Shown here: piece after piece, positions 1 through 64,000 of the stretch
How positions within the stretch are numbered: position 1 is the stretch's first letter
Layout: every line of letters begins with the position of its first letter
Origin: Chloroflexota bacterium
Lineage (GTDB): Bacteria > Chloroflexota > Anaerolineae > Anaerolineales > E44-bin32
Assembly (NCBI GenBank): GCA_022561215.1
Contig: JADFRQ010000008.1
Span: forward strand, 1 to 64,000
Reading direction: 5' to 3'
Length of the DNA: 64,000 nucleotides
Program-made: the position numbers and the translations under genes
The notes under the pieces: model-generated
What the model was told of the DNA's origin: nothing
The model's database searches: none
What the model saw: the letters and a program-made list of their open reading frames with translations, nothing else

Positions 1-639
1 CTCGATGCAATCAACCACATCAAGGATCACATCGATGGCACCCTGTCCTATCGCTGGTCCTGTCGAATGGGCGTGTGCGGCAGCTGCGGGATGATGATCA
101 ATGGGGAGCCGAAGCTGAGTTGCGCCGCTTTCCTCCGGGATTACTACCCCAACCCCATTCGGATTGAACCGCTGGCCAATTTTCCCATCGAGCGCGACCT
201 GGTGATCGTGATGGATGACTTCATGGAGAAGCTGACCAGCGTCAAGCCGTGGATCCTTCGTGAGCAGGAGATGCCAATCTCGGAGGGCGAGTACCGACAG
301 ACGCCGGCTGAGCTGGATCGTTACAAGCAATTCAGCATGTGTATGAATTGCATGCTGTGCTACTCGGCCTGTCCAGTCTTCGCCTTGGAGCCGGATTTCA
401 TAGGCCCGGCGGCGCTTGCCCTAGCCCATCGCTACAACTTGGATTCGCGCGACCAGGGTCGAAGTTGGCGGGAGACGGTGCTCTCGACTGAAGAGGGGAT
501 CTGGGCCTGCACCTACGTTGGCACCTGTACGATCGTCTGCCCTGTAAATGTCGACCCGGCCGGCGCTATCCAGCAGGAAAAATTATCCACTACTACCGAG
601 TGGTTTAAGGGTGTTCTGATGCCGTGGAAGGGCCGATGA
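1..639 (+). CDS. frdB: Fumarate reductase/succinate dehydrogenase iron-sulfur subunit (5' truncated)
   Basis: This is the electron-transfer subunit of a membrane-bound fumarate reductase or succinate dehydrogenase. It passes electrons between the flavoprotein and the quinone site. The reading frame is open from base 1 and lacks roughly the first 30 residues of the family's ~240. A plant-type [2Fe-2S] motif, CRMGVCGSC, is encoded at bases 61-87. It is followed by the [4Fe-4S] motif [12 protein letters not shown] and by C-x5-C-x3-CP (CTYVGTC..C), which supplies the [3Fe-4S] and last [4Fe-4S] ligands. The stop overlaps the next start (ATGA at 636-639), so it is translationally coupled to frdC. 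The frdBCD order with two small anchors favours the FrdABCD type. The direction of the reaction in the cell cannot be told from sequence. The flavoprotein gene is presumably just upstream, outside the window. Confidence 0.93.
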
Positions 640-1016
640 GACCGTTCGTACGGCCTGTTCCAACCACCTGGTGGCTCAAGCGACGGGTCTATTTCCTATT
701 CATCCTGCGCGAGCTGACCAGCGTCTTCATTGCCGTTTACTTGATCCTATTCCTCAATTTGCTTTATCAGCTTTCGTTAGGACGGCAGGCATACGAAACT
801 TATCTGGGCTTTCTCGCTACGCCGGGGATGATTGTCTTTCATGCCGTAGCGTTCGTCGCCGCGCTGTACCATACGTTCACCTGGTTTGGGCTTCTCCCGA
901 ATATCATCGTATTGCGTATTGGCGAGAATCGGGTCCCATCGAGGCTCATTACAGGCGCCAACTACGTACCATGGATCGCCGTGTCTGCAATTATTTTCCT
1001 GATCCTCAAGGGCTAA
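636..1016 (+). CDS. frdC: Fumarate reductase membrane anchor subunit C
   Basis: This small integral membrane protein (126 residues from ATG 636) anchors the reductase and contributes to the quinone site. Three hydrophobic segments are visible, at about residues 22-50, 65-90 and 105-125. The segment [17 protein letters not shown], with conserved-looking histidines, resembles FrdC/SdhC anchors. I chose ATG 636 because it overlaps the frdB stop in a 4-base ATGA. A GTG at 624 would add four residues. It is followed after 3 bases by frdD. Identification rests on size, hydrophobicity and position behind frdB more than on motifs. Confidence 0.85.
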
Positions 1017-1019
1017 GGG

Positions 1020-1367
1020 ATGCGTAAAAGCAACGAACCTGTGCTTTGGTTTCTGTTCGGCGCTGGAGGTGTACTTGCGGCTTTTCTGGCGCCGATCCAA
1101 ATCGCGCTCACTGGGATCGCTGGACCGGCAGGTTGGCTCGGTAGTTCATTTGAGTACGAGCGTGTTTTGGCCTTGGTTTCGCACCCAGTTACCAAGCTGT
1201 ACCTCTTAGTGCTGATCACTTTGCCTCTCTTTCACTGGGCTCACCGGTTCCGTTTTACGGTCGTGGATCTGGGGTTAAGAGCGAGCAAGCGGGCAATCGC
1301 CGTAACCTTCTACGGCGTCGCAGCGATCGGTTCGATTCTGAGTGTGCTGGTTCTTCTCAGGCTCTAG
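1020..1367 (+). CDS. frdD: Fumarate reductase membrane anchor subunit D
   Basis: This is the second membrane anchor (115 residues), 3 bases after frdC. Three hydrophobic stretches are visible: residues ~8-32, 55-75 and 92-115. The segment HPVTKLYLLVLITLPLFHW resembles FrdD helix II with its histidine pair. With frdB and frdC it would form the quinone-reactive membrane part of the complex. No clear hairpin terminator follows, and the next ~120 bases hold nothing recognisable before the receiver-domain relic. Confidence 0.83.
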   Translation: MRKSNEPVLWFLFGAGGVLAAFLAPIQIALTGIAGPAGWLGSSFEYERVLALVSHPVTKLYLLVLITLPLFHWAHRFRFTVVDLGLRASKRAIAVTFYGVAAIGSILSVLVLLRL

Positions 1368-1487
1368 GCCCGGTCGATCGATAATCCGTACTTTGGGTAA
1401 TATTTCAGTCAGGACTTTCGCCTAACAGCAGGACAACCGAAAATCCGGGTTAACGACCAAGCGAGTCAGTAGTTGAAGGAATCCCGC

Positions 1488-1679
1488 GTGCTGCAAGAGT
1501 CAATCCTGGATCTTTCTTCGCTATTCGATCGTCCTCCGAGCATCTTGGTAGCGGACGATGAATGGCCCACCCGTGGCGCGCTGCAGGCCCACCTGACGTA
1601 GCCCGGTTGCGAGGTCGTGCCGGCAGCTGATGGTGAGACCGCGCTTAAACTAGCCGTCGTATCGGGAAAGACGGATTAG
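1488..1679 (+). pseudogene. Decayed response-regulator receiver fragment
   Basis: Read from GTG 1488, the frame encodes a clear receiver-domain N-terminus: ...SLFDRPPSILVADDEWPTR..., then an in-frame TAG at 1599-1601, then PGCEVVPAADGETALKLAV and a final TAG at 1677. It matches the intact neighbour at 1784, which reads FDRAPRILVADDDW and SGCEVFVASDGQAALELAM in the same order and spacing. The phosphoacceptor segment and everything after it are missing. This is the dead 5' remnant of a duplicated receiver gene about 100 bases upstream of its surviving copy. Confidence 0.85.
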
Positions 1680-1783
1680 GCCTAAAAACGAATTAGCCCT
1701 CAAGTACACTTGACCATACTCACCATCCATGCTCCAATCGAAGCGAAGCATCCTGCGCCGAAAAGGTGGATGATTGAAGGGTT

Positions 1784-2896
1784 ATGGACTTAAAAGCAAT
1801 TTTCGATCGCGCACCGCGAATTCTCGTCGCCGATGACGATTGGTTGAATCGAGATCTGCTTAAAACGTATCTCACTTCATCCGGCTGTGAGGTGTTTGTC
1901 GCCTCCGATGGCCAGGCAGCATTGGAACTGGCAATGGAAGCGCCGCCCGATCTGGCATTGATTGATGTTCAGATGCCGAGGATGGATGGCGTTGAACTCT
2001 GCCGCATCATGAAGTCGATGCCTGAAACGCGCTTTGTCCCCATAGTCATCGTCACCGCCTTCGATACTGATGAAGAGAAAATTAAGGCCATCGATGCGGG
2101 TGCGGATGACTTTATCAGCAAGCCCTACAGCTCCCTGATCTTGCTCACGCGTGTGCGCTCGCTCTTGCGTATGAAGAAATTAAACGACGATGTTGAAGCT
2201 CGTAATCGATTGCTGCGTAAAGTGCTCGATCGTTATGTGGCCGTGGATGTCGCCGATATTATCCTCACCGATCCGGAGCACTATCTCAAATTGGGTGGCG
2301 AGACGCGCATGGTCACCATACTCTTTGCCGATATTCGCGGGTTTACAAAATTTACCGAGCAGCATACGGCGCCGCAGGTTATCGAGACTTTGAACCGAAT
2401 TTTTGATCCGCTGAGCAACCTGATCTTCGCCTATCGGGGAACCTTCGACAAATACCTGGGAGATGGCCTCATGGCTTTCTACGGTGCGCCACTTTCAGAA
2501 CCCGACGATGCTCAGCGTGCACTTAATACAGCCTTCGCCATGCAGCGCCTCTTTCATACCCTGCGCAAGGACACGGGTTATTTGTTGAAGGGCCTGGATC
2601 TCGGCATTGGGCTGCACTCCGGTGAAGCCGTTGTCGGAAACATCGGTTCCGATTTTGTGATGGATTACACTGTCGTTGGGGACGCCGTTAACGTTGCCAA
2701 AAGGCTCCAGGAAGCTGCCAAGGAAGGACAGATTCTGATGAGCGAGGCGACCGCCGACCAAATTACAGATGCAACCAAAGAAAAATTAGCCCCGATCTTC
2801 CTTCCCGGCCGGCAGGAAGCCGTGACCGTTTACCTCGTTCAACCCCCGGAAGAATTCGAGGAAATGCCGTATCGCAAACGCTCCAGCCCCCGCTAG
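1784..2896 (+). CDS. Response regulator with class III adenylate cyclase output
   Basis: A two-component regulator predicted to make cAMP when phosphorylated (370 residues, cytoplasmic). Residues ~10-130 form a receiver domain with the acidic pocket DDD (17-19), phosphoacceptor D61 in IDVQMPRMDG, and the KP motif near 115. After a short linker, a class III nucleotide cyclase domain spans ~170-350. It has the metal aspartates in FADIRGFTKF and LGDGLMAFYG. The lysine in DKYLGDG and the threonine in DYTVVGDAVNVA are the substrate-specifying positions and fit an adenylate rather than guanylate cyclase. No kinase gene is adjacent, so the partner is unknown. A dead receiver copy lies just upstream. 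The start is ATG after GGGTT, without a strong ribosome site. Confidence 0.9.
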   Translation: MDLKAIFDRAPRILVADDDWLNRDLLKTYLTSSGCEVFVASDGQAALELAMEAPPDLALIDVQMPRMDGVELCRIMKSMPETRFVPIVIVTAFDTDEEKIKAIDAGADDFISKPYSSLILLTRVRSLLRMKKLNDDVEARNRLLRKVLDRYVAVDVADIILTDPEHYLKLGGETRMVTILFADIRGFTKFTEQHTAPQVIETLNRIFDPLSNLIFAYRGTFDKYLGDGLMAFYGAPLSEPDDAQRALNTAFAMQRLFHTLRKDTGYLLKGLDLGIGLHSGEAVVGNIGSDFVMDYTVVGDAVNVAKRLQEAAKEGQILMSEATADQITDATKEKLAPIFLPGRQEAVTVYLVQPPEEFEEMPYRKRSSPR

Positions 2897-3105
2897 CTCA
2901 AAAAGATCACGCCGAGATCTGCGCGTGAGTTTTAGCTTTCCTTGGCTGGAAACGATCAGGGTTTCATCCTAATTGTGCAGCTGGATACTTGCCAGGCCCG
3001 CTCGATGCATCTCCAGGCAAGCTTTTATATTTGACGAGGTTGATAATCGAACTTTAATTTTCGGCGAGGTTCGATCTTGCGCAAGAACAGTATCCGCTTA
3101 TTGTC

Positions 3106-4018
3106 TTAGTCCCCGGATTCTTTGTGCATGGGCACAATATGCTCGCGGCCCATGCGAACACGCACCTGATGTTCTTTGCCATCATCAACAAGGGGGATCA
3201 AAGTGTCGGGGAGCACACGACCATCGAGAACGATTTCTTGAATCCCCTTACTTACACTTTCTTCGTTGTCGACTGCGATGTGATAACGTGATTTTCCCCA
3301 GCGGTAGGTGATCTCAAAACCCGGCCATGAAGGCGGAATGCGAGGGTCGATATGCAGTGCCTCCCCTTTGCGCTGCAGTCCGAGGATGCCCTCGAGGTAA
3401 AGACGGTAGAGCCACGCCGCCGATCCCGTGTACCAGGTCCAACCCCCACGTCCGTTGTGAGGTGGGGTGCTGTAGATATCAGCAGCAACGACATAGGGTT
3501 CGACACGATACTTTTCAGGATCCTGCCCGTGCATAATGGGGTTCAAAAGGCGTTTGTAGCTGATCGCGCCGGGTCCCCCATCGGGGATCTGGTAGGAGCG
3601 CACAATCATGGTCGGTTTTTGAACACGAATGACAGTCTTCTGGACGACACTGCTGATATTCCAACCGGTTAATCCGCTTCCTCCATGGCTGCTGAGAATT
3701 ATGAGATCGACGTCATTGTTCTGGACGAACTCCACGATGCGCGTCGCCGGCTCTCCCTCGACCACAGAAAGGGTCACGTCTAAACCTTCCTAAGACAGTC
3801 GAATTTTTATACGTTTGAGGTAGGCGCGTGCCTCCGCTTCGCGCATTTGCCAGTCCAAAGGGTCAAAGGCGTCGGCCAATCCCATTGGACGAAGAACGGC
3901 TCATTACGCGCAACAATGTGACGTGTGAAGTGAATGGGCCAGCGACCGCCAATACGTGGGGAAGGACGCGTTCGGCTAAGAAAGACCCGTCTAGAGGGAC
4001 TAGGATATGGTCGAACAT
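3106..4018 (-). pseudogene. Broken universal-stress-protein gene fused to a GH94 C-terminal remnant
   Basis: On the minus strand from ATG 4018, MFDHILVPLDGS...LPHVLAVA is a UspA N-terminus. The frame breaks near 3865. Homology continues in another frame (DAFDPLDWQMREAEARAYLKR), reaches an in-frame TAG near 3781, then reads through LDVTLSVVEGEPATRIVEF and LIILSSHGGSGLTGW to PTMIVRS, a UspA C-terminus. Without a gap it passes at about 3590-3560 into the end of a glycoside phosphorylase (GH94, cellobiose phosphorylase or cyclic-glucan-synthase C-terminus): LLNPI...RVEPYVVAADIYS, GRGGWTWYTGSAAWLYR and IDPRIPPSWPGFEI. At least two lesions and a fusion by deletion make this non-functional as a stress protein. 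The last 223 codons (3106-3777) remain open. Confidence 0.8.
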
Positions 4019-4296
4019 CAAATCACTCCCTTTGGTGAGGTCCCTCATGAAGGGACGACTTTCTGCCTCTTATTAAGCAAAGGGATGTAGGTGAATATTG
4101 TTGGGATAGAGATGGAATGGTAAGAACCTGCGAGGCGTAGCAACACTTTGCCCAAAGGTCCACTTCCCACTCGACTTTATTATTACGACGTAAGGGATGC
4201 GAGATTTCTTACGAATCAGGTGGTTACAGTATGCATGGGAGTGCTACGCTGGAATTTTAGGGTGCTGAAAAAGGGTGCATAGTATAATCCCGCCAA

Positions 4297-4370
4297 GCCC
4301 CAGTAGCTCAAATGGATAGAGCGAAGCTCTCCTAAAGCTTAGGTTGGGGGTTCGAATCCCTCCTGGGGTA
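4297..4370 (+). tRNA. tRNA-Arg (anticodon CCU)
   Basis: A complete 74-base cloverleaf. The acceptor GCCCCAG pairs with CTGGGGT (one G-U) with discriminator A. The D stem is GCTC/GAGC. The anticodon stem AAGCT/AGCTT carries the loop CTCCTAA, so the anticodon is CCT and reads AGG. A 5-base variable loop is followed by a T arm with loop TTCGAAT. CCA is not encoded. A damaged partial copy lies 59 bases downstream. Confidence 0.95.
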
Positions 4371-4428
4371 CTCCCCCTTTAGCTAATAGTGAAACATCTC
4401 CTGAAACGAACCTTCACGCGGAAACTAC

Positions 4429-4502
4429 GAAGTTCTCCACAGGCTTAGGCCTACTGCGTATGCTTACTACGTAAGTTGAAGTTCGAATCCCTTGCTTGGG
4501 AT
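4429..4502 (+). pseudogene. tRNA-Arg relic (anticodon arm and T arm)
   Basis: 4429-4449 reads GAAGTTCTCCACAGGCTTAGG and closely matches the anticodon arm of the intact tRNA-Arg at 4297. About 25 unrelated bases follow where the variable loop should be. Then 4474-4502 matches the T arm and 3' acceptor strand (GTTCGAATCCCTTGCTTGGGAT). The downstream flank TACTCC..CTT is also shared. The acceptor 5' strand and D arm are not recognisable. This is a decayed tandem duplicate, probably not a functional tRNA. Confidence 0.7.
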
Positions 4503-4774
4503 ACTCCTTCTTGCAAATAATCCTTGAGATAATCAGTCACCGGCCACATGCTTTACAGGATTTACTCCTCGTCGAACATTTTTCCAATGCGTGGGGAAAT
4601 CGAGATAGCTCATGAATTCATCCCTGGCTGCCGCGCAGGATCTTGATTTCGCTCCCAAGGAAGGCGTGGGTTATGATTATGTGAAAGAGACGTTTTTTGT
4701 ATCCCACATTCCTTGGCGGTTGCGCGTGTGCCAATGCAATGCCCCATGTGAATAGTTAAATTCAAGAAAATCGC

Positions 4775-6579
4775 ATGGACCCCATTATCGAAGATCTACA
4801 AAAACTCAATAAGATTTCGGAAACGCTAAACCGAGCCGTCGATGTTCATTCCGCACTGAATTCGGCGCTATCCGATCTGATTTCGTTGATGGGTTTGGAG
4901 ACTGGATGGATTTTCTTATCCGATCTATCGGCAGTAGAGCGTCAATGGGGAAAAGGGTATGTTCTCGCTGCGCACCATAACTTGCCACCGGGGATGGCGG
5001 TTGATAAGTACGCGCCTTGGAATGGCGGCTGTGATTGCCAGGGATTATGCACTAAGGGCAAACTGACAGAGGCCTTCAACGAAGTTCGCTGCTCAAGGTT
5101 GCCAGATGCGGAGGGCGATCGCCGTGGTTTGGCTGTCCATGCCTCCGCGCCACTGCGATCCGGGAACAAAGTTTTGGGAATACTCAATGTCGCCGCAGAT
5201 GAATGGGCATCATTTGAACCGCGCGCGCTAGCACTCCTGGGCAATGTCGGTGCGCAAATGGGGATTGCGCTCGAGCGCGCGCAGTATTTCGACATGCTCA
5301 ACGAAAGACGCATCAACGAGCAAGCCGTGCTGCTTGAATTATCAAGGCAGCTTTTGCAGCGGCCTGCCCTGGATGAATTAATGAACTTTCTTGTGAGCGA
5401 GGTATGCCGCATATCGGATGCGGATGCCTCTGCCGTTATTCTTCCCGGAAACGATCCGCAAACCCTCGATTATTGTGCAGCCGCGGGATGGAAATCAGAT
5501 CCGGTTAAAGCCAAACGTACTACACCAGCCGATCAGAGCAGCAGTGCGGGCTGGGTGATGCACATGCAGGAACCGATGAGGGTGGAAGACTTGAAAAAGC
5601 ATAGTCCTATTCAATGGTCGCCGGATTGGATCCAGGCTGAAAATTTTCGCGGACATACGGCTCTGCCCCTGATCGTAGATGAACGATCGATTGGGGCGCT
5701 GGTCATGAATAATCGTTCTCCGCGATCCGTTGAAAAAGATGAGCATCGCTTTTATAAACTTATGGCCAATTTAGTTGCCTTGGCAATCGAAAATGCACGC
5801 TTGGCGACAGAAGAAGTTGCTAGGCAGCGGCTGGAGGATAAACTTGCGGTGGGGAGAGAAATTCAAATTAGCCTACTGCCACAATCGATCCCTCAGCAAC
5901 CAGGCTGGGAATTTGCAGCAAAGTATCAAGCAGCCAGGCAAGTCGGCGGAGATTTTTATGATTTTATTGAATCTGCAGAATCGAAACAACGCTTGGGAAT
6001 TGTGATGGCGGATGTATCCGATAAGGGTGTTCCCGCTGCATTATTCATGGCTATGTCGAGAACAACGATCCGCGCAATGGCATTGGGAAATCGGTCACCC
6101 AGCCAAACATTGGAGAAGGCCAATCAATTAATCCTCAAAGATAGTCATGCAGATCTATTTTTAGCCGTGTTTTATGGTGTTTTGGATATGAAAAACGGTA
6201 GCTTTCAGTATGCAAATGGGGTCACACTCGACCGCTGCACTTCCGCTCCTCGACCGGCGATGTAGCTGAGCTCGTCTCCAGAGGGATTATTTTGGGAATT
6301 TTTGAAGAGGTAGAGATCGAAGAGCGAGAGGTTAGGATTGAGCCAGGGGACTTTTTGCTGCTTTTCACAGACGGAGTTACCGAGGCGACAAACCAGAAAT
6401 GGGAGTTATTCGGCATCGAACGTCTGCAGGCCATGCTGGTTGACCATAGCGGGAGTACCGCTGAGGAGATCGCCGAATCGATCTTGCAGGAGATCGAGAC
6501 TTTCGTTGACGGAGCCCCGATTGCAGACGATATGACCTTCGTGGTCTTGCGCAGAAGCACTGGCCAACAGATCGCATGA
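4775..6579 (+). CDS. GAF-GAF-SpoIIE (PP2C-type) phosphatase, one frameshift
   Basis: A stress-signalling serine phosphatase of the RsbU/SpoIIE type, expected to act on anti-sigma-antagonist proteins. The first frame runs 4775-6265. GAF domain 1 is at about residues 10-175 and GAF 2 at about 190-345. The PP2C domain starts near 365 (REIQISLLPQSIP, RQVGGDFYDF, VMADVSDKGVPAALFMA). At the GGGG run 6218-6221 one G is missing. Adding it restores YANGGHTRPLHF and joins the frame to 6579, with GDFLLLFTDGVTEA and DDMTFVVL. The restored protein is ~601 residues. GAF 1 carries an unusual Cys cluster, GGCDCQGLCTKG. The lesion may be a sequencing error, a recent mutation or slippage. A LuxR-type regulator follows. 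Without the second frame the protein would lose its last metal-binding motifs. Confidence 0.85.
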
Positions 6580-6744
6580 GTTCCGGCGCCTCCATATTCA
6601 TGATTTTTTCGTCCGCTTTTTTCTCTTGGTTTATCCTGAATAAAACCTCAAGCTTCGCTTTCCTTTATGCTTAAGAAAAATTGGGAGGGTATCGAATTCC
6701 GTGTGGATCTTGCGGGTGAAGATCACGTATAGAGACCGCTGCCG

Positions 6745-7374
6745 ATGATCGATATTCCGATTCGTGTGCTTATTGTCGCCAATGACCCTCTAGCAAGAGC
6801 TGGATTAAGTGCCTTGCTCGAGGATCGTGCAGAATGTGCCGTTGTCGCTTCGCTTCCTGTGCAGGATCTTAACGAGCGTATGCTCGACATTTATCAACCA
6901 GATGTGCTCCTGTGGGACGCAGGCTGGGAAAATGAGGCGACGGATCAGCGCAAGGATGCGTCCTGGCTCTCAGAAGATAGCCCACCGATCATTGCCTTAC
7001 TTTCCGATAGAACACAATCCATCGGTGTTCGCCCTCAGGGAATGCTCGCACGCGAGGCGGATGGTGATGAGCTTATTATCGCCATGCAAGCGGTCATTCG
7101 AGGCCTAACGATCTTGCGGCCAGAGTTTGGAACGCAGATATTACCTTCGTCTAAAGGACTGGATATTTATCCCATTGAGCAACTAACAGCCAGGGAAATT
7201 GAAGTGCTGCAACAATTGGCAGAGGGGCTTCCCAACAAAACCATCGCCGAGCGATTAGGGGTCAGTGAGCACACCATCAAATTCCATGTGAATGCGATAT
7301 TCCGCAAACTCGGGGCGCAGAGCCGCACGGATGCGGTAGTAAGGGCGACGCGGTTGGGTTTGATTCTCCTCTAA
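6745..7374 (+). CDS. LuxR/NarL-type response regulator with atypical receiver
   Basis: A DNA-binding transcription regulator of 209 residues. The N-terminal ~125 residues have the receiver fold pattern (RVLIVANDPLARAGLSALL, then VLLWDAG with D at the phosphoacceptor place). The acidic pocket is reduced to AND, and the conserved Lys near the end is not obvious, so phosphorylation is doubtful. Residues ~145-205 form a clear LuxR helix-turn-helix: LTAREIEVLQQLAEG, NKTIAERLGVSEHTIKFHV and KLGAQSRTDAV. It lies 165 bases after the SpoIIE phosphatase on the same strand and may be co-regulated with it. Its targets are unknown. Confidence 0.88.
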   Translation: MIDIPIRVLIVANDPLARAGLSALLEDRAECAVVASLPVQDLNERMLDIYQPDVLLWDAGWENEATDQRKDASWLSEDSPPIIALLSDRTQSIGVRPQGMLAREADGDELIIAMQAVIRGLTILRPEFGTQILPSSKGLDIYPIEQLTAREIEVLQQLAEGLPNKTIAERLGVSEHTIKFHVNAIFRKLGAQSRTDAVVRATRLGLILL

Positions 7375-7412
7375 ATCAGAGGGTTCACTTTCGATGCAAC
7401 ATGGCGGCAGAC

Positions 7413-7634
7413 GGTGCATTGCACCTTTAGTGAGCGTTGCACCTAGTTTGCTTTCTGTGAAGGGTTATTTCCTCATCGCAAGACCCAATTCATACGAAAG
7501 GGTGGCTGTGTACAATCCGGGGTTATGACAAGATATCAAGCGCTCTTAAAAAAAGGATCTAGTGGATGATGAAGGATTCTTTGTGCGCAAGCTTCCTTAA
7601 AAAGGTGCAACGCACTTGGTAAGTGCAATGCACC
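7413..7634. repeat. 222-bp element with 31-bp imperfect terminal inverted repeats
   Basis: 7413-7443 (GGTGCATTGCAC...GCGTTGCACC) and 7604-7634 (GGTGCAACGCAC...GTGCAATGCACC) are inverted copies of each other, matching at both ends with a diverged centre. Each arm also contains a small palindrome of the type GTGCANTGCAC. The 160 bases between hold no gene. It could be a MITE-like mobile element without its own transposase, or two regulator-binding regions. No clear target-site duplication is visible. Confidence 0.6.
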
Positions 7635-7732
7635 TATGACCATTCCGCGGCGTCAATCCTGAAGGCCGGATTTCGAGGTGTTGCAATGGCAACAATCTGT
7701 CGGTAAGCACATCAACACTTCATAGGCAATTC

Positions 7733-7758
7733 GTAGGGGCGAAGCAGCTGCTTCGCCC
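7733..7758. repeat. Palindromic repeat, GTAGGGGC family
   Basis: The 22-base perfect palindrome at 7737-7758 has half-arm GGGCGAAGCAG and begins with the GTAGGGGC arm shared with repeats at 19375 and in the 41-58 kb region. The right end lacks the matching CCTAC. It lies in the 578-base gap before the HtrA-like genes. Confidence 0.7.
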
Positions 7759-7952
7759 GCCGAATCTGAAATCATGGATCTAACTAATCATCCGCTCCCG
7801 CTGGTATCTCGAATTCTACACTTGATCGATTCCCCCCTAGCCATAAGGATGGGCAGCAACTCATCGAATGGCGGATGTGCTTCCTGCATCGGGGCGCTAT
7901 GCTATGGGGAAGAAGTGTTCCGTCAACAATTGATGTATTTCGGGAGGGACGT

Positions 7953-8843
7953 ATGGCAGAGGTAATTCAAGAAATGTCGGCCGGGCTGGCAAAACTCGTC
8001 GAGGCGGCGCAAGCTGTTGTGGTGCGCGTGGACGGAAGGCGCAGGCTATCGGCGACAGGCATCGTATGGTCGGAGGATGGCGTCATAGTGACGGCCAATC
8101 ATGTGCTGAGGCGCGACAACAAATTGCGCGTTGGTCTTGCTGATGGCTCGAAGATCGATGCCGAATTGATCGGTCGTGACCCGACCACGGATCTGGCTGC
8201 TTTGCGGATCAAAAGTGCAGGGCTTGAGACTCCGAATTGGGGCAAACCGAGTGATCTGCAAATTGGACACATCGTACTAGCATTGGGGCGCCCGGGTAAA
8301 AGCGTGCAAGCGACTTTGGGGATTATCAGCGCATTAGGGGGCACATGGCGCACCCCAGCCGGCGGACAGGTTGAAAATTATCTTCAGACGGACGTGATTA
8401 TGTACCCGGGATTCTCAGGGGGTCCACTTTTAAGCGTTGAAGGGAGCGTTCTGGGCTTGAACACTTCTGCGATTCGGGGGGTGAGCGTGTCTCTACCCAC
8501 TACGACACTTCAGCGCGTAGTCGAATCGCTTCTGGCCCATGGGCGGGTACGGCGCGGCTATCTCGGGGTGGGAATTCAAGCGGTTAAACTTCCACAATCG
8601 CTGGTGGAAGAGTTAGGACAAGAAACCGGACTGCTGGTTGTTTCTGTCGAGCCGGATAGTCCTGCAGATGAAGCGGGGATCACGTTGGGGGATACGATTT
8701 TGGCAATGGATGAAAATGTCATCGAGCAAATGGACGATTTGCTTGCCGCCCTCGGCCATGAGCGGGTGGGAACCGAAACAATGTTGCAGCTGTTGCGAGG
8801 CGGGGAAAAGCTAGAGCGTAGCGTTAAGATCGGTGAACGTTAG
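7953..8843 (+). CDS. HtrA/DegP-like serine protease with one PDZ domain
   Basis: A trypsin-like quality-control protease of 296 residues from ATG 7953. That start has a strong ribosome site (GGGAGGGAC); an earlier ATG at 7875 would add 26 unrelated residues. The catalytic triad is visible as H50 (VTANHVL), D80 (TTDLAAL) and S155 (PGFSGGPLL). A PDZ domain covers about 195-290 (GYLGVGIQAV, PADEAGITLGDTILAMDENVI). No signal peptide or membrane segment is seen, which is unusual for the family and suggests a cytoplasmic protein or non-classical location. A second protease follows after 15 bases, so the two are probably co-transcribed. Confidence 0.9.
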   Translation: MAEVIQEMSAGLAKLVEAAQAVVVRVDGRRRLSATGIVWSEDGVIVTANHVLRRDNKLRVGLADGSKIDAELIGRDPTTDLAALRIKSAGLETPNWGKPSDLQIGHIVLALGRPGKSVQATLGIISALGGTWRTPAGGQVENYLQTDVIMYPGFSGGPLLSVEGSVLGLNTSAIRGVSVSLPTTTLQRVVESLLAHGRVRRGYLGVGIQAVKLPQSLVEELGQETGLLVVSVEPDSPADEAGITLGDTILAMDENVIEQMDDLLAALGHERVGTETMLQLLRGGEKLERSVKIGER

Positions 8844-8858
8844 GCGGATAAGGCGCGG

Positions 8859-9452
8859 ATGATGACCGTATTGGAACGCATCAATGCAGAATTGGGTGAG
8901 TTATCGAAAGAGGTGCAAAAGAGTCTTGTGCGCGTGAGCAGCGGCGAGCGTGGAGAGGGGGCCGGAACGATCTGGCATGCCGAAGGATTAATCCTCACCA
9001 ATGCCCACGTGGTGCTTAACGATGATATCAGGGTGACCTTGCCGGATGGAGTGCGGAAGAAGGCTACCTTGTTGGCGATGGATCGTGAGCTCGATCTGGC
9101 CGCGCTGGCCGTCGAAGCGTGGGATCTTCCCACGATTGACTTGGGATCATCCGATTCGATGCAGGCCGGTGAGTGGGTAATCGCTTTCGGTCATCCATGG
9201 GGGGTGAATGGCGCAGCGACAGCAGGGGTGTTCATTGGCCAGGGGCGAACTGTGCAGGAGCGCCCACAATGGGGAAGGGAGTGGCTGGCGGTGAGTCTAC
9301 ACTACCGTCCGGGACATTCTGGGGGTCCGCTCGTGGATGTGAATGGAAACTTAATCGGCATTAATACGGTCATGGTGGGACCGGATGTTGGCCTGGCGGT
9401 TCCAATCCATGCAGTGAAACGATTTCTAAAGGAAAACTTGAACTCAATTTGA
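8859..9452 (+). CDS. HtrA-like trypsin-fold protease without PDZ domain
   Basis: A 197-residue stand-alone trypsin-fold protease. Triad residues are H50 (LTNAHVV), D79 (DRELDLAAL) and S154 (RPGHSGGPLV). It matches its neighbour in order and spacing of motifs but stops after the protease domain. No signal peptide is seen. It begins 15 bases after the PDZ-bearing protease and is probably translated from the same message. The pair suggests a duplication followed by loss of the regulatory domain. Whether the two form mixed oligomers is unknown. Confidence 0.88.
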   Translation: MMTVLERINAELGELSKEVQKSLVRVSSGERGEGAGTIWHAEGLILTNAHVVLNDDIRVTLPDGVRKKATLLAMDRELDLAALAVEAWDLPTIDLGSSDSMQAGEWVIAFGHPWGVNGAATAGVFIGQGRTVQERPQWGREWLAVSLHYRPGHSGGPLVDVNGNLIGINTVMVGPDVGLAVPIHAVKRFLKENLNSI

Positions 9453-9510
9453 TGGGTTTTTCCATTCGGCGAACTTCTCTGAAAGCTTGCTGAAGGATAG
9501 TCGTTCGCGT

Positions 9511-10881
9511 TTAACTTTCAGCGGCGGCGACGGAGTACAACGTCCACTCACCAGGTACACCCTTAAGCGTGCGCGTAGCGCGTTTTATAAATTCGATTCC
9601 GCTTCCCACGACAGCATCTTTAAGCGTACCCGTCACCAAAATTTCGCTCGGATCAGCGTAACCGATAACTCTAGCGGCGATATGAACCCCGATTCCCCTG
9701 ATGGAGTCCTCGGCAATTTCTATTTCGCCGATATGTAGCCCACAGCGTATTTCAATATCCAGATCACGGACTGCAGTGATGATGCTGGCAGCGTAACGTG
9801 TGGCCTGCGCGGGAGCATCAAAAAGAATAAGAAATCCATCTCCGGTTGTTTGCACGATGCGGCCCGAATAGGCACTTATTTGTTCTCGCACGAGGGCGTT
9901 ATGGCGCTCAAGAATATCCAGCCACACTGCATCACCGCGCGCAGCAGCAAGCTCGGTGGAGCCCACAATATCGGTGAAGAGGATCGTCGCCAGGCGGCGC
10001 TCGGGCTTTTGAGGTGCTTTCTCTGGCGCTTGTTTTCCTGGCTCGGTTCCCAAAAACTTACGCAGCTCCGACCTGAAGCGTTGCCATGCAGGCTCACTCT
10101 CGATAAGAATATGGTTTCTGCTCTCCAGTGCTACAAATAGGGCATTGGGAATGAGCGACGCCAGGAGCTTGCCCTCGTCAAAAGGGACGACCTCATCCCT
10201 GCGCGCATGGAGAACGAGCGTGGGAACCGTGATCATGGAGGCCAAATCCTGGACATCCGTGCGATGCATCTCTTGCTCTAGTTGGGCAGCAACTTCGGGC
10301 TCCGCGGAGAGGCGCATGAGTTCACTGAGCGAATCCATTTGTTCTTTGCTGCCTTCAGGCATCAGTGCGACGGTGAAGAATTGGCGAAACGCGGGATTAT
10401 CACGTCCCCAGCCAATCTTCATCATGGCGATCAAAAGCTTTTCTTCCTCGAGTTGTTCCTCGGAAAGTCCTCGATTGAGCCAGCCGCGCGCATACGCTCC
10501 GAGAAGAATTAAATGGCTGACTTTCTCCGGATGGCGCGCGGCATAAGCCACGGCAACTGTGCCGGCTTGGGACATGGCATAGAGGGGAAAACGATCGAGA
10601 CCGGCGGCATCCACCACCGCTTCAAGATCGCTCACCCAGGCTTCGAACGATAAATCCGCCGCATTCCAATTGGAGAGCCCTGTTCCGCGTTCATCGTAGC
10701 GGATCAGCGTATGGTTTTCTGCCAGTAGCCGCAGATGATGTTCCCATACGGGGCTCTGCCAATCGTATTCCAGATGGCTGATGAAATTGGCCGCCCTGAC
10801 GAGTGGAGGCCCCTCACCGGCGATGGCGTAGGCAATGCGAACGCCGTCCTGCGCAGTGCAGAAGCGAACTTCTTGATCCAT
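9511..10881 (-). CDS. Alpha/beta-hydrolase fused to class III nucleotide cyclase (Rv1900c/LipJ-like)
   Basis: A 456-residue two-domain protein. Residues ~1-275 are an alpha/beta hydrolase with nucleophile S104 in AMSQAG, an acid in RRDEVVPF and a histidine in SRNHILIE. Residues ~290-450 are a class III cyclase with metal aspartates in FTDIVGST and TGDGFLILF. The adenine-specifying Lys is replaced by Gln (VQTTGDG) and the transition-state Asn by His (GVHIAARV). The fusion and the non-canonical residues recall mycobacterial Rv1900c (LipJ), whose cyclase has noncanonical residues at these sites. Substrate of the hydrolase and product of the cyclase are therefore uncertain. It is encoded convergently with the protease pair and stands alone. 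Confidence 0.88.
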   Translation of the reverse strand: MDQEVRFCTAQDGVRIAYAIAGEGPPLVRAANFISHLEYDWQSPVWEHHLRLLAENHTLIRYDERGTGLSNWNAADLSFEAWVSDLEAVVDAAGLDRFPLYAMSQAGTVAVAYAARHPEKVSHLILLGAYARGWLNRGLSEEQLEEEKLLIAMMKIGWGRDNPAFRQFFTVALMPEGSKEQMDSLSELMRLSAEPEVAAQLEQEMHRTDVQDLASMITVPTLVLHARRDEVVPFDEGKLLASLIPNALFVALESRNHILIESEPAWQRFRSELRKFLGTEPGKQAPEKAPQKPERRLATILFTDIVGSTELAAARGDAVWLDILERHNALVREQISAYSGRIVQTTGDGFLILFDAPAQATRYAASIITAVRDLDIEIRCGLHIGEIEIAEDSIRGIGVHIAARVIGYADPSEILVTGTLKDAVVGSGIEFIKRATRTLKGVPGEWTLYSVAAAES

Positions 10882-11123
10882 GGATAAATTTTACTCGACG
10901 ATGATGCCGCTCTGTCCTTGGCGTGGCGATGCATATGCGCGCATTGTACTTTCAACATCGAAATCGGACTCATTTTCATTCCCCTCGCGAGGAAAGCAGC
11001 ATAGGTTACAATTTTCTTCAGGCTTGAAGGTGGGTGGCATCTTCCCTGGAAGTGTTATCAAGTTTGAAGAAAGCGGAATCCGAATGAATCCGCAAATCGT
11101 TTCGCATTGAAAGGACAATTCCC

Positions 11124-12329
11124 TTGTTACGCAACCTAGCGAAGTGGTCGACTCTTTTTCTGTTCACAATCGTTGCCGCATGCACGCCGGAAATTGAGGA
11201 GACATCGGGCGTTGTGACATCGGGCGCTGCGACATCGGGCGTTGTGACTCAGTGGGATCAACCCCCAGAACTCAGCATTGATCCGGGAAAAATCTATCTG
11301 GCGATACTCGAAACCGAGAAGGGTTCCATCAAGATAGAGCTTTTTGCGAGACAAACACCGGTGACGGTTAACAATTTCATCTTCCTCGCCAACGCAGGTT
11401 TTTACGACAACACAACCTTCCATCGCGTGCTCCCGGATTTCATGGCACAGGGCGGGGATCCGGAGGGAACAGGGGCCGGGGGTCCGGGATACCGTTTTCA
11501 GGATGAGATCATACCGGGATTAAATTTTGATGAAGCTGGTTATTTGGCGATGGCCAATTCGGGGCCAGGTACGAATGGTAGTCAATTCTTCATTACCTTT
11601 GGTCCGACAGAATACCTGAACGGGCGGCACACGATCTTCGGCAAGGTGGTAGAGGGAATGCAGGTAGCCCTTTCGCTTACCCTGCGTGATCCCGCAGCCT
11701 CCCCGGATTTCGAGGGCGATAAACTCCGGCGGGTCCTGATTGAGGAGATTGCGACAAGTTTGCTGCCAACGCCTGCACCCACAGCTGTGCCTGTTGTGCC
11801 TGTTCTGAAAAACGGCAGACCGCTAGCCTCCCTGGAAATCGCCGCGCGGGAAAATCTTTACACCGGCAAACCAGCGATGGTAATTGACCTGGAAAAAGAA
11901 TATACAGCGAAGGTCTCGACGACACAGGGTGAGTTTATCATTCGCCTGGATGCCGTATCTGCACCAGAAAGTGTGAACAATTTTGTTATCCTGACGCAAC
12001 TCGGCTATTACGACGCCTTTCCAATCAATTTAGTTAACGAGGACGAACTCGTGTTAATCGGATCTCCCGGGAGCACTGCAACCAGCGATATTGGTTACAC
12101 TCTGCCGTCCGAGCTAGGGCTTGCGAATAAGCGCGCGGCGGTAGGTTATTGGTTCCGTCAAGATCTGCTCAGTTCCAGTGCCAGCCAGTTTTATATCCTT
12201 ATGGCAGATCAATCGCTGATGAACGACGTGTTCACCGTCTTTGGCGAGGTGATTGAGGGAATGGACGTCGTTGAAATGTTATCCGTTGATGATCTCGTGC
12301 AGAATATATTTATTGAGGTGGCAGAATAA
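11124..12329 (+). CDS. Lipoprotein with two cyclophilin-type peptidyl-prolyl isomerase domains
   Basis: An exported prolyl isomerase of 401 residues from TTG 11124, preceded by AAGGA. The N-terminus is a lipoprotein signal with lipobox IVAAC (C20). A short linker built from a 15-bp repeat follows. Cyclophilin domain 1 (about 58-210) is well kept: FARQTPVTVNNFIFLA, FHRVLPDFMAQGGDP, GYLAMANSGPGTNGSQFFIT and HTIFGKVVEG. Domain 2 (about 265-400) has the same fold pattern but has lost the FHR..F.AQGGD core, so it is probably inactive. It would help fold secreted proteins at the outer face of the membrane. The start is ambiguous because no ATG precedes the signal. Confidence 0.9.
   Translation: MLRNLAKWSTLFLFTIVAACTPEIEETSGVVTSGAATSGVVTQWDQPPELSIDPGKIYLAILETEKGSIKIELFARQTPVTVNNFIFLANAGFYDNTTFHRVLPDFMAQGGDPEGTGAGGPGYRFQDEIIPGLNFDEAGYLAMANSGPGTNGSQFFITFGPTEYLNGRHTIFGKVVEGMQVALSLTLRDPAASPDFEGDKLRRVLIEEIATSLLPTPAPTAVPVVPVLKNGRPLASLEIAARENLYTGKPAMVIDLEKEYTAKVSTTQGEFIIRLDAVSAPESVNNFVILTQLGYYDAFPINLVNEDELVLIGSPGSTATSDIGYTLPSELGLANKRAAVGYWFRQDLLSSSASQFYILMADQSLMNDVFTVFGEVIEGMDVVEMLSVDDLVQNIFIEVAE
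11201..11245 (+). repeat. Three 15-bp tandem repeats inside the cyclophilin gene
   Basis: The unit GACATCGGGCGTTGT occurs at 11201 and 11231, with GACATCGGGCGCTGC between them. It encodes TSGVV/TSGAA in the linker behind the lipobox. Copy number could vary by slippage and change linker length. Confidence 0.9.
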
Positions 12330-12382
12330 CCTCGTATTGTTTTGCTGTTGCCAGGGAACATCTTTCCGATTGAGAAATCCTT

Positions 12383-14191
12383 ATGCCGGCGAATGAATTA
12401 CCGCGTTGGGATATGACGGTTGTCTATCCCAGCCTTGATTCGGAAGAGTTCAAAGAGGGTTTTGAATCGACAATCAAAATCATTGCTGATCTTATTGAAC
12501 TTTTCGAGACGTTCGATATTCGCAAGAAAGATAACCTTCCCCTTGATGATGACACCGTAGAAGCCTTCGAAGCAGTCGTTGCACGCTTTAATGAAGTCCT
12601 CGAGACGATCCAGACCACGAATGCTTACATTCAAAGTTATCTGACGACCGATTCGCGCGACACAACCGCGCAGTCTTTTTGGAGCACTCTGCAGGCAAAA
12701 CAAGTTCGGCTCTCGATTCTGGGAACCAGGTTCTCGGCTTGGGTGGGGTCGCTCGATGTCGAAGGCCTTATCGGCCGGTCCAACGTGGCGAGCAAACATG
12801 CCCATATGCTACGCAAAGCAAAAACCGAATCCGAACACTTGATGTCGCAAGATTTAGAGGAATTGGCCGCTGAATTAAGTCTCAGCGGTGGAAGCGCTTG
12901 GGCAAAGTTTTACGGCAATTTCAGTTCGCAGATCCTTGTGGAGCTAGAGCAGGACGGGGAAATTAAACAGCAGCCGATGAGTGTGATACGCAACCTTGCC
13001 AGGGACGCCGATAGAGAGATCCGTCGCCAAGCCTATGAGGCAGAACTAGAGGCATGGGAGGCCGCAGCGCTGCCAATCTCCTCGGCAATCAATGGCATCA
13101 AGGGAGTGGTCACCACCCTTGGAGGAAGACGAAACTGGGATTCTGCCCTGGCGATCGCGCTCTTCAACAACAATATCAATCAAAAAACATTGGATGCAAT
13201 GATGGAAGCGGCACAAGAATCTTTTCCCGACTTTCGCCGCTATCTTAAAGCCAAGGCCAAAGCGCTCGGCCTGCGTGTACTTGCCTGGTACGATCTCTTC
13301 GCGCCGATAACAAGTGCAGGAACGGAGTGGACCTATGAGGATGCCAAGAGTTTTATCATCGAGAATTTTTCCACCTACTCCGCCTCGCTTAGTGCGCTGG
13401 CGAAACGCGCTTTTGATAATAATTGGATCGATGCTGAACCGCGTCCTGGAAAGCAGGATGGGGCATTCTGTATGCGTCTGCGAGGCGACGAATCCAGGAT
13501 TCTGGCCAATTACAAACCGGTCTACGACGGCGTAAGCACATTGGCGCATGAGCTGGGCCATGCTTATCACAACGTCAATCTCGCCCAACGAACCTATTTA
13601 CAAAGAAGCACACCTATGACTCTGGCGGAAACGGCGAGCATCTTCTGCCAGACGATCATCAAGGACGCCGCACTCGTCGGAGCCAGCGAAGAAGAACAAT
13701 TTATCATTTTGGAGGAATCGCTCCAGAACAGTTGTCAGATAGTGGTTGATATCAGCAGCCGCTTTATTTTTGAGACAGGCTTGTTTTCGAAACGCAAGGA
13801 GCGTGAGCTCTCGATCGACGAGTTAAACGCGCTGATGCTGGATGCTCAGCGTCAGACCTATGGCGACGCGCTCGATCCGCAGAAACTTCATCCTTTCATG
13901 TGGGCGGTGAAGGGTCACTACTACAGCACAGGACTTTCCTTTTACAATTTTCCTTACATGTTTGGGCTACTCTTTGGCTTGGGGTTGTACGCTCAATATC
14001 AGCAAGATCCGGACAAATTTCGGCTAGGGTATGACGATCTGCTTTCTTCGACGGGATTGGGGGATGCCGCCGAGCTGGCCGCGCGTTTCGGGATCGAAAT
14101 CCAAGAACCCGCATTTTGGCGCGCGAGTCTGGATGTAGTGCGCGGGGATATCGATCGCTTCGAATCATTGGTTGAGCAGAGGATAAAATAA
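12383..14191 (+). CDS. pepF: M3-family oligoendopeptidase F-like metallopeptidase
   Basis: A 602-residue cytoplasmic zinc peptidase that trims oligopeptides. The zinc motif HELGH begins at residue 389 and is followed by AYHNVNLAQRTYLQ. The downstream glutamate ligand is in TLAETASIFCQ. Length and the long helical N-terminal region fit the PepF branch of family M3. No signal peptide is present. It starts 53 bases after the cyclophilin gene on the same strand and may share its message. A gene symbol is given by family resemblance only. Confidence 0.9.
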   Translation: MPANELPRWDMTVVYPSLDSEEFKEGFESTIKIIADLIELFETFDIRKKDNLPLDDDTVEAFEAVVARFNEVLETIQTTNAYIQSYLTTDSRDTTAQSFWSTLQAKQVRLSILGTRFSAWVGSLDVEGLIGRSNVASKHAHMLRKAKTESEHLMSQDLEELAAELSLSGGSAWAKFYGNFSSQILVELEQDGEIKQQPMSVIRNLARDADREIRRQAYEAELEAWEAAALPISSAINGIKGVVTTLGGRRNWDSALAIALFNNNINQKTLDAMMEAAQESFPDFRRYLKAKAKALGLRVLAWYDLFAPITSAGTEWTYEDAKSFIIENFSTYSASLSALAKRAFDNNWIDAEPRPGKQDGAFCMRLRGDESRILANYKPVYDGVSTLAHELGHAYHNVNLAQRTYLQRSTPMTLAETASIFCQTIIKDAALVGASEEEQFIILEESLQNSCQIVVDISSRFIFETGLFSKRKERELSIDELNALMLDAQRQTYGDALDPQKLHPFMWAVKGHYYSTGLSFYNFPYMFGLLFGLGLYAQYQQDPDKFRLGYDDLLSSTGLGDAAELAARFGIEIQEPAFWRASLDVVRGDIDRFESLVEQRIK

Positions 14192-14404
14192 GTTCCAAGT
14201 TATTGGTAACAAGGTATAAGTATGGCGGCCCATTTTCCAACGAAAGACGATGGTTGCAAGGGCCTCTCGAACTTATACCTCCGGGAGGTTGATTTGCCTC
14301 TGCAGCTATCCGCTTCAGCCGTTTGATGAACCCTCGCGCGAGCTCACTGGCCTAACACAGGTTTGCGAACTGTTGCTGCCGCATGCGCTATGTAAGGTTG
14401 CTGC

Positions 14405-14434
14405 TTGACAAGGAAACCAAAAAAATAGTACAAT
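14405..14434 (+). promoter_or_regulatory. Sigma-70-like promoter for ssb
   Basis: TTGACA at 14405-14410 and TACAAT at 14429-14434 are separated by 18 bases, 91 bases before the ssb start. A strong ribosome site (GGAAAGGAG) lies just before the start. The match is to the general consensus; no experiment supports it. Confidence 0.6.
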
Positions 14435-14524
14435 TGTTCTAGTAGCCGATGGGCGAAAATAAATAAACTCCTGGCTGCCCTGGCCAGAAATTGATGAAAC
14501 CTCCCCATCGGAAAGGAGATCCCA

Positions 14525-14941
14525 ATGTTTCAGAAAGTGATTCTTGTTGGCAACCTCGGGCGCGACCCAGAAATGCGCTACACGCCGGGGGGACAAGCGG
14601 TGACCAACCTATCGGTCGCCACAAATCGTCGCTACACCGACAGTTCTGGTGAGCAGAGAGATGAAACTGTCTGGTTTCGCGTGTCGGTGTGGGGCAAACA
14701 AGCAGAGGCGACCAATCAATACTTGAGCAAGGGCCGACAGGTATTGGTAGAGGGACGTCTCATTGCCGATGAAAACGGCAATCCCAAGACTTTCAGCCGG
14801 CAAGACGGTACGACAGGAGCTGCCTTTGAAGTTTCCGCGCAGACTGTACGTTTCCTCGGCGGCCGCTCGGATGCAGAATCCATGGACGAATTCCCTGGAT
14901 CAAGCTCAATGCCCGAGAGCGCCGACGATATCCCCTTTTAG
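14525..14941 (+). CDS. ssb: Single-stranded DNA-binding protein
   Basis: Binds single-stranded DNA in replication, recombination and repair. Its 138 residues comprise one OB fold: MFQKVILVGNLGRDPEMRYTPGG, then TVWFRVSVWGKQAE and GRQVLVEGRL. A short flexible tail ends in DDIPF, the acidic tip that recruits partner proteins. It has its own promoter-like sequence upstream and a strong hairpin downstream, so it looks monocistronic. Confidence 0.97.
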   Translation: MFQKVILVGNLGRDPEMRYTPGGQAVTNLSVATNRRYTDSSGEQRDETVWFRVSVWGKQAEATNQYLSKGRQVLVEGRLIADENGNPKTFSRQDGTTGAAFEVSAQTVRFLGGRSDAESMDEFPGSSSMPESADDIPF

Positions 14942-14954
14942 CTCTTCGTGGACA

Positions 14955-14987
14955 GCGACCCTCTGACTTATTTTGTCAGAGGGTCGC
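14955..14987 (+). terminator. Hairpin terminator after ssb
   Basis: A perfect 13-bp stem (GCGACCCTCTGAC / GTCAGAGGGTCGC) with loop TTATTTT starts 14 bases after the ssb stop. Only ATTT follows, so the U-run is weak. Confidence 0.75.
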
Positions 14988-14997
14988 ATTTAACTCA

Positions 14998-15351
14998 GTG
15001 GAGCAAAACCAAATGTCGCAACAAGAAAAGACGCCACCAAGGGGTGGACGCGTCGAAATACGCGTGCCTGGAAATCTTGAACCCGTGTATGTTAATTTCG
15101 CGTTGATAACGAATTCTCCTTCCGAAATTATCATCGATCTTGCCCAAATCATGCCGCGCATGCCGCGCGCGGTGGTAAAGGCGCGTGTTATTATGACACC
15201 AACCAATGCCAAGCTTCTCCATCGGGCATTAACCGAGCATATCTCACGGTTCGAAGAACAATATGGCGAAATCAATATGCCCAAAGGAACGTCATTGGCT
15301 GGCGAACTTTTTCGCCCATCTCCCGATGATCAGAAATCTGAGGACGATTGA
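14998..15351 (+). CDS. DUF3467 family protein
   Basis: A small protein of unknown function (117 residues from GTG 14998; ATG 15013 is an alternative). The pattern PVYVNFALITNSPSEIIID, DLAQIMP and ARVIMTPTNAKLLHRALTEHI is typical of DUF3467, a short domain found widely in bacteria and archaea. The acidic C-terminus is probably disordered. Its stop overlaps the start of the translin-like gene (TTGA, 15348-15351), so the two are coupled and probably work together. Confidence 0.85.
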   Translation: MEQNQMSQQEKTPPRGGRVEIRVPGNLEPVYVNFALITNSPSEIIIDLAQIMPRMPRAVVKARVIMTPTNAKLLHRALTEHISRFEEQYGEINMPKGTSLAGELFRPSPDDQKSEDD

Positions 15352-15995
15352 GCGTCATGGACAACCTGGATGAAATAGGCGAACGAATACACGGGTATCT
15401 CGACGAAAAAAACACTGCCCGCGACGTAGCGCTTCAAAATTCCAGAACCCTGGTGAGGAACTGTTCGCAGGCCATACGTGCGGTGCACCGTAACGATCGC
15501 GATCTGGCTCAAGAACGTTTGCGATCAGCGCGCGATTTGGTCGGAAAATTACGCGGATTGTTAACTACATACCCCGATCTGTACTTCGCCGGCTACACGC
15601 GTGATGCACTTAAAGAATATGCCGAGGCGAGTATTGTTTACGCAATTGTTGGCAATGAGACATTGCCAGATCCGCATGACCTGGGAATAGAGTACTCAGC
15701 ATATCTTGGTGGGCTGGGTGAAGCTGCAGGCGAGCTGCGGCGGCGCATCCTCGATATTCTCCGTCATGATGATATGCAAGAATGTGAACGCCTATTGGAA
15801 GTGATGGAAGATATTTATGGTTTTCTCGTGACCGTGGATTATCCTGATGCTTTAACCGGCAACCTTCGCCGAATCACGGATATGGTGCGCGGCGTTACCG
15901 AACGCACGCGTGGCGATCTAACGACGAGTATCCAACAAAGAGAGCTTAAAGTAGCGTTGCGCGATGTCGAAGAAAAATTGAATCGATCCCTGTAG
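15348..15995 (+). CDS. Translin-like helical protein
   Basis: An all-helical protein of about 215 residues. The pattern LVRNCSQAIRAVHRNDRDLAQ, ARDLVGKLRGLL, YPDLYFAGYTRDALKEYAEA and DPHDLGIEYSAYLGGLGEAAGELRR is typical of the prokaryotic translin family, relatives of eukaryotic translin/TRAX that bind RNA or single-stranded DNA. The acidic positions in the E-Y-A-E and G-E-A-A-G-E-L segments are conserved in the family. Its role in bacteria is not settled. TTG 15348 overlaps the DUF3467 stop; ATG 15357 is three codons in. nadK follows after 20 bases, forming a likely four-gene unit with recN. Confidence 0.8.
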   Translation: MSVMDNLDEIGERIHGYLDEKNTARDVALQNSRTLVRNCSQAIRAVHRNDRDLAQERLRSARDLVGKLRGLLTTYPDLYFAGYTRDALKEYAEASIVYAIVGNETLPDPHDLGIEYSAYLGGLGEAAGELRRRILDILRHDDMQECERLLEVMEDIYGFLVTVDYPDALTGNLRRITDMVRGVTERTRGDLTTSIQQRELKVALRDVEEKLNRSL

Positions 15996-16015
15996 TTCAC
16001 CTTATAATAGCACCC

Positions 16016-16888
16016 ATGGAAACCACGCTCCCTGCGATTAAAAGGGTTATTATCGCCGCGCATCCTGATGTACCGGAAGCGCTGGCACTGGTCGACGGCA
16101 TAGGACGTTTTCTCACCGAGCACGGGATTAATGAAAGCCACGGCAAAATTTACGATCCTGGGATCCGCCAGGCAGTTCGCGACGGTGGCGTCGATCTTTT
16201 TATCGCATTAGGCGGAGATGGAACCATGCTCAGAGCGGGGCATCTCTGTGCTCCCTATAAGATACCCATCTTGGGCATCAACCTTGGGCGGTTTGGATTT
16301 TTGACTACTGTGCAGAGTGAGAATTGGAAGTCAACACTCGAGCAAGTGGTAGCGGGGGATTGTTGGCATGAACGGCGGATGATGCTGCATACCGAGCATC
16401 AGCGCCAAAATGAGACGCTGGGTGCATGGGAGGTGGTGAACGAATGTTTTGTCGGACGTGGGGATACGATGCGTCCGGTACACTTGGTTACAGAAATTGA
16501 CGATTATGTCCTGACGACCTATGTCGCCGATGGATTGATCGTCGCCACAGCTACTGGTTCAACGGCCTATGCGCTTGCAGCCGGCGGGCCAATCCTGCCA
16601 CCCCAATTGCGAAACATACTTATCGTACCGGTTGCGCCCCATCTTTCCGTGGAAAGAGCCGTCGTCCTGGATGAAAATTCATCGGTGCGAGTGACCATCG
16701 ACAGCAAACACGCGGCCGTCCTCACCATCGACGGCCAGGTGTCCACTCCCTTGCAATATGGGGACCAGGTCGTAGTCAGCGCGAGCGATCATAATGTAAA
16801 GTTTGTGCGTGTTCAATCCCCTGACTACTTTTACCGTAATTTGACCTCGCGCATGAGCAAGAATCCCAGCGCAGGAGCGAGCACATGA
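16016..16888 (+). CDS. nadK: NAD kinase
   Basis: Phosphorylates NAD to NADP (290 residues, cytoplasmic). The signature GGDGTML is at 66-72, followed by LGINLGRFGFLTT and the nucleotide-binding TGSTAYALAAGGPI. Length fits the family. It starts 20 bases after the translin-like gene and is followed after 146 bases by recN; nadK-recN neighbourhood is common in bacteria. Confidence 0.96.
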   Translation: METTLPAIKRVIIAAHPDVPEALALVDGIGRFLTEHGINESHGKIYDPGIRQAVRDGGVDLFIALGGDGTMLRAGHLCAPYKIPILGINLGRFGFLTTVQSENWKSTLEQVVAGDCWHERRMMLHTEHQRQNETLGAWEVVNECFVGRGDTMRPVHLVTEIDDYVLTTYVADGLIVATATGSTAYALAAGGPILPPQLRNILIVPVAPHLSVERAVVLDENSSVRVTIDSKHAAVLTIDGQVSTPLQYGDQVVVSASDHNVKFVRVQSPDYFYRNLTSRMSKNPSAGAST

Positions 16889-17034
16889 TGGAAGGCACAT
16901 TGGGATGCGCCAATTAACCTCCAGGCGAGACGAATTTGGGATGCAAGCGCCGTGAATAAGCCTTTTGCCCGGCATGTGCGCTGCCTACGTCGGTTGGCCT
17001 TCGCTATGGCAGCATTCGATTGTGACCGAAGATT

Positions 17035-18771
17035 ATGTTGATTGAACTGCGAATCCAAGAATTTGCAATTATCGAGAATCTGGTACTTGATCTGGGCCCG
17101 GGCTTGATTGTGTTCACTGGGGAGACTGGCGCGGGAAAATCGATCATTGTAGATGCGGTCGAAATGATCCTTGGCGGCAGAGCCGAAAGTGTCCAAATTC
17201 GAAGAGGCGCGGACAGGGCAGTGATCGAGGGAATATTTAAAGTGCCCTCGGGAGTTGCAAAGGAAACGGAAAATATCCTCGAGCGCGAGGCACTGGTTGG
17301 TGATCCGGGCTTTATTGTTTTAGGCCGTGAAATCCGCAGAGAAGGAAGAAATATTTGCCGCGTGAATGGTCGCATCGTGACATTGGCCGTTCTGCGTGAA
17401 ATTGGGGAATGGCTCGTAGATGTTCACGGACAATCAGAACATCTAAGCCTGCTCCGGGTAAAAGAGCATCTCAACCTACTTGATCGATTTGCACATGTCG
17501 AGCTCTTGGTCAGCGAATATGTCGGCCAATACGATGATCTCCATCGAGTGCAGGGCGAGCTCAAGGAACTGCGCAATGCCGAGAGGGACACGGCACAAAG
17601 AATTGATTTGCTGGCCTATCAAATCAACGAAATCGATAGCTCAGCACTCATAACGGACGAGGAGAAAACGCTGGCGGGTGAACGAATTCGCTTGGCGAAC
17701 GCGGAGCAGCTCGCGGAATTGGCCGGGCAGGCGATCCTGGCACTCGACGAAGATCATGGTGAGCGATCCTCTGCAACCGATCTCTTGGCTCTCACGGCCG
17801 ACGCGCTCGCCAGGTTGGGAAAAGTCGACCAGAGCGTGGAGGCAGATTTACAGACCGCGCTGGATTTGACCGAAACGGCCGTAGATTTGGCGAAGCAATT
17901 GCGTAATTATCTAGGGCAAATCGCCCACGACCCCGCACGTTTAGATGAAGTTGAAGAACGTTTGGAGCTTATTCATAGTTTGGAACGTAAATATGGAAAT
18001 GGAATTCCTGCGATTTTGGAATATGCCGAACAGGCCAGGGAAGAACTGGCGGGATTCACCTATGCCGAGGAGAAGCTGGAATCTTTGCAGGCCGAAGAGA
18101 TGGTTCTCCTCCAAGAGCTGACCGGCAAGGCCGTGGAACTGTCACGAAGAAGAACGAAAGCCGCTGCCAATTTAGCCGATGGTGTGGTCGCCGAGTTGAC
18201 GGAACTAAAGATGGCAGGGGCGCAGTTTGCTGTCGATCTCAATTGGGTAGACGATGCGCACGGAGTGCATGTCGATAAGCGCCAGGTCGCACTGCTGCCC
18301 AAGGGAATCGATACCGCAGAATTTTTGGTTGCCCCAAACCCCGGTGAAGGGTTGAGACCCTTGACGAAGATCGCTTCCGGAGGTGAAACAACCCGCCTGA
18401 TGCTTGCGCTGAAGAATATGCTCGCCAATGCTGATCGAACTCCTACTCTGATCTTTGATGAAATTGATCAAGGAATAGGTGGCCGCGTGGGGGCGATCGT
18501 TGGTCGCAAGCTTTGGAATTTGGGACGCGAGCATCAAGTCTTATGTATCACCCATCTTCCGCAGCTGGCGGCATTTGGCGATCAGCACTTCAATGTTTCT
18601 AAACAAGTTCAGGAAGGTAGAACGCTCACGATCACCCGACCTCTGCAGGGATCGGAAAGAATCGTTGAGCTGGCGATGATGCTGGGCGGAGAATCAGAAC
18701 CCAATTTGCAGAGTGCCGCAGAATTGCTAACGCTCGCTTCCAGCGCGCATGCCTCCCGCGTGGATAAATAA
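17035..18771 (+). CDS. recN: DNA repair protein RecN
   Basis: An SMC-like ATPase acting at double-strand breaks (578 residues). The Walker A motif GETGAGKS is at 29-36. Long coiled coils fill the middle, at about 155-370. The C-terminal half has the ABC signature (KIASGGETTRLMLALK), Walker B (TLIFDEIDQGIGG) and the ITHLPQLAAFGD motif. Length and order fit RecN closely. It is last in the DUF3467-translin-nadK-recN group. Confidence 0.97.
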   Translation: MLIELRIQEFAIIENLVLDLGPGLIVFTGETGAGKSIIVDAVEMILGGRAESVQIRRGADRAVIEGIFKVPSGVAKETENILEREALVGDPGFIVLGREIRREGRNICRVNGRIVTLAVLREIGEWLVDVHGQSEHLSLLRVKEHLNLLDRFAHVELLVSEYVGQYDDLHRVQGELKELRNAERDTAQRIDLLAYQINEIDSSALITDEEKTLAGERIRLANAEQLAELAGQAILALDEDHGERSSATDLLALTADALARLGKVDQSVEADLQTALDLTETAVDLAKQLRNYLGQIAHDPARLDEVEERLELIHSLERKYGNGIPAILEYAEQAREELAGFTYAEEKLESLQAEEMVLLQELTGKAVELSRRRTKAAANLADGVVAELTELKMAGAQFAVDLNWVDDAHGVHVDKRQVALLPKGIDTAEFLVAPNPGEGLRPLTKIASGGETTRLMLALKNMLANADRTPTLIFDEIDQGIGGRVGAIVGRKLWNLGREHQVLCITHLPQLAAFGDQHFNVSKQVQEGRTLTITRPLQGSERIVELAMMLGGESEPNLQSAAELLTLASSAHASRVDK

Positions 18772-18866
18772 AATTAATTTACGAAAGGAAAGAAGTATTC
18801 CACTTAACGCGTCTAGAAAGAACATAACTTTGCAGACCGGCTCACGTATTCAGAAGAGGAAGGATC

Positions 18867-19349
18867 ATGAATCTTTTAAGTGATACGCTCGGAATCAACG
18901 AATGGTTGGCAATCCTCAGGATCGGGATCGGTCTTTGGTGGCTGAAAAGCGTTTTCCATAAGAATATACGCAACTTTTTGGCAGGCGGCATTGTTACCTG
19001 GACAGTCGGATTGGCAGAAGCACATCCATGGACTTTTTATGGAAACTCGATCAAGAGTTTTGTAACACGAGGCGCACGCTGGTTTCCAGCGCTCTCGCTT
19101 CTTGGGGAATTGGCGGTGGGTATTGGGTTGACGTTTGGCTTGTTCACGCCGCTTTCGGCGCTCGTGGGGATATTTCTAAACATCAACTACATCGCGCTGG
19201 CGGGAGTGAAGCTCACTGATCCGGATGTAAACCCCGGTTTTCGGGTTGAACAGGGCCAAAATTGGAATATGATCGTTGGCGAAGTTGTGATCTTCGCTAC
19301 CGGCGCGGGAGCCGTGTGGAGTATCGATCGTTTGCTGGGGATTTTCTAG
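18867..19349 (+). CDS. DoxX-like membrane protein
   Basis: A 160-residue integral membrane protein with about four hydrophobic helices. Features such as LRIGIGLWWLKSVFHK near the N-terminus, GELAVGIGLTFGLFTPLSALVG in the middle and the late NW...VIFATGAGA resemble the DoxX family, some of whose members are quinol-oxidase or redox-associated subunits. The function here is not determined. The start has AGAGGAAGGA as ribosome site. It stands alone and is followed by a GTAGGGGC palindrome. Confidence 0.7.
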   Translation: MNLLSDTLGINEWLAILRIGIGLWWLKSVFHKNIRNFLAGGIVTWTVGLAEAHPWTFYGNSIKSFVTRGARWFPALSLLGELAVGIGLTFGLFTPLSALVGIFLNINYIALAGVKLTDPDVNPGFRVEQGQNWNMIVGEVVIFATGAGAVWSIDRLLGIF

Positions 19350-19374
19350 GCACGATCGATCCTTCGTAATCCGA

Positions 19375-19402
19375 GTAGGGGCGTTCAATTGAACGCCCCT
19401 AC
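19375..19402. repeat. 28-bp perfect palindrome (GTAGGGGCG / TTCAATTGAA core)
   Basis: This is a perfect 28-base palindrome with outer arm GTAGGGGCG and centre TTCAATTGAA, 25 bases after the DoxX-like gene. The same arm and core recur at 40945, 41047, 41149, 41251, 43379 and 53255, next to SLH genes. A lone half-arm (TTCGTAGGGGCA) occurs near 19484. Confidence 0.92.
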
Positions 19403-19555
19403 GTCGTACAATTCCCAAGTTCATAATGTTGGATGGGATATGGCAGCCCAGGAGCAGCGCACTCCAATCCGAGATGAGAAGGTGATTCGTAGGGGCAATA
19501 GGAATATCCCGCTGCTTTGCGCATTGGCCGGTTATTCTGGAAATATAGCCAGTAT

Positions 19556-19594
19556 AAAAAAAACCGTCTCGGAGAAACCAATCTCCAAGACGGC
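19556..19594 (-). terminator. Rho-independent terminator of clpC
   Basis: On the minus strand, a 12-bp stem with one mismatch (CCGTCTTGGAGA ... TCTCCGAGACGG, loop TTGGTT) is followed by eight T. It lies 30 bases after the clpC stop. Confidence 0.9.
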
Positions 19595-19623
19595 TTAATT
19601 TTGGCTACGTGGTTCTTATCTTC

Positions 19624-22086
19624 TTAAGCGGATACTTCTTCTTCAATGCTGATTGGCGTGCCCTGTTGGATGTGGCGGAAGACAACACCTTCCTCCTCAA
19701 TATAATCCACGATCACCGTGTCGCCTTCTTCAAATTCGCCTTGCAGGATCTTGACCGAAAGCGGGCTTTCGACATATTTCTGCAATGCTCTCTGCAGTGG
19801 GCGGGCACCGAAAGTTGGCTCATAACCTTCCTGAGCAAGCCATGTACGCGCGGCAGGAGAAAGTTCGGCTTTCAAACCGTGTTCATCCAGGCGTTCAGCT
19901 ACCAGCTTCATCTTGAGATCGACGATCAACTCCATTTGTTCAACAGTGAGCGATGAGAAGATAATAATTTCATCGATCCGGTTGAGAAATTCCGGTCGGA
20001 AAGTGTCCTTGAGCGCTTTCTCAATTTTTTCCTTCGATTCGTCACCTTCTGTGTGCAGGAAGCCAAGAGTGCCCGATTGCGTGACAAATTCCGTGCCCAG
20101 ATTCGAGGTCATGATCAATACGGTATTGCGAAAATCGACTACGCGACCCTGCCCATCGGTGAGACGGCCGTCATCAAGAATTTGCAATAGGGCGTTCCAA
20201 ACCTCGGGGTGCGCCTTTTCAATTTCATCGAAGAGAATCACCCGATAGGGTCGCCGCCGAACCGCTTCCGTGAGTTGCCCGCCCTCCTCATAACCTACAT
20301 ATCCAGGGGGTGCGCCAAAAAGTCGGGACACGGTGTGTTGTTCATGGTATTCACTCATATCGATGCGTAGAATGGCATCTTCATCATCGAAGAGGAACTC
20401 AGCCAGTGCCTTCCCCAGTTCGGTTTTGCCCACTCCAGAGGATCCGAGAAAGATGAATGATCCGATTGGCCGGCGGGGATCCTTCAGGCCCGCACGCGCT
20501 CTGCGTATGGCGTCAGCCAGGGCATGGATCGCTTCTTCCTGGCCGATGATTCGTTCATGGAGTCGCTCTTCCATGTGCAGCAATTTCTCAGATTCGGTCT
20601 CCAACATCGAGCTGACAGGAATGCCGGTCCACATGGCGATGATTTCGGCGATATCATCCGCATCAACGACTTCATCCAATTGATGCTCGGCCTCCCAGGC
20701 ATCACGCGCCTCGCGGAATTCCTGCTCCAGGCGCAAGCGCGTTGATTTTTTTTCTGCCGCACGTTCGTAATCACGCTCAATGCCGGCATGTTCCTCTTCC
20801 GCCAACAAGCGGTCAATATCGGCTTTTTGAGTCTTTAGTTCTGGAGGAAGCGAGTAAAGGGCTACGCGCAGTTTCGCAGCAGCCTCGTCAATCAGATCAA
20901 TCGCCTTGTCAGGCAGCCATCGATCCGAGATATAACGATTCGATAATTTGGCGGCGGCGATCAGGGCTTCGTCAGTGAAATGAACCTTGTGATGCGCTTC
21001 GTAGCGATCGCGTAGCCCACGAAGCATTTCGATCGTTTCTTCTACCGAGGGCTCATCAACATAAATTGGTGCAAAACGGCGCGCCAGGGCGGCGTCTTTT
21101 TCGATGTATTTGTGGTATTCGTCGAGTGTTGTGGCGCCGATGCATTGTAATTCGCCGCGTGCCAATGCTGGTTTGAGCATATTCGAAGCGTCCATTGCCC
21201 CTTGAGCAGCGCCTGCACCCACCACGGTATGTAATTCATCAATCATGAGAATAATCTCGCCATCGGAGCGCTGTATTTCTTCCATGACGGCTTTCAAACG
21301 TTCTTCAAATTCACCCCGGAAGCGCGATCCCGCGATCATTGCCCCAAGATCAAGCGAAACCACCTTCTTGCCCATGAGAATTTCAGGGACATCACCACTT
21401 TCGATCTTCTGCGCCAGGCCTTCGACGATTGCCGTTTTCCCGACGCCTGCCTCGCCAATCAATACGGGATTATTCTTCGTTCGCCGAGAAAGAATTTGAA
21501 TGAGGCGCAGAATCTCTTCGTCACGTCCGATGACCGGATCCAGCTTCCCTTCCCTGGCGAATTTCGTGAGATCGCGTGTGTACTTTTCCAGTGTGCGATA
21601 TCGTGATTCAGCTTTTCGATCGGTGACACGTTGTCCGCCACGCACGTCTTTTATCGCGTCGGCAGCGCGCTGTTTGCTGATACCTTCCTCGGCCAGCAAA
21701 CGCGCGATGGCGGTATTGCGCTCCGAAAGGATCGCGAGAAAGATGTGTTCCGTCGAGATGTATTCATCTTTGAGACGATTCGCCTCTTCATTTGCCATAT
21801 CGACAACGCGTTTTACACGAGGGGTAATAAATATCTGCCCAGCACCTCCGCCGTAAATGTTGGCCTTCGGGCTGGTGCGCAGCAGGTGGTCAATCTTCTC
21901 GGTTAGTGCTTCAATATCGACGTTAAGTTTCTCGAGAATTTGTGGGATTACGCCTTGCGGCTGCTCAATAAGCGCCAGAAGAATGTGTTCAGTATCTATC
22001 TGGTTATGTCCATACCGCTGAATAATTTCCGCCGCGCGTTGGGCGGCATCTTGTGCGCGTTCCGTAAAACGATCAAATCGCATCAT
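19624..22086 (-). CDS. clpC: ClpC-type AAA+ unfoldase
   Basis: A Hsp100 unfoldase that feeds substrates to ClpP (820 residues). The N-terminal Clp repeat domain covers ~1-145 ([30 protein letters not shown]). AAA domain 1 has Walker A GEAGVGKT at 211-218 and Walker [12 protein letters not shown]. The middle domain is short, with the WTGIPVSSM segment, fitting ClpC rather than ClpB. AAA domain 2 has Walker A GSSGVGKT near 548, [13 protein letters not shown] and [13 protein letters not shown]. The start ATG has AAGGAT upstream. No CIRCE or CtsR operator was recognised in the upstream gap. A strong terminator follows. The gene stands alone. Confidence 0.95.
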
Positions 22087-22789
22087 AATAGATCATCCTT
22101 AAACGTCTCCGGCTAAGGAGTACGTTTCGCTTCGATTATATCAGCGCTACCCAGGTGAGAAACATAAGAAAAACATATGAATCCTCTGGGCAAAAGATCC
22201 CCATAAACCTGCAGCATCACGCCGTATCCCCTATCTAAACATACACACGAGACCATTGTAGCCTTCCATTAAAGATCGTGAAAGTAGGGGTTGGAAGGCA
22301 CCGCGAAACGTAAATCCAGGCTTTTTGTGCGCCGTAAGCCTCGGCCGTATGCCTCGGCCGTATGCCTGGTGTAAATTGGGAACGGATCGGCCTCCAATAT
22401 CCTATTGATCCTCTGGCAATGAGCGAGGTTCCACTGAAAGGATCAATGAAATCCTACGCGCTGTGCTCTTTCGTGTTCGTTAACCGGGCAAGCATTTCAT
22501 TGCAAGATTATGGCCCAAGCACTCCAGCAGACCCTATGCTTCAAAAACCTGATTGCAGACCGAACTAATTAAGCTTATAGCACAGCAGCCGACGAAAGCG
22601 TGAAATGTATGGCAGATGTAAGGTCCCGGTATGGGGTTCCACAATAAGATGGTAACAGGTGTTGTTCTGGGACGAAAGCGCGCAGAATAACACCTTAAAG
22701 AAGGAATTCTAGAGAGACTCAGTTAGCCTAAATGAGTTGTTCTGGTGATTAAGTAAATGTCTTAGTATTTTTCCCTGGGGAAACTATTA
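22087..22789. other. Intergenic region between clpC and a hybrid kinase
   Basis: This 703-base gap between divergent genes holds no convincing gene; a 68-codon open frame at 22362 has no ribosome site or recognisable content. It contains a 13-bp unit repeated at 22338-22350 and 22351-22363 (GCCTCGGCCGTAT). A hairpin lies at 22657-22695. The motif GACGAAAGCG occurs at about 22591 and again in the hairpin loop. Confidence 0.6.
22657..22695 (+). promoter_or_regulatory. 13-bp hairpin upstream of the hybrid kinase
   Basis: AGGTGTTGTTCTG at 22657-22669 pairs with CAGAATAACACCT at 22683-22695 with one mismatch. The 13-base loop contains GACGAAAGCG. It lies 95 bases before the kinase start and lacks a T-run, so it may be a leader structure or a repeat rather than a terminator. 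Confidence 0.45.
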
Positions 22790-24703
22790 TTGGCTAACCA
22801 TCTCATCAATGTCCTGCTCATCGAAGATAATCAAGATGACGCAAACCTCATTCAAGAAATATTGCTGGATGGGGTATCGCCGATATTTACCTTCAGTCAC
22901 GCTGACCGACTTAATCTTGGTTTGCAGCATATTACGTGGGAAACTTTTGAGATCGTCTTGCTAGATCTCGTACTGCCCGATTCCAACGGATTGGAAACAT
23001 TCATTCAGATTCATGCAGTGGCCCCTGAAATTCCGATCTTGATCCTCACGAGTGAAGAGGATGAGGGCTACGCGATCAGTGCCGTGGAGCGAGGGGCGCA
23101 AGACTATCTCCTCAAAGGGACGCTGAGTCGTAGTGTACTCGTGCGCTCGATTCAATATTCGATCGAGCGTAAAAATAGCGAAACCGAAATTCAAATCCTT
23201 ATTGAAAGCATGCGGCGCCAATCATCAGAGTTGCAGAATGTCCTGGAAATTGTGCATGATGGGGTCTTAATCCTTAATGCGCAGCGTGAACTCGTTTTTG
23301 CAAATGCCGCGGTAGTCAGCTACCTGGAATATCTAACGGATTCAAATGTTGGCGAGGAGCTCGTGCGCCTGGGGTCCATGTCTGTCGTCGAGTTACTCGG
23401 ACAAACCGATCAGAAAACGGCATTTGAACTCAACATTGATAAGCTGGACCTCAAATTTGAAATTAATGTCAGCCCCTATTCCCTGGGTTACAAGGAAAAG
23501 GGCTGGATCCTGCTCCTCCGCAGCAACGGCGATAAAATTCCAATTCGATCTCAAGAGCAAGATCGTCAGGCGGCTGTCGGACAGCTTGCTTCCGGAATTG
23601 CCCACGATTTCAACAATATTATGGGTTCGATTATCCTGTATTCAGAGATGCTGCTCAACAAACAATTACTCAAGGGCAAGGATCGCGAAAGAATGGCGAC
23701 CATCATGCACCAGGCGCAGCGCGCGGCGGCGCTTACGCGTCAGATCCTTGATTTCAGCAGGGCCGGTCTGATCGAACCGCACCGGGTAGACCTCGTACCT
23801 TTCATGATCGAAATTACAAAGTTGTTGAGTCGTACACTTCCCGAGAATATCCGCCTGAGTCTGATCCAAAAAGATAAATTTAATGTCGTTAATGTCGATC
23901 CTGTTCGGATTCAACAAGTGTTCATGAACCTGGCCATTAACGCCAGAGATGCTATGCCGAATGGCGGCGAGTTGGAAATTGAACTGGAGATTATTAAGAT
24001 AGCCGCGGGGCAAGACCGTCCCATCAAGGAACTCAAGGAAGGTGATTGGGTTCGTGTAAAAGTCTCGGATAACGGGAATGGAATTCACGCGGACGTGCTT
24101 CCTCACATCTTTGAGCCTTTTTTCACAACCAAGGGTCACGGCGAATCTTCCGGGCTCGGCCTGGCACAAGTTTATGGGATTATCAAACAGCATGGGGGGC
24201 ATATCGAGGTAGCCAGCAAGAAAGGCAGTGGTACCACGTTCACTCTCTATCTTCCCGCGCACCCCGGCCCGATTGAAAACGCACTTATTCCTGACGTTGT
24301 TGATCCTCCTGGTAAGGCCACCGAAACTTTGCTTGTTGTGGAGGATGACTATAACAGCCGCACAGCAGTAAGCGAGGCCCTGCGCGCACATAAATTTAGC
24401 GTGCTTTCTGCAGGAAATGGACAAGAAGCCCTTAAACTTATCGAAGAACATAAGGGTGAAATAGACCTTGTTCTCAGTGATCTGATCATGCCGGGTATGG
24501 GTGGAGTGAGCCTCTTTCAACAACTCCGAAGTTCCTATCCGGATATTGGGATGATGGTTATGACGGGTTACCCGATGTCTGAGGAAACGCGCGGAATTCT
24601 GGAAGAGGGTGGCGTGACTTGGCTGGCGAAACCCATTCATTCGCGATCGCTTATCAGGGCCGTACGAAAAGTCCTTCAATCCGAGATGCCGAGTCAAACA
24701 TAG
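22790..24703 (+). CDS. Hybrid histidine kinase (REC-PAS-HisKA-HATPase-REC)
   Basis: A cytoplasmic phosphorelay sensor of 637 residues from TTG 22790. The N-terminal receiver has D59 in LLDLVLPDSNG. A PAS-like segment spans ~145-245. The HisKA box AVGQLASGIAHDFNN has the phosphorylated H272. The HATPase domain shows QVFMNLAINARDAMP, DNGNGI, FEPFFTTK and GLGLAQVYG. The C-terminal receiver has D564 in LVLSDLIMPGMGG. No membrane segment is seen, so the signal is probably intracellular or arrives at the first receiver. It resembles the kinase at 38188 closely in its catalytic half. No output regulator is adjacent. TTG was chosen because the conserved receiver starts at once. Confidence 0.92.
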   Translation: MANHLINVLLIEDNQDDANLIQEILLDGVSPIFTFSHADRLNLGLQHITWETFEIVLLDLVLPDSNGLETFIQIHAVAPEIPILILTSEEDEGYAISAVERGAQDYLLKGTLSRSVLVRSIQYSIERKNSETEIQILIESMRRQSSELQNVLEIVHDGVLILNAQRELVFANAAVVSYLEYLTDSNVGEELVRLGSMSVVELLGQTDQKTAFELNIDKLDLKFEINVSPYSLGYKEKGWILLLRSNGDKIPIRSQEQDRQAAVGQLASGIAHDFNNIMGSIILYSEMLLNKQLLKGKDRERMATIMHQAQRAAALTRQILDFSRAGLIEPHRVDLVPFMIEITKLLSRTLPENIRLSLIQKDKFNVVNVDPVRIQQVFMNLAINARDAMPNGGELEIELEIIKIAAGQDRPIKELKEGDWVRVKVSDNGNGIHADVLPHIFEPFFTTKGHGESSGLGLAQVYGIIKQHGGHIEVASKKGSGTTFTLYLPAHPGPIENALIPDVVDPPGKATETLLVVEDDYNSRTAVSEALRAHKFSVLSAGNGQEALKLIEEHKGEIDLVLSDLIMPGMGGVSLFQQLRSSYPDIGMMVMTGYPMSEETRGILEEGGVTWLAKPIHSRSLIRAVRKVLQSEMPSQT

Positions 24704-25100
24704 GCGGGAAAATCCGCCCAATGCCGAAGTCGTGTTCGATCCGTTAGGTCGCCTTTAAATTCACAACCTGGTTAATAGGAACTTGGTGTTGGCGTAGTTG
24801 AATATTAAAACCTAAACGTAAACGCCGGTCACATTTCCATCACCTGCCGGGAACAACGTCGAAACCAACAAGGAATCAATAACTTGGCGCATCCCGATTG
24901 CCCGCCCCATCCGGCAAGAGGATCGTGTGCATTGGCTATTTCGAGGATACGTTCGCTGCGAGGTACCCTTGCGAATGATCTTGCCAGGTGAGAAATGCGA
25001 CGTGCCTTGCGATCGCGGAATCGCATGGGTGAACCAGCCGGGATCGCTGTTTGTACTTTATTGCTTGCCCTTTCCCCGTGCCAGGAATTAGAATCATGGA
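24704..25100. other. Intergenic, nothing recognised
   Basis: This stretch of 397 bases lies between the hybrid kinase and mutY. Open frames in it are short and overlap the start of mutY on the other strand. No repeat, hairpin or promoter stood out. Confidence 0.5.
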
Positions 25101-26165
25101 ATGCATAACATGACAACTCATGCATTATTGAAGTGGTATTCGCATCATGCGCGCGATTTACCCTGGAGAGCATTGCATGATCCCTATGCGATTTGGGTAG
25201 CGGAAGTGATGCTTCAGCAGACGCGTGTGCAAACTGTGATCCCCTACTATTTGCGCTGGATGTCCAGTTACCCGGATGTCCGCAGCCTTGCGCAGGCGGA
25301 GATCGACGAAGTGCTCATGCATTGGGAGGGATTAGGATATTATCGTCGGGCGCATAACATGCTGCGCAGCGCAAATCTGATCCTTACCGATTTTGGGGGG
25401 CTGCTTCCGCGGGGCACAGCCGAATTGCAACGATTGCCAGGGATTGGTGAATACACGGCGAACGCCATCGCAGCGATCGCCTTTAACACGGATGTTATAG
25501 CCATGGACGGAAATCTACGCAGAGTCTTTTCGCGGCTGTTCGACTTTGATGAAAACCTTCGCCGCCCCAGTGCCCGGCGAAAATTGTTGACCCTTGCCCA
25601 GGGGATAATGCCTGAGAATGAGGCTTCATCATTCAACCAAGCCTTAATGGATCTAGGAGCGACAATTTGTGTTTCGAAAAACCCAAAGTGCGATCAATGC
25701 CCGCTTTCGGACTTCTGTCTTGCCTTTGAACGTGGGGTGCAAGGCGCGCGGCCGGTTTCTCAAAAAGCCGCAACCATTCCTCACCATCGTGTTACAGCCG
25801 GGATCTTGCGTGAGAATGGACGTGTGTTTATTGCACGCCGGCCGGAAGGTAAATTATTAGGTGGCTTGTGGGAATTCCCCGGAGGAATGTGTGACGCTCG
25901 AGAAAAAGGTGAAAGCTGTCTGCGGCGGGTTTGGCTCGAAACGCTTGGTGTGGAAGTGCTTCCCGGCGATGATCTTGGTGTCTATCACCATGCGTATAGC
26001 CACTACCGGGTGACGGTCCAGGCGATGGAGTGTGCCGTGATTGATGGCAAACCCAAAGCAATTAATCACACCGAGATCCGTTGGGAAAAAATCGCTGATT
26101 TGGCCAACTACCCGATGGGAAAAGTCGATCGCATGATCGCTGAAAGGCTTGCCAAACCACATTAG
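25101..26165 (+). CDS. mutY: A/G-specific adenine DNA glycosylase
   Basis: Removes adenine mispaired with 8-oxoguanine (354 residues). The HhH-GPD domain has catalytic E35 (VAEVMLQQT), the hairpin LPGIGEYTANAIAAIAF and D136 (AMDGN). The [4Fe-4S] ligands C-x6-C-x2-C-x5-C are in CVSKNPKCDQCPLSDFC. A Nudix-like C-terminal domain for 8-oxoG recognition starts near 230 (GGLWEFPGGMCDAREKGESC). Length fits. ATG 25101 is used; a second ATG lies three codons later. It stands alone. Confidence 0.96.
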   Translation: MHNMTTHALLKWYSHHARDLPWRALHDPYAIWVAEVMLQQTRVQTVIPYYLRWMSSYPDVRSLAQAEIDEVLMHWEGLGYYRRAHNMLRSANLILTDFGGLLPRGTAELQRLPGIGEYTANAIAAIAFNTDVIAMDGNLRRVFSRLFDFDENLRRPSARRKLLTLAQGIMPENEASSFNQALMDLGATICVSKNPKCDQCPLSDFCLAFERGVQGARPVSQKAATIPHHRVTAGILRENGRVFIARRPEGKLLGGLWEFPGGMCDAREKGESCLRRVWLETLGVEVLPGDDLGVYHHAYSHYRVTVQAMECAVIDGKPKAINHTEIRWEKIADLANYPMGKVDRMIAERLAKPH

Positions 26166-26456
26166 AAGCCACATCCCTGCGCCCCGTTCCCCCAAAGTGT
26201 GAAGAATCCCCGGTAAAGTATGTTGCGAGGTCCTTCATCGGGCGATTGCCATCCACGGAAAACCCAACATGAGGCAGCCATTCTCGTATCTCGCAACCCC
26301 ATTTCATCCCCGCCGCAAGCCACCCCGTAGCGAGCTGCAGCGGCCTCTTCCTTGTTTTCCAATGGGCAGATGGTGCAATTTCAGGCCCTAGTGGCTGTGA
26401 TAGAATCAAATTAATTGCTTCCAGGTATTATTTTCGCCCAAAGGTAAAATAAACAA

Positions 26457-27794
26457 ATGAGATCCCCGAAAACAGGTATGTTCGCGATCATCACTCTCCT
26501 TCTGCTTGGCGCATGCAGCGCGGAAGGATTGGATATTCCCTCCAGCCCTTTGCTCGCTACTTTTGAGCGAAAATCAGGTTTGATCGCTTACATTGGCCTT
26601 GATGGAAATATTTACACGATCAATCAATCAGGGGGCGAGCAAACAGCAATAACGGAAGATGCAACGCCGCAAAGTGAAACTGGAACGTCTCGTTTCTATA
26701 ATTTTCCAACGTGGTCGCAAGCCGATCGCACGCTTGCCTTCCTGGCTATAAGTGTGGATGAGAGTGGCGACGTAAGCGCTGAGATCCTCTCCCATACCGA
26801 GGGCCAGGAGAATGAAATTCTATTTCAAAGTTCAAATGACTTCCCCTTTTATTTGTACTGGTCTCCCGATGGAAACCACCTTAGTTTTTTGAGTCGCGAT
26901 CTCAGCGGTGGTGCTTTGGCCTTGCAAATTGCGAGCGCCGAGGGCAGCGGAAGCACGATCCTCGATACGGGAACACCCTACTACTGGGCGTGGTCACCTA
27001 CGGACTCATCAAAAATTATTGCTCACGTAGGTGGAACGGCGTCGCTAAATCCAGGCGGAGCGAAACTTTCTCTGCTCACGGTGGGGAGCAATGCAAGGGA
27101 AAGAGGGCTTAATTCGCTTCCCTCCGCATTCCAGGCCCCGGTTTATTCCCCGCAGGGTGAGTATGTTGTATTTGCCGCAGAAGATCAATCTGGTCGATCC
27201 AGACTTGTCTTGGCGTCGCCTGATGGAATTATTCGCACCTTTATTACCGATGTTGATGGGCCGGTTGCATTTGATTGGGCACCGCAGGGCGACTTCATGG
27301 CCTATATTCAGAGCACGCGCGCTGTTAGTGGTTTCTTGGGAAAGCTGAACTTTGTTGATCTAAGTAATCCGCTAAATCCATTAATCATTGAAACCGATGC
27401 GGATAATGTGATCGCATTTTTCTGGTCTCCAGATGGAGAGCAAGTTGCCTACTTTGTCCCCGCTATTCTTGGAGATAGTAATCAAGATGAACCGGTTTCT
27501 TCACAAAGTCAGGACCCCGTGATTTTTCTCGTCTTGTATACGGCCAACGCAAGGGATGGCTCAACCAAACAAATTACCTCATTTCTACCGTCGGAAGGTT
27601 TCCTGAATATTCTCCCATTCTTCGATCAATACCAAAGGTCGGCAACGATTTGGTCTCCCGATGGAAATTACATCGTGCTCTCCGCCCTGGCCGATGATCA
27701 AGGTACTCCTGGAATTTTTGTTGTTCCTTCTTCCGGATCGCTGGATCCGCGATTTCTAGTTGAAGGTGCGTTGGCTTTTTGGTCATACGAATAA
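26457..27794 (+). CDS. TolB/WD40-like beta-propeller lipoprotein
   Basis: An exported lipoprotein of 445 residues with lipobox LLGAC (C20). The rest is built of repeated blades containing YWSPDGNHLSFLS, FDWAPQGDFMAYI, FFWSPDGEQVAYF and IWSPDGNYIVLSA, the PD40/TolB propeller signature. Such proteins usually bind other proteins or ligands and lack enzymatic residues. The exact role is not known. It converges on the FtsH-like gene across a strong two-way terminator. Confidence 0.85.
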   Translation: MRSPKTGMFAIITLLLLGACSAEGLDIPSSPLLATFERKSGLIAYIGLDGNIYTINQSGGEQTAITEDATPQSETGTSRFYNFPTWSQADRTLAFLAISVDESGDVSAEILSHTEGQENEILFQSSNDFPFYLYWSPDGNHLSFLSRDLSGGALALQIASAEGSGSTILDTGTPYYWAWSPTDSSKIIAHVGGTASLNPGGAKLSLLTVGSNARERGLNSLPSAFQAPVYSPQGEYVVFAAEDQSGRSRLVLASPDGIIRTFITDVDGPVAFDWAPQGDFMAYIQSTRAVSGFLGKLNFVDLSNPLNPLIIETDADNVIAFFWSPDGEQVAYFVPAILGDSNQDEPVSSQSQDPVIFLVLYTANARDGSTKQITSFLPSEGFLNILPFFDQYQRSATIWSPDGNYIVLSALADDQGTPGIFVVPSSGSLDPRFLVEGALAFWSYE

Positions 27795-27836
27795 GAGTTG
27801 GATTTCTCGAGACACTCACAATCCACTGCTCTGCGG

Positions 27837-27878
27837 AATCAAACAGGGAGGCTCGAATAGGAGCCTCCCTGTTTGATT
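27837..27878. terminator. Bidirectional terminator
   Basis: A perfect 18-bp stem (AATCAAACAGGGAGGCTC and its complement) with loop GAATAG lies between two converging genes, 42 bases from each. T-rich bases flank both sides. Confidence 0.88.
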
Positions 27879-27919
27879 TGTATCCTGCATTTTCTCGCGC
27901 AGTACTTGGTGTTTGGTGA

Positions 27920-29904
27920 TTACTTCTTCGTTCTTTTCGATTTCTTTTTTGGTTTTGCTGCCGCTTGGTCCTTGTCAGAAACCGATTTGTGTTCCTGCTC
28001 TGCGGCGGCGCGGCGCTGGTAAGCAAGTCCACTGGGATTGATTCCCAGTTGCTCCAGCACACTCTCAAGCTCAATGCCTTCATCTTGAGCCAACTGAAGG
28101 CTGTTTTTGCCGAGGATCGCAAGAAGCTGTTCGTTGGTGAGATCCTTCTTTTCCAACAATGCATCGACGAGGGCTTCCATTTCGTCGGCATGGCTGATGA
28201 GCATTTGTTGGACTTGATCTTCAAGTTGGTGCCAGACAAGTTCAACTCGCTCATCGGAGAAGCGCAGCTCTTCGACATCTCTGAATAATTCAGAGACCGG
28301 CGGTCCGAAGAAACCATGCAGAGCAAGCAGTCTGAATCTGGTGCGTGCGCTGTTGTAATCTCCCGATGCCCCGGTCCAGAATTCGCCCAAAAATATCTTA
28401 ACTGCGATGTGTCCGGCAAGGGAGACCATGATTCCGCCGACGATGCGCCGCAGCGGTTGAGCATAAATTTCATCGGTGTCGACGGGTAACATGTAGCCTA
28501 AGATTCCGCTCGAACGCCGAACAATGCTGACGCGCGAGATGCGCTGATCAGCGAGCACATAATGCTGCACTATCGCATGCCCGGCTTCATGATAGGCTAC
28601 CTGTTGAAGTTGCAGTGGGTCCATATCCTGAATTGGATTTTCCATCCCCACCATTTGCTCTTGTATTGACTGATCAATATCCGCTTGAATTACGAAGGAG
28701 CGCCCCTCAAAAACCGCCCGGCGGACAGAATCCTTCGTGATGGCGGCCATAATCTGTGCCGGGGTCGCATGTGGTGTATCGGCGACAATAGCATGCGCAT
28801 CGACTTGCTTAGGATCATACTTAATTTTCGATAAATAGCCCTCGACGATGGCAAGGCGGCCAACACGATCAGGTCGCTCAACTTTAATAACTTGATCAAA
28901 GCGCCCTGGCCGCAGTAAGGCCGGATCAAGCACATCCGGTCGGTTTGTGGACCCCATGAAAAGCACGTGCCATTCTCTTCTAGGCGGATCTTTCTTCTGC
29001 ATATGATAGAGTTTGGCCTTCATTCGCTCCCAAAATCCCTCTTCGCCCATGCCATCCATCTCATACAGCAGGCGTGTGAGCGCGCCGTTCATCATCATCC
29101 CGCCCATTCCCCCCCCCCGCCGATCATGCCGCCTTGGCCCTGTCCCATTACACTGGACCTGCTCGAGCCCACGGCGTCGATCTCATCAATGTAGGCGATA
29201 CAAGCCCCATACTCTTTGGCAAGCTTGCGTGCCTTACGCACAAAGCCCATCATCTTCAGGGTGTCCATTCCCCAAAACATCCCTCTGAATCCTGAGCCTT
29301 CGGTCGACATAAATGCAATGCCCGCTTCACCCGCCATGGCCTTTGCCAACAATGTTTTTCCCGTGCCAGGTTCGCCGTAAAGCATCAACCCATTGATATA
29401 TTGGCCGCCCATATCGACGAAGGCGTCGCGCTCAGAGAGCAGGCTGATCCATTGCTTGACCAGTTTGACCAACGATGGTTGACCCCAGTAGTCATCAAAA
29501 GTAACTGATTTGGGGTCGCCAGGCTTAATAATAACCGTTCGGGTACGACCCATGAACCAAAACATCGCCCCAAATTGCACCACCATAAATAACACAGCGA
29601 AGAGCATTTGCGCGAGGAAGCTTAAGCCTGTTAATACAAGATTTAGGTTGTCTGGAGCGGCGCGTGCCCAGAGGTAGAGTGAGAAGGCAAGAATGATAAA
29701 CCAGAAGCGGCGAAACATACGTAGCAACCTCGGTATGGGGCGATTGCGTCTGGATCGGATATCGGTTCCCTGCGAGGAGGTCCAGTTTCCAAGCCCTGCC
29801 GTGGACTTGGACTTGATCTGATTGAAGAGACCTTCGTTTTTCCCGGCATCCTTTTTCTGCGTTTCTTTAACTGATTTATCGGGCTTCTTGCCGTTTTTGG
29901 CCAT
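27920..29904 (-). CDS. FtsH-like membrane AAA+ zinc protease, frame broken at a G10 tract
   Basis: A membrane ATP-dependent protease. From 29904 the first frame has a basic N-terminus, two membrane segments (about 80-100 and 108-135), Walker A GEPGTGKT and Walker B CIAYIDEID. It ends soon after MIGGGG at 29095. The second frame (27920-29107) continues with MMMNGALTRLLYEMDGM, STNRPDVLDPALLRPGRFD and the zinc motif HEAGH. The break falls in ten C on the plus strand (29109-29118). Removing one base restores a continuous ~660-residue protein. The rest is undamaged, which argues for a sequencing error or slippage rather than a dead gene. The C-terminus is a long helical, charged tail, and the periplasmic part between the two helices is unusually short. 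Confidence 0.88.
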
Positions 29905-30195
29905 GGGGTCCTACTCTCTCCGAGGGCCGAAGCCCGGCCTCGGACTCCAGTACATTATGAAAGTAAACTTTTTCATACCCTCTCTGATTGTTTATTTATT
30001 GTAGCATTGATCATCGAATTGGCGAGTAATTTTATCGTTTCTTAACTTACTCTAATAGTTTCAAAAAGTTCGATACTGGTATATCCAGTTTATCCATCAC
30101 CTCTGATGGGCTATTTTTTCCGCCGAAGCAATCACGTATGACATTTAGATGATGGGTTGCAGGGCTTTCTTAGTCTGTGCGTGGCTTGCGCGATT

Positions 30196-31491
30196 TTATG
30201 GCGAGTCGTCCAAAAGCAATGCATTAATTGCCGCAGTGACAACCGGATCGGAAGTGGCGGTCACTCCATCCCAATCGGTTAGTACTGTGATATGAGGTGT
30301 GACTCCTGATTGGGAGATATCTTGCCCGCCCACATTTTCAAAGGAGGAATTAGCGAGCACGATTTGTGAACCATCGGTGAGTGTCGCAGTGGAAAATCCC
30401 AAGGAATTTCCCGGTGTCTGCAAGCCAACCAATAGGGCACGGTTATTTTCACTTATCGCGGAGGCGAAAATTTCTGGCGCGCCTGAGGTATCCGGCCCAA
30501 TCAACAGGATTAAGGGGATCGATTGTGAGCCAAATATATCCTGGCCATCGAGGTCCAGGACGCTGCGCTCTTCCCGGCTGAAAAAGGTACCTAATTCACC
30601 ATCCGTGAACATAACGAGTAATTCGCCCAGGGGCCATCCGCTGCTGGAATGCGCAATGCGGAGGTCGATGATCATCCCCGCGATATCGCCAGCTGCTTCG
30701 ATCTCCCGCAGAGCGGATTCCATCGCGTTGAGAAGCGTCTCATTGGCACTCACGGGAACAAGCACATAGTAGATGCCGTTATCAAAGAGGCCGCCCCTCG
30801 GTTCATCCCGGGCAAGTACTTGGCCACGGACAACTCGTATTTCGCGTCTGGGTCCCTGAGGAGAAGCAAGCAAAAGCACGACTTCACTGCCTTTGGGACC
30901 TCTGATCCTGTTCACTGCCTCGAGGCCCTCGATTTGCGTAATGGGTTGGCTATCGATCGAATAAATTGAATCATGGGCGGCAATTCCCGCGGATTCTGCG
31001 GGAGAACCTTGCATCACGGAGAGAATCACGATATGCGGTTCAGGATTAGCCCGAAAAGAGACAAAGGCACCTATTCCCTCATAAAGATCCGTATTTTCCA
31101 GGTCGGCGGCGATACGCTCTTCCCTCGTGCTGAAGGAAGCCATCCCTTCTGGCAGCCTTGATACGAGATCATCGAGCGCAGCATAGAATTGTTGGTCGTT
31201 CATTCCGGATTCAATGCGCGCACGCAGTTGGTCAGAAAGAGCAACCCAATTGACGCCGCCGTAATCTTCGTAAACAAAGCCCTCTCTGACGGCCTGGTCA
31301 AGTTCATTAAAAATACTACGTTGTGTCTCACTCCTCTGCGCCTGCTGGTTGGCATTTGTGAGTTCAGGCTGGCTGGGTTGGACAACTGGCGAGCAAGCTC
31401 CGAGTGCAAGTACTCCAGGGAGTACCAGGATCGAAAAAGTGGCAATCAGTTTCTTTTTATTGATGACCAAGGAGTTCACACTAGGTAGCAT
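30196..31491 (-). CDS. S41-type (C-terminal-processing) protease-like lipoprotein, probably inactive
   Basis: An exported 431-residue protein with lipobox LALGAC (C33), a helical segment, a PDZ domain (about 120-215: VILSVMQGSPAESAGIAAHDSIYSI split by family pattern) and a C-terminal S41 fold (about 225-420). In active members the serine stands three residues before the Glu of the S-A-x-E motif. Here the matching segment is TSGAPEIF, with Gly at that place. The usual catalytic Lys in the following G-x-x-T-x-G-K is Asn (TPGNSLG). Both losses suggest a pseudoprotease, perhaps a peptide-binding protein. Alignment by eye could be off by one residue in the first motif. Confidence 0.8.
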   Translation of the reverse strand: MLPSVNSLVINKKKLIATFSILVLPGVLALGACSPVVQPSQPELTNANQQAQRSETQRSIFNELDQAVREGFVYEDYGGVNWVALSDQLRARIESGMNDQQFYAALDDLVSRLPEGMASFSTREERIAADLENTDLYEGIGAFVSFRANPEPHIVILSVMQGSPAESAGIAAHDSIYSIDSQPITQIEGLEAVNRIRGPKGSEVVLLLASPQGPRREIRVVRGQVLARDEPRGGLFDNGIYYVLVPVSANETLLNAMESALREIEAAGDIAGMIIDLRIAHSSSGWPLGELLVMFTDGELGTFFSREERSVLDLDGQDIFGSQSIPLILLIGPDTSGAPEIFASAISENNRALLVGLQTPGNSLGFSTATLTDGSQIVLANSSFENVGGQDISQSGVTPHITVLTDWDGVTATSDPVVTAAINALLLDDSP

Positions 31492-31576
31492 ACTTAATCA
31501 GACCTTATAAGATGTCCGCTATGAGAGACTGTTTGATACTGGATGTTGTAATAGCATCGCCCAATTAAGGCAATAG

Positions 31577-32482
31577 TTAAGCTGTATCGCCAACCTGGGT
31601 TCCGATCTGATCCAATCCAAGAACAAAGGATCTCGATTCTGTTTGGAAGGTGAGGAATGCTGCGCGCATGGCAGCACCAATTTCGTGTAAATTCGAAGGT
31701 GCAAAGGCCACCATAGAAGGCCCGGCTCCTGAAAGGGTCACTGCTGCTGCGCCGGCATTAAGAGCAGCTTGTTGCACGGCATCATATCCGGGTATCAGCT
31801 TCGACCGGTAGGGCTGATGCAGCTTATCCGTCATCGCCCAGCCCAACAGATCATAATCTGCGCTGCGCAAAGCCTCAATGGTTAGCGCTGTCCGACTGAG
31901 ATTATGTACGGCATCGGCATGGCTTACCCGGGTGGGGAGCAGATTGCGCATGGATGAAGTTGTGCGGTGGATATCGGGAAGAACAACAACAACGGAAATC
32001 GAGGGAATGGGAATTTTACGCGCAACCACTTCTTGTTCATGGGTTCCTACGACAACCAATCCACCGAGGAGCGCCGCAGAAACATTATCAGCGTGCACCT
32101 CCAGCTCGAGTGCCAAGGAGAGTATGGCATTCTGATCGAGCTCTTCGTCGAGCAATACGCAGGCTGCCTTAATCCCTCCGATCACGGCTGAACTGGAAGA
32201 GCCAAGTCCCGAGCGGATGGGGATCTGATTGTCGGCCTGGATCCGAAAGCCAGGTGGCCAATTGCGGAAATAGGTGAACACGCGCTCCGCGGAGCGCATG
32301 AATAAATTTGTTTCGTCTCGTGGAAGTTCTTCGGATCCTTCCCCGCGAATTGAAATCTCCTTCCCCTGCTCAGCGGGTTCGATCACAAATGTATTATGCA
32401 AATCGAGCGCGAGAGCAAGGGAATCGAATCCGGGACCCAAGTTTGCAGTTGAAGCTGGGACAACAATGGAACGCGCGTGCAT
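31577..32482 (-). CDS. thrB: Homoserine kinase
   Basis: Phosphorylates homoserine in threonine synthesis (301 residues). It has the GHMP-kinase motifs: PASTANLGPGFDSLALAL near the N-terminus, the ATP loop SGLGSSSSAV at 91-100 and the late GAAAVTLSGAGPSMVAF. Its ATG overlaps the thrC stop in the bases TGA/ATG at 32480-32484, so the two genes are coupled in the order thrC-thrB. The aspartate kinase and homoserine dehydrogenase genes are not in the window. Confidence 0.95.
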   Translation of the reverse strand: MHARSIVVPASTANLGPGFDSLALALDLHNTFVIEPAEQGKEISIRGEGSEELPRDETNLFMRSAERVFTYFRNWPPGFRIQADNQIPIRSGLGSSSSAVIGGIKAACVLLDEELDQNAILSLALELEVHADNVSAALLGGLVVVGTHEQEVVARKIPIPSISVVVVLPDIHRTTSSMRNLLPTRVSHADAVHNLSRTALTIEALRSADYDLLGWAMTDKLHQPYRSKLIPGYDAVQQAALNAGAAAVTLSGAGPSMVAFAPSNLHEIGAAMRAAFLTFQTESRSFVLGLDQIGTQVGDTA

Positions 32483-33534
32483 CAGTATTCGATACGCCGT
32501 TCCAGATCAGATAGCCTGGCTGGTATTGGTGGGTCAGGATGATAATGATCCGTAATAATTTCCGGGTCCTTGAGGCCGTGGCCGGTGCAAACACAGACGA
32601 TGGTCTGACCACGGAAGTCGAAATCTCCCCGGCGCGCGAGTGAACGCAGTCCGGCGACGCTTGCGGCTGAAGCCGGCTCTACCCAGAGACCTTCTCCTGA
32701 TAACTGCCTCTGTGCTGCGAGGATTTCCTCATCGGATACCGCGACGATCATTCCATTTGATTGCTGAACAGCCAATTTTGCCTGCTCTCCTCGCGCCGGA
32801 TTGCCAATGCGGATCGCTGTGGCGATCGTCTCTGGATCACTTATCGTGCTTCCTGTGACCAAAGGCGCGGCACCACTCGCCTGGACGCCGAGAATTCTGG
32901 GTGTACCTGTATCTTTCAGATCAGCATATTCTCGAAACCCCATCCAATAAGAAGTAATATTCCCGGCATTGCCAACCGGTAAGGTGAGCCAATCAGGCGA
33001 ATTCCCCAGAGAATCACAAATTTCAAACGCGGCTGTCTTTTGTCCCTGCAGCCTGTATGCATTAATCGAATTCACGAGAGCGAGGGGTTTATGTGCGCTC
33101 AATTCGGTGACCAGGCGGAGGGCGTCATCAAAAGAACCATTAATCAAGATCGTTTCCGCACCGTATGCTAGTGCTCCTGCTAACTTCCCGGCGGCTACTT
33201 TTCCTGCAGGTATAACTACAAAACATTTCAATCCAGATCTTGCGGCGTAGGCTGCTGCGCTCGCGGCGGTGTTCCCGGTGCTGGCGCAGATCACGGCATT
33301 TGCACCGCGGTAAAGAGCTTCGGAGATAGCCACCGCCATCCCGCGATCTTTAAACGAACCTGTGGGGTTTAGACCCTCGAATTTAATCAGAATTGAAGCC
33401 GCGCCAATCTCCTCAGTCAGCCGGGGGGCCGGAATCAGCGGTGTATTCCCTTCTAAAAGGGTGACCACAGGTGCGCCAGATGGCAAGTCAATTAAATTAC
33501 GGTATTGTTCGATTACCCCTGGCCAAGTTGACAT
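32482..33534 (-). CDS. thrC: Threonine synthase
   Basis: PLP enzyme that converts O-phosphohomoserine to threonine (350 residues). The PLP lysine is K62 in NPTGSFKDRG. ASTGNTAASAAAYAARSG binds the cofactor phosphate, and LPVGNAGNITSYWMGF is also conserved. The length is that of the short bacterial type. It is first in the thrC-thrB unit. The family also includes threonine dehydratase-like proteins, but the pairing with thrB settles the call. Confidence 0.95.
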   Translation of the reverse strand: MSTWPGVIEQYRNLIDLPSGAPVVTLLEGNTPLIPAPRLTEEIGAASILIKFEGLNPTGSFKDRGMAVAISEALYRGANAVICASTGNTAASAAAYAARSGLKCFVVIPAGKVAAGKLAGALAYGAETILINGSFDDALRLVTELSAHKPLALVNSINAYRLQGQKTAAFEICDSLGNSPDWLTLPVGNAGNITSYWMGFREYADLKDTGTPRILGVQASGAAPLVTGSTISDPETIATAIRIGNPARGEQAKLAVQQSNGMIVAVSDEEILAAQRQLSGEGLWVEPASAASVAGLRSLARRGDFDFRGQTIVCVCTGHGLKDPEIITDHYHPDPPIPARLSDLERRIEY

Positions 33535-33659
33535 CGAGCCGATTCTAGCACAGGCGTAGAATCATAGGCGTACAACCCACCGGAGCTTTTGTTGGCAGTG
33601 CTCGGAGAGGATGGTCTATGGCACGTTGGAAAAGGTGGCGTGCTGTGGATTTGAAGCGG

Positions 33660-35156
33660 CTAGCGAATGGAGCCGGCGTGTTCGAGGGGAACTTCGTGGG
33701 TAGCAAAGCCTGGCCGGCGTAACGAATTGGTCGCTTCGTTAGTGAGCGGAATGAGCAAGGTGATCCTTGTTCCTCTTCCCGCGGATGAATCAATATGGAG
33801 CTGGCCATTGAGCAGCTCCGCGCGTTCACGCATATTCAGCATGCCCAGGCTCCCGCGTTGGTCGTATCCGGCGTCGACAGAACTTAAATTAAAGCCCACT
33901 CCGTTATCCTCGATCTCTAGTTCTAATAAGTCACCACGCCGCGATAATCGTACCCAGATTCGTTCTGCCTGGGCATGTTTTCGGGCATTGTTTACGGCTT
34001 CTTCCGTAATAGAGAAAATCAACCCTTGTTTCTTAAGATCGAGCGCTTCGGCTATGTCTGGCGTGGCTTCGACGACGACGATTTGTTTATGGGCATCTTC
34101 CATCTTAACAGCCAACTGTTCAAGCGCGGCAACCAAACCCTTTGATTCCAAAATTAAGGGACGCATCGTAAATAACATTTGCCGAATTTCTTTGCTTGTC
34201 TGGCGCGCGAGTTCTTCGGTTTTGAAGAGCTCGCTCGCCGTTTCACGCGGGTCGCGATCCAAGAGACGACGAGCGAAATTGATGCGCATGGCAATTGCCG
34301 CGACGGACTGTGTTGGGCCATCATGAAGATCTCGCGCAAGTTTTTGGCGCGCCTGTTCATGAATTTCCATGATATGTTCTTTCTCTTGTTCAAGTTCGTA
34401 GTAAAGAAGTGCATTCTGCAGTGCGATCATCGCCTGTTGAGAAACAATCTCGAGAAGCTCCATTCGATCAATCTTGAAGTAATTCTGTCTTGGATGGGCG
34501 TAAAGGAGTACCCCATAAAGTTCTAGGCCAATGCGCAGCGGGATGCAGACAGCACTGCGCGAGGTATGCAACGCACTTAATCGTCTGAGCTCAGGATCAC
34601 GCGGAGGGTCATGAGAGAATGCTCTTTCCCCAGTAGTTACCGCTTCCCCGAGGATTCCACTTTTCCCCGGAAAGGTGGTGGTTAGATCGGATTGACTCAT
34701 TCCCCGTGCTGAGGCGAGGTACAATGCCCCTCTTTCAAAGAGCAGAACTGCGCTCTTAATACGGGTTTCATCCTGTTTCGAATCGGCCAGAGCGCTGGTG
34801 CCCAGGTCCAATGCCATGCGCAGCACATATTCATAATCAAGGCTTGAATTAAGCGCCGTGGCCATATGAACCATGATTTTGAGTTTCTGTATTTCTCGTT
34901 CGAGGGTCTTGCCTTTCGAATCGCGACGCGCAGTATTAAAGTTCTTCTGCTCCTCGGCATCTGTACTGTAGCCGCGAATCTGGTCGGTAAGCCAACCCAA
35001 TAGCGTTGCGCCGATGAGAATTGGGCCTACATTTAAACCCAACGCGATCATCTGCAGCGAGTCCCCATTGATCGGAGGCAAATTAAGATTGAGTAAGAGC
35101 ATAATCTGGTCATATCCTTCGCTGAAGCAAATGGAAATTCGATAAATTCCATCCAC
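33660..35156 (-). CDS. NarX/DegS-type sensor histidine kinase with GAF domain
   Basis: A sensor of 498 residues that would phosphorylate a LuxR/NarL-type regulator. Near the N-terminus there is one hydrophobic segment (MIALGLNVGPILIGATLLGW, about 33-52). A GAF domain follows at about 95-255. The HisKA_3 box has H278 in KLARDLHDGPTQS. The HATPase domain shows EEAVNNARKHAQAE, DNGVGF and GSLGMLNMRERAELL. The start is uncertain: ATG 35156 gives the longest form, while ATG 35102 begins just before the hydrophobic segment. No regulator gene is adjacent; the LuxR protein at 6745 is a possible but distant partner. Confidence 0.9.
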   Translation of the reverse strand: MDGIYRISICFSEGYDQIMLLLNLNLPPINGDSLQMIALGLNVGPILIGATLLGWLTDQIRGYSTDAEEQKNFNTARRDSKGKTLEREIQKLKIMVHMATALNSSLDYEYVLRMALDLGTSALADSKQDETRIKSAVLLFERGALYLASARGMSQSDLTTTFPGKSGILGEAVTTGERAFSHDPPRDPELRRLSALHTSRSAVCIPLRIGLELYGVLLYAHPRQNYFKIDRMELLEIVSQQAMIALQNALLYYELEQEKEHIMEIHEQARQKLARDLHDGPTQSVAAIAMRINFARRLLDRDPRETASELFKTEELARQTSKEIRQMLFTMRPLILESKGLVAALEQLAVKMEDAHKQIVVVEATPDIAEALDLKKQGLIFSITEEAVNNARKHAQAERIWVRLSRRGDLLELEIEDNGVGFNLSSVDAGYDQRGSLGMLNMRERAELLNGQLHIDSSAGRGTRITLLIPLTNEATNSLRRPGFATHEVPLEHAGSIR

Positions 35157-35464
35157 TCAACGGATTTTGCTACACCAAGTATGCGCGCAACTGGCCTATT
35201 TTTGCCTTACAAACCGCCTACAAAGGTGGGGGAATGAAGGGATCGGTGCTTAATCGTTGATAGGTACCTGCAATTAATTGAGAAATAAGGTCCATAGTTG
35301 GCCTTCGAAGGATGGCATAGCAATTGCATCCTTCTAATTCGGGCGCTATAGATCGGGTCATGGAAAATCCTACGCGGCCCGTTTCGGTTCGTCTCTGGGG
35401 GAACAAAATCGTTCTGATTGACGTCTTGCGGGAAGGTGTGATCGGGCTATAGTGAACTTGGTGC
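35157..35464. other. Divergent promoter region, no gene seen
   Basis: This gap of 308 bases lies between the divergent NarX-like kinase and LCP genes and probably carries both promoters. I could not pick a convincing -35/-10 pair or operator. Confidence 0.4.
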
Positions 35465-36535
35465 ATGGTGAATAAAGTAGCACTTATACTAATTCTTGTA
35501 GCAATTGTCGCTATCACCTCTGAGGGCGCCCCTTCGACGGAGCCGTCGCTTGCTCGCGCCGAACAATTTGATTCGTCGGATACGGATCTGATTCTTTTTG
35601 CACCAACTGCAACACCCTTCTCACCCATCGGCGATCAAGTGCCCAGTTCCACTTTAGAGCACTCCACGGAAGAAGAAGTTACCCCATCGCCAACAGCGAG
35701 CGACCCGTGGGGGGCGTTCCCCGGCCCTTCTCGTGAATCGGCAATCGCAATTCCCCCTCCCGCTCAAGAATTATCGGTCCCGTCAAGCACAGTAATTTTT
35801 GTCCTCTTGGGATCGGACGAAGCACCCGATCGAGCCGGTCACCGCACAGATACGATAATTTTGGTTAGCCTGGATAAGAAGACGAATAAGGTAGCCGTTT
35901 TATCAATCCCACGTGATCTCTATGTTTACGTTCCAGGATGGCGGGTAGACAGGATTAACGTTGCCGATCTCTTTGGTGGCTGGGAGATGGTCTCGCAAAC
36001 CATTCACTACAATTTTGGAATAAAGCCTGATTATTGGGTGCGCGTGAATTTTGAGGGTTTCGAAAGGGCCATTAATGTATTGGGCGGGATCGAAGTTCAG
36101 GTGGAGGGATCGTTAACCGATGAGTGTGGCGGGAAAATTTATAACTATAACCCGGGGATTTACGAGATGGACGGATTCACGGCGCTCTGTTATGTGCGCA
36201 TGCGCAAAACAACGAGTGATTTCGACCGCCTCAGGCGCCAACAAGAGGTAATGTTGGCTGTTTTTCGTCGCGTGCTTAGCTTGGATGGAATTACGCGCAT
36301 TCCGGGTCTTTATGGGGAATTCAAAGATAATTACGATGGAAATATTGGCATTGGCGACATACTCCCGCTGGGTCCTATCGCCGTGAAAATTGCTTCTGGT
36401 GATGCTGAGGTAGGGCGTTATACTCTTGGCCGTGACATGGTCACACCTTGGATCGTTCCCTATAGCGGGGCTTCTGTATTGCTCCCGAACCGGGAGGTAA
36501 TCCAGGAACTCTTGCGTACGATATTTGAAACTTGA
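35465..36535 (+). CDS. LytR-CpsA-Psr (LCP) family protein
   Basis: LCP proteins transfer phospho-linked polymers onto the cell wall or other acceptors outside the membrane. It has 356 residues. An N-terminal hydrophobic segment (about 4-20) is a signal or anchor. A Pro/Thr-rich linker to about 115 follows, then the LCP domain. That domain has FVLLGSDEA, the arginine-aspartate motif GHRTDTIILVSLD, SIPRDLYVYVPG and YVRMRKTTSDFDRLRRQQEVM with the conserved arginines. In this genome it could attach the polymer that holds SLH-domain proteins; that link is an inference. The gene stands alone. Confidence 0.92.
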   Translation: MVNKVALILILVAIVAITSEGAPSTEPSLARAEQFDSSDTDLILFAPTATPFSPIGDQVPSSTLEHSTEEEVTPSPTASDPWGAFPGPSRESAIAIPPPAQELSVPSSTVIFVLLGSDEAPDRAGHRTDTIILVSLDKKTNKVAVLSIPRDLYVYVPGWRVDRINVADLFGGWEMVSQTIHYNFGIKPDYWVRVNFEGFERAINVLGGIEVQVEGSLTDECGGKIYNYNPGIYEMDGFTALCYVRMRKTTSDFDRLRRQQEVMLAVFRRVLSLDGITRIPGLYGEFKDNYDGNIGIGDILPLGPIAVKIASGDAEVGRYTLGRDMVTPWIVPYSGASVLLPNREVIQELLRTIFET

Positions 36536-36751
36536 TCGCCTCTGACTGCTTACGCTGGCCATCGTCATGAAAGATACTTGATGGCATTGCAAGCTCCATC
36601 AAAAGCGCTCTGGGATTAATGTACCACCCTCCATCGGACCAGCGTACCACTGCATTATCGACACACGCTTACTATATTGAAAGCTGGTATTAATACCGCC
36701 TTTATGGCATTAAGTTATTGCTTAAGGCAAATTTATAGACGGAGTGATTCT

Positions 36752-37693
36752 ATGCTTATCGATAAAGTTCTCATTGCTGAGGATGACGCTAATTTCAGCG
36801 ACGCGCTTGAAACCATGATCAAGGCATGGGGCTATGAGGTGGTTACTGCCAGCAATGGAATGGAAGCCTGGAAGATTCTTCAACAATCTAACTCCCCACA
36901 GCTGACAATTCTTGACTGGCTTATGCCGGGGATGGATGGCGTTGAAATCTGCCGCCGGTTGCGGTCACGCTCGGAAAAGGCATACACCTACGTAATTCTT
37001 CTTTCGATTCAAGATCAGGTCGAGCACATTACCGAAGCACTGCACGCGGGCGCGGACGATTTTCTTACCAAACCCATCATTCCATCCGAGCTTGAAGCGC
37101 GTCTGTTGGTAGGAAGAAGAATTCTGGCCATGCAATCGCAGCTCATCGCGGCACGGGAAGCATTGCGCCTTCAGGCGACACGCGATCCGTTGACATTGGC
37201 GTGGAACCGAGATGGCATATTGGATATTCTGCATCGTGAAGTCAGCCGATCCGCAAGGAGCGGCGCGCCCATAAGCGTGGTCATGCTGGATGTCGATAAC
37301 TTTAAACACACAAATGACACCTATGGACATCTGGCAGGGGACGCAATGTTGGTAGAAGTTGCGACAAGAATTAAGAACTCCCTGCGTAGCTATGATGCCA
37401 TCGGCCGCTACGGTGGCGATGAGTTCTTGATCGTCCTTCCCAATTGTGACGCCGAGGCAGGCGCAGCATTAGCAGAACGCATAAGGCAGAAAGTTGTACG
37501 GCCGAGTGCGGCTTTGCTTGACGACTCCTTCGTCACCACCATAAGTATGGGGCTGGCAACCACAACGATGGGCATCGGATTGAAGGTTAAGGATCTCATC
37601 GGTGCTGCGGATTCCGCCCTGATCAGCGCCAAAAAGATGGGCCGAGATCGGGTGCAAGTCTATGAGGCGCTCTCCCCTGTCTCTGCGAACTAA
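36752..37693 (+). CDS. Response regulator diguanylate cyclase (REC-GGDEF)
   Basis: Makes cyclic di-GMP when its receiver is phosphorylated (313 residues from ATG 36752, preceded by GGAG; a longer frame from 36677 adds 25 unlikely residues). The receiver has EDD at 10-12, D55 in LDWLMPGMDG, and the KP motif of FLTKP. The GGDEF domain has the intact active site GGDEF at 221-225. The inhibitory I-site RSYD lies exactly five residues before it, so feedback by product is expected. A cognate kinase may be the hybrid kinase that starts 494 bases downstream. Confidence 0.94.
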   Translation: MLIDKVLIAEDDANFSDALETMIKAWGYEVVTASNGMEAWKILQQSNSPQLTILDWLMPGMDGVEICRRLRSRSEKAYTYVILLSIQDQVEHITEALHAGADDFLTKPIIPSELEARLLVGRRILAMQSQLIAAREALRLQATRDPLTLAWNRDGILDILHREVSRSARSGAPISVVMLDVDNFKHTNDTYGHLAGDAMLVEVATRIKNSLRSYDAIGRYGGDEFLIVLPNCDAEAGAALAERIRQKVVRPSAALLDDSFVTTISMGLATTTMGIGLKVKDLIGAADSALISAKKMGRDRVQVYEALSPVSAN

Positions 37694-38187
37694 ATCCAGA
37701 ATTTCATTGCGAATGCAACAATCGCTGTGGCGCTTATGGTTATCATCCTGATAATGATCGCTCCGCTCTTCGCCCATTGGAGGATGGTAAAAAGCCTGAA
37801 TACGCCGTAGCCGGCAGCGCAGTACTTTACGCCATCCCACACGAATTAAACATCAATCCAACATACCCATCGCTGGCAATACAAGTCGTTCAAGTTTTGT
37901 GATCGAGTGATTGGCGAATATCCAACACTTCGATGCAGAATATGTGCGCCATGATATCGATACGGCAGACCTGATTTTTTTGCTCACGAAATGGATTTGC
38001 GCTCTGGAGACAGCGCGTTTTCTAATTGAATCGCAGTTGTCGGCGTATGGAAGGGAGCCTACAATAACGTATCGCTGGCAAATAACAGTACATGCACATA
38101 ATAATTGGGCACCGGTTTTTTTCTTGGATGGACCTCGCGGATTCCTCTGGGGTTCACCACGCAACAGATCACTTGAGAATCTAAGAA
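37694..38187. other. Intergenic, no convincing gene
   Basis: This stretch of 494 bases contains a 120-codon open frame from 37911, but it runs into the kinase gene in another frame. It has no ribosome site and resembles nothing I know. No clear repeat or terminator was seen. Confidence 0.45.
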
Positions 38188-40506
38188 ATGCAATTGGAAA
38201 AATTTCCCAGCATGTTTTTCAAATGTTCTGCCGACGGCGCGTGGAAAATGGAATATGTAAGCGCTGGCAGTGAAGAGTTGACGGGATACTCTCCCGCCGA
38301 ACTGATGGAAGGTCGAGCGATAAGTTACAGGGAGTTGATCCATCCCGAAGATCTTGGGGATGTGTGGGCGATCATTGAGGGCGATATAAAAAATGATCTT
38401 CCCTACCAGGTTTCGTACAGAATTAGATCGCGAACTGGTGAGGAAAAACTGGTCTGGGAGCAAGGCCGCGGCGTATCCGATGCTCAAAATTCATTGCAAA
38501 GTGTTGAAGGCTTCATCAGCCACCTCGATTCAGGTTTTGCACCACAGACGATTAAACAAGATGCGCTTAATGAAGTTATTGTCGCCTCATCACGGGCACA
38601 GGATCTAGGCAGCCTATTAGAAGGAACGCTCAAGCATTGTCTCGAAATCTTCAAATTAACGTCGGGAATGATATGGGTTGGCAACTATTTTGAGGCCCTC
38701 GGGCTCCCGCGAACGCAGGCACATGATGCTCAGCGCAGACTTCAAACACTTGTTAGAGAAGATAGAAAATTTAGAACGGTGCATGATTGGTTGGATGAAG
38801 ATTCTTTAAATACGCTTGCGCCGCTTTCCGATACATTCGATAAGCTTTCCGTTCGAGCCTCTCTCATCGTTCCTATCCGTGTCGAGGGTAAAAACATCGG
38901 TGGCATTTGTCTCAATAATGCCGACCTGCGGCAATGGACAATTGAGGAAATTTCGCTTGCGGAAGCAATAAGCAGCCAGCTTAGCGGTGCTGCCGGCAGG
39001 CTCGATCTTTTGGAAACGATTCAAGAGCAGGCGCACTTGCTGCAAAGGATTCTGGATACAGTCCAAGAGGGAATTTTCACACTTGACGTCCATAATCGCA
39101 TCCTGGTGGTTAATCGACCCGCCCGAGAATTTCTCAATCAACTTGCAGGGGTAGGCCGCGGAGAAATTCTTAAGCAGCTCGGCGAAAGCTCACTGAGGGA
39201 CATCCTCACTCCGCGGGAAGATGGTTTGCCGCATGAAGTTCGCTCTGCCGGAGACGACGGCCGAACATTCGAGGTATACCCAAGCCCTGTTATTGATGTT
39301 GGGGAAGAAAAAGGTAATACCATTCTATTGCGTGATGTGACGGAAGTTCGTCAGGCCCAACACAGGGTTCAAGAGCAAATCAGACGCGCGGCTGTTGGGC
39401 AGCTAGCTGCGGGGATCGCCCATGATTTCAATAATATTGTGGCAGCTATCATCCTGTATGGCGAAATGGTCCTTGCAATGCCAGAGCTCCCAAGCAAAGG
39501 GCGGAAGAGGATGATCATGATCATAGAACAAGCCCAGCGTGCCGCGGCACTCACCAGGCAAATACTTGACTTCAGCCGCCGTGGGATTATGGAGCCTCAC
39601 CCGATGGAGTTGATGCCCTTTTTACAGGAAATTGTGAATTTGCTTAAGCGAACATTACCGGAAAACATCCAGGTGACGCTAAATCATGGCGAAGATGATT
39701 ATGTGGTAAGCAGCGATCCGGCGCGTCTTCAGCAGGTTTTTATGAATCTCGCGGTGAATGCGCGCGATGCCATGCCCTCCGGAGGGGAGTTGCTGTTTGA
39801 TATTTCACTTGTTGAATTTGACAGCGCTATAAATTTTTCGCACGATGAGATTCCTGATGGTAAATGGGTGAGGATTGATATTACAGATACGGGACGTGGT
39901 ATTCATGCGGATGATCTCGCGCATGTTTTCGAGCCCTTTTTCACCACCAAACTACCGGGGGAAGGTTCCGGCTTGGGTCTCGCTCAGGTTTTTGGGATTG
40001 TTTCGCAACATGAAGGTTACATCGAAGTGAACAGCGAGCTTGGCGAAGGAACAACATTTTCTGTTTACTTTCGCTCCTTGCCTGTGGCAATGCTGTCCGG
40101 CATTATCCCGGAGATCTCCGAGCCAGCCAAAGGACAGATGGAAACTATCCTCGTCGTTGAAGATGATCTGGCGATGCGCGAAGCCTTGAGTGAAATGCTC
40201 GAGATGATGAATTATCAAGTTCTGAGTGCAAATAACGGCAAAGCTGCGCTCGATATTTTTGCTGAAAAACCGAGCATCGACCTTGTGTTGAGCGACCTGG
40301 TAATGCCGGAAATGGGTGGGGTGGCTCTGCACAGTGAATTGAAGAAAAAATATCCTGATACGAAGATGGTAGTCATGACCGGCTACCCGTTAGTAGAAGG
40401 AGGCAAAGACCTTTTGGAGCAGGGAATTGTGGCCTGGCTGCAAAAGCCGTTGGATGCCGATACGCTTGCGCGCACGATCCGCGAAGTACTATCGATGAGC
40501 AAATAG
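38188..40506 (+). CDS. Hybrid histidine kinase (PAS-GAF-PAS-HisKA-HATPase-REC)
   Basis: A soluble sensor kinase of 772 residues. PAS 1 covers ~1-115 (WKMEYVSAGSEELTGYSPAEL, a PAS with PAC). A GAF domain spans ~125-270. PAS 2 spans ~280-395. The HisKA box AVGQLAAGIAHDFNN has H412. The HATPase domain has QVFMNLAVNARDAMPSGGE, FEPFFTTK and GSGLGLAQVFG. The terminal receiver has D703 in LVLSDLVMPEMGG. The last ~380 residues closely parallel the kinase at 22790, including the receiver, so the two are paralogues with different input domains. It follows the GGDEF regulator and precedes the SLH gene region. No membrane segment is visible. Confidence 0.92.
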   Translation: MQLEKFPSMFFKCSADGAWKMEYVSAGSEELTGYSPAELMEGRAISYRELIHPEDLGDVWAIIEGDIKNDLPYQVSYRIRSRTGEEKLVWEQGRGVSDAQNSLQSVEGFISHLDSGFAPQTIKQDALNEVIVASSRAQDLGSLLEGTLKHCLEIFKLTSGMIWVGNYFEALGLPRTQAHDAQRRLQTLVREDRKFRTVHDWLDEDSLNTLAPLSDTFDKLSVRASLIVPIRVEGKNIGGICLNNADLRQWTIEEISLAEAISSQLSGAAGRLDLLETIQEQAHLLQRILDTVQEGIFTLDVHNRILVVNRPAREFLNQLAGVGRGEILKQLGESSLRDILTPREDGLPHEVRSAGDDGRTFEVYPSPVIDVGEEKGNTILLRDVTEVRQAQHRVQEQIRRAAVGQLAAGIAHDFNNIVAAIILYGEMVLAMPELPSKGRKRMIMIIEQAQRAAALTRQILDFSRRGIMEPHPMELMPFLQEIVNLLKRTLPENIQVTLNHGEDDYVVSSDPARLQQVFMNLAVNARDAMPSGGELLFDISLVEFDSAINFSHDEIPDGKWVRIDITDTGRGIHADDLAHVFEPFFTTKLPGEGSGLGLAQVFGIVSQHEGYIEVNSELGEGTTFSVYFRSLPVAMLSGIIPEISEPAKGQMETILVVEDDLAMREALSEMLEMMNYQVLSANNGKAALDIFAEKPSIDLVLSDLVMPEMGGVALHSELKKKYPDTKMVVMTGYPLVEGGKDLLEQGIVAWLQKPLDADTLARTIREVLSMSK

Positions 40507-40774
40507 TCTCTCGCCGCTATTCGAAACCTGAAGCATCTTGTGATTAAGAATATCCTGTGGCCTTCGGCTTTTGGGTGAGTTGGCGATTCAGGGAACACAT
40601 TCCGCCTTGGATTCAACCATCGCGTAGGCCGGTAAATCGTCTATGCAGAAGGGCGAATCCAAGAAATGGTATGGTTCTCGATCAAGCTTTTTTAGCGGGA
40701 TAGGGTGAGGATCATTTTTCTGAGAGATTGCCCCAATCCTCCCAGGTTATCAGGCGGATTGCTGATAGCCAAAT

Positions 40775-41283
40775 GCAGCAACCCTTGGCAAGGATTGATG
40801 CAGCTGCGGTTCAAGCTAACCAAGTGTTCGTTAAACGCTCCCAATAATCTCGAGTGCCGGCATGCCGTGCCCTTTCCGGAACGGAAAACCCTTCGCCTGC
40901 AACATCGTGGTTGACGCGTGCGAATTGTTACGATTGCTTGATGTGGGCGTTCAATTGAACGCCCCTACGAAACCACTTCAATTAATCGGCAAGCCCTTGG
41001 TCTGCACCATCGTGGTTGCCGCCATTTCAAATCCGGTGTTTGGTAGGGGTGTTCAATTGAACACCCTTAAGGCATATATTCAATTAATCGGCAATCCCTT
41101 GGCCTGCCCCATCATGTTCGCTGCCATTTCAAATCCGATGTTTGGTAGGGGTGTTCAATTGAACACCCTTAAGGCGCATATTCAATTAATCGGTAATCCC
41201 TTGGCCTGCCCCATCATGTTCGCTGCCATTTCAAATCCGGTGTTTGGTAGGGGTGTTCAATTGAACACGCTTAAGGCATATAT
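40775..41283. repeat. 102-bp tandem array: SLH-gene tail plus palindrome
   Basis: Repeated units consist of a ~45-bp copy of the end of the adjacent SLH gene (on the minus strand, the part encoding MMVQAKGLPIN), a ~22-bp spacer (TTTCAAATCCGGTGTTTGGT) and a palindrome with centre TTCAATTGAA. Palindromes lie at 40945-40964, 41047-41066, 41149-41168 and 41251-41270, exactly 102 bases apart; the last is imperfect. Tail copies align at 40901, 41006, 41108 and 41210, and the true gene end at 41312. A more decayed unit is visible at about 40775-40843, and a different palindrome arm (GGCATGCC) at 40859. The copies cannot encode protein on their own. Confidence 0.9.
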
Positions 41284-43209
41284 TCAATTAATCGGCAATC
41301 CCTTGGCTTGCACCATCATATACGCCGCTGTGGCGCGATCGAGGGCATCATCGGGGCAAATGCGCAAATCCGGTGTGGTTCCGCAGGCAGGGATAATGCC
41401 CGCATTGTATGCGGCCTCAAGCCATTTGGCACCCCAGAAATTGAGGGATACATCGCTGAATATTCCTGTGGGATCGGGCGGCGTAAAGTTCGCTCCGTTG
41501 AGCATGCGTAGGAAGAATACCGTCCCCTCCGTGCGCGTATTTCCTTGCAGCGGGCAGAAAACGAGCGGATCGACCCCACAGCCAGCGGTGTAGCCATCGT
41601 TCCAAAGTCCATCAGCCCATTTGGCGTACCACTCGGAAAACGGTACATCGGCAAATACTGTTTGCAGCGGATCAGGGGGCAAATAATCTGCACCATACAG
41701 CCCACGTTCGACAAAAACTGCGCTTTCGGCGCGTGTCATGGCGTCGTCAGGACAATACATCAGCGGCGTGATACTGCAGCCGGAAACATAGCCCCCTTGA
41801 TAGAGGGCCTCGATCTCGTCGTACGCCCAATGATCAACGGGAACATCCGAGAAAGTTTGAGTTGGATCATACACTGATGGGATCAGACTATTGATGTATT
41901 CCTCAACATTGGTATAGCCATCCCCATCACGATCATCGTTACCATCCGATGGATTATTGGGATTCAAACCACGTGCCGTTTCCCATGTATCGGGCATTCC
42001 ATCGTGATCGTTATCCTCAGGGGGCGTTGTTTGCGCGAGGTCAGGCCATCCCCCTACATCGTCCTGGGAACTAATCAATGAACCGCCCCTATCTCTTACT
42101 TGTTGGACGATTCTCGCATCAACCGCGTCCCTCATCGGCGCACCGGCATGATCCAGTACAAGTTCATAGGCTTCGAAAGCCGTTTGTGTTCGAATTCCAG
42201 ATGGAGGGACTACGTATGATAGAGATTGAGCCAATCGATCTCCATCTACGGCATTCCATTCATCTCCATTATTGGTGGGCCGTTGTGGACCGATATTCCC
42301 CTCGACGTAAATTGGTCCCCCTGACCACACATCAATACCCTTCTTGGAATTCGTGTGACTGGGACCTTCGATGAAATAATTCCCGATGATGTTTACCATC
42401 GCGTCTTGAATAACCGTGGGGTAATTGCCCCAGTCATAAATCACGTTATTAATCGACTCTCCAGTTGTACCTTTCGAAAATTTCGGATTACGGGCGTTGT
42501 TGTGAACGATGAGGTTGTGGTGAATGGAGACGTTAGCCACGCTGCTTAACAACATCCCCATGGAGTGTGTATTACCTTTGGGGTGGAAGGAACTATTAAG
42601 CGCTTCACTGCTGATGCTCCATTGGATGGTGATGTCGTGAAGGGCAACACCTAGCTGGTCCTGGTTTCCCCAAACGCCGATGTTCTTATCGATGCCCCAA
42701 CTGATGGAGCTATGATCGATGATAACGTTGTAGACTGGGTTTCCAGAACCGAGGATATGGAGGCTATCGATGTTGTAGGGATCTGCGTCGCCCGTGATAT
42801 CACCTGCCCTGAAACGCAACCCGCGAATGATCACATCGTGAGTTTGCACACGAAGACCGTAGCCGTAGAGCGTTATCCCTCCACCAGGGGCAGTTTGGGC
42901 AGCAATGGTGATATAGGGATTGCGGATGCTAAGGGTTGAGAGCAGGCGTATATTCCCACTGACTTTGAACACGATGATCCTTTGCCCGCTGGCTCCGACG
43001 GCATCTCTCAAACTCCCGGGTCCACTGTCATTCAGGGAGGTTACCTCGATGACCTGACCACCTCGTCCACCTACGGCCTTTGCGCCATATCCCTCGGCGC
43101 CGGGGAAGGCGGGCAAGAATTCTTCGGCTTGGATACCATCAATAAAACTGAAACTTCCAACTGCGATCGATAGCAGTATTAATGTGGCCTGTATTCTTTT
43201 TTTAATCAT
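41284..43209 (-). CDS. Secreted PL1-like pectate lyase with C-terminal SLH repeats
   Basis: A 641-residue exported enzyme predicted to cleave pectate by beta-elimination. ATG 43209 begins a clear signal peptide (IKKRIQATLILLSIAVGS); a longer frame to 43317 is unlikely. Residues ~30-350 match the right-handed beta-helix of PL1-type lyases: FPGAEGYGAKAVGGRGG, SLRDAVGASGQRIIVF, the metal-site region DHSSISWGIDKN and RNPKFSKG...NNVIYDWGN with the likely catalytic arginine. A calcium-binding stretch follows (DNDHDGMPDTWE, DDRDGDGYTNVEE). Residues ~455-641 are three SLH repeats, each with a Cys pair (GCSITPLMYC, GCGVDPLVFC, ACGTTPDLRIC). It is the last gene of the eight-gene run and is followed by the 102-bp array. 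Confidence 0.88.
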   Translation of the reverse strand: MIKKRIQATLILLSIAVGSFSFIDGIQAEEFLPAFPGAEGYGAKAVGGRGGQVIEVTSLNDSGPGSLRDAVGASGQRIIVFKVSGNIRLLSTLSIRNPYITIAAQTAPGGGITLYGYGLRVQTHDVIIRGLRFRAGDITGDADPYNIDSLHILGSGNPVYNVIIDHSSISWGIDKNIGVWGNQDQLGVALHDITIQWSISSEALNSSFHPKGNTHSMGMLLSSVANVSIHHNLIVHNNARNPKFSKGTTGESINNVIYDWGNYPTVIQDAMVNIIGNYFIEGPSHTNSKKGIDVWSGGPIYVEGNIGPQRPTNNGDEWNAVDGDRLAQSLSYVVPPSGIRTQTAFEAYELVLDHAGAPMRDAVDARIVQQVRDRGGSLISSQDDVGGWPDLAQTTPPEDNDHDGMPDTWETARGLNPNNPSDGNDDRDGDGYTNVEEYINSLIPSVYDPTQTFSDVPVDHWAYDEIEALYQGGYVSGCSITPLMYCPDDAMTRAESAVFVERGLYGADYLPPDPLQTVFADVPFSEWYAKWADGLWNDGYTAGCGVDPLVFCPLQGNTRTEGTVFFLRMLNGANFTPPDPTGIFSDVSLNFWGAKWLEAAYNAGIIPACGTTPDLRICPDDALDRATAAYMMVQAKGLPIN

Positions 43210-43328
43210 CTCCCTCAAATCCTCCGAGTGCAGGTAACCCCTCGGTTTGGAATAGCTCTTGTCTGTGTGTGGGGGGGAAAACAGCTTCTTACCTCGCCCG
43301 GGGGTGTTGAGATTCACGGTAATTTCAA

Positions 43329-43406
43329 CCCCTTCGCTTGCAGCATCATGTCCGCCGCCATTTCAAATCCGATGTTTGGTAGGGGTGTTCAATTGAACAC
43401 CCCTAC
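43329..43406. repeat. Duplicated SLH tail plus 28-bp palindrome
   Basis: 43329-43378 copies the end of the next gene (CCCCTTCGCTTGCAGCATCAT against CCCCTTCGCCTGGACCATCAT at 43431, exactly 102 bases away). It carries the same TTTCAAATCCGATGTTTGGT spacer as the array at 40.9 kb. 43379-43406 is a perfect 28-base palindrome with arm GTAGGGGTG and centre TTCAATTGAA. Confidence 0.92.
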
Positions 43407-43415
43407 GGCGCAGCT

Positions 43416-45269
43416 TCAATTAATCGGCAACCCCTTCGCCTGGACCATCATGTGTGCAGCCATCGCGCGATCGAGTGCCTCGTCGGGGCAGAACTGGAGC
43501 TGTGCAGCAGTCTGACAAGCAGGGATGAGACCGGCGTTGTAAGCTGCTTCAATCCACTTCGCTCCCCAATAGTATTTGTCGACGTCGGCAAATATCCCGC
43601 TCGCGGCGGGAGGCACGTAATTTACCCCATTGAGCATCCGCAGGAAAAACACAGTCCCCTCTGTGCGCGTGTGTTCTTGCATCGGACAATAAACCAATGG
43701 GTCTATTCCGCATCCAGCCGAATATGCCTCGTTCCATAATGCAGTCGACCATTTGCTGAACCATTCCGCGAGCGGGACATCGCTAAAGATTGGAGAGATT
43801 GGATCGGGAGGCGTATACCCGGCGCTGTGAACGCCGCGTATCACAAAAACAGCGCTTTCCGCACGTGTCATTGCGCTATCTGGACAGTACATCAAGGGAG
43901 TGGAACTGCAGCCCGCCACGTATCCGTTCTGGTAAAGGACCTCGATCTCGTCGTGCGCCCAATGGTCAAAAGGTACGTCGCTAAACGTGGGGGATGGGCT
44001 TGGCGACCGACCTTCCACTTCGGCTGCATAATCATGCAGCCACTCCTCGAGGTTAGTGTAGCCGTCGCCATCGTCATCGCCACTGGGATTGTCGGGGATG
44101 GTCAGTGAGCGCTGGATCTCTTGTATGTTAGGCCAACCGCCTACATCATTCTGACTATCAACATAGCTACCTTGGCGATCTTTTACGGTTTGTACAACGC
44201 GGTTGTCGACTGGGTCACGATCTCCAGGTCGAGAACCGACATTGCCCAGGACGTACACTTCGACTTGACTGCTGGGGAGTGTGGTGAGTTCTTGGGGCCA
44301 AACCGGTGGGCTGCCGGCGGCCGTTACACTGCTTCCTTGGACCAGCGTCCATTGATTTGATGGAACGTTGCCATCCCACATGTTGTCATCGAGGAATATC
44401 TCTGAATCCGCTGGCACACTACTGCGGAAATTGATCGGTCTACTTGTGGTTGCAATACCGGAAATGAAGACATTTCCTACGATGCTTCCTTCAATTCTTG
44501 GAGGTCCGTGATCGATCCCCAGATTTTTCCAGTTGTAAATGACATTGTTTATATTAGCGTAGGAACCGCCGCTATATTTGGGATTACGTTGCTGGTTTTG
44601 CGAAAATAAATTACGTATCAGAGAAATCTTGGAGAAACCGGGTGTTCCAGATCCAAATAAAACTCCTGCATAGTTATTTTGTTTTAGGGGTTCACTAATA
44701 ATCGTATTGCTGATGGTAATGTCTCGAATTTCCCTTCCCCTTCCACTTGGAATCCATGCCCCAATGTTTTCATCCGTAGCCCAACTGATGGAAACATGAT
44801 CAATGACAAGGTTATAGATATCTCCATTTCCAGCACTTAGGGCAAGCGCATCTTTCCCCGACGATCGATCACCCCGGCGAATTGAAATGTGCCGAATGAG
44901 CACATCGTGTGTCAGAATAGTGAGCGTGCCGTCTTTGATTAATATAGGCCCTGGCGCAGTATGTCCGGCGAGGGTAAGGAAAGGGTTTCGTATATTTAAA
45001 TCACTTCCTCTCATATCAATCGTCCCGGAGATTTCAAAAATGCACACACGTGGGCCAGAAGCTTCCACGCAAGCTCTCAATGAACCCTGGCCGGAAGAGT
45101 TTAAATTTGAGACTTTGTACACGGCGCCGCCTCTACCGGCTGGCGTATGTGATCCGAAGCCTTCCGCCCCTGGAAAAACAGGGAGATCTGGGACAGGCGC
45201 GGCAGAAGCGGCAAACCAAGCTGAGAGGATTGTGAAGATTAGTAGAGTACCTGCGAATCGCTTAAACAC
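43416..45269 (-). CDS. Secreted PL1-like pectate lyase with C-terminal SLH repeats
   Basis: 617 residues from GTG 45269, with signal peptide (LLIFTILSAWFAASAAP). The N-terminal domain parallels the lyase at 41284: FPGAEGFGSHTPAGRGGAVY, SLRACVEASGPRVCIF, DHVSISWATDENIGAW and RNPKYSGGSYANINNVIYNW. A calcium-type loop (DDDGDGYTNLEEW) leads into three SLH repeats with Cys pairs from about residue 430. The two PL1 genes are diverged enough to suggest different pectin substrates. Ribosome-site support for GTG is weak. The gene lies 206 bases upstream of the sister lyase, with the tail-palindrome duplicate between them. Confidence 0.88.
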   Translation of the reverse strand: MFKRFAGTLLIFTILSAWFAASAAPVPDLPVFPGAEGFGSHTPAGRGGAVYKVSNLNSSGQGSLRACVEASGPRVCIFEISGTIDMRGSDLNIRNPFLTLAGHTAPGPILIKDGTLTILTHDVLIRHISIRRGDRSSGKDALALSAGNGDIYNLVIDHVSISWATDENIGAWIPSGRGREIRDITISNTIISEPLKQNNYAGVLFGSGTPGFSKISLIRNLFSQNQQRNPKYSGGSYANINNVIYNWKNLGIDHGPPRIEGSIVGNVFISGIATTSRPINFRSSVPADSEIFLDDNMWDGNVPSNQWTLVQGSSVTAAGSPPVWPQELTTLPSSQVEVYVLGNVGSRPGDRDPVDNRVVQTVKDRQGSYVDSQNDVGGWPNIQEIQRSLTIPDNPSGDDDGDGYTNLEEWLHDYAAEVEGRSPSPSPTFSDVPFDHWAHDEIEVLYQNGYVAGCSSTPLMYCPDSAMTRAESAVFVIRGVHSAGYTPPDPISPIFSDVPLAEWFSKWSTALWNEAYSAGCGIDPLVYCPMQEHTRTEGTVFFLRMLNGVNYVPPAASGIFADVDKYYWGAKWIEAAYNAGLIPACQTAAQLQFCPDEALDRAMAAHMMVQAKGLPIN

Positions 45270-45375
45270 TTCTTGTACTCGATCCTTTTTCGGCTAACAT
45301 TCATTAACGTAAAGGTGGTTGGCAAACCTCCGGTTAACTTGAACCGCCACTACATCCTGGCCATCGGATGCGGAG

Positions 45376-45437
45376 GGGCAATTGCTAGCCGAAGGCTAGT
45401 TTGAATTGCCCGCTCCTGCTATAACCTCCCGGAGGTT
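45376..45437. repeat. Two palindromes at the 3' end of the GH28-like gene
   Basis: 45376-45411 is an imperfect hairpin with outer arms GGGCAATT/AATTGCCC and inner stem CTAGCC-GAA-GGCTAG. 45423-45437 is AACCTCC-C-GGAGGTT, and its last base is part of the stop codon on the minus strand. A related ACCTCC..GGAGGT hairpin occurs at about 14276. These differ in sequence from the TTCAATTGAA type but hold the same position relative to the gene. Confidence 0.8.
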
Positions 45438-47362
45438 TATTGAATTTCTATTCCCTTTGCCTGCACCATCATAGTTGCGGCCATTGCGCGATCGAGTGCG
45501 TCGTCGGGGCAGAACTGGAGCTGTGCACCAGTCTGACAAGCGGGAATGAGACCGGCGTTGTAAGCCGCTTCAATCCATTTTGCTCCCCAATAGTTTTTGT
45601 CGACGTCGGCAAATATCCCACTTGCGGCGGGTGGTACGTAATTGACCCCATGCATCATCCGCAGATAAAAAACAGTGCCTTCGGTGCGCGTATGGCCCTG
45701 GTCCGGACAATACATAAGTGGATTGCTACTGCAGCCTGAAGTGTAACCATCATCCCATAGCGCTTCTGTCCATTTGGCAAACCACTCACTGAGCGGCACA
45801 TCACCGAAGCTAACGCTAGTCGGTTGGGGTGGCGTGTAGCCCGCGCCATGGATGCCGCGCTCGATATAGACGGCGCTTTCCGCGCGCGTCATCGTTTCCT
45901 CAGGACAATACATCAGGGGAGAGGAACTGCAGCCCGCAATATAGCCCTCTTGGTAGAGGAGCTCGATTTCTTCATACGCCCAATGGTCAAAGGGCACGTC
46001 GGCGAATGTCGGTGTTGGTCCAGGTGTAGGAATTGGTGGCCCTCCAACACCATTGCATTTTGGTGCAGCGCCATCGAAAGTGAGATTTGTGACACTCGAA
46101 TCAATCCGCAGGTCCTTTGTTGGATCTCCCGACAGGTGCGAACTGAAAGCGGAAATCGAGAGGCCGCATACATCTCGAAACCACGCCAGCGGCGCCGATC
46201 CGGAGGAGGCGTAATAGCGGATATTCCTGAAGGTCACGCGCTCCATATTGTTGATGGAAGCTTGGTGATAATTTCCGGTGTCGACACGACCGCCGCCGTA
46301 GAGATCGAAATCTTCGAAAACGATGTCATGAATGTAGCCGCCTAGAGTTTCATTAAACCCATCGCCGTCACGATCTACGGAAGCCTGGCAGTCATAAACA
46401 TTCTTACCGGCACCGGTGCCACCGCCACAAACCAGCATACGCTCTACTGAATCTTCGAAAGTGATGCCGCGAAAGGTAATGTTGCTGACTTCCGCGCCGT
46501 CATAAATTGAAAAACGAATACCGAAGGGACTGTTGTGGAGCATAATATTTTCGTAGGTAATGTTCTTGATATCGTATTCGGACCCCGTGCCGAATTTCAG
46601 AGCTGCGGAGTCACTTGAGACACGGCAATTCTCGATAAAAATATCGTCGTTGATCTCACCCGACCCTGAGGAAGAGGCGATTGCGATCCCGTCGTCATGG
46701 CTATCGATATCACAATTACGAACCACAACATGTTGTGAACTCTGCAAATCCATGCCGTCGTTCCCCCAGGACTGGCCAGAGCTTCGACCACCACGGATAG
46801 TGACATCCTCGAATGTGACGTGGTCGCTGGCCGCAGCCACGAGATGAAATCCATTTGCAGATTTAGGTGCAGAGCGTGTGTCGATGAGAATATTTGATAC
46901 AAGGATATTGGAAGAGTCCCAAAACTCGACGATTGCCGAGAATGTATTGCTCGAGGACGGACGACTGATGGTTCCTGGCCCGAGGATGGCAACGTTATTC
47001 GTGCCACTTCGGGTGCCGATAAAAACTGTATGGCATCCTGGACATTTCAGTGAGCGGAAATCACTCTCATTATCAGCAGACTGGATTGTTGCGCCATTCA
47101 GATCCAGCGTGACATTGCTTTTAATTTCAATCGTTCCTGTCGTGTATATTTTCCCGGCGGATAAGATCACCGTCCCGCCACCAAGTGCATTGCATTGGTC
47201 GATCGAGCTTTGGATCTGATTTGTATTATCGCTTCCTGAAGGAGAACCCACCTGGCAGGTATCCGCGGCATAGGCGAGATTGGGGGTTAAGGTTAAGACG
47301 GCGAAAACAATACCCACACCAAGCGAGGTAAGCAGGATTATTGTTCTCGGCCGTAAAGTCAT
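45437..47362 (-). CDS. Secreted GH28-like polygalacturonase with C-terminal SLH repeats
   Basis: 641 residues from ATG 47362; a TTG at 47377 is also possible. A signal peptide (TIILLTSLGVGIVFAVLTL...AYA) is followed by a right-handed beta-helix matching GH28: NTNQIQSSIDQCNALGGGTV, NVTLDLNGATI, GNDGMDLQSSQHVVVRNCDI and DSHDDGIAI with the paired aspartates. The usual G-H-G motif is not obvious, so the exact specificity (polygalacturonase or a related glycosidase) is open. Three SLH repeats with Cys pairs occupy about 455-641 and end in GIEIQ rather than GLPIN. It would hydrolyse the homogalacturonan that the neighbouring lyases also attack. Confidence 0.85.
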   Translation of the reverse strand: MTLRPRTIILLTSLGVGIVFAVLTLTPNLAYAADTCQVGSPSGSDNTNQIQSSIDQCNALGGGTVILSAGKIYTTGTIEIKSNVTLDLNGATIQSADNESDFRSLKCPGCHTVFIGTRSGTNNVAILGPGTISRPSSSNTFSAIVEFWDSSNILVSNILIDTRSAPKSANGFHLVAAASDHVTFEDVTIRGGRSSGQSWGNDGMDLQSSQHVVVRNCDIDSHDDGIAIASSSGSGEINDDIFIENCRVSSDSAALKFGTGSEYDIKNITYENIMLHNSPFGIRFSIYDGAEVSNITFRGITFEDSVERMLVCGGGTGAGKNVYDCQASVDRDGDGFNETLGGYIHDIVFEDFDLYGGGRVDTGNYHQASINNMERVTFRNIRYYASSGSAPLAWFRDVCGLSISAFSSHLSGDPTKDLRIDSSVTNLTFDGAAPKCNGVGGPPIPTPGPTPTFADVPFDHWAYEEIELLYQEGYIAGCSSSPLMYCPEETMTRAESAVYIERGIHGAGYTPPQPTSVSFGDVPLSEWFAKWTEALWDDGYTSGCSSNPLMYCPDQGHTRTEGTVFYLRMMHGVNYVPPAASGIFADVDKNYWGAKWIEAAYNAGLIPACQTGAQLQFCPDDALDRAMAATMMVQAKGIEIQ

Positions 47363-47417
47363 CTTTAAGTTTTTCAATAAGTTTTATGTATTCCTTTGCT
47401 TGCTATCGAACAAGGTC

Positions 47418-47437
47418 GGGCGGTTCGCGAACCGCCC
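47418..47437. repeat. Palindrome, GTAGGGGC family (TTCGCGAA core)
   Basis: GGGCGGTTCG and its complement form a perfect 20-base palindrome followed by CTAC. It starts 13 bases after the stop codon of the minus-strand gene at 47451. The same core variant occurs at 56186. Confidence 0.9.
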
Positions 47438-47450
47438 CTACGGCATTCCT

Positions 47451-49982
47451 CTAATTGATCGGCAAACCCTTGGCCTGCACCATCATCGAAGCCGCCATCG
47501 CACGAGTGAGTGGATCGTCAGGGCAGAATTTTAACTCGGGCGCGGAGGCACAAGCGGGGATCAACCCCGCTTTGTAGGCCTCCTCGATCCATTTCGCTCC
47601 CCAGAATTCAATCGAGACATCCGCAAAAATTCCGCGGGGATCGGGCGGCGTATAGCTCGCCCCATGGAGCATGCGCAGGAAGAACACCGTCCCTTCGGTG
47701 CGCGTGTGTTCCTGGAGCGGGCAATAGACGAGCGGATTGGTCCCACAACCTGCCGTATAGCCGGCGTTCCAGAGCGCAGCTGACCATTTGCTGAACCACT
47801 CCGAGAGAGGCACATCCGCAAAGATTAACTGACCTGGATCAGGAGGCGTATAGGCAGCGCCGTTTATGCCGCGCACGACGAATACGGCACTCTCTGCGCG
47901 CGTCATCGCATTTTCGGGGCAATACATCAGCGGCGCGCTACTGCACCCGGAAACATAGCCCCCTTGATAGAGGGTCTCGATCTCATCATGCGCCCAATGA
48001 TCGAAGGGCACATCGACAAAAGTCGGAGGATCCGGGGGTTTGCTGCCATCCTGGTAGACGAACTTGAACGCATCGGCGATGACGGGACCATTTGCTCCCT
48101 GGGCGGAGAGGATCACTTTTCCAGAGGTTCCCTTATTGAAAGTGAAAGTGCCGAGACTGTTCCATTGACCAAAATTGCTCGATTGATCGACTGTGCGCTT
48201 CGTTGAACCACCGCTATGCTGGATCGTGATCCCAACATTGGTAGCTTCCGCTACTGAGGAAGCGCTATCACCTAGATAGCCATGCCATTCGAAGACCTCA
48301 TAGCTGCCGCCGACGCCAATCGAAGGGGTGAATATGGCGGTTCCATCACTGTCGCTGCGTGCGTGCGTGTGCCAATAATCTACGCCCCCATAGGCGCGTC
48401 CCTGCTTGTGGCTGTAAACACTCCAATGATTACGGCCACCTTTCATCTGCAGAGAAAAACCACCGCTAAGTGCGGCCTCAAAACTGCCAGGTGAGGTGCT
48501 GAAATCGTTGTTATCGACAATGATGTCGGAGATGATGGTTTGAGGGCTGCGCAATAAAATGATGGCATCCCCCAAAGGCTTGATCTGGTTACCCTTTTGC
48601 CATGTGTAACCGTTCAAAGAGACGGAGGTGAACGCTGCCCCAGTGTTCAAGGCATTTCCGCCGTTGAGTGAGATATCCTGCCCTCCTTCAAATCTCCAGT
48701 ATGGGCCGGCATAGCCAGGTAGAGACTTAAGTTCTTGATTGGATACATTAACCGAATTGCCAGTTACATTGACGATGGAAACACCCTTATCGAAAAAGCG
48801 TACCCAAACTCCAGCTTTAAGTTTCAAAGCATCGTCCAACGGTCCGAAGCGACCCAAGTCTATGGGTTGTCCCAAATCGAGATCAAACTCGTCATACCAT
48901 TGGTGAATGTGGTGATTCTGTGTGCTTTGCGCTTCTTCAAAGGTCATATAGTTAAAGTAGGCGTCTCCAAGAAGTGTGACCCCAAGGAGATAACGCATAG
49001 ATTGCAGGTGGTTTCTTGAATCGGTCTTGTCACTCAAAGCGGTGATAAATGGATCGCTGCGATCCGGTCGCGCATCGATGATGGCCACATGAGGAAAGGG
49101 AGCAACCTCCATAAAGTATTTGTACTCATCGTTCCAAAAATAGCCGGTCTCAAAATTGTTGCCAAATCCGGTGGTCCATTCGCGGACCATGCCGTTGATA
49201 TATTCAACGCCAAGTTTCTGCCACTGGAAACCGAAATTGATGAGCGAGGTCTTGCTGGATCCGGCCTTGTCCAGCTCAGCGCGTAGATTGGCCAATAATT
49301 CGACGGTGCCTTCCTGCCACTTGGCATCGACCCAAGCCTTGCCGTGTTCATCAAAATCGTTGACCCCGTTGCGATCCATATCGATATCGGAAATGCCGTA
49401 GGGCTTTCTCCAGAGCCAATCAGTAGCCACACCGTCGTTTATATTCAGCAGACTCTGCTCAACAACTTGAACCGGCAAGGCTTCGAGGATCGACAATCCG
49501 GAAAATCGTCCACTCTTGGCATCCCGTGAGAAAATCGATTGATCGATCATGCGATTGCAGCAATTGAGATAAACGTCATCTCCATTTGAATCGTCAACAA
49601 GGAACGCGCTCGCGTCAAAATCACTCACTGGGATTGGATATCTCGAGGGACTGACGTAAGCAGTCCATCCGCGCGTTGGGATGTTTAGCGTGCTTGGGCT
49701 GATGGCTTTGATCTGTTCGCCAAGATATTCTCCGCTTCCTACCATCACCAGGTCATGTTTTGCATACCAATCCGCAGGGGCACTGCCGAAGTGGAATATG
49801 CCAATGCGTGGATAAGATGGGCTGTAATTGTCTGCTGCCGCTGATGGCTGGGTCTGTGGGATCGTTTGATGGCTGGCATTTGTATTTGCTGAAGATGATT
49901 GAACGGGCGATAGCAGAGCGAAAGTCGTCAGCACAGCGATAATACGAACCGTGAGATTGCGACGCGTTGAGTTACTAAGCAC
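47451..49982 (-). CDS. Secreted GHL15-like glycosidase with golvesin-like domain and SLH repeats
   Basis: 843 residues from GTG 49982 (GGAG nine bases before; a TTG at 50000 adds six residues). A signal peptide is followed by a predicted TIM-barrel domain (about 55-390) resembling the putative glycosidase family GHL15: YPRIGIFHFGSAPADWYAKHDLV, LNINDGVATDWLWRKP. It contains a 12-residue EF-hand-like loop (DMDRNGVNDFDE). A second domain (about 495-650) matches the golvesin C-terminal type (GGSYEVFEWHGYL, TVDQSSNFGQWNSLGTFTF, VIADAFKFVYQDG), often carbohydrate-binding. Three SLH repeats with Cys pairs end the protein. Its last 655 bp are identical to those of the gene at 53288. The polysaccharide substrate is unknown. 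Confidence 0.82.
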   Translation of the reverse strand: MLSNSTRRNLTVRIIAVLTTFALLSPVQSSSANTNASHQTIPQTQPSAAADNYSPSYPRIGIFHFGSAPADWYAKHDLVMVGSGEYLGEQIKAISPSTLNIPTRGWTAYVSPSRYPIPVSDFDASAFLVDDSNGDDVYLNCCNRMIDQSIFSRDAKSGRFSGLSILEALPVQVVEQSLLNINDGVATDWLWRKPYGISDIDMDRNGVNDFDEHGKAWVDAKWQEGTVELLANLRAELDKAGSSKTSLINFGFQWQKLGVEYINGMVREWTTGFGNNFETGYFWNDEYKYFMEVAPFPHVAIIDARPDRSDPFITALSDKTDSRNHLQSMRYLLGVTLLGDAYFNYMTFEEAQSTQNHHIHQWYDEFDLDLGQPIDLGRFGPLDDALKLKAGVWVRFFDKGVSIVNVTGNSVNVSNQELKSLPGYAGPYWRFEGGQDISLNGGNALNTGAAFTSVSLNGYTWQKGNQIKPLGDAIILLRSPQTIISDIIVDNNDFSTSPGSFEAALSGGFSLQMKGGRNHWSVYSHKQGRAYGGVDYWHTHARSDSDGTAIFTPSIGVGGSYEVFEWHGYLGDSASSVAEATNVGITIQHSGGSTKRTVDQSSNFGQWNSLGTFTFNKGTSGKVILSAQGANGPVIADAFKFVYQDGSKPPDPPTFVDVPFDHWAHDEIETLYQGGYVSGCSSAPLMYCPENAMTRAESAVFVVRGINGAAYTPPDPGQLIFADVPLSEWFSKWSAALWNAGYTAGCGTNPLVYCPLQEHTRTEGTVFFLRMLHGASYTPPDPRGIFADVSIEFWGAKWIEEAYKAGLIPACASAPELKFCPDDPLTRAMAASMMVQAKGLPIN

Positions 49983-50221
49983 TAGGTGTTTCTCCTTCAA
50001 GCATTTGAGCTGTATGGCAGCTTGAATAGTAAAAAATCATATTAACCGTCAATCGAGTCATTCGTAATATGTAAGATGGAAATTTAACGATGTTGATCTA
50101 ATCGGCGAGCAGATTGCAGTTGCTGCGTTTCACAAATTGGGTCCTAATTCGAATTTAAAATTGCCTTTATCCTGTAGCCAACCCCATAAAAAGTGTAAGG
50201 ATGAGGTAGCGAAAGAGGCAG

Positions 50222-50257
50222 GGTACTCGAGTACCTAGGGTGTAAGTACGTTGGTCC
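50222..50257 (-). promoter_or_regulatory. Candidate operator, paired direct repeat
   Basis: AGTACGTTGGTCC lies at 50245-50257, with an imperfect copy 23 bases before it (GGTACTCGAGTACC from 50222). On the gene's sense strand the unit is GGACC-N3-GTACT. It lies about 240 bases before the start of the gene at 47451. The same pair, with the same 23-base period, occurs at 55909 and 61042. Confidence 0.55.
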
Positions 50258-50290
50258 TATGGTGGAGGGGATATAATAATGATCTCGCGT

Positions 50291-50412
50291 GGGCACGGCA
50301 TTCCGTGCCCCACCGGAACGGCAGCCCATTCGCCGCACCATCATGGCTGCTGCCATTGGTCTGACCGTCCTATTTCGATTGCTTGTCGTGGGGGCGTTCA
50401 CTTAAACGCCCC
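50291..50412. repeat. Palindromes and tail copy after the beta-helix SLH gene
   Basis: 50291-50310 is a palindrome with arm GGGCACGGCA. 50311-50358 copies the end of the neighbouring gene (GCACCATCATGGCTGCTGCCAT), 103 bases from the true end. 50391-50412 is an imperfect palindrome (GGGGCGTT...AACGCCCC). The stop codon TAG of the gene at 50412 lies in the GTAGGGGC arm. Confidence 0.85.
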
Positions 50413-53183
50413 TACGGAATGCTTAACCCCTTCGCTTGTACCATCATGTAGGCCGCCATGGCGCGCGTGAGAGGATCATTAGGGCAGAACTTCAGCTCGG
50501 GCGCGGATGAACAAGCTGGGATCAGCCCGGCGTTGTAGGCTGCCTCAACCCAATCGGCGTACCACATCTCGATTGGCACATCTGAGAAAACCCCATTGGC
50601 TTCAGGCGGAACGTAATCTGCGCCGTGCAGCGTGCGCAGGAAGAAGACGCTTCCCTCCGCGCGGGTGTGGCCTTGTAGAGGACAATAAATCAGCGGATTG
50701 GTACCACAACCGGCAGTGAAGCCATCGTCCCACAACGATGTAGTCCACTTGGCGAACCACTCCCACAAAGGCACGTCGTCAAAGGGGTGGCTCGATGACT
50801 GGGCGGGAAGGTATCCAGCCCCGTGAATTCCGCGCACGACGAATACGGCACTCTCTGCGCGAGTCATGGTTGCATCGGGACAGTACATGAGCGGATCGTT
50901 GTTGCACCCTGCAACGTAGCCAGCCTGATAGAGCGTTTCGATGTATTCCAGGGCCCAGTGGCTGGAGGGTACATCAATAAAAGTAGGACTTGGACCGTTG
51001 AGTTCAACTGCGCCGATATCTGGAGCAATACCGGAGTACGTGTCATTGACACCCGCTATATGCACTCCTGCATCCACGAGGGGAGAAGATTGTGGCAGGG
51101 TGAAGTCTCCATTGGAGGGATTGGCGAATTCTGGGTGGACGCTAATTCCATGCTGCTCGAGCCCATAGGTCAATCGCATTTCCTCAACGGTGTACATTCG
51201 GTCTCCAGAAAGTATTCTGACGAGATAAGAGCCGTCGACGGAACTGTCAACCCACAGGTTGTCGTAATCCATATTCATCTCAACGGGGTGACCGTTGTTT
51301 TCAATTTGATCCTTATAAACCGTGAGCACCGCATGACCTGGATTGACGGACCAGGAGTTGTTCCGGGTATTTGCGATGAAACCGGGCGTATTTTTCCAAA
51401 CCGTTGAAAATGCTGAGATCGAGTTGACCGGCGAGGCGGGGTCGAGCTCAATAACTGAACTGTTGTGATAGAGCAATGTAGGCCCCGTCCCGCCGCTGGC
51501 GTTGACGTTGTACTTCCATGCCCCATAAGGCATTATGTATTTTCCAGTAAGATCTAAACTGCCATCAGGGAAATATCTGTTCGTCATGTAAATCGTGTTG
51601 CGGATCATCCACAACGGTCCAACCGTAGCAGGCGCTGAGGAGATCCCGACGAAGACATGGTGGAGGTAATTCCCCCAGATGACCTGGTTGTACACAGGTC
51701 CATCAAGTTCAAGCGCATCGTCCCCGATGCGATAGAGTTCGTTCCCCATAATGATGGTGCCAGCGTTGTATCTGGGATTGCCCATGGTGGCGGGCCCACC
51801 GTTGCCCCAGGGCGAGCCGGCGTTAATCCCGTTCTCCACATCATGGATTTTGTTATTACGGATCACGTGGTTTCCGCCAGAGACCAATCCGATTCCGCCG
51901 GTTGAGATCACATCATGCCCCAACCACCATTCTCGATACCAAAAACTGGGTGAGCAATAAATATCGTTCCCCTCGATCAAAGAGAAGGAGGAGAGATCGT
52001 CATCGGATTTGCTCAGGGAGGTATGGGCCTTAATTCCATCCCAGTTCCAACGGAGCGTATTGTTTCTCACAACAACGTAATCGGCGCTATCCAGCTGGAT
52101 AGCGGTGCGCGTGTGTTGAATTGTCAGACCATCAACCACGACATGATCTCCAGCGATGATCAAGCCGTAGCGAGCCAATCCGGCGTAGATGCTTCTCCCC
52201 GTCGGGTTGATGGCTGGGCCAGACCACTGGTCGAATACATTCGGAAATTTCACGTAGAGACGATTGGAATTGCCGTCGTACCACCAGCCGCCATGCAGAC
52301 CGGTACGCGTATCGCCCTGATAGAGTCCAATGGCCAAATTATTGAGAGAATCGAAGGGCATGAGGAAGTGTTCTTCGAAAAAGACTATCCTTGGAGAAGT
52401 AGAAAGAGGCGCCCAGTAGACCCCAGGATATGTCGAGCGGTCTGCATCTTGCCAGGTCACGTTCCCGGGAGAGGCAAGCTCGGCGTCTGCGCCATCTAAA
52501 ATTGGGTTTTCGCCTGGGGCAGATTTAATGATGATGGGATATTCAGCTGAACCGGATTTATCAATGCGAATGGATCTTGAGGAAGAAATGTCGTAATTGC
52601 CGCTATGAAGCAGGATGGTCTCGCCAGGACTGACCAATTCGATCGCCTTTTGGATGGTTTGAAGAGGCGCATTCGAAGATCCATCGTTGCTGTCCCGACC
52701 AAGCGGTGAGACATGGAGCACCCGACCTGAATTCTCTGTTCTGGGTTCTGCTCGAGTCGAAGCGGTGAAAGTGAAAGGGTTTTCCCCAAGAATGCCATCT
52801 GGGTCGGTGAATCTCACTTGAATTTCATAGGATGTTCCCGGCCTGAGATTGAAGAGTCGGCCAGCCCATTCAAATTGGGACCCGGAGACGTTGGGATTAA
52901 AAGTAGTCGCATGCCAGATGCGTTGGAGAGGGTGGCCTTCTTTCCATGGAACGGATCCGATCTGACGATATTGAATCTGTGCTTCGCTGTCCTCGTTGCT
53001 ATCGCCAGTGAAAGGGATGCTGAAGCCGAGCGTTGAGAACGCAGGAAGAAGGATAGGGTCCCCTTGCGGGATCGTCAATGATGATGAGGTTTGGGCCTGG
53101 GCAAGCGTGCCTTGGAAGATAAAAGCAGTCCCAAGGATGAGAATAAGGATGTGTGTCTTTATCTGTTTAGAGTTTCGAACCAT
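50412..53183 (-). CDS. Secreted right-handed beta-helix protein with SLH repeats
   Basis: 923 residues from ATG 53183, with a strong GGAGG ribosome site; a longer frame to 53291 is unlikely. A signal peptide (THILILILGTAFIFQGTLAQA) is followed by a fibronectin-III-like domain (about 35-160, ending TYEIQVRFTDPDG). A large beta-helix domain (about 165-690) starts DGSSNAPLQTIQKAIELVSPGETI and contains PIIIKSAPGENPILDG, VVVDGLTIQHTR and NNTLRWNWDGIKAH. This pattern occurs in DUF1565 and PL6/PL9-like proteins. A polysaccharide lyase or hydrolase function is probable, but I cannot name the family. Three SLH repeats with Cys pairs end the protein. It is 104 bases downstream of the gene at 53288. Confidence 0.82.
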   Translation of the reverse strand: MVRNSKQIKTHILILILGTAFIFQGTLAQAQTSSSLTIPQGDPILLPAFSTLGFSIPFTGDSNEDSEAQIQYRQIGSVPWKEGHPLQRIWHATTFNPNVSGSQFEWAGRLFNLRPGTSYEIQVRFTDPDGILGENPFTFTASTRAEPRTENSGRVLHVSPLGRDSNDGSSNAPLQTIQKAIELVSPGETILLHSGNYDISSSRSIRIDKSGSAEYPIIIKSAPGENPILDGADAELASPGNVTWQDADRSTYPGVYWAPLSTSPRIVFFEEHFLMPFDSLNNLAIGLYQGDTRTGLHGGWWYDGNSNRLYVKFPNVFDQWSGPAINPTGRSIYAGLARYGLIIAGDHVVVDGLTIQHTRTAIQLDSADYVVVRNNTLRWNWDGIKAHTSLSKSDDDLSSFSLIEGNDIYCSPSFWYREWWLGHDVISTGGIGLVSGGNHVIRNNKIHDVENGINAGSPWGNGGPATMGNPRYNAGTIIMGNELYRIGDDALELDGPVYNQVIWGNYLHHVFVGISSAPATVGPLWMIRNTIYMTNRYFPDGSLDLTGKYIMPYGAWKYNVNASGGTGPTLLYHNSSVIELDPASPVNSISAFSTVWKNTPGFIANTRNNSWSVNPGHAVLTVYKDQIENNGHPVEMNMDYDNLWVDSSVDGSYLVRILSGDRMYTVEEMRLTYGLEQHGISVHPEFANPSNGDFTLPQSSPLVDAGVHIAGVNDTYSGIAPDIGAVELNGPSPTFIDVPSSHWALEYIETLYQAGYVAGCNNDPLMYCPDATMTRAESAVFVVRGIHGAGYLPAQSSSHPFDDVPLWEWFAKWTTSLWDDGFTAGCGTNPLIYCPLQGHTRAEGSVFFLRTLHGADYVPPEANGVFSDVPIEMWYADWVEAAYNAGLIPACSSAPELKFCPNDPLTRAMAAYMMVQAKGLSIP

Positions 53184-53254
53184 TTCAACCTCCGGCGATT
53201 GGCGTTGGTTCGTTTGGGTGGCACTCAACCGTATTTCTACAAAGCACAGTTTTG

Positions 53255-53280
53255 GTAGGGCGTTCAATTGAACCGAACGG
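53255..53280. repeat. Degenerate palindrome, TTCAATTGAA core
   Basis: GTAGGGCGTTCAATTGAACCG retains the left arm and centre of the family, but the right arm is altered. It lies seven bases after the stop of the minus-strand gene at 53288. Confidence 0.75.
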
Positions 53281-53287
53281 AATAAAT

Positions 53288-55840
53288 TCAATTGATCGGC
53301 AAACCCTTGGCCTGCACCATCATCGAAGCCGCCATCGCACGAGTGAGTGGATCGTCAGGGCAGAATTTTAACTCGGGCGCGGAGGCACAAGCGGGGATCA
53401 ACCCCGCTTTGTAGGCCTCCTCGATCCATTTCGCTCCCCAGAATTCAATCGAGACATCCGCAAAAATTCCGCGGGGATCGGGCGGCGTATAGCTCGCCCC
53501 ATGGAGCATGCGCAGGAAGAACACCGTCCCTTCGGTGCGCGTGTGTTCCTGGAGCGGGCAATAGACGAGCGGATTGGTCCCACAACCTGCCGTATAGCCG
53601 GCGTTCCAGAGCGCAGCTGACCATTTGCTGAACCACTCCGAGAGAGGCACATCCGCAAAGATTAACTGACCTGGATCAGGAGGCGTATAGGCAGCGCCGT
53701 TTATGCCGCGCACGACGAATACGGCACTCTCTGCGCGCGTCATCGCATTTTCGGGGCAATACATCAGCGGCGCGCTACTGCACCCGGAAACATAGCCCCC
53801 TTGATAGAGGGTCTCGATCTCATCATGCGCCCAATGATCGAAGGGCACATCGACAAAAGTCGGAGGATCCGGGGGTTTGCTGCCATCCTGGTAGACGAAC
53901 TTGAACGCATCGGCGATGACGGGACCATTTGCTCCCTGGGCGGAAAGGATCACTTTTCCAGAGGTTCCCTTGTTGAAAGTGAAGGTGCCGAGACTGTTCC
54001 ATTGGCCATCATTTCGGGATTGATCGACCGATCGATTCGCAGTTCCACCTGCATGGGAGATGGTTATGCTGACGTTGCTGGCTTCATTCACATCACCGGT
54101 GTCACTGCCAAGATAGCCATGCCATTCGAAGACCTCATAGCTGCCGCCGACGCCAATCGAAGGGGTGAATATGGCGGTTCCATCACTGTCGCTGCGTGCA
54201 TGCGTCTGCCAATAATCCACGCCACCGTAGGCACGGCCGTTCTTCTGGCTGAATACGCTCCAGTGGTTGCGGCCGCCATTCATCTGCAAGGAGAATCCAC
54301 CGCTCAATTTCGCTTGGTAGCTGCCAGGCGAGGTGCTGAAATCGTTATTATCGACAATGATGTCGGAGATGATGGATTGAGGGCTGCGCAACAAGATGAT
54401 GGCATCGCCCATCACTCTGGTGAGGCCATTTTTTTGCCATGAATAACCGTCCAGAGTAACAGCCTTAAATGCCTCTCCGTTATTCTGCGCCCTGGATCCA
54501 TTGAGGGATAAGTCCTGGCCTCCAGCAAAACGCCAATAGGGCCCTGCGTACCCGGGAAGAGATTTCAACTCCTGATCGGTGATCGATATCGGACTGCTGG
54601 TGACATTGACAATCGAGACACCTTTATCGAAGAAGCGCACCCAGATCCCAGACTTGAGCTCCTGGGCATCATCCAATGGGCCGGATCGACCAAAATCGGT
54701 GGGTCGGCCCAGATCCAAGTCGAACTCGTCGTACCATTGGTGAATGTGGTGATTCTGCGTGCTTGTCGCTTCCTCAAAAGTCATAAAATCGAAATAAGCA
54801 TCACCAAGCAACGTGACGCCGAGCAGGTAGCGCATGGCTTGCAGGTGATTTCGTGAATCGGTCTTGTTTACGCTGCCGCTGAAGAATGGGTCGCTGCCAT
54901 CGGCACGACCATCGATGATGGCGACGTGAGGATAAGGAGCGTTCTCCATGAAGTATTTGTATTCATTGTTCCAGAAGGACCCATTCTTGAAGTTACCACC
55001 GAAACCAGTTGTCCATTCGCGGAACATGCCATTAATGTATTCGTTCGCAATTTGTTGAAATTGAAAGCCATAGTTGACGAAGGCTACGTTTCCGGGTCCG
55101 GCCTTATCGAGCTCTTTGCGCAGGTTGGAGAGAAGCTCAGTTACCCCTTCTTGCCATTTTGCGTTAACCCATTTTTTGCCATGTTCGTCGTAGTCGTTGA
55201 CCCCGTTCCTATCGAGATCAATATTGGAAACGCCATAGGGCTTCACCCAAAGCCAATCTGTAGCAACACCGTCGTTAATGGACAAGCGGTTTTCTTTTGC
55301 TGCTGCAATGGGTAGGGCCTGGCGGATTGTAAGACCACTGTACTGCCCGAAGCCGCTTGGCCTGGAGAAGCTAGACATATCAATCAGGCGATTACAACAA
55401 TTGATGTAGACGTCTGCGCCGGAGGCATCCACTGCCAGGAAAGCTTCTAAATCAAAATCAGGCTTTGCGATGGGATAGCGGGTCGGAGAGATATAAGCCG
55501 CCCACTCCCTCGTCGGCAGGACAATCGTGTTGGGATTAAGCGCTTTAACTGTCTCGCCCATGTCAAAGCCGCTGCTGACGACGATCAAATCGTATTTTGC
55601 GTACCAATCATCCGGGGCTCTGCCAAAATGTAGCATTCCAATCCTCGGGTAAGAAGGGCTGTAGAGATTTTGGGGGTTGGAAACCCCAGCAAGGGCCGCC
55701 GCGCCCTGCGATGAAAAAACGACCGGGGTGAAGGAAAGAGCAGATACGACCAGAATAAAGAGAACAGTTTTGCCGAGTTTCTTTAATTGTGTGAACGATG
55801 GTCTTCTCCACCAGCGGGTGGCTTCGTGGGGATGATGCAT
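53288..55840 (-). CDS. Secreted GHL15-like glycosidase with golvesin-like domain and SLH repeats
   Basis: 850 residues, ATG 55840 with GGAG before it. It is a full-length paralogue of the gene at 47451 with the same order: signal peptide, TIM-barrel-like domain (YPRIGMLHFGRAPDDWYAKYDLI, SINDGVATDWLWVKP, EF-hand-like loop DLDRNGVNDYDE), golvesin-like domain (GGSYEVFEWHGYL, DQSRNDGQWNSLGTFTF) and three Cys-bearing SLH repeats. The SLH region and adjoining linker are identical in DNA to the paralogue over 655 bases (53290-53944). The N-terminal two thirds have diverged. A candidate operator lies 65-105 bases upstream. The substrate is unknown; the locus points to pectin-type polymers. Confidence 0.82.
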   Translation of the reverse strand: MHHPHEATRWWRRPSFTQLKKLGKTVLFILVVSALSFTPVVFSSQGAAALAGVSNPQNLYSPSYPRIGMLHFGRAPDDWYAKYDLIVVSSGFDMGETVKALNPNTIVLPTREWAAYISPTRYPIAKPDFDLEAFLAVDASGADVYINCCNRLIDMSSFSRPSGFGQYSGLTIRQALPIAAAKENRLSINDGVATDWLWVKPYGVSNIDLDRNGVNDYDEHGKKWVNAKWQEGVTELLSNLRKELDKAGPGNVAFVNYGFQFQQIANEYINGMFREWTTGFGGNFKNGSFWNNEYKYFMENAPYPHVAIIDGRADGSDPFFSGSVNKTDSRNHLQAMRYLLGVTLLGDAYFDFMTFEEATSTQNHHIHQWYDEFDLDLGRPTDFGRSGPLDDAQELKSGIWVRFFDKGVSIVNVTSSPISITDQELKSLPGYAGPYWRFAGGQDLSLNGSRAQNNGEAFKAVTLDGYSWQKNGLTRVMGDAIILLRSPQSIISDIIVDNNDFSTSPGSYQAKLSGGFSLQMNGGRNHWSVFSQKNGRAYGGVDYWQTHARSDSDGTAIFTPSIGVGGSYEVFEWHGYLGSDTGDVNEASNVSITISHAGGTANRSVDQSRNDGQWNSLGTFTFNKGTSGKVILSAQGANGPVIADAFKFVYQDGSKPPDPPTFVDVPFDHWAHDEIETLYQGGYVSGCSSAPLMYCPENAMTRAESAVFVVRGINGAAYTPPDPGQLIFADVPLSEWFSKWSAALWNAGYTAGCGTNPLVYCPLQEHTRTEGTVFFLRMLHGASYTPPDPRGIFADVSIEFWGAKWIEEAYKAGLIPACASAPELKFCPDDPLTRAMAASMMVQAKGLPIN

Positions 55841-55908
55841 GCTTAACTTTCTCCTGCTGTCGGGGTGATTTTGTTTTAATTTTAGAGGGTTGGCAGGATG
55901 TCCTCCAG

Positions 55909-55944
55909 AGTACTGAGGTCACTTAGAGGGAAGTACCCTAGTCC
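55909..55944 (-). promoter_or_regulatory. Candidate operator, paired direct repeat
   Basis: AGTACTGAGGTCA (55909-55921) and AGTACCCTAGTCC (55932-55944) are two copies with a 23-base period, 69-104 bases before the start of the gene at 53288. They match the pairs at 50222 and 61042. Confidence 0.6.
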
Positions 55945-56094
55945 TGAACATCAATGGGACCTAATCAGAGCATGGGGCAATCAGTGAACATATTCGGCCG
56001 AATGAATTCGCCGGGTTGAGCAGCAATGATCGTTTGTGGGATGGGGAATGCGTACCGTAGCTCACGCCTGATCGTCCTATCACGAATCCTTTTT

Positions 56095-56213
56095 GCCGGC
56101 ATGCCGTGCCCCTACACCAGTAGATTTCGTTTCGTGTGCACCATCAAATTAATCATTGATAGATTTTCCATTTCGATTTCTCGTCGTAAGGGCGGTTTGC
56201 GAACCGCCCTTAC
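56095..56213. repeat. Palindromes and tail relic overlapping a stop codon
   Basis: A GCCGGCATGCCGTGCCCCTAC arm pair lies near 56095-56114. A relic of the SLH gene end (GTGCACCATCAAATTAATC) is near 56135-56155, 98 bases from the true end. A perfect 28-base palindrome with arm GTAAGGGCGG occupies 56186-56213. Its right edge contains the TAA stop of the gene at 56210. Confidence 0.85.
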
Positions 56214-58657
56214 GGCATACTCAACCCTTTTGCCTGCACCATCATGTAGGCTGCCATCGCTCGATCCAGCGCGTCATCAGGGCAGAATTTCAATGCCGGG
56301 GATTCCTCGCAAGCAGGGATCAACCCGGCGCTGTAGGCCTCCTCGATCCATTTCGCGCCCCAGAATTCTGTTGGCACATCGGCAAAGATCCCGCTGGGAT
56401 CTGGCGGCGTATAGTTCGCCCCATTCAGCATGCGCAGGAAGAACACGGTTCCTTCCGTGCGCGTGTGTTCTTGAAATGGACAATAGACCAGCGGATTGGT
56501 GCCGCATCCGGATGTGTAGCCATCGTCCCAAAGCCCTTGGGTCCATTTTGCAAACCACTCAAAGAGAGGCACGTCGGCAAATGTTTGTGCTGCAGGATCG
56601 CCAGGGATGAAAGATGTGCCCTGGATGCCGCGCTCTATAAAGACCGCACTTTCTGCACGCGTCATGCTGGCATCGGGGCAGTACATGAGCGGGCTGCTGC
56701 TGCAGCCGGAAACGAAGCCCTCCTGATAGATAGTCTCGATGTAATCATGCGCCCAGTGGCTGAAGGGTACATCGGCGAATGTCGGAGGGTCCGGTGGTGT
56801 GCTGCCATCTTGATAAACGAAGTTGAATGCGTCAGCGGTAGTGGTGCATCCGCCAGGTGAAATCATCTTCACAAAGCTACTTTCACCATCTTGCAGGTTG
56901 TATACCCCAAGAGAGTTCCACTGCCCTCCATTTTTGGATTGGTCGATTGCCACCGTGGACTGGCGGCTGCCGTTAATATAGATTTCTGTGGGCACACTGT
57001 TGCAGGCATTGGTCACATCGGGGTGCCACTCAAACACCTCGTACTCCCCGCTTATCCCGATCGTGGGTCTGAACTCGATCGTCGCGCCGGCGTTTTCTGT
57101 TGTGGAATAAGAATAAAGGTCTTTCCAGGCGGCTTGACGATGGGACCACGCATTTCCTTGATCCGTGCTAACGGTCCAGGAGCTGGCAGGATCAAGTGTT
57201 GCGCCTTTGCTCGCCGGGCTGGTGTAGTTGTTTAGGTTATCGACCACGATATCGGAAATGATCGTCATCGGAGAGCGAACCAAAATGAGACCGTCCCCCA
57301 CGGATTGATCACGAAAGGCATGCCCATCCAGCGTGATGCTGGAAAATGTTTGCCCGTTATTATGCACAGGATCCTGCCCACCCAAGAAGCGCCAATAAGG
57401 ACCGGAGTAGCCCTCCAGGCTTTTGAGGTCGGCATCGTTAACCGAGGTAGGTGATGAGTTGGGGTTCATGAGCGCCACGCCGTTGTCGAAAAAACGCACC
57501 ATAATGCCGTTGGGAAGCTGGTGTGTGTCATCACCCGGGCCCGGCTGACGGATTTCAGTGGGGTATCCCAGGGGTACCTCGAATTCGTCATAGTAGGCGT
57601 AGAACTTATGCTCACCGGCTTCAACGGGCTGAAATTCAAAGTAGCCATCACCCATCAGCGTATAGGTGAGCATCATGCGCATTAATTCATAATAATTCTT
57701 GCTGTGACCTTCGCGTGCATAGGTATAGGGATCACTGCCACTGGGGCGGATGTCCGAGACCCAGGTGGTCGGTTTTCGACCGTTCTTGATCCATTTTAAA
57801 TATTGCTTCCAATCGTAGTTGAAGCTCCGAAACCCGGATTGTTTTTCATATTCGAGACCATTGGTGTTTTCCAATGAACCAGCGATCTTGGCGTCGTCGT
57901 GCAGCACACCGCTGTTGACCCAGATAGGGACATTGGGATCGCCGAATTGTTGATTAACTTCTGTGCGCCAGTTGGCGAGAAAATCGCTTACCCCGGCAAC
58001 GTAGGTGCTGTCGACCCAATTGGTGCCGTGTTCCAGATAATCATTGCACACCTGGCCCTTGTTTGGATCTTTGGTTCCACCATTGGCGACGCAGTTGCGA
58101 TCCATATCAATATTTCCGGCGCGCGGTTTGTGCCAGACCCAGTCTGTTCCTGTGCCATCGTATCCACCGGCAACTGCGAATTCGGTGGTACAACGAGGAC
58201 CGTATTCGTTGTAACGTTCACCGAAGCTGTTTCGCGGCGTTTGCGGCAGGCTGCTCATATCGCCGAGGCGCGGCGCCCAACCCGAACCAGCTTGAGCAAC
58301 CGTGCCGTCATCTCTGCGTGCAAACAAGTCATCCGTCCAGCTGTCGCACTGCATTATGTTGTTTTCTTTATCCGGCGGCGGACCGATGATGCCTTCGGTG
58401 TACAGAATTTTGGTCGTGGGGTCGATGAGTTTTACAGCCTGGATGAGACTGCTCGGGGTCTTGCTGATGATCAAATCAAACAAAGCATAGTACTCAGCAG
58501 GAGACTTTCCAAAATGTTGGTTGGCGAGCCGCGGATAATCATGGTTCCAACTGGGATCGAGGGAAACAGTCGCCGGCGCGGCGCTCGAGGGGGTAATGCT
58601 GGCTATGCCGATAATGGATACGCTGATGATCAATAGGCCGATGTGTTTTAGCTTCAT
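56210..58657 (-). CDS. Secreted GHL15-like glycosidase, divergent member, with golvesin-like domain and SLH repeats
   Basis: 815 residues with signal peptide (IGLLIISVSIIGIASITPSSA). It has the same domain order as the genes at 47451 and 53288 but is more distant: YPRLANQHFGKSPAEYYALFDLI, DGTGTDWVWHKP, then DMDRNC, where the EF-hand-like loop of its paralogues is interrupted by ~13 residues including two cysteines before CNDYLEHG. The golvesin-like domain has GEYEVFEWHPDV and DQSKNGGQWNSLGVYNL, with extra cysteines. Three SLH repeats with Cys pairs end in GLSMP. The stop codon lies in a palindrome. Only 93 bases separate it from the upstream PL11-like gene, so the two are probably co-transcribed. 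Confidence 0.82.
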   Translation of the reverse strand: MKLKHIGLLIISVSIIGIASITPSSAAPATVSLDPSWNHDYPRLANQHFGKSPAEYYALFDLIISKTPSSLIQAVKLIDPTTKILYTEGIIGPPPDKENNIMQCDSWTDDLFARRDDGTVAQAGSGWAPRLGDMSSLPQTPRNSFGERYNEYGPRCTTEFAVAGGYDGTGTDWVWHKPRAGNIDMDRNCVANGGTKDPNKGQVCNDYLEHGTNWVDSTYVAGVSDFLANWRTEVNQQFGDPNVPIWVNSGVLHDDAKIAGSLENTNGLEYEKQSGFRSFNYDWKQYLKWIKNGRKPTTWVSDIRPSGSDPYTYAREGHSKNYYELMRMMLTYTLMGDGYFEFQPVEAGEHKFYAYYDEFEVPLGYPTEIRQPGPGDDTHQLPNGIMVRFFDNGVALMNPNSSPTSVNDADLKSLEGYSGPYWRFLGGQDPVHNNGQTFSSITLDGHAFRDQSVGDGLILVRSPMTIISDIVVDNLNNYTSPASKGATLDPASSWTVSTDQGNAWSHRQAAWKDLYSYSTTENAGATIEFRPTIGISGEYEVFEWHPDVTNACNSVPTEIYINGSRQSTVAIDQSKNGGQWNSLGVYNLQDGESSFVKMISPGGCTTTADAFNFVYQDGSTPPDPPTFADVPFSHWAHDYIETIYQEGFVSGCSSSPLMYCPDASMTRAESAVFIERGIQGTSFIPGDPAAQTFADVPLFEWFAKWTQGLWDDGYTSGCGTNPLVYCPFQEHTRTEGTVFFLRMLNGANYTPPDPSGIFADVPTEFWGAKWIEEAYSAGLIPACEESPALKFCPDDALDRAMAAYMMVQAKGLSMP

Positions 58658-58730
58658 AATGTAGTGATTCCAACTTGCAAGGTGTTATTGGAGGGAAAGA
58701 TTCCTCTTCACCTGTCTATTCTCCGGGTAA

Positions 58731-58750
58731 GGGAACGGCATGCCGTGGCC
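58731..58750. repeat. Palindrome after the PL11-like gene (GGCATGCC core)
   Basis: GGGAACGGCA and TGCCGTGGCC form an imperfect 20-base palindrome with a perfect ACGGCATGCCGT centre, directly adjoining the stop codon at 58751. The same centre appears near 40859 and 56099. Confidence 0.8.
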
Positions 58751-60880
58751 TCACGGAATTTGTAATCCCTTAGCCTGCACCATCATGGTTGCCGCCATGG
58801 CGCGATCGAGAGGATCGTCGGGGCAAAACTTTAATTCTGGTGTTGTCTCACATGCAGGGATTAAGCTTGCATCATAAGCCGCCTCAATCCATTTAGCCCC
58901 CCAAAAACCGGGAGCTACATCCATAAAAATCCCTTTGGGATCAGGAGGAATATAGGCTGCACCATTGAGCATGCGCAGAAAGAAAACGGTCCCTTCGGTA
59001 CGAGTGTGTTGCTGCAGGGGGCAGTAAACAAGTGGATCCATCCCACAGCCAGAGGTGTAGCCATCTTCCAACAAGGCGCCTGCCCATTTGGCATACCACT
59101 CGGTCAGTGGCACATCATCGAAAACCTTGTTCGAGGGTGAAGGTGGAGTGAAACCCGAGCCGTTTAATCCGCGCTCTACGAAGACCGCGCTTTCGGCACG
59201 CGTCATGTTGTCATCCGGGCAGTACATAAGTGGATCGGCGCTGCATCCGGAAATATATCCCTGATCGTAGAGAATCTTGATCACGTCGTAGGCCCAATGA
59301 TTTGGGGCAACATCGACAAAAAAGGTAGGTAGAGAAGGAGCATTGCCTCCTCCCGGAAGCAAAGGTTTGGGAAGGCCAGTGCCGTAGCTGGCCATGTTCA
59401 TCAAATAGGTATGATCCTCTCGGGGAGAAGGCCTGTTAGGGTAAGCCGTCGGCTGGTCATTGCTGTACACATAAAGCTTGTAGCCGGAGGCGACGATGAT
59501 CTCTTCACGCCAGTCGCCAAGGATGTCGACCTGGATCGATTCACCGCTCCCACGCGCTTTCGCAAAGCCGCTTTCGATATTGACGCCTTTGAATTTGTTG
59601 AGCAGCGTACCACCCCGATAACGGTAGTACTCTGCAGTGTCATCATCATCCCAAAAGAGGGGGTAGCCCACATGATTGCCGGTTTGGCTGCGTAAGATTG
59701 TTCCATCCGCTGCATAGAGGAACCATTTTTCACTGTATCCATCGACCCACACATCTTTTGCAGCAGGTGGGGTGCCATAGACACCATTGAGCGTATTTTG
59801 CCATTCGTTCCCTGTGTAAAAATAGCCCGTAGCCCAGATTTCAAGGCCAGGTGAAGGATCCACATCGTAGACCCAGCCGCGATGCATCCTGCCCCAGCCT
59901 TCATCCGTTTTGCTGCTGTTGTGGTGCCAAATGATTTCTTTCTGGTCGAGGTCGATGAGGTAGGGGCCTTCCCAATAATTGGGCTGGACGACGTAGGGGT
60001 CGTTCGTTGACCCCGAGCGTTGAAGATACCATTCGAGCCCCGGGTTGTCGGGATCGATGTCACCCACCAGTGATCGCTCGGCCTCGCCCTCATTTGAATA
60101 ATCCCCAAATGTTCCATCCAAATATAGGGTGCCATCATCGTCGATGATTAATGAACCGTTGACAATTTCATCTCTTCCGTCGCCATCGACATCTGCGGTG
60201 TAAATATTTGTCCAACTGAGAAAGCCGTAGAATTTCGGGTTATCGAAGGTCCAATATATGTTTAGATCTTTGTCGTATGCAGTGGTCACCATATCACGCC
60301 CCTGCGCGATGACCAGGTAGGGATTGACCCCATCCAGGTATGCAATGGTGGCATGGTTAATTTTCCTGGGCCTTGCGATAGACCGGCTAACAAGGATGTC
60401 CCCGGTCTCCCCATCGAGCATTACCAGCTTGGTCGTTCCATTTTCTTTCATCTGGGTCATGACTTCGTCTTTGCCGTCGCCATCCATGTCCCAAACGCTC
60501 AGCGTGACCGTCCAAGTGGGATCACCATTGGTATCTCGATACGTCATGTTGTGAGCAAATTCCCAGAGGATTTTCCCGTCATTGCGCACCGCGTAGGTGA
60601 TCGTCTTGAAGTCCTTGTCGATATCATCATCGATCCAAACCCGCGCTAAAAAGTCATAATCGCCATCTCCGTCCAAATCGCCCACCCCTACGGTGTAGCT
60701 CAGACGATCCTCGGGGATCCCTAATTTGTCCGTAGGAAGATCGAAGACCCAACTGTTTTTTGCCTGTGCACTGTCCGCAATTAAGCTGGCCAAAGCAATT
60801 ACAACGACGACGGCAAAAGAGAACCCCCCCCATCGTCGGATTATGTGAATTGGGTGGAACTCAACATTTTTTAGGATCAT
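58751..60880 (-). CDS. Secreted PL11-like rhamnogalacturonan lyase with SLH repeats
   Basis: 709 residues with a signal peptide (FSFAVVVVIALASLIADSAQA). The main domain (about 40-500) is a propeller with several calcium-type loops (VGDLDGDGDYDF, DMDGDGKDEVM, DVDGDGRDEIV). It carries the signature VDILGDWREEIIVASGYKLYVYS of rhamnogalacturonan lyase family PL11 (YesW/YesX), split here by family pattern. PL11 enzymes cut the backbone of rhamnogalacturonan I. The usual N-terminal FnIII-like part of the family is missing or short. Three SLH repeats with Cys pairs occupy about 520-709. It is the first gene of the eight-gene minus-strand run and has the candidate operator about 160-200 bases upstream. 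Confidence 0.85.
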   Translation of the reverse strand: MILKNVEFHPIHIIRRWGGFSFAVVVVIALASLIADSAQAKNSWVFDLPTDKLGIPEDRLSYTVGVGDLDGDGDYDFLARVWIDDDIDKDFKTITYAVRNDGKILWEFAHNMTYRDTNGDPTWTVTLSVWDMDGDGKDEVMTQMKENGTTKLVMLDGETGDILVSRSIARPRKINHATIAYLDGVNPYLVIAQGRDMVTTAYDKDLNIYWTFDNPKFYGFLSWTNIYTADVDGDGRDEIVNGSLIIDDDGTLYLDGTFGDYSNEGEAERSLVGDIDPDNPGLEWYLQRSGSTNDPYVVQPNYWEGPYLIDLDQKEIIWHHNSSKTDEGWGRMHRGWVYDVDPSPGLEIWATGYFYTGNEWQNTLNGVYGTPPAAKDVWVDGYSEKWFLYAADGTILRSQTGNHVGYPLFWDDDDTAEYYRYRGGTLLNKFKGVNIESGFAKARGSGESIQVDILGDWREEIIVASGYKLYVYSNDQPTAYPNRPSPREDHTYLMNMASYGTGLPKPLLPGGGNAPSLPTFFVDVAPNHWAYDVIKILYDQGYISGCSADPLMYCPDDNMTRAESAVFVERGLNGSGFTPPSPSNKVFDDVPLTEWYAKWAGALLEDGYTSGCGMDPLVYCPLQQHTRTEGTVFFLRMLNGAAYIPPDPKGIFMDVAPGFWGAKWIEAAYDASLIPACETTPELKFCPDDPLDRAMAATMMVQAKGLQIP

Positions 60881-61041
60881 AAAAAAACCATTCTTTTACC
60901 ATATTCGCAGGAGAAATCTTCCAGGCGCTGCATCTGCGTCGGCAGGGAGGTATTGTTTTCTCTCTCCCATATCCTCCCGGCGGATGACGAGTGCATGTCT
61001 AACCCGAAGTAATTCTAAATATTTCAACGGGAGATAAGGAG

Positions 61042-61077
61042 AGTACCGAGGTCCCGGGGCGCAGAGTACGTTGGTCC
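61042..61077 (-). promoter_or_regulatory. Candidate operator, paired direct repeat (best copy)
   Basis: AGTACCGAGGTCC (61042-61054) and AGTACGTTGGTCC (61065-61077) lie 23 bases apart, upstream of the PL11-like gene. On the sense strand of that gene this is GGACC-N3-GTACT twice. The copies at 50222 and 55909 share spacing and most bases. Confidence 0.62.
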
Positions 61078-61465
61078 CACGGAAGAAAAAACAAAGTGGA
61101 AGCTAGCAAAATAAATCAAGTGTTGGCCATCGAAAAAAGGAGATTGGCCAAGCAACCGTGGCAATGGAGGGTCTGCTCAGTTGTTCATGTCATTTAAAGG
61201 GGCTCAGGTGTTTCACGGAGTGAATCGTTTAGCGATCGAAGAATGCCCAGGATGAAACGTATCGAATATGAGAATCGTCAATGGGATTCCTCTCTCCCTG
61301 GGGTTGCTCGGACATACATGCAATCACTCTCCTCCGGGGGAGTGTGATTGCCGTCACGGTGATGTATTCGAATCGCGTCGTTGTGATATTACGCGAGTTT
61401 CCCGCCCATCTCATCTGCCCACATTTCTCTTCCACCAGTCGGCCTATTCATGCGATAATCAAAGG

Positions 61466-62521
61466 ATGCAGAGCAAACGCAAGCCCCAACAGGATGTCAC
61501 CCTCGCCATTAACCCGGGATATCAGGCAAAGATCAATCGAGGCCTAAACAATGCCTATCGCAGCGCAAGTATCGTAGCAGTTGAGTTAGGCGAGGCGAAA
61601 ATTATTATTTTTTCGGACCAACACAAGGGGACCGGCGATCACGCGGACGATTTTCTTCCCTCCCATCCCGCGTACAAGGCGGCATTGCTTCATTATCAAG
61701 CAGCAGGCTATACGCTCGCAGTCCTCGGTGACGCTGAAGAACTTTGGGAGAACACTCCGTCAGCGGTGATGGGCGGTTACCCATCCATATTTGAAATCGA
61801 AAACAAGTTTCACGAAGATCGACAATATTGGCGATTTTGGGGAAATCATGATGACGAGTGGAGCAACCCGGCGCAGGTCACCAGATATCTCGGCAAACAC
61901 TTCAAGGATCTTATCGTGAAGGAAAGTTTGCGGCTAACTATCTTCGATCAGGGTGTGGACCGTGGAGAAATATTCATGGTGCATGGACATCAAGGAAGCT
62001 GGACGAGCGATGAATCCGGCTGGGTTCGCTGGCTGGTGCGCTATTTTTGGCGACCCTTCCAGCGCATCTTTCGCATAAATACAAACACCCCAGCTACGGA
62101 TCGACATCTTCGTCACAGGCATGACATCGCCATGTACAATTGGGCCGCAGCGAGCAAAGGGTTGGTCCTGATTGCCGGTCACACGCATCATCCAATTTTC
62201 CCCACCCAATACCGAACCGAGAAATTAAACCGGGAATTTGAGACAATTCGAGAACTAGGGACCGATCCCGATGAAATCGATGAGGCGCAGTCCGATTTAC
62301 GTTTTGCACAAGCGCAGGAGAAGCCGTCTTATTTCAACAGTGGGTGTTGCTGTTTCAATGATGGGCGCATTACGGGTATCGAAATTGAGGGTGGAAAAAT
62401 CAAACTTGTGCGCTGGCCAGATGAAATCGGTCGCCCGAAACCGGAAATTCTTGAGGTAACCGACCTGCGTCAAGTGTTCCAGGGCGTTGCGAGGCGTGAG
62501 CCTCCAATGAGGTCCGCATAA
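61466..62521 (+). CDS. Calcineurin-like metallophosphoesterase
   Basis: 351 residues from ATG 61466, where conserved-looking sequence begins; an open frame from 61268 adds 66 cysteine-rich residues without family resemblance. The five metal-site motifs are in order: FSDQHKG, GDAEELWE, WGNHDDEW, VHGHQG and AGHTHH. No signal peptide is seen. Substrates of this family range from nucleotides to phospholipids and UDP-diacylglucosamine, and nothing here decides. A Cys-Cys-Cys segment (GCCCFNDGRI) near the C-terminus is shared by some phosphoesterases of this branch. Ribosome-site support is poor because AAAGG abuts the start. Confidence 0.85.
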   Translation: MQSKRKPQQDVTLAINPGYQAKINRGLNNAYRSASIVAVELGEAKIIIFSDQHKGTGDHADDFLPSHPAYKAALLHYQAAGYTLAVLGDAEELWENTPSAVMGGYPSIFEIENKFHEDRQYWRFWGNHDDEWSNPAQVTRYLGKHFKDLIVKESLRLTIFDQGVDRGEIFMVHGHQGSWTSDESGWVRWLVRYFWRPFQRIFRINTNTPATDRHLRHRHDIAMYNWAAASKGLVLIAGHTHHPIFPTQYRTEKLNREFETIRELGTDPDEIDEAQSDLRFAQAQEKPSYFNSGCCCFNDGRITGIEIEGGKIKLVRWPDEIGRPKPEILEVTDLRQVFQGVARREPPMRSA

Positions 62522-62524
62522 AAT

Positions 62525-62594
62525 CGATGCGGGTCCAGCATATGCCGATGCGGTGCATCAGATACCGATGCGGGTCCAGACATATGCCGATGCG
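62525..62594. repeat. Two direct repeats of 28-29 bp
   Basis: CGATGCGGGTCCAG followed by (A)CATATGCCGATGCG occurs at 62525-62552 and 62566-62594, with a shorter GATGCGGTGCATCAG between them. It lies between the phosphoesterase and amidinotransferase genes, about 100 bases before the latter. Confidence 0.85.
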
Positions 62595-62698
62595 AGCCGC
62601 TCAATTGGCTGGCCCACTTCATCCCCGTATTCAAGCTGGTATGATTGCTCTTTGAGAAATATTTGCAAGGCAATAACCCGCACGGAGATCAATAAAGA

Positions 62699-63838
62699 AT
62701 GCCAGAAGATCAATCAAAAATTGTCGTCAATTCCTGGAATGAATGGAATCCTCTCAAACACATTATCGTCGGGCGTGCTGATGGAACAATGGTTCAAGCG
62801 CCTGAACCGGCGACTCAGCGTAATTGGGCCGAGGACGGTTTTCCCCTGGGAACGTTTGGACCATTGCCCGAGGAAATGGCTGAAAAAGCTAATTTGCAGC
62901 TCGATAATTTGACCAGTGTATTAGAGCAGCATGGCGTCAAAGTTGACCGGCCCACAGTGCTGGACTTCAGTCAATCAGTTCAAACACCCGATTGGGTTCA
63001 AGAGTCAATGTTCGGAACGATGCCGGCGAGGGATATATTGCTCACAGTTGGGAATGAAATCCTGGAAGCGACCATGTCGCAGCGAAGTCGCTGGTTTGAA
63101 TACCTCTGCTACCGCCCCTTGCTTGAGCGCTACTATAAGGAAGACCCAAATTTTCGATGGGAGGCAGCCCCCAAGCCACGGTTAATGGATCGCAGCTTCC
63201 GCAAAGAATTCTGGCCAATGTTTGATGCGATGAAAACAGACGAGCAAATGCAGCACACGCTGAAAATGGAGTGGGGGTTAACCGAAGTGGAACCCTTATT
63301 TGATGCAGCTGATGTTGGCCGCTTTGGTAAGGATCTCTTTGTTCAGCGGTCCACAGTCACCAATGCCGCTGGAATTGATTGGCTGCGCCGCCATTTTCCC
63401 AATCATCGAGTACACGAAGTTTCTTTCGCGGATCCCTCCCCTGCGCATATTGATGCGACTTTTCTTCCCCTTCGGCCAGGCCTGGCGCTGATTAATCGCA
63501 TTCGCCCCCCGCTCACCCCTCAATTAAGGGAATTGTTTGAAAAGAACGATTGGGAAATAGTGGAATCTGCCGCGCCGGGTCAAAAGAAAAAAGCGAAATT
63601 ATCCTTCTGCAGTGTGTGGCTCTCGATGAATGTCCTTATGCTCGATGAAAAAACTGTCATTGTGGAAGAGCAAGAAAATTCCCAAATGGAACAGTTCGAC
63701 CAACTGGGGTTCAATGTGATCCCGGTTCCCTTTTGGGATGTTTCGCCATTCGGAGGGGGATTGCATTGCGCAACAGTTGACGTTTATCGTGAAGGCAAGC
63801 TGGAAGATTATTTCCCCAAACAAATCGCTGGGTTTTAA
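62699..63838 (+). CDS. Glycine amidinotransferase-like enzyme
   Basis: Transfers an amidino group from arginine to an amine acceptor, classically glycine to make guanidinoacetate (379 residues, cytoplasmic). The amidinotransferase propeller is recognisable from WNEWNPLKHIIVGRAD onwards. The acidic residue lies in the FDAADVGRFGKDLFVQRS region, H250 in AHIDATFLPL, and the catalytic C357 in GGGLHCATVDV. Length and motif order fit glycine amidinotransferase and bacterial inosamine-phosphate amidinotransferase (StrB). No antibiotic cluster is adjacent, so an osmolyte or guanidino-compound role is more likely. The start follows a weak site. Confidence 0.9.
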   Translation: MPEDQSKIVVNSWNEWNPLKHIIVGRADGTMVQAPEPATQRNWAEDGFPLGTFGPLPEEMAEKANLQLDNLTSVLEQHGVKVDRPTVLDFSQSVQTPDWVQESMFGTMPARDILLTVGNEILEATMSQRSRWFEYLCYRPLLERYYKEDPNFRWEAAPKPRLMDRSFRKEFWPMFDAMKTDEQMQHTLKMEWGLTEVEPLFDAADVGRFGKDLFVQRSTVTNAAGIDWLRRHFPNHRVHEVSFADPSPAHIDATFLPLRPGLALINRIRPPLTPQLRELFEKNDWEIVESAAPGQKKKAKLSFCSVWLSMNVLMLDEKTVIVEEQENSQMEQFDQLGFNVIPVPFWDVSPFGGGLHCATVDVYREGKLEDYFPKQIAGF

Positions 63839-64000
63839 GCACTGGCGCCTTTATTGGATTTGCTCGTCGATGGGTGGCTATCTTGCGAGCAAATTGACCA
63901 TAGGCTCTGATCCAGATGACATCGCGCATTAAAGACAATCAGCGAAGAATCCTGCAGTAAGCCGCCGCATCGCGAGCTGCCCTGTAGCAAGCTTCAGCAT
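63839..64000. other. Window end, no gene seen
   Basis: The last 162 bases follow the amidinotransferase stop. No open frame with family resemblance and no clear terminator hairpin was found. Confidence 0.4.

Follow-up and report, generated by a model that had tools for sequence, protein, structure and literature searches.

The window analysed here, i.e. bases 1-64000 of contig C18 in a draft genome of 3.39 Mb and 126 contigs, carries on its minus strand a cluster of eight tandem paralogous genes with related 3' ends. The N-terminal parts of the eight gene products differ (pectate-lyase-like, polygalacturonase-like, GHL15/Golvesin, and rhamnogalacturonan-lyase-like), while an SLH-type C-terminal end is common to all of them. 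Genome-wide, about two dozen related SLH gene ends were found on contigs C18, C68, C100, C101, C31, C49, C54 and C3. Gene 1, the last of the eight, matched the NCBIfam PelZ model at E 1e-64, a match under the curated cut-off of that model, and its PDB matches were pectate lyase and the SLH part of the S-layer protein Sap; its true start is probably the internal ATG of MIKKRIQ..., near 43206. Behind the stop codon of gene 1 lies an array of gene-tail copies and palindromes, flanked by two convergent genes, a sensor kinase gene (38188-40506, plus strand) and gene 1 itself (41284-43317, minus strand).

41284-60880, minus strand: SLH-tailed paralogue cluster, eight tandem genes
41284-43317, minus strand: gene 1, open reading frame with pectate-lyase-like N-terminal part and C-terminal SLH region
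41284-41331, minus strand: unit 1 tail, the real coding end of gene 1, ending in AAYMMVQAKGLPIN and stop
41247-41274, minus strand: unit 1 palindrome, TTAAGCGTGTTCAATTGAACACCCCTAC
41182-41229, minus strand: unit 2 tail copy, MAANMMGQAKGLPIN and stop, noncoding
41145-41172, minus strand: unit 2 palindrome
41080-41127, minus strand: unit 3 tail copy, identical to unit 2 at 47 of 48 positions
41043-41070, minus strand: unit 3 palindrome
40978-41025, minus strand: unit 4 tail copy, MAATTMVQTKGLPIN and stop
40941-40968, minus strand: unit 4 palindrome, C-variant, GTAGGGGCGTTCAATTGAACGCCCACAT
40883-40917, minus strand: decayed fifth tail copy, from the repeat search (tail profile E 2e-4)
40855-40872, minus strand: outer palindrome of a different core type, GGGCACGGCATGCCGGC, read from the sequence

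Structure of the array and its tail copies

TRF reported a period of 102 bp, with 3.4 copies and a 92% match at 40977-41319, and a repeat search placed the tail copies at 40882, 40987, 41089, 41191 and 41293, i.e. at spacings of 105, 102, 102 and 102. In gene orientation (minus strand), the unit consists of a tail of 48, 9 nt, a palindrome of 28 and a spacer of 17, adding up to 102 bp. TRF, the repeat search and the unit alignment thus agree with the preliminary description, made from the sequence alone, that a coding tail and a palindrome had been amplified outside the gene at about 102 bp. That description had placed four tails and a decayed one at this period; all the tails are present, but only units 1-3 are true 102-bp repeats, followed by a fourth tail, the decayed fifth tail and the outer palindrome. 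Unit 4 departs from unit 3 in the 9-mer (33% identity), the palindrome variant (75%) and the spacer (41%). The bounds first given, 40775-41350, contract to an extent of about 40855-41331. A CRISPR array was excluded, since the sequence between the palindromes itself repeats and there are no unique spacers.

Over 45 positions, the gene 1 tail shares 38, 37 and 35 with the three copies outside the gene. The best place after these gave 26, and 2000 shuffles of the flank never exceeded 27 matches; the suspicion that the tail similarity might be at chance level is thereby dispelled. A profile built from real family tails recovered the copies independently, at E 9e-8 to 2e-7, and tail copies were also found behind two other genes of the cluster:

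43314-43361, minus strand: noncoding tail copy behind gene 2, ending in GLKLP and stop, vs GLPIN and stop for gene 2 itself (tail profile)
43379-43406, minus strand: perfect palindrome behind gene 2, GTAGGGGTGTTCAATTGAACACCCCTAC
50318-50359, minus strand: decayed tail copy behind gene 5 (tail profile E 1e-4)
50388-50415, minus strand: palindrome behind gene 5, its GTAG overlapping the TAG stop codon

Behind gene 5, a decayed tail copy is followed by an outer palindrome of the same type as behind gene 1, and the order of the two matches. The extra tails look dead by their sequence: 18 of 23 genes, by a count made by eye, keep the motif MMVQAKG intact, vs none of the six copies (p 0.001), so that the copies appear unmaintained as coding sequence, and their ATG start and stop codon are therefore read as signs of descent and not of a small gene. 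About 23 SLH gene ends were scanned by profile, and dead tails were confined to genes of this cluster; no tail-like sequence was found outside SLH ends within the stretches scanned. Among 190 open frames of at least 150 aa in the stretches of this genome examined, tail duplication stood clear of the shuffles in genes 1 and 2 only. A dead tail behind gene 7 had been suspected by eye, and the profile search found none.

The tail of unit 4 is 85% identical to that of gene 6, 83% to gene 2, 81% to gene 4 and 79% to gene 1, and the GLKLP copy behind gene 2 resembles the tails of genes 5, 7 and 8, which likewise end in P and stop. Judged from these comparisons, the dead tails belong to the paralogue family, and gene 1 is not the only gene of which they are copies. 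The array had been thought to consist of the gene's own 3' end, which holds for unit 1; with eight paralogues, however, other sources are possible for the remaining tails. The further proposal that each event had left behind an old tail of this gene finds no support in the comparison, unit 4 being as near to genes 2, 4 and 6 as to gene 1 and the copy behind gene 2 carrying the ending of another subtype.

Merging of paralogous 3'-end reads during assembly might have created the array or its copy number, as the draft is in 126 contigs and the paralogue ends are near-identical. We regard such an artefact as very improbable: each unit has its own differences, which argues against an assembler simply duplicating one stretch, and gene 2 is followed by a related structure.

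The palindrome family and its possible function

The palindrome GTTCAATTGAAC was located 15 times in the genome, seven of these within the window, and nowhere in the control. A wider set, defined by the arms GTAGGGGC and GCCC (GTAGGGGCR...YGCCC), gave 46 strand matches at 39 places on many contigs, a count that holds for the exact-arm pattern and leaves out degenerate copies; the reversed control gave none. Cores in this set include GGTTCGCGAACC, ACGGCATGCCGT and GTCTGGCCAGAC. Of 395 other genomes in the class, 8 contain the GGGGCGTTCAATTGAACGCCC form, which is thus not confined to this species. Several copies show full symmetry (GTAGGGG...CCCCTAC) and fold into hairpins of 12 bp, others are asymmetric at the ends, and in the three inner units one palindrome end has decayed to TTAAGGG. 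At genes 5 (50412-50415) and 7 (56210-56214), the GTAG or GTAA of the palindrome supplies the stop codon TAG or TAA, and in the palindrome of gene 7 the opposite arm bears a matching change. Palindromes lie clearly behind the coding regions at SLH genes; at 16 other places, where short stretches and short ORFs were read, their position is mixed.

On C34 (L188:578-773, G000), a different GTAG palindrome, with the core GTCTGGCCAGAC, is duplicated together with its flank, 69 nt being repeated at 127 bp with 96% identity. As the flank there is unrelated, no feature peculiar to SLH genes is needed for the amplification step. By its sequence features the palindrome is a member of a dispersed, GTAG-tagged, REP-like family. 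The preliminary description had held the array to be no ordinary repeat type; this view is not supported, because the palindrome belongs to such a dispersed family and tandem reiteration together with flanking DNA is known for GTAG palindromes (PMC3733652) and recurs on C34.

A gene on C74 resembles REP-associated tyrosine transposases (NF047646, 53.7 bits vs a cut-off of 80). The putative transposase frame (L165:7680-7765, G000) contains a GTAG-tagged inverted pair, GTAGGGGCGAAGCATTCGAGGG ... CCCTCGAATGCTTCGCCCGTAC. Dispersed and GTAG-tagged palindromes in a genome with such a transposase-like gene could be taken to mean that the palindrome-tail unit is itself mobile and inserts behind SLH genes with the help of that enzyme. 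We consider this very improbable: in the sequence scanned, the tail occurs only at the ends of SLH genes and in the copies following genes 1, 2 and 5, and at no non-SLH site of this genome, palindromes elsewhere have other flanks, and no target-site signature of an insertion came to light.

Folding of the array RNA is more favourable than that of its shuffled versions (z -3.8), as would be expected of any palindrome array. No intrinsic terminator and no T tract were found in the array, the number of terminators in the region is at chance level, and a search of the cluster against Rfam gave no RNA family match even at E 1. The palindromes are able to fold into hairpins, whether in RNA or in single-stranded DNA, and, by analogy with what is thought for REPs, may act as 3' RNA hairpins or as a barrier between convergent transcripts. 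No function is required for the array.

Probable recombination among the paralogues and proposed origin of the array

Of the eight sites at which units 1 and 3 differ, seven fall within the tail's first 24 nt and one in the next 78 nt (p 1e-4, from eight differences only and with the 24-nt cut picked after seeing the data). Such clustering points to a breakpoint inside the tail, where the coding part of gene 1 was probably fused to the array or converted against it; gene conversion would mimic the same breakpoint pattern. Between units 2 and 3, 4 of 102 sites are different, a near-identity that fits a recent amplification. Elsewhere in the cluster, genes 4 and 6 are near-identical over at least their last 600 nt (47451-48051 and 53288-53888) and diverge abruptly at the stop codon; the shared end may go back to a recent conversion or duplication, or may stem from the assembly. 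In two C100 genes, identity runs through the stop codon and ends inside the palindrome. Where the identity of paralogues ends at a tail or palindrome, exchange would be the natural reading. In the relative G022, a tandem SLH cluster on C216 (L152:9299-11103) has an SLH end in a short, broken frame behind several short frames, which suggests a decaying paralogue; as proof this case was set aside, its boundaries being insufficiently clear.

We propose that the array is probably a neutral product of recombination among these tandem genes for SLH-anchored surface enzymes. At or just 3' of the stop codons of the paralogues lie REP-like palindromes. In the first step, an illegitimate exchange or deletion between paralogues, taking place at a shared ATGG, would have joined the spacer behind the palindrome of one gene to the 48-base end of another, so that the order became tail-palindrome-spacer-tail; this junction is common to genes 1 and 2. 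In the second step, suggested by the repeat pattern, tails 102 bp apart would have served as substrates for unequal crossing over or replication slippage, and these, perhaps with help from the hairpins, would have multiplied the unit to three behind gene 1. We infer this order, i.e. an extra tail first and the 102-bp amplification later. Of the two routes named in the preliminary description, repeated insertion or unequal exchange, the latter is plausible, but there is no sign of repeated insertion.

Since no gene-body remnant is present between palindrome and dead tail, a deleted paralogue is indistinguishable from a direct local duplication and a later conversion of the tail. Most tail copies begin at the same ATGG, which could equally reflect a single primary duplication. 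A simpler course would be a purely local one, in which the 3' end of gene 1 and its palindrome were repeated by slippage at the hairpin, with no other paralogue taking part. The near-identity of units 2 and 3 accords with this, as does the C34 duplication of a GTAG palindrome and its flank in unrelated sequence; but the tail copy behind gene 2 bears the ending of another subtype, unit 4, whose spacer and palindrome variant differ, is at least as close to genes 2, 4 and 6 as to gene 1, and the gene 1 tail departs from units 2 and 3 almost solely in its first half. Local duplication by itself seems to us an unlikely account, with perhaps a modest chance of being right.

If exchange between paralogues is the correct reading, the array would be a readable record of recombination in tandem surface-enzyme families, with the dead tails marking earlier exchanges and the palindromes marking the limits of paralogue identity. 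A bolder version, in which the conserved tail and the palindromes form a recombination platform where different surface-enzyme genes are swapped ahead of an unchanging 3' end and the array keeps a record of past exchanges among SLH enzyme genes, strikes us as improbable. Rather than a new genetic system, the array looks like an ordinary outcome of local duplication and of recombination between genes that are nearly identical. It is useful as an example and might serve as a marker for strains, and no new mechanism is required.

Comparison with known repeat systems

The MIRUs of mycobacteria are repeats of roughly this size and are often found in tandem. They resemble the present array as intergenic repeats that contain a short ORF beside a gene end; MIRUs, however, insert at start codons with their ORF coupled to the next gene, whereas the mini-ORF here is a dead copy of a gene tail (PMC12548453). 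No co-directional gene follows the array, the neighbour at 38188-40506 being convergent, so no start codon comes after it. The preliminary description had looked to related genomes for the 102-bp unit; as a whole it had no match in 26 family genomes, apart from one weak match to the palindrome only, and the family search (27 genomes) revealed no second member of the source genus. In BIMEs (bacterial interspersed mosaic elements; PMC2817692), palindromes are regularly spaced between genes, as in this array, but REP orientation alternates, whereas here symmetric palindromes are linked by a gene tail.

Close parallels concern GTAG REPs, short palindromes with a GTAG end that occur as several families per genome in phyla including the Chloroflexi, lie mostly 3' of ORFs or between convergent ORFs, usually exceed 100 copies per genome, and have already been described as reiterated in tandem with flanking DNA (Di Nocera et al. 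2013, PMC3733652). Here, too, the GTAG tetranucleotide stands at the end of a short palindrome, and palindrome and flank are arranged head to tail at 40977-41319 and on C34. In GTAG REPs, however, the GTAG is unpaired at one end, whereas here a CTAC at the opposite end often pairs with it; their copies number in the hundreds, against tens counted here with the exact-arm pattern and a widely variable core; and the flank carried along in the present array comes from the coding ends of a family of paralogous genes.

Follow-up and report, generated by a model that had tools for sequence, protein, structure and literature searches.

Eight adjoining genes on the minus strand of the 64-kb window (the whole stretch of DNA analyzed here) make up a genuine surface-enzyme array of considerable size, belonging to a general kind already known and occupying positions 41284-60880. 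With confidence slightly short of even, we read this array as a surface-tethered battery directed against acidic, uronate-containing polysaccharides, for which a microbial exopolysaccharide or capsule would be a likelier target than plant pectin.

Architecture of the array

All eight ORFs (P1 to P8) are open at their listed coordinates, and each encodes an N-terminal hydrophobic stretch (putatively signal-peptide-like in all eight proteins), a carbohydrate-active domain and a C-terminal SLH-type block of ~190 residues. Domains were assigned using Pfam and NCBIfam profile searches. P1 (41284-43317) has a signal-peptide-like start, a PL1 domain, an EF-hand-like calcium-binding stretch and an SLH block at 41284-41859, and P2 (43416-45269) likewise joins a PL1 domain to an SLH block (43416-43991). 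P3 (45437-47377; SLH block 45437-46012) is built on a GH28-like beta-helix (PF00295, E = 2e-11), and P4 (47451-50000; SLH block 47451-48026) on a GHL15 domain (PF14885, 5e-11) followed by Golvesin_C (PF25275, 3e-19). The large beta-helix of P5 (50412-53291; SLH block 50412-50987) is weakly PL9-like, with matches to DUF1565 (4e-10) and to the pectate lyase PDB 1ru4 (2e-5). P6 (53288-55840; SLH block 53288-53863) has the same GHL15 (PF14885, 2e-8), Golvesin_C and SLH arrangement as P4, P7 (56210-58657) is a divergent GHL15 homologue with Golvesin_C (6e-17) and an SLH block, and P8 (58751-60880) combines a PL11-like beta-propeller (RGL11_C, PF21348, 8.5e-29) with an SLH block. The listed TTG start of P5 overlaps the stop of P6, and an ATG at 53183 is the more likely start; for P1, an ATG at 43209 is also more likely than the listed start.

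With these two starts adjusted, the initial annotation's description of eight adjacent minus-strand genes with a common SLH tail was confirmed, and the N-terminal domains do match carbohydrate-active families. Its count of three GHL15-like members was borne out by profile for P4 and P6 (PF14885 scores of 43.5 and 35.2 bits against a curated cut-off of 27), whereas P7 has no GHL15 profile match of its own and joins them only as a homologue of P6 (40% identity in the catalytic part). Assembly of the genes from different organisms was rejected, as G+C content is uniform (52.0% in the array, 51.2% in the rest) and the same tail occurs on several contigs. A promoter scan returned fewer sites than in shuffled sequences and so gave no basis for defining transcription units.

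A common SLH block and its genomic distribution

The SLH block shared by all eight proteins comprises three repeats, each with a conserved Cys pair, and the blocks of P1 and P6 are 74% identical. Only P5 passes the Pfam SLH cut-off, most of the others scoring below it; the blocks of the five array proteins tested nonetheless match the Sap SLH trimer of known structure (E = 1e-4 to 4e-8). Across 27 aligned blocks, the HWA, MTRAE and TRTE-type motifs, the Trp positions and six Cys residues are nearly invariant. The one PF04230 hit in the genome is a CsaB homologue (CsaB model E = 1.7e-53, 182 bits against a cut-off of 213) located among glycosyltransferase genes ~0.3 kb from an SLH-protein gene, and the window itself contains a LytR-CpsA-Psr gene. 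Together, the match to the Sap trimer, the conserved motifs and these two genes make anchoring of the array proteins to the cell wall likely as judged from sequence, and support the earlier view of a surface-tethered, multi-enzyme system.

A complete SLH block was found in 27 proteins within the stretches of this genome that were read, and the eight-gene array is one segment of this larger tethered set. The other carriers include five beta-helix proteins, a second GH28, a DUF5060 protein, a cohesin-SLH protein, a fourth GHL15, proteins with alginate-lyase-family, PL14-like, GH123-like, DUF4832, phytase and metallophosphoesterase domains, and three proteins whose large N-termini have no Pfam match. 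Pectin-type families are a minority among them. The block occurs in 15 of 121 sampled genomes of the order (counting this one); it was matched 27 times in this genome, and 26 and 18 times in two more. The SLH tail is therefore in wider use and not peculiar to the array. A literature search returned nothing specific on SLH-tailed pectinases in Chloroflexota.

Apparent exchange of C-terminal tails

The SLH blocks of P4 and P6 are identical at 574 of 576 bases, whereas their catalytic parts share 69% of residues in protein. Recent gene conversion would be expected to leave such near-identical tails on diverged catalytic parts; an assembly artefact could also produce this identity. Judged from these sequences, the SLH tails have the appearance of an exchangeable cassette. 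In a genome from another genus of the same family (G122), a GHL15-Golvesin enzyme ends in a dockerin and adjoins two further dockerin proteins, and that genome also encodes a cohesin-SLH protein. The genome studied here has two dockerin proteins, and its one cohesin-SLH gene directly follows a beta-helix-dockerin gene. No dockerin was found in P1 to P8 by Pfam, so the label "non-cellulosomal" given previously holds for the eight genes; it does not extend to the genome, nor to the dockerin-bearing GHL15 enzyme of G122. An enzyme type that is wall-anchored in one genus and dockerin-tailed in another would offer a natural comparison for studying the evolution of surface enzyme systems.

Downstream of P1, a 102-bp repeat (40977-41319, minus strand, 3.4 copies) reproduces the last codons of the SLH tail three more times together with a palindrome. 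A role for the 12-bp palindrome as an SLH-specific terminator gained no support, as it has no T run and occurs also at 19383, away from SLH genes.

Active-site residues of the PL1, GH28 and PL11-like domains

PL1, GH28 and PL11 are families known mostly from pectin, and their joint presence in the array is suggestive of that substrate. Both PL1 domains match the NCBIfam PelZ model, at scores well under its cut-off of 840 bits (P1, E = 1.3e-64, 219 bits; P2, E = 7e-70, 236 bits). P2 aligns with the pectate lyase PDB 9buj (3e-20), with the calcium-site Asp and the RNP-motif Arg both kept, and also matches VexL (5e-9), a lyase with another substrate. In P1, the calcium-site Asp and catalytic Arg are present when the sequence is read by eye.

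Alignments of P3 with PDB 5olp, 3jur and 2uve show that the catalytic Asp residues of GH28 are kept (NDGMD, HDD), whereas the polygalacturonase His of GHG and Lys of RIK are both replaced by Ser (compared with 3jur and 2uve). P8 is an eight-bladed PL11-type propeller judged by an RGL11_C score over the cut-off and by fold search, in which four solved PL11 structures, including YesW, YesX and PDB 4cag, rank first (for a model with mean pLDDT of 61 whose underlying alignment included canonical PL11). It differs from these lyases at the active site: in alignments with YesW numbering derived by counting, all four Ca2+ ligands (His, His, Asp, Glu) and the substrate Lys, residue roles being those described in PMC8787155, are replaced and an Arg is kept. 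Pfam also gave no match to an N-terminal RGI_lyase domain in P8. A paralogue on another contig (82% identical) carries the same replacements and a different tail. With the PL11 Ca2+ ligands and Lys replaced, backbone attack on rhamnogalacturonan I (RG-I) by P8 is unsupported. Support for the pectin and RG-I targets assigned in the initial annotation is partial.

GHL15 enzymes and exopolysaccharide loci

The AlphaFold2 model of P6 (mean pLDDT of 81) folds as a TIM barrel, and over the whole barrel it best matches GH168 endo-fucanases (PDB 8rg3, 9joc and 8ya7; E ~1e-9, TM by target up to 0.61); GH191 and Cwp19 rank lower. The likeness to GH168 is at the level of fold (~15% identity), and no sequence match was obtained in a PDB search. 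In P6 numbering, Asp190 is kept in 34 of 40 relatives and Glu275 in 37 of 41, and the two residues occur in the same order as the D206/E264 pair of FunA (PMC11943901). P6 differs from the GH168 enzymes in having a long insert between Asp and Glu and additional Golvesin and SLH domains. For Golvesin_C, a match was obtained to a xanthan lyase of known structure, in the C-terminal domain of that enzyme.

A scan of a genome-contig collection with a GHL15 alignment identified four loci only. In Calditrichaeota, the nearest Golvesin-bearing relatives are surrounded by genes for Wzy, a carbamoyltransferase, an acyltransferase, an AlgX-like protein and glycosyltransferases. GHL15 also adjoins Wzx, Wzy, Wzz and sugar transferases in two further genomes from the phylum. 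Once query-supplying loci were removed and two stretches of a single region were treated as one locus, at least one exopolysaccharide-synthesis gene was present at 10 of 23 GHL15 loci elsewhere in the phylum compared with 0 of 20 controls, these being arbitrary and in some cases short contigs from the same genomes (Fisher p = 0.0007); at least two such genes were present at 7 of 23 and 0 of 20, respectively (p = 0.01). No relatives of pectinases were found at any of the 23 GHL15 or 20 control loci. A link between GHL15 and exopolysaccharides is therefore probable, and the proposal that the GHL15 members have pectin-related activities finds no support in the loci read. Our literature search found no measured GHL15 activity, and a paper from 2017 described all GHL families except GHL1 as then still uncharacterized. 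The association with exopolysaccharide loci, combined with the GH168-like fold, provides a first testable substrate hypothesis for the family.

Carried further, these observations would make GHL15 a glycosidase family acting on microbial exopolysaccharides, native to loci for exopolysaccharide synthesis and brought into a surface array here by way of an exchangeable tail, SLH or dockerin; P3 and P8, with their altered active sites, would have matching non-pectin specificities. This fuller account is possible, if rather unlikely as a whole.

Target polysaccharide of the array

Our preferred reading, a tethered battery acting on a microbial exopolysaccharide or capsule, is based on the proximity of GHL15 to exopolysaccharide genes, its GH168-like fold and the match of Golvesin_C to xanthan lyase. 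The eight enzymes would be secreted and then fixed to the cell's own wall by their three Cys-bearing SLH repeats, which are predicted to bind a wall polymer that is pyruvylated with the help of the single CsaB homologue. There, the PL1 domains of P1 and P2 may cut the polymer by beta-elimination, and the GHL15 barrels may act as GH168-like glycosidases, with Asp190 and Glu275 as the candidate pair in the P6 model. Golvesin_C would serve as a binding domain of the xanthan-lyase kind that aids the GHL15 enzymes. Counting against an exopolysaccharide target, no exopolysaccharide-synthesis genes lie next to the array itself.

Scavenging of plant pectin is an unlikely alternative, in which PL1 and GH28 would open homogalacturonan, P8 would cut RG-I, GHL15 would add further pectin-related activities, and the products would be taken up and catabolized. 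The two PL1 domains with intact key residues, the co-occurrence of GH28 and PL11-type folds, and the second GH28 and several beta-helix proteins elsewhere in the genome all agree with it. However, P8 has lost the PL11 Ca2+ ligands and Lys, P3 the polygalacturonase His and Lys, and GHL15 loci elsewhere are free of pectinases. In addition, a search for the usual enzymes of intracellular uronate breakdown gave no GH88/105, no UxaC and no true KduI, although in a genome ~91% complete their absence is weak evidence; a KduI-family match was rejected as a sign of pectin catabolism, being IolB in an inositol operon. The pectin assignment made previously consequently stands on family names, and pectin as a nutrient is doubtful.

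Alternatively, the tethered enzymes could remodel the cell's own exopolysaccharide or sheath, trimming or releasing self-made polymer like the lyases and hydrolases encoded in exopolysaccharide loci. GHL15 relatives are indeed encoded inside such loci, and SLH proteins of this genome share two contigs (C100 and C34) with exopolysaccharide-type genes. We consider this explanation quite improbable, as the array lies outside any exopolysaccharide locus and the number and diversity of enzymes, together with the phytase and phosphoesterase in the SLH set, fit foraging better. Mostly adhesive display, with several inactive, lectin-like domains binding polymers or surfaces instead of cutting them, would suit the replacements seen in P8 and, to a lesser degree, P3, but is very improbable given the conserved PL1 residues and GHL15 Asp/Glu pair.

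Comparison with known surface enzyme systems

Wall-bound CAZymes have been predicted in Anaerolineae (PMC11495043). The array resembles the SLH-anchored CAZymes of monoderm bacteria in combining a secreted enzyme with three SLH repeats, in a genome that encodes a CsaB homologue. It differs from them in the Cys pair of every repeat, in the run of eight genes, in the number of SLH proteins in one genome (27) and in tails that have apparently been exchanged. Cohesin-SLH and dockerin proteins, both here and in G122, are reminiscent of cellulosome-type cohesin-dockerin systems, whereas in P1 to P8 the wall anchor is part of the enzyme itself and dockerins are absent. Overall, what is new in relation to these systems is the probable link between GHL15 and exopolysaccharides, the apparent swapping of SLH for dockerin tails, and the PL11-like site with its altered residues.

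Palindromic repeats and SLH-tailed proteins

The palindrome GTTCAATTGAAC occurred seven times in the window, at positions 19383, 40949, 41051, 41153, 41255, 43387 and 53262, compared with 0.25 occurrences expected by chance, and was also found outside it at L031:12964, L031:13122 and L035:14686 (L-numbers denote stretches read, with their own coordinates). The palindrome is dispersed, with the majority of sites located shortly downstream of SLH genes. The ends of contigs C100, C101 and C116 fall within SLH blocks (three C-terminal SLH repeats), as would be expected if near-identical tails had disturbed the assembly.

For three SLH-tailed proteins (L034:6133-8676, L034:9120-11588 and L032:2842-5232), N-terminal parts of ~600 residues produced no Pfam match at the thresholds used. 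A phytase with an SLH tether is encoded on contig C49 (L033:6896-8608) and an inositol (iol) operon on contig C16 (L157:2709-10316), and the presence of both in the source genome suggests that phytate may be used.

Variants of the array enzymes and a putative cohesin-dockerin pair

On contig C19, a paralogue of the PL11-like array protein P8 (L038:1-2404) has its SLH part replaced by a linker rich in Pro and Thr and a different domain; this gene is incomplete, being interrupted by the contig end. A GHL15-Golvesin gene was observed on a contig binned as Aenigmatarchaeota (L043:9899-11752), reflecting either gene transfer or a binning error.

In G122, a same-family genome, dockerin replaces SLH on a GHL15-Golvesin enzyme (L103:6470-8935), and a cohesin-SLH protein is also encoded (L148:3652-4854). 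Within the source genome, a dockerin-ending beta-helix protein is directly followed by a cohesin-SLH protein on contig C101 (L031:10045-12909), and these two genes constitute, as predicted from sequence, a minimal cohesin-dockerin pair.

Follow-up and report, generated by a model that had tools for sequence, protein, structure and literature searches.

The window, by which we mean the whole stretch of 64,000 nucleotides that was analysed, carries an array of eight same-strand genes with SLH tails: two pectate-lyase-like genes, a GH28 gene, three genes of GHL15/Golvesin type, a beta-helix gene and an RGL11 gene. Judged from these members, the array looks like a pectin-degrading set. Genes 4 and 6 of the array are paralogues of the same architecture, and their proteins are 69% identical in amino acids outside the tails. 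Between them lies gene 5, whose SLH tail shares 66% nucleotide identity with those of its two neighbours and whose start codon is uncertain, being probably near 53182.

41284-60880, minus strand: array of eight SLH-tailed genes
47451-50000, minus strand: gene 4, 849 aa, GHL15-like glycosidase (PF14885) with Golvesin_C (PF25275) and SLH tail
47454-48035, minus strand: gene 4, block of three SLH repeats, modelled at pLDDT 93.6 and matching the B. anthracis Sap SLH structure 3pyw
50412-53291, minus strand: gene 5, beta-helix protein ending in a separate, diverged SLH tail
53288-55840, minus strand: gene 6, 850 aa, paralogue of gene 4 with the same architecture

A search of 60 related genomes did not recover the gene 4/gene 6 pair, and a scan of genome contigs gave only weak Bacillus SLH matches. 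The sequences resemble those of Chloroflexota.

Fold and putative anchoring of the tails

The tail of gene 4 has the three-repeat SLH fold, as its model and the structure match agree. Foldseek aligns the modelled tail with 3pyw and 6bt4 (Sap) and with 6cwc (SpaA) at E 9e-10 and TM 0.76-0.82, and a profile built from 19 tails matches the SLH domain of B. anthracis Sap at E 1e-10. The fold is thus the same as in Sap and SpaA, but the tails described here differ from those domains in that every repeat holds two conserved cysteines, one on either side of a short insert (as in 47454-48035), which possibly represents a disulfide-stapled form of the SLH repeat, and in that the Pfam SLH model finds no match in genes 4 and 6 at E 0.01. 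The predicted structure of the GHL15 head was discarded, the model being too poor (pLDDT 42).

The tails are putative anchors to a pyruvylated wall polymer, and the presence of a polysaccharide pyruvyl transferase gene, the single one in the genome and adjoining an SLH gene, is in keeping with this role. The transferase domain is N-terminal in a 1302-aa protein encoded on another contig next to an SLH-bearing glycosidase-like gene (C34, locus L050, 2677-6585 and 6912-8738 for the two genes).

An identical tract in genes 4 and 6, and similar tails elsewhere

The 3' ends of genes 4 and 6, both of which are read from the minus strand (a correction to earlier wording), share a run of 655 identical bases out of 655, with a mismatch one base beyond either end, so that the run is maximal. 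A shorter exact run lies further upstream in the two genes.

47453-48107, minus strand: tract copy 1, 3' end of gene 4, comprising the end of Golvesin_C, the linker, three SLH repeats and the stop codon's first base
53290-53944, minus strand: tract copy 2, 3' end of gene 6
48274-48362, minus strand: gene 4, shorter exact run (89 bp) within Golvesin_C, 166 bp from the main tract
54111-54199, minus strand: gene 6, counterpart of this 89-bp run

The perfect identity claimed by the first-pass annotation, third codon positions included, therefore stands. Fourfold sites differ between the two genes at 0 of 114 positions within the tract and at 101 of 184 beyond it; at the rate seen outside the tract, a count of zero has a probability of about 10^-39. 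When the differences over the whole gene pair were shuffled 10,000 times, the longest run reached 61 nt, against the 655 observed. The contrast between 0/114 and 101/184 rules out purifying selection or chance as the source of the tract, and near-perfect identity at synonymous sites inside otherwise diverged homologues is the pattern that marks gene conversion.

Read in the sense of the genes, the last shared base is the T that opens the stop codon, TAG in gene 4 and TGA in gene 6, in agreement with the earlier claim that downstream identity ends at the stop codon. Beyond it follow short spacers and palindromes that are unlike each other in the two genes. Since this edge is simply the end of homology, no special boundary needs to be invoked. 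Golvesin_C matches gene 4 at residues 526-648, and the 5' edge, at 48107, falls about 50 bp within this match, so that what was exchanged does not coincide with the SLH module; the SLH block and the linker before it are both covered, as had been annotated, but so are some 17 codons of Golvesin_C. Upstream of the tract the genes do diverge, though not simply by scattered differences followed by strong ones, as had been described: about 65 bp are near-identical, then identity drops to about 70% with indels, then comes the 89-bp exact run and then mostly 60-78%. With the main tract removed, shuffling reaches at most 38 against the 89-bp run. Gene conversion typically leaves such a mosaic of tracts, with edges that fall within homology or where it stops and with flanks that are not duplicated, and both features are seen here.

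Across the genome, 27 SLH tails were collected and compared in 351 pairs, with a median nucleotide identity of 63%. Three further pairs have excess identity in the tail, two of them across unrelated heads. The tails of C68:140 and C101:203 have a 111-bp exact run in common, while their heads, one GHL15-like and the other beta-helix, have no detectable homology; those of C101:11830 (a cohesin protein) and C101:13151 (beta-helix) are 88% identical below unrelated heads; and those of C100:12645 and C101:13151 are 92% identical, with heads at 38% in amino acids. Since the tails of the C101 pairs are similar along their whole length, the statistical case for these pairs comes mostly from how far the tails exceed the heads in identity. 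Some short-run matches in the style of GENECONV that involved the truncated tail C101:13151 were dropped as a product of gaps scored as differences. A like footprint occurs in one genome of another genus in the same family, in two neighbouring same-strand genes, at 95.6% identity: same-amino-acid codons are identical at 194 of 212 positions in the tail and at 79 of 168 immediately upstream (Fisher p 2e-22), and the sequences past the stop codon differ. Together with the three pairs above, this indicates that homogenisation of the tails recurs, and at different ages.

Gene conversion and its rivals

We consider it highly probable that the tract arose by recent intragenomic gene conversion between the tandem paralogues gene 4 and gene 6, a reading that the first-pass annotation had proposed and that is well supported by the synonymous pattern, the mosaic, the edge at the end of homology and the further cases in this genome and in the other genus. 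The two paralogues, 5.8 kb apart on the same strand, would pair through their 3' ends, presumably by homologous recombination of the RecA type; the SLH tails are the most similar part of many array members and so form a natural pairing site. One 3' end would then overwrite the other, probably non-reciprocally, with copying extending downstream until homology gave out at the stop codon, and in the upstream direction into Golvesin_C, including the extra patch 166 bp off. Same-strand recombination with non-reciprocal copying explains all the features through known machinery. The ends of the genes, LPIN-TGA with CAATTG palindromes in genes 1, 2 and 6 and LPIN-TAG with a GCGAACC palindrome in gene 4, are too weak an indication for donor direction. 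The annotation's other suggestion, a cassette exchange of the SLH module, found no support: the 5' breakpoint is inside Golvesin_C, no junction bounded by the module was found, and no inverted repeats of at least 40 bp occur in the SLH gene array.

Among the rivals, an assembly artefact, in which short-read assembly or gap filling merged differing tails or placed one tail in both genes, survives best, although we judge it unlikely. The draft genome comprises 126 contigs, and among those sampled a start or end in a repeat is common: C68, C101, C65, C75 and C103 begin in repeats, and SLH tails form the ends of C101, C100 and C116. In a draft so fragmented, perfect identity in the interior of a repeat may be a collapsed consensus. 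Within the SLH contigs examined, no exact repeat longer than 111 bp occurs besides the 655-bp tract (the sampling of repeats covered the SLH contigs and 40 contig starts). If the assembly is from short reads, the 655-bp repeat must have been resolved by means of paired reads, and the sequence in its interior may be a merged consensus. Against this, the contig contains no N, every reading frame is intact and the flanks differ on either side, and a collapsed repeat normally breaks a contig instead of being present twice. Tails of 88-97% identity stayed separate elsewhere in the assembly, which makes the near-identity of the tails safe. Plain collapse is unlikely, though it may account for the last few percent of identity. 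The 89-bp tract, which fits within single reads, and the older tail cases are independent of the consensus in the 655-bp interior, and cases of intermediate identity, including that from the other genus, are impossible by collapse. The excess of contig ends in SLH tails is suggestive of further identical tails, and no more than suggestive. The transposase PF01609, used as a probe of assembly quality, had no match in the genome.

We give still less credence to the idea that the tail region was recently duplicated in tandem or went through unequal crossing-over, which the same-strand tandem arrangement of the genes would suit and for which the 102-bp tandem units at the 3' end of the array show that small duplications happen locally; duplication predicts an identical flank on at least one side, but both flanks are diverged, the upstream one homologous and the downstream one non-homologous, and the differing 3' flanks past the exact stop-codon edge argue against duplication of a whole unit. 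Strong constraint on the tail, through the protein or an overlapping DNA or RNA function and with no recombination, can practically be dismissed, since SLH tails are indeed conserved at the protein level but the median identity of same-amino-acid codons over the 351 tail pairs is 41%, against 199 of 199 in the focal pair, so that protein selection is insufficient as an explanation.

Whether intended or not, the result of gene conversion between genes 4 and 6 would be a uniform cell-wall anchor below diverging catalytic heads, which may be of selective value. More tentatively, and with somewhat less than even confidence, we speculate that ectopic conversion, acting even across unrelated heads, keeps the SLH anchor tails of the family as a whole in continuing concerted evolution, and that the diversifying heads above these uniform anchors are open to in-frame deletion or amplification by way of the tails. 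The 655-bp direct repeat itself predicts a deletion or amplification of 5,837 bp that would remove or multiply genes 4 and 5 with the frame intact. Read in this way, the locus illustrates clearly how a modular array of surface enzymes may evolve, the anchors being homogenised by recombination while the catalytic parts diverge freely. In practical terms, a tree built from SLH tails, or from the complete proteins, blends two separate histories, and such tails are places where a short-read draft can break.

Known systems, repeats and a cohesin-dockerin set

The nearest conceptual parallel is offered by the sapA homologues of Campylobacter fetus, which Dworkin in 1995 (cited in PMC3887049) is said to have described as segmentally conserved S-layer genes that recombine through a shared segment. 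In that system it is the 5' end that is conserved, and the segment is present in all copies and serves programmed antigenic switching. Both are families of surface proteins in which a near-identical anchoring segment is joined to a differing remainder. Here, in contrast, the segment is at the 3' end and is identical in one pair only, the anchor families differ, and switching is a feature of sapA; where an anchor of the sapA type is near-identical in all copies, the 27 tails have the median pairwise identity of 63% given above.

Gene conversion between paralogues is already well known. In Mycobacterium tuberculosis it has been seen directly, with a discontinuous tract, in pe_pgrs27/pe_pgrs28 and other PE/PPE paralogues (PMC12046097). 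As in that pair, an exact tract is common to two paralogues within otherwise differing genes, and the tracts are discontinuous, lying 286 bp apart in M. tuberculosis (PMC12046097) and 166 bp apart here. The M. tuberculosis events, however, were seen between strains with PacBio reads and their direction is known, whereas we describe one genome; the paralogues here are also much more diverged beyond the tract, and the tract spans the cell-wall anchor. The literature searched, most of it outside subscription journals, contained no account of gene conversion affecting SLH anchors.

Small repeats accompany the SLH genes in this genome. Tandem units of 102 bp lie downstream of SLH genes at 40935-41328 and 43271-43460, each consisting of the final ~48 bp of an SLH gene, including the stop codon, and a spacer with the palindrome GTGTTCAATTGAACAC; they are repeated remnants of gene ends. 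Dispersed palindromes of the GTAGGGGCGGTTCGCGAACCGCC type (47419-47441, 56186-56213 and on other contigs) are frequent 3' of SLH genes, and in several genes the palindrome provides the stop codon. A palindrome of this type also adjoins a dispersed 143-bp element, the copies of which (L041 1-143, L042 1-131, and others on C15 and C98) are 96-98% identical and which sits at two contig starts; it looks like the remnant of a small mobile element.

The ends of L042 (C101:14405-14776) and L043 (C100:14699-14876) both lie inside an SLH tail in matching orientations, and the two contigs probably join, with ~100 bp missing, into one longer array. On C101, a dockerin-bearing beta-helix protein (10045-11730) is directly followed by a cohesin-SLH protein (11839-12909), and C100 encodes a second dockerin protein (11354-12460). 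The total found in the genome, one cohesin and two dockerins, amounts to a minimal surface cohesin-dockerin set.
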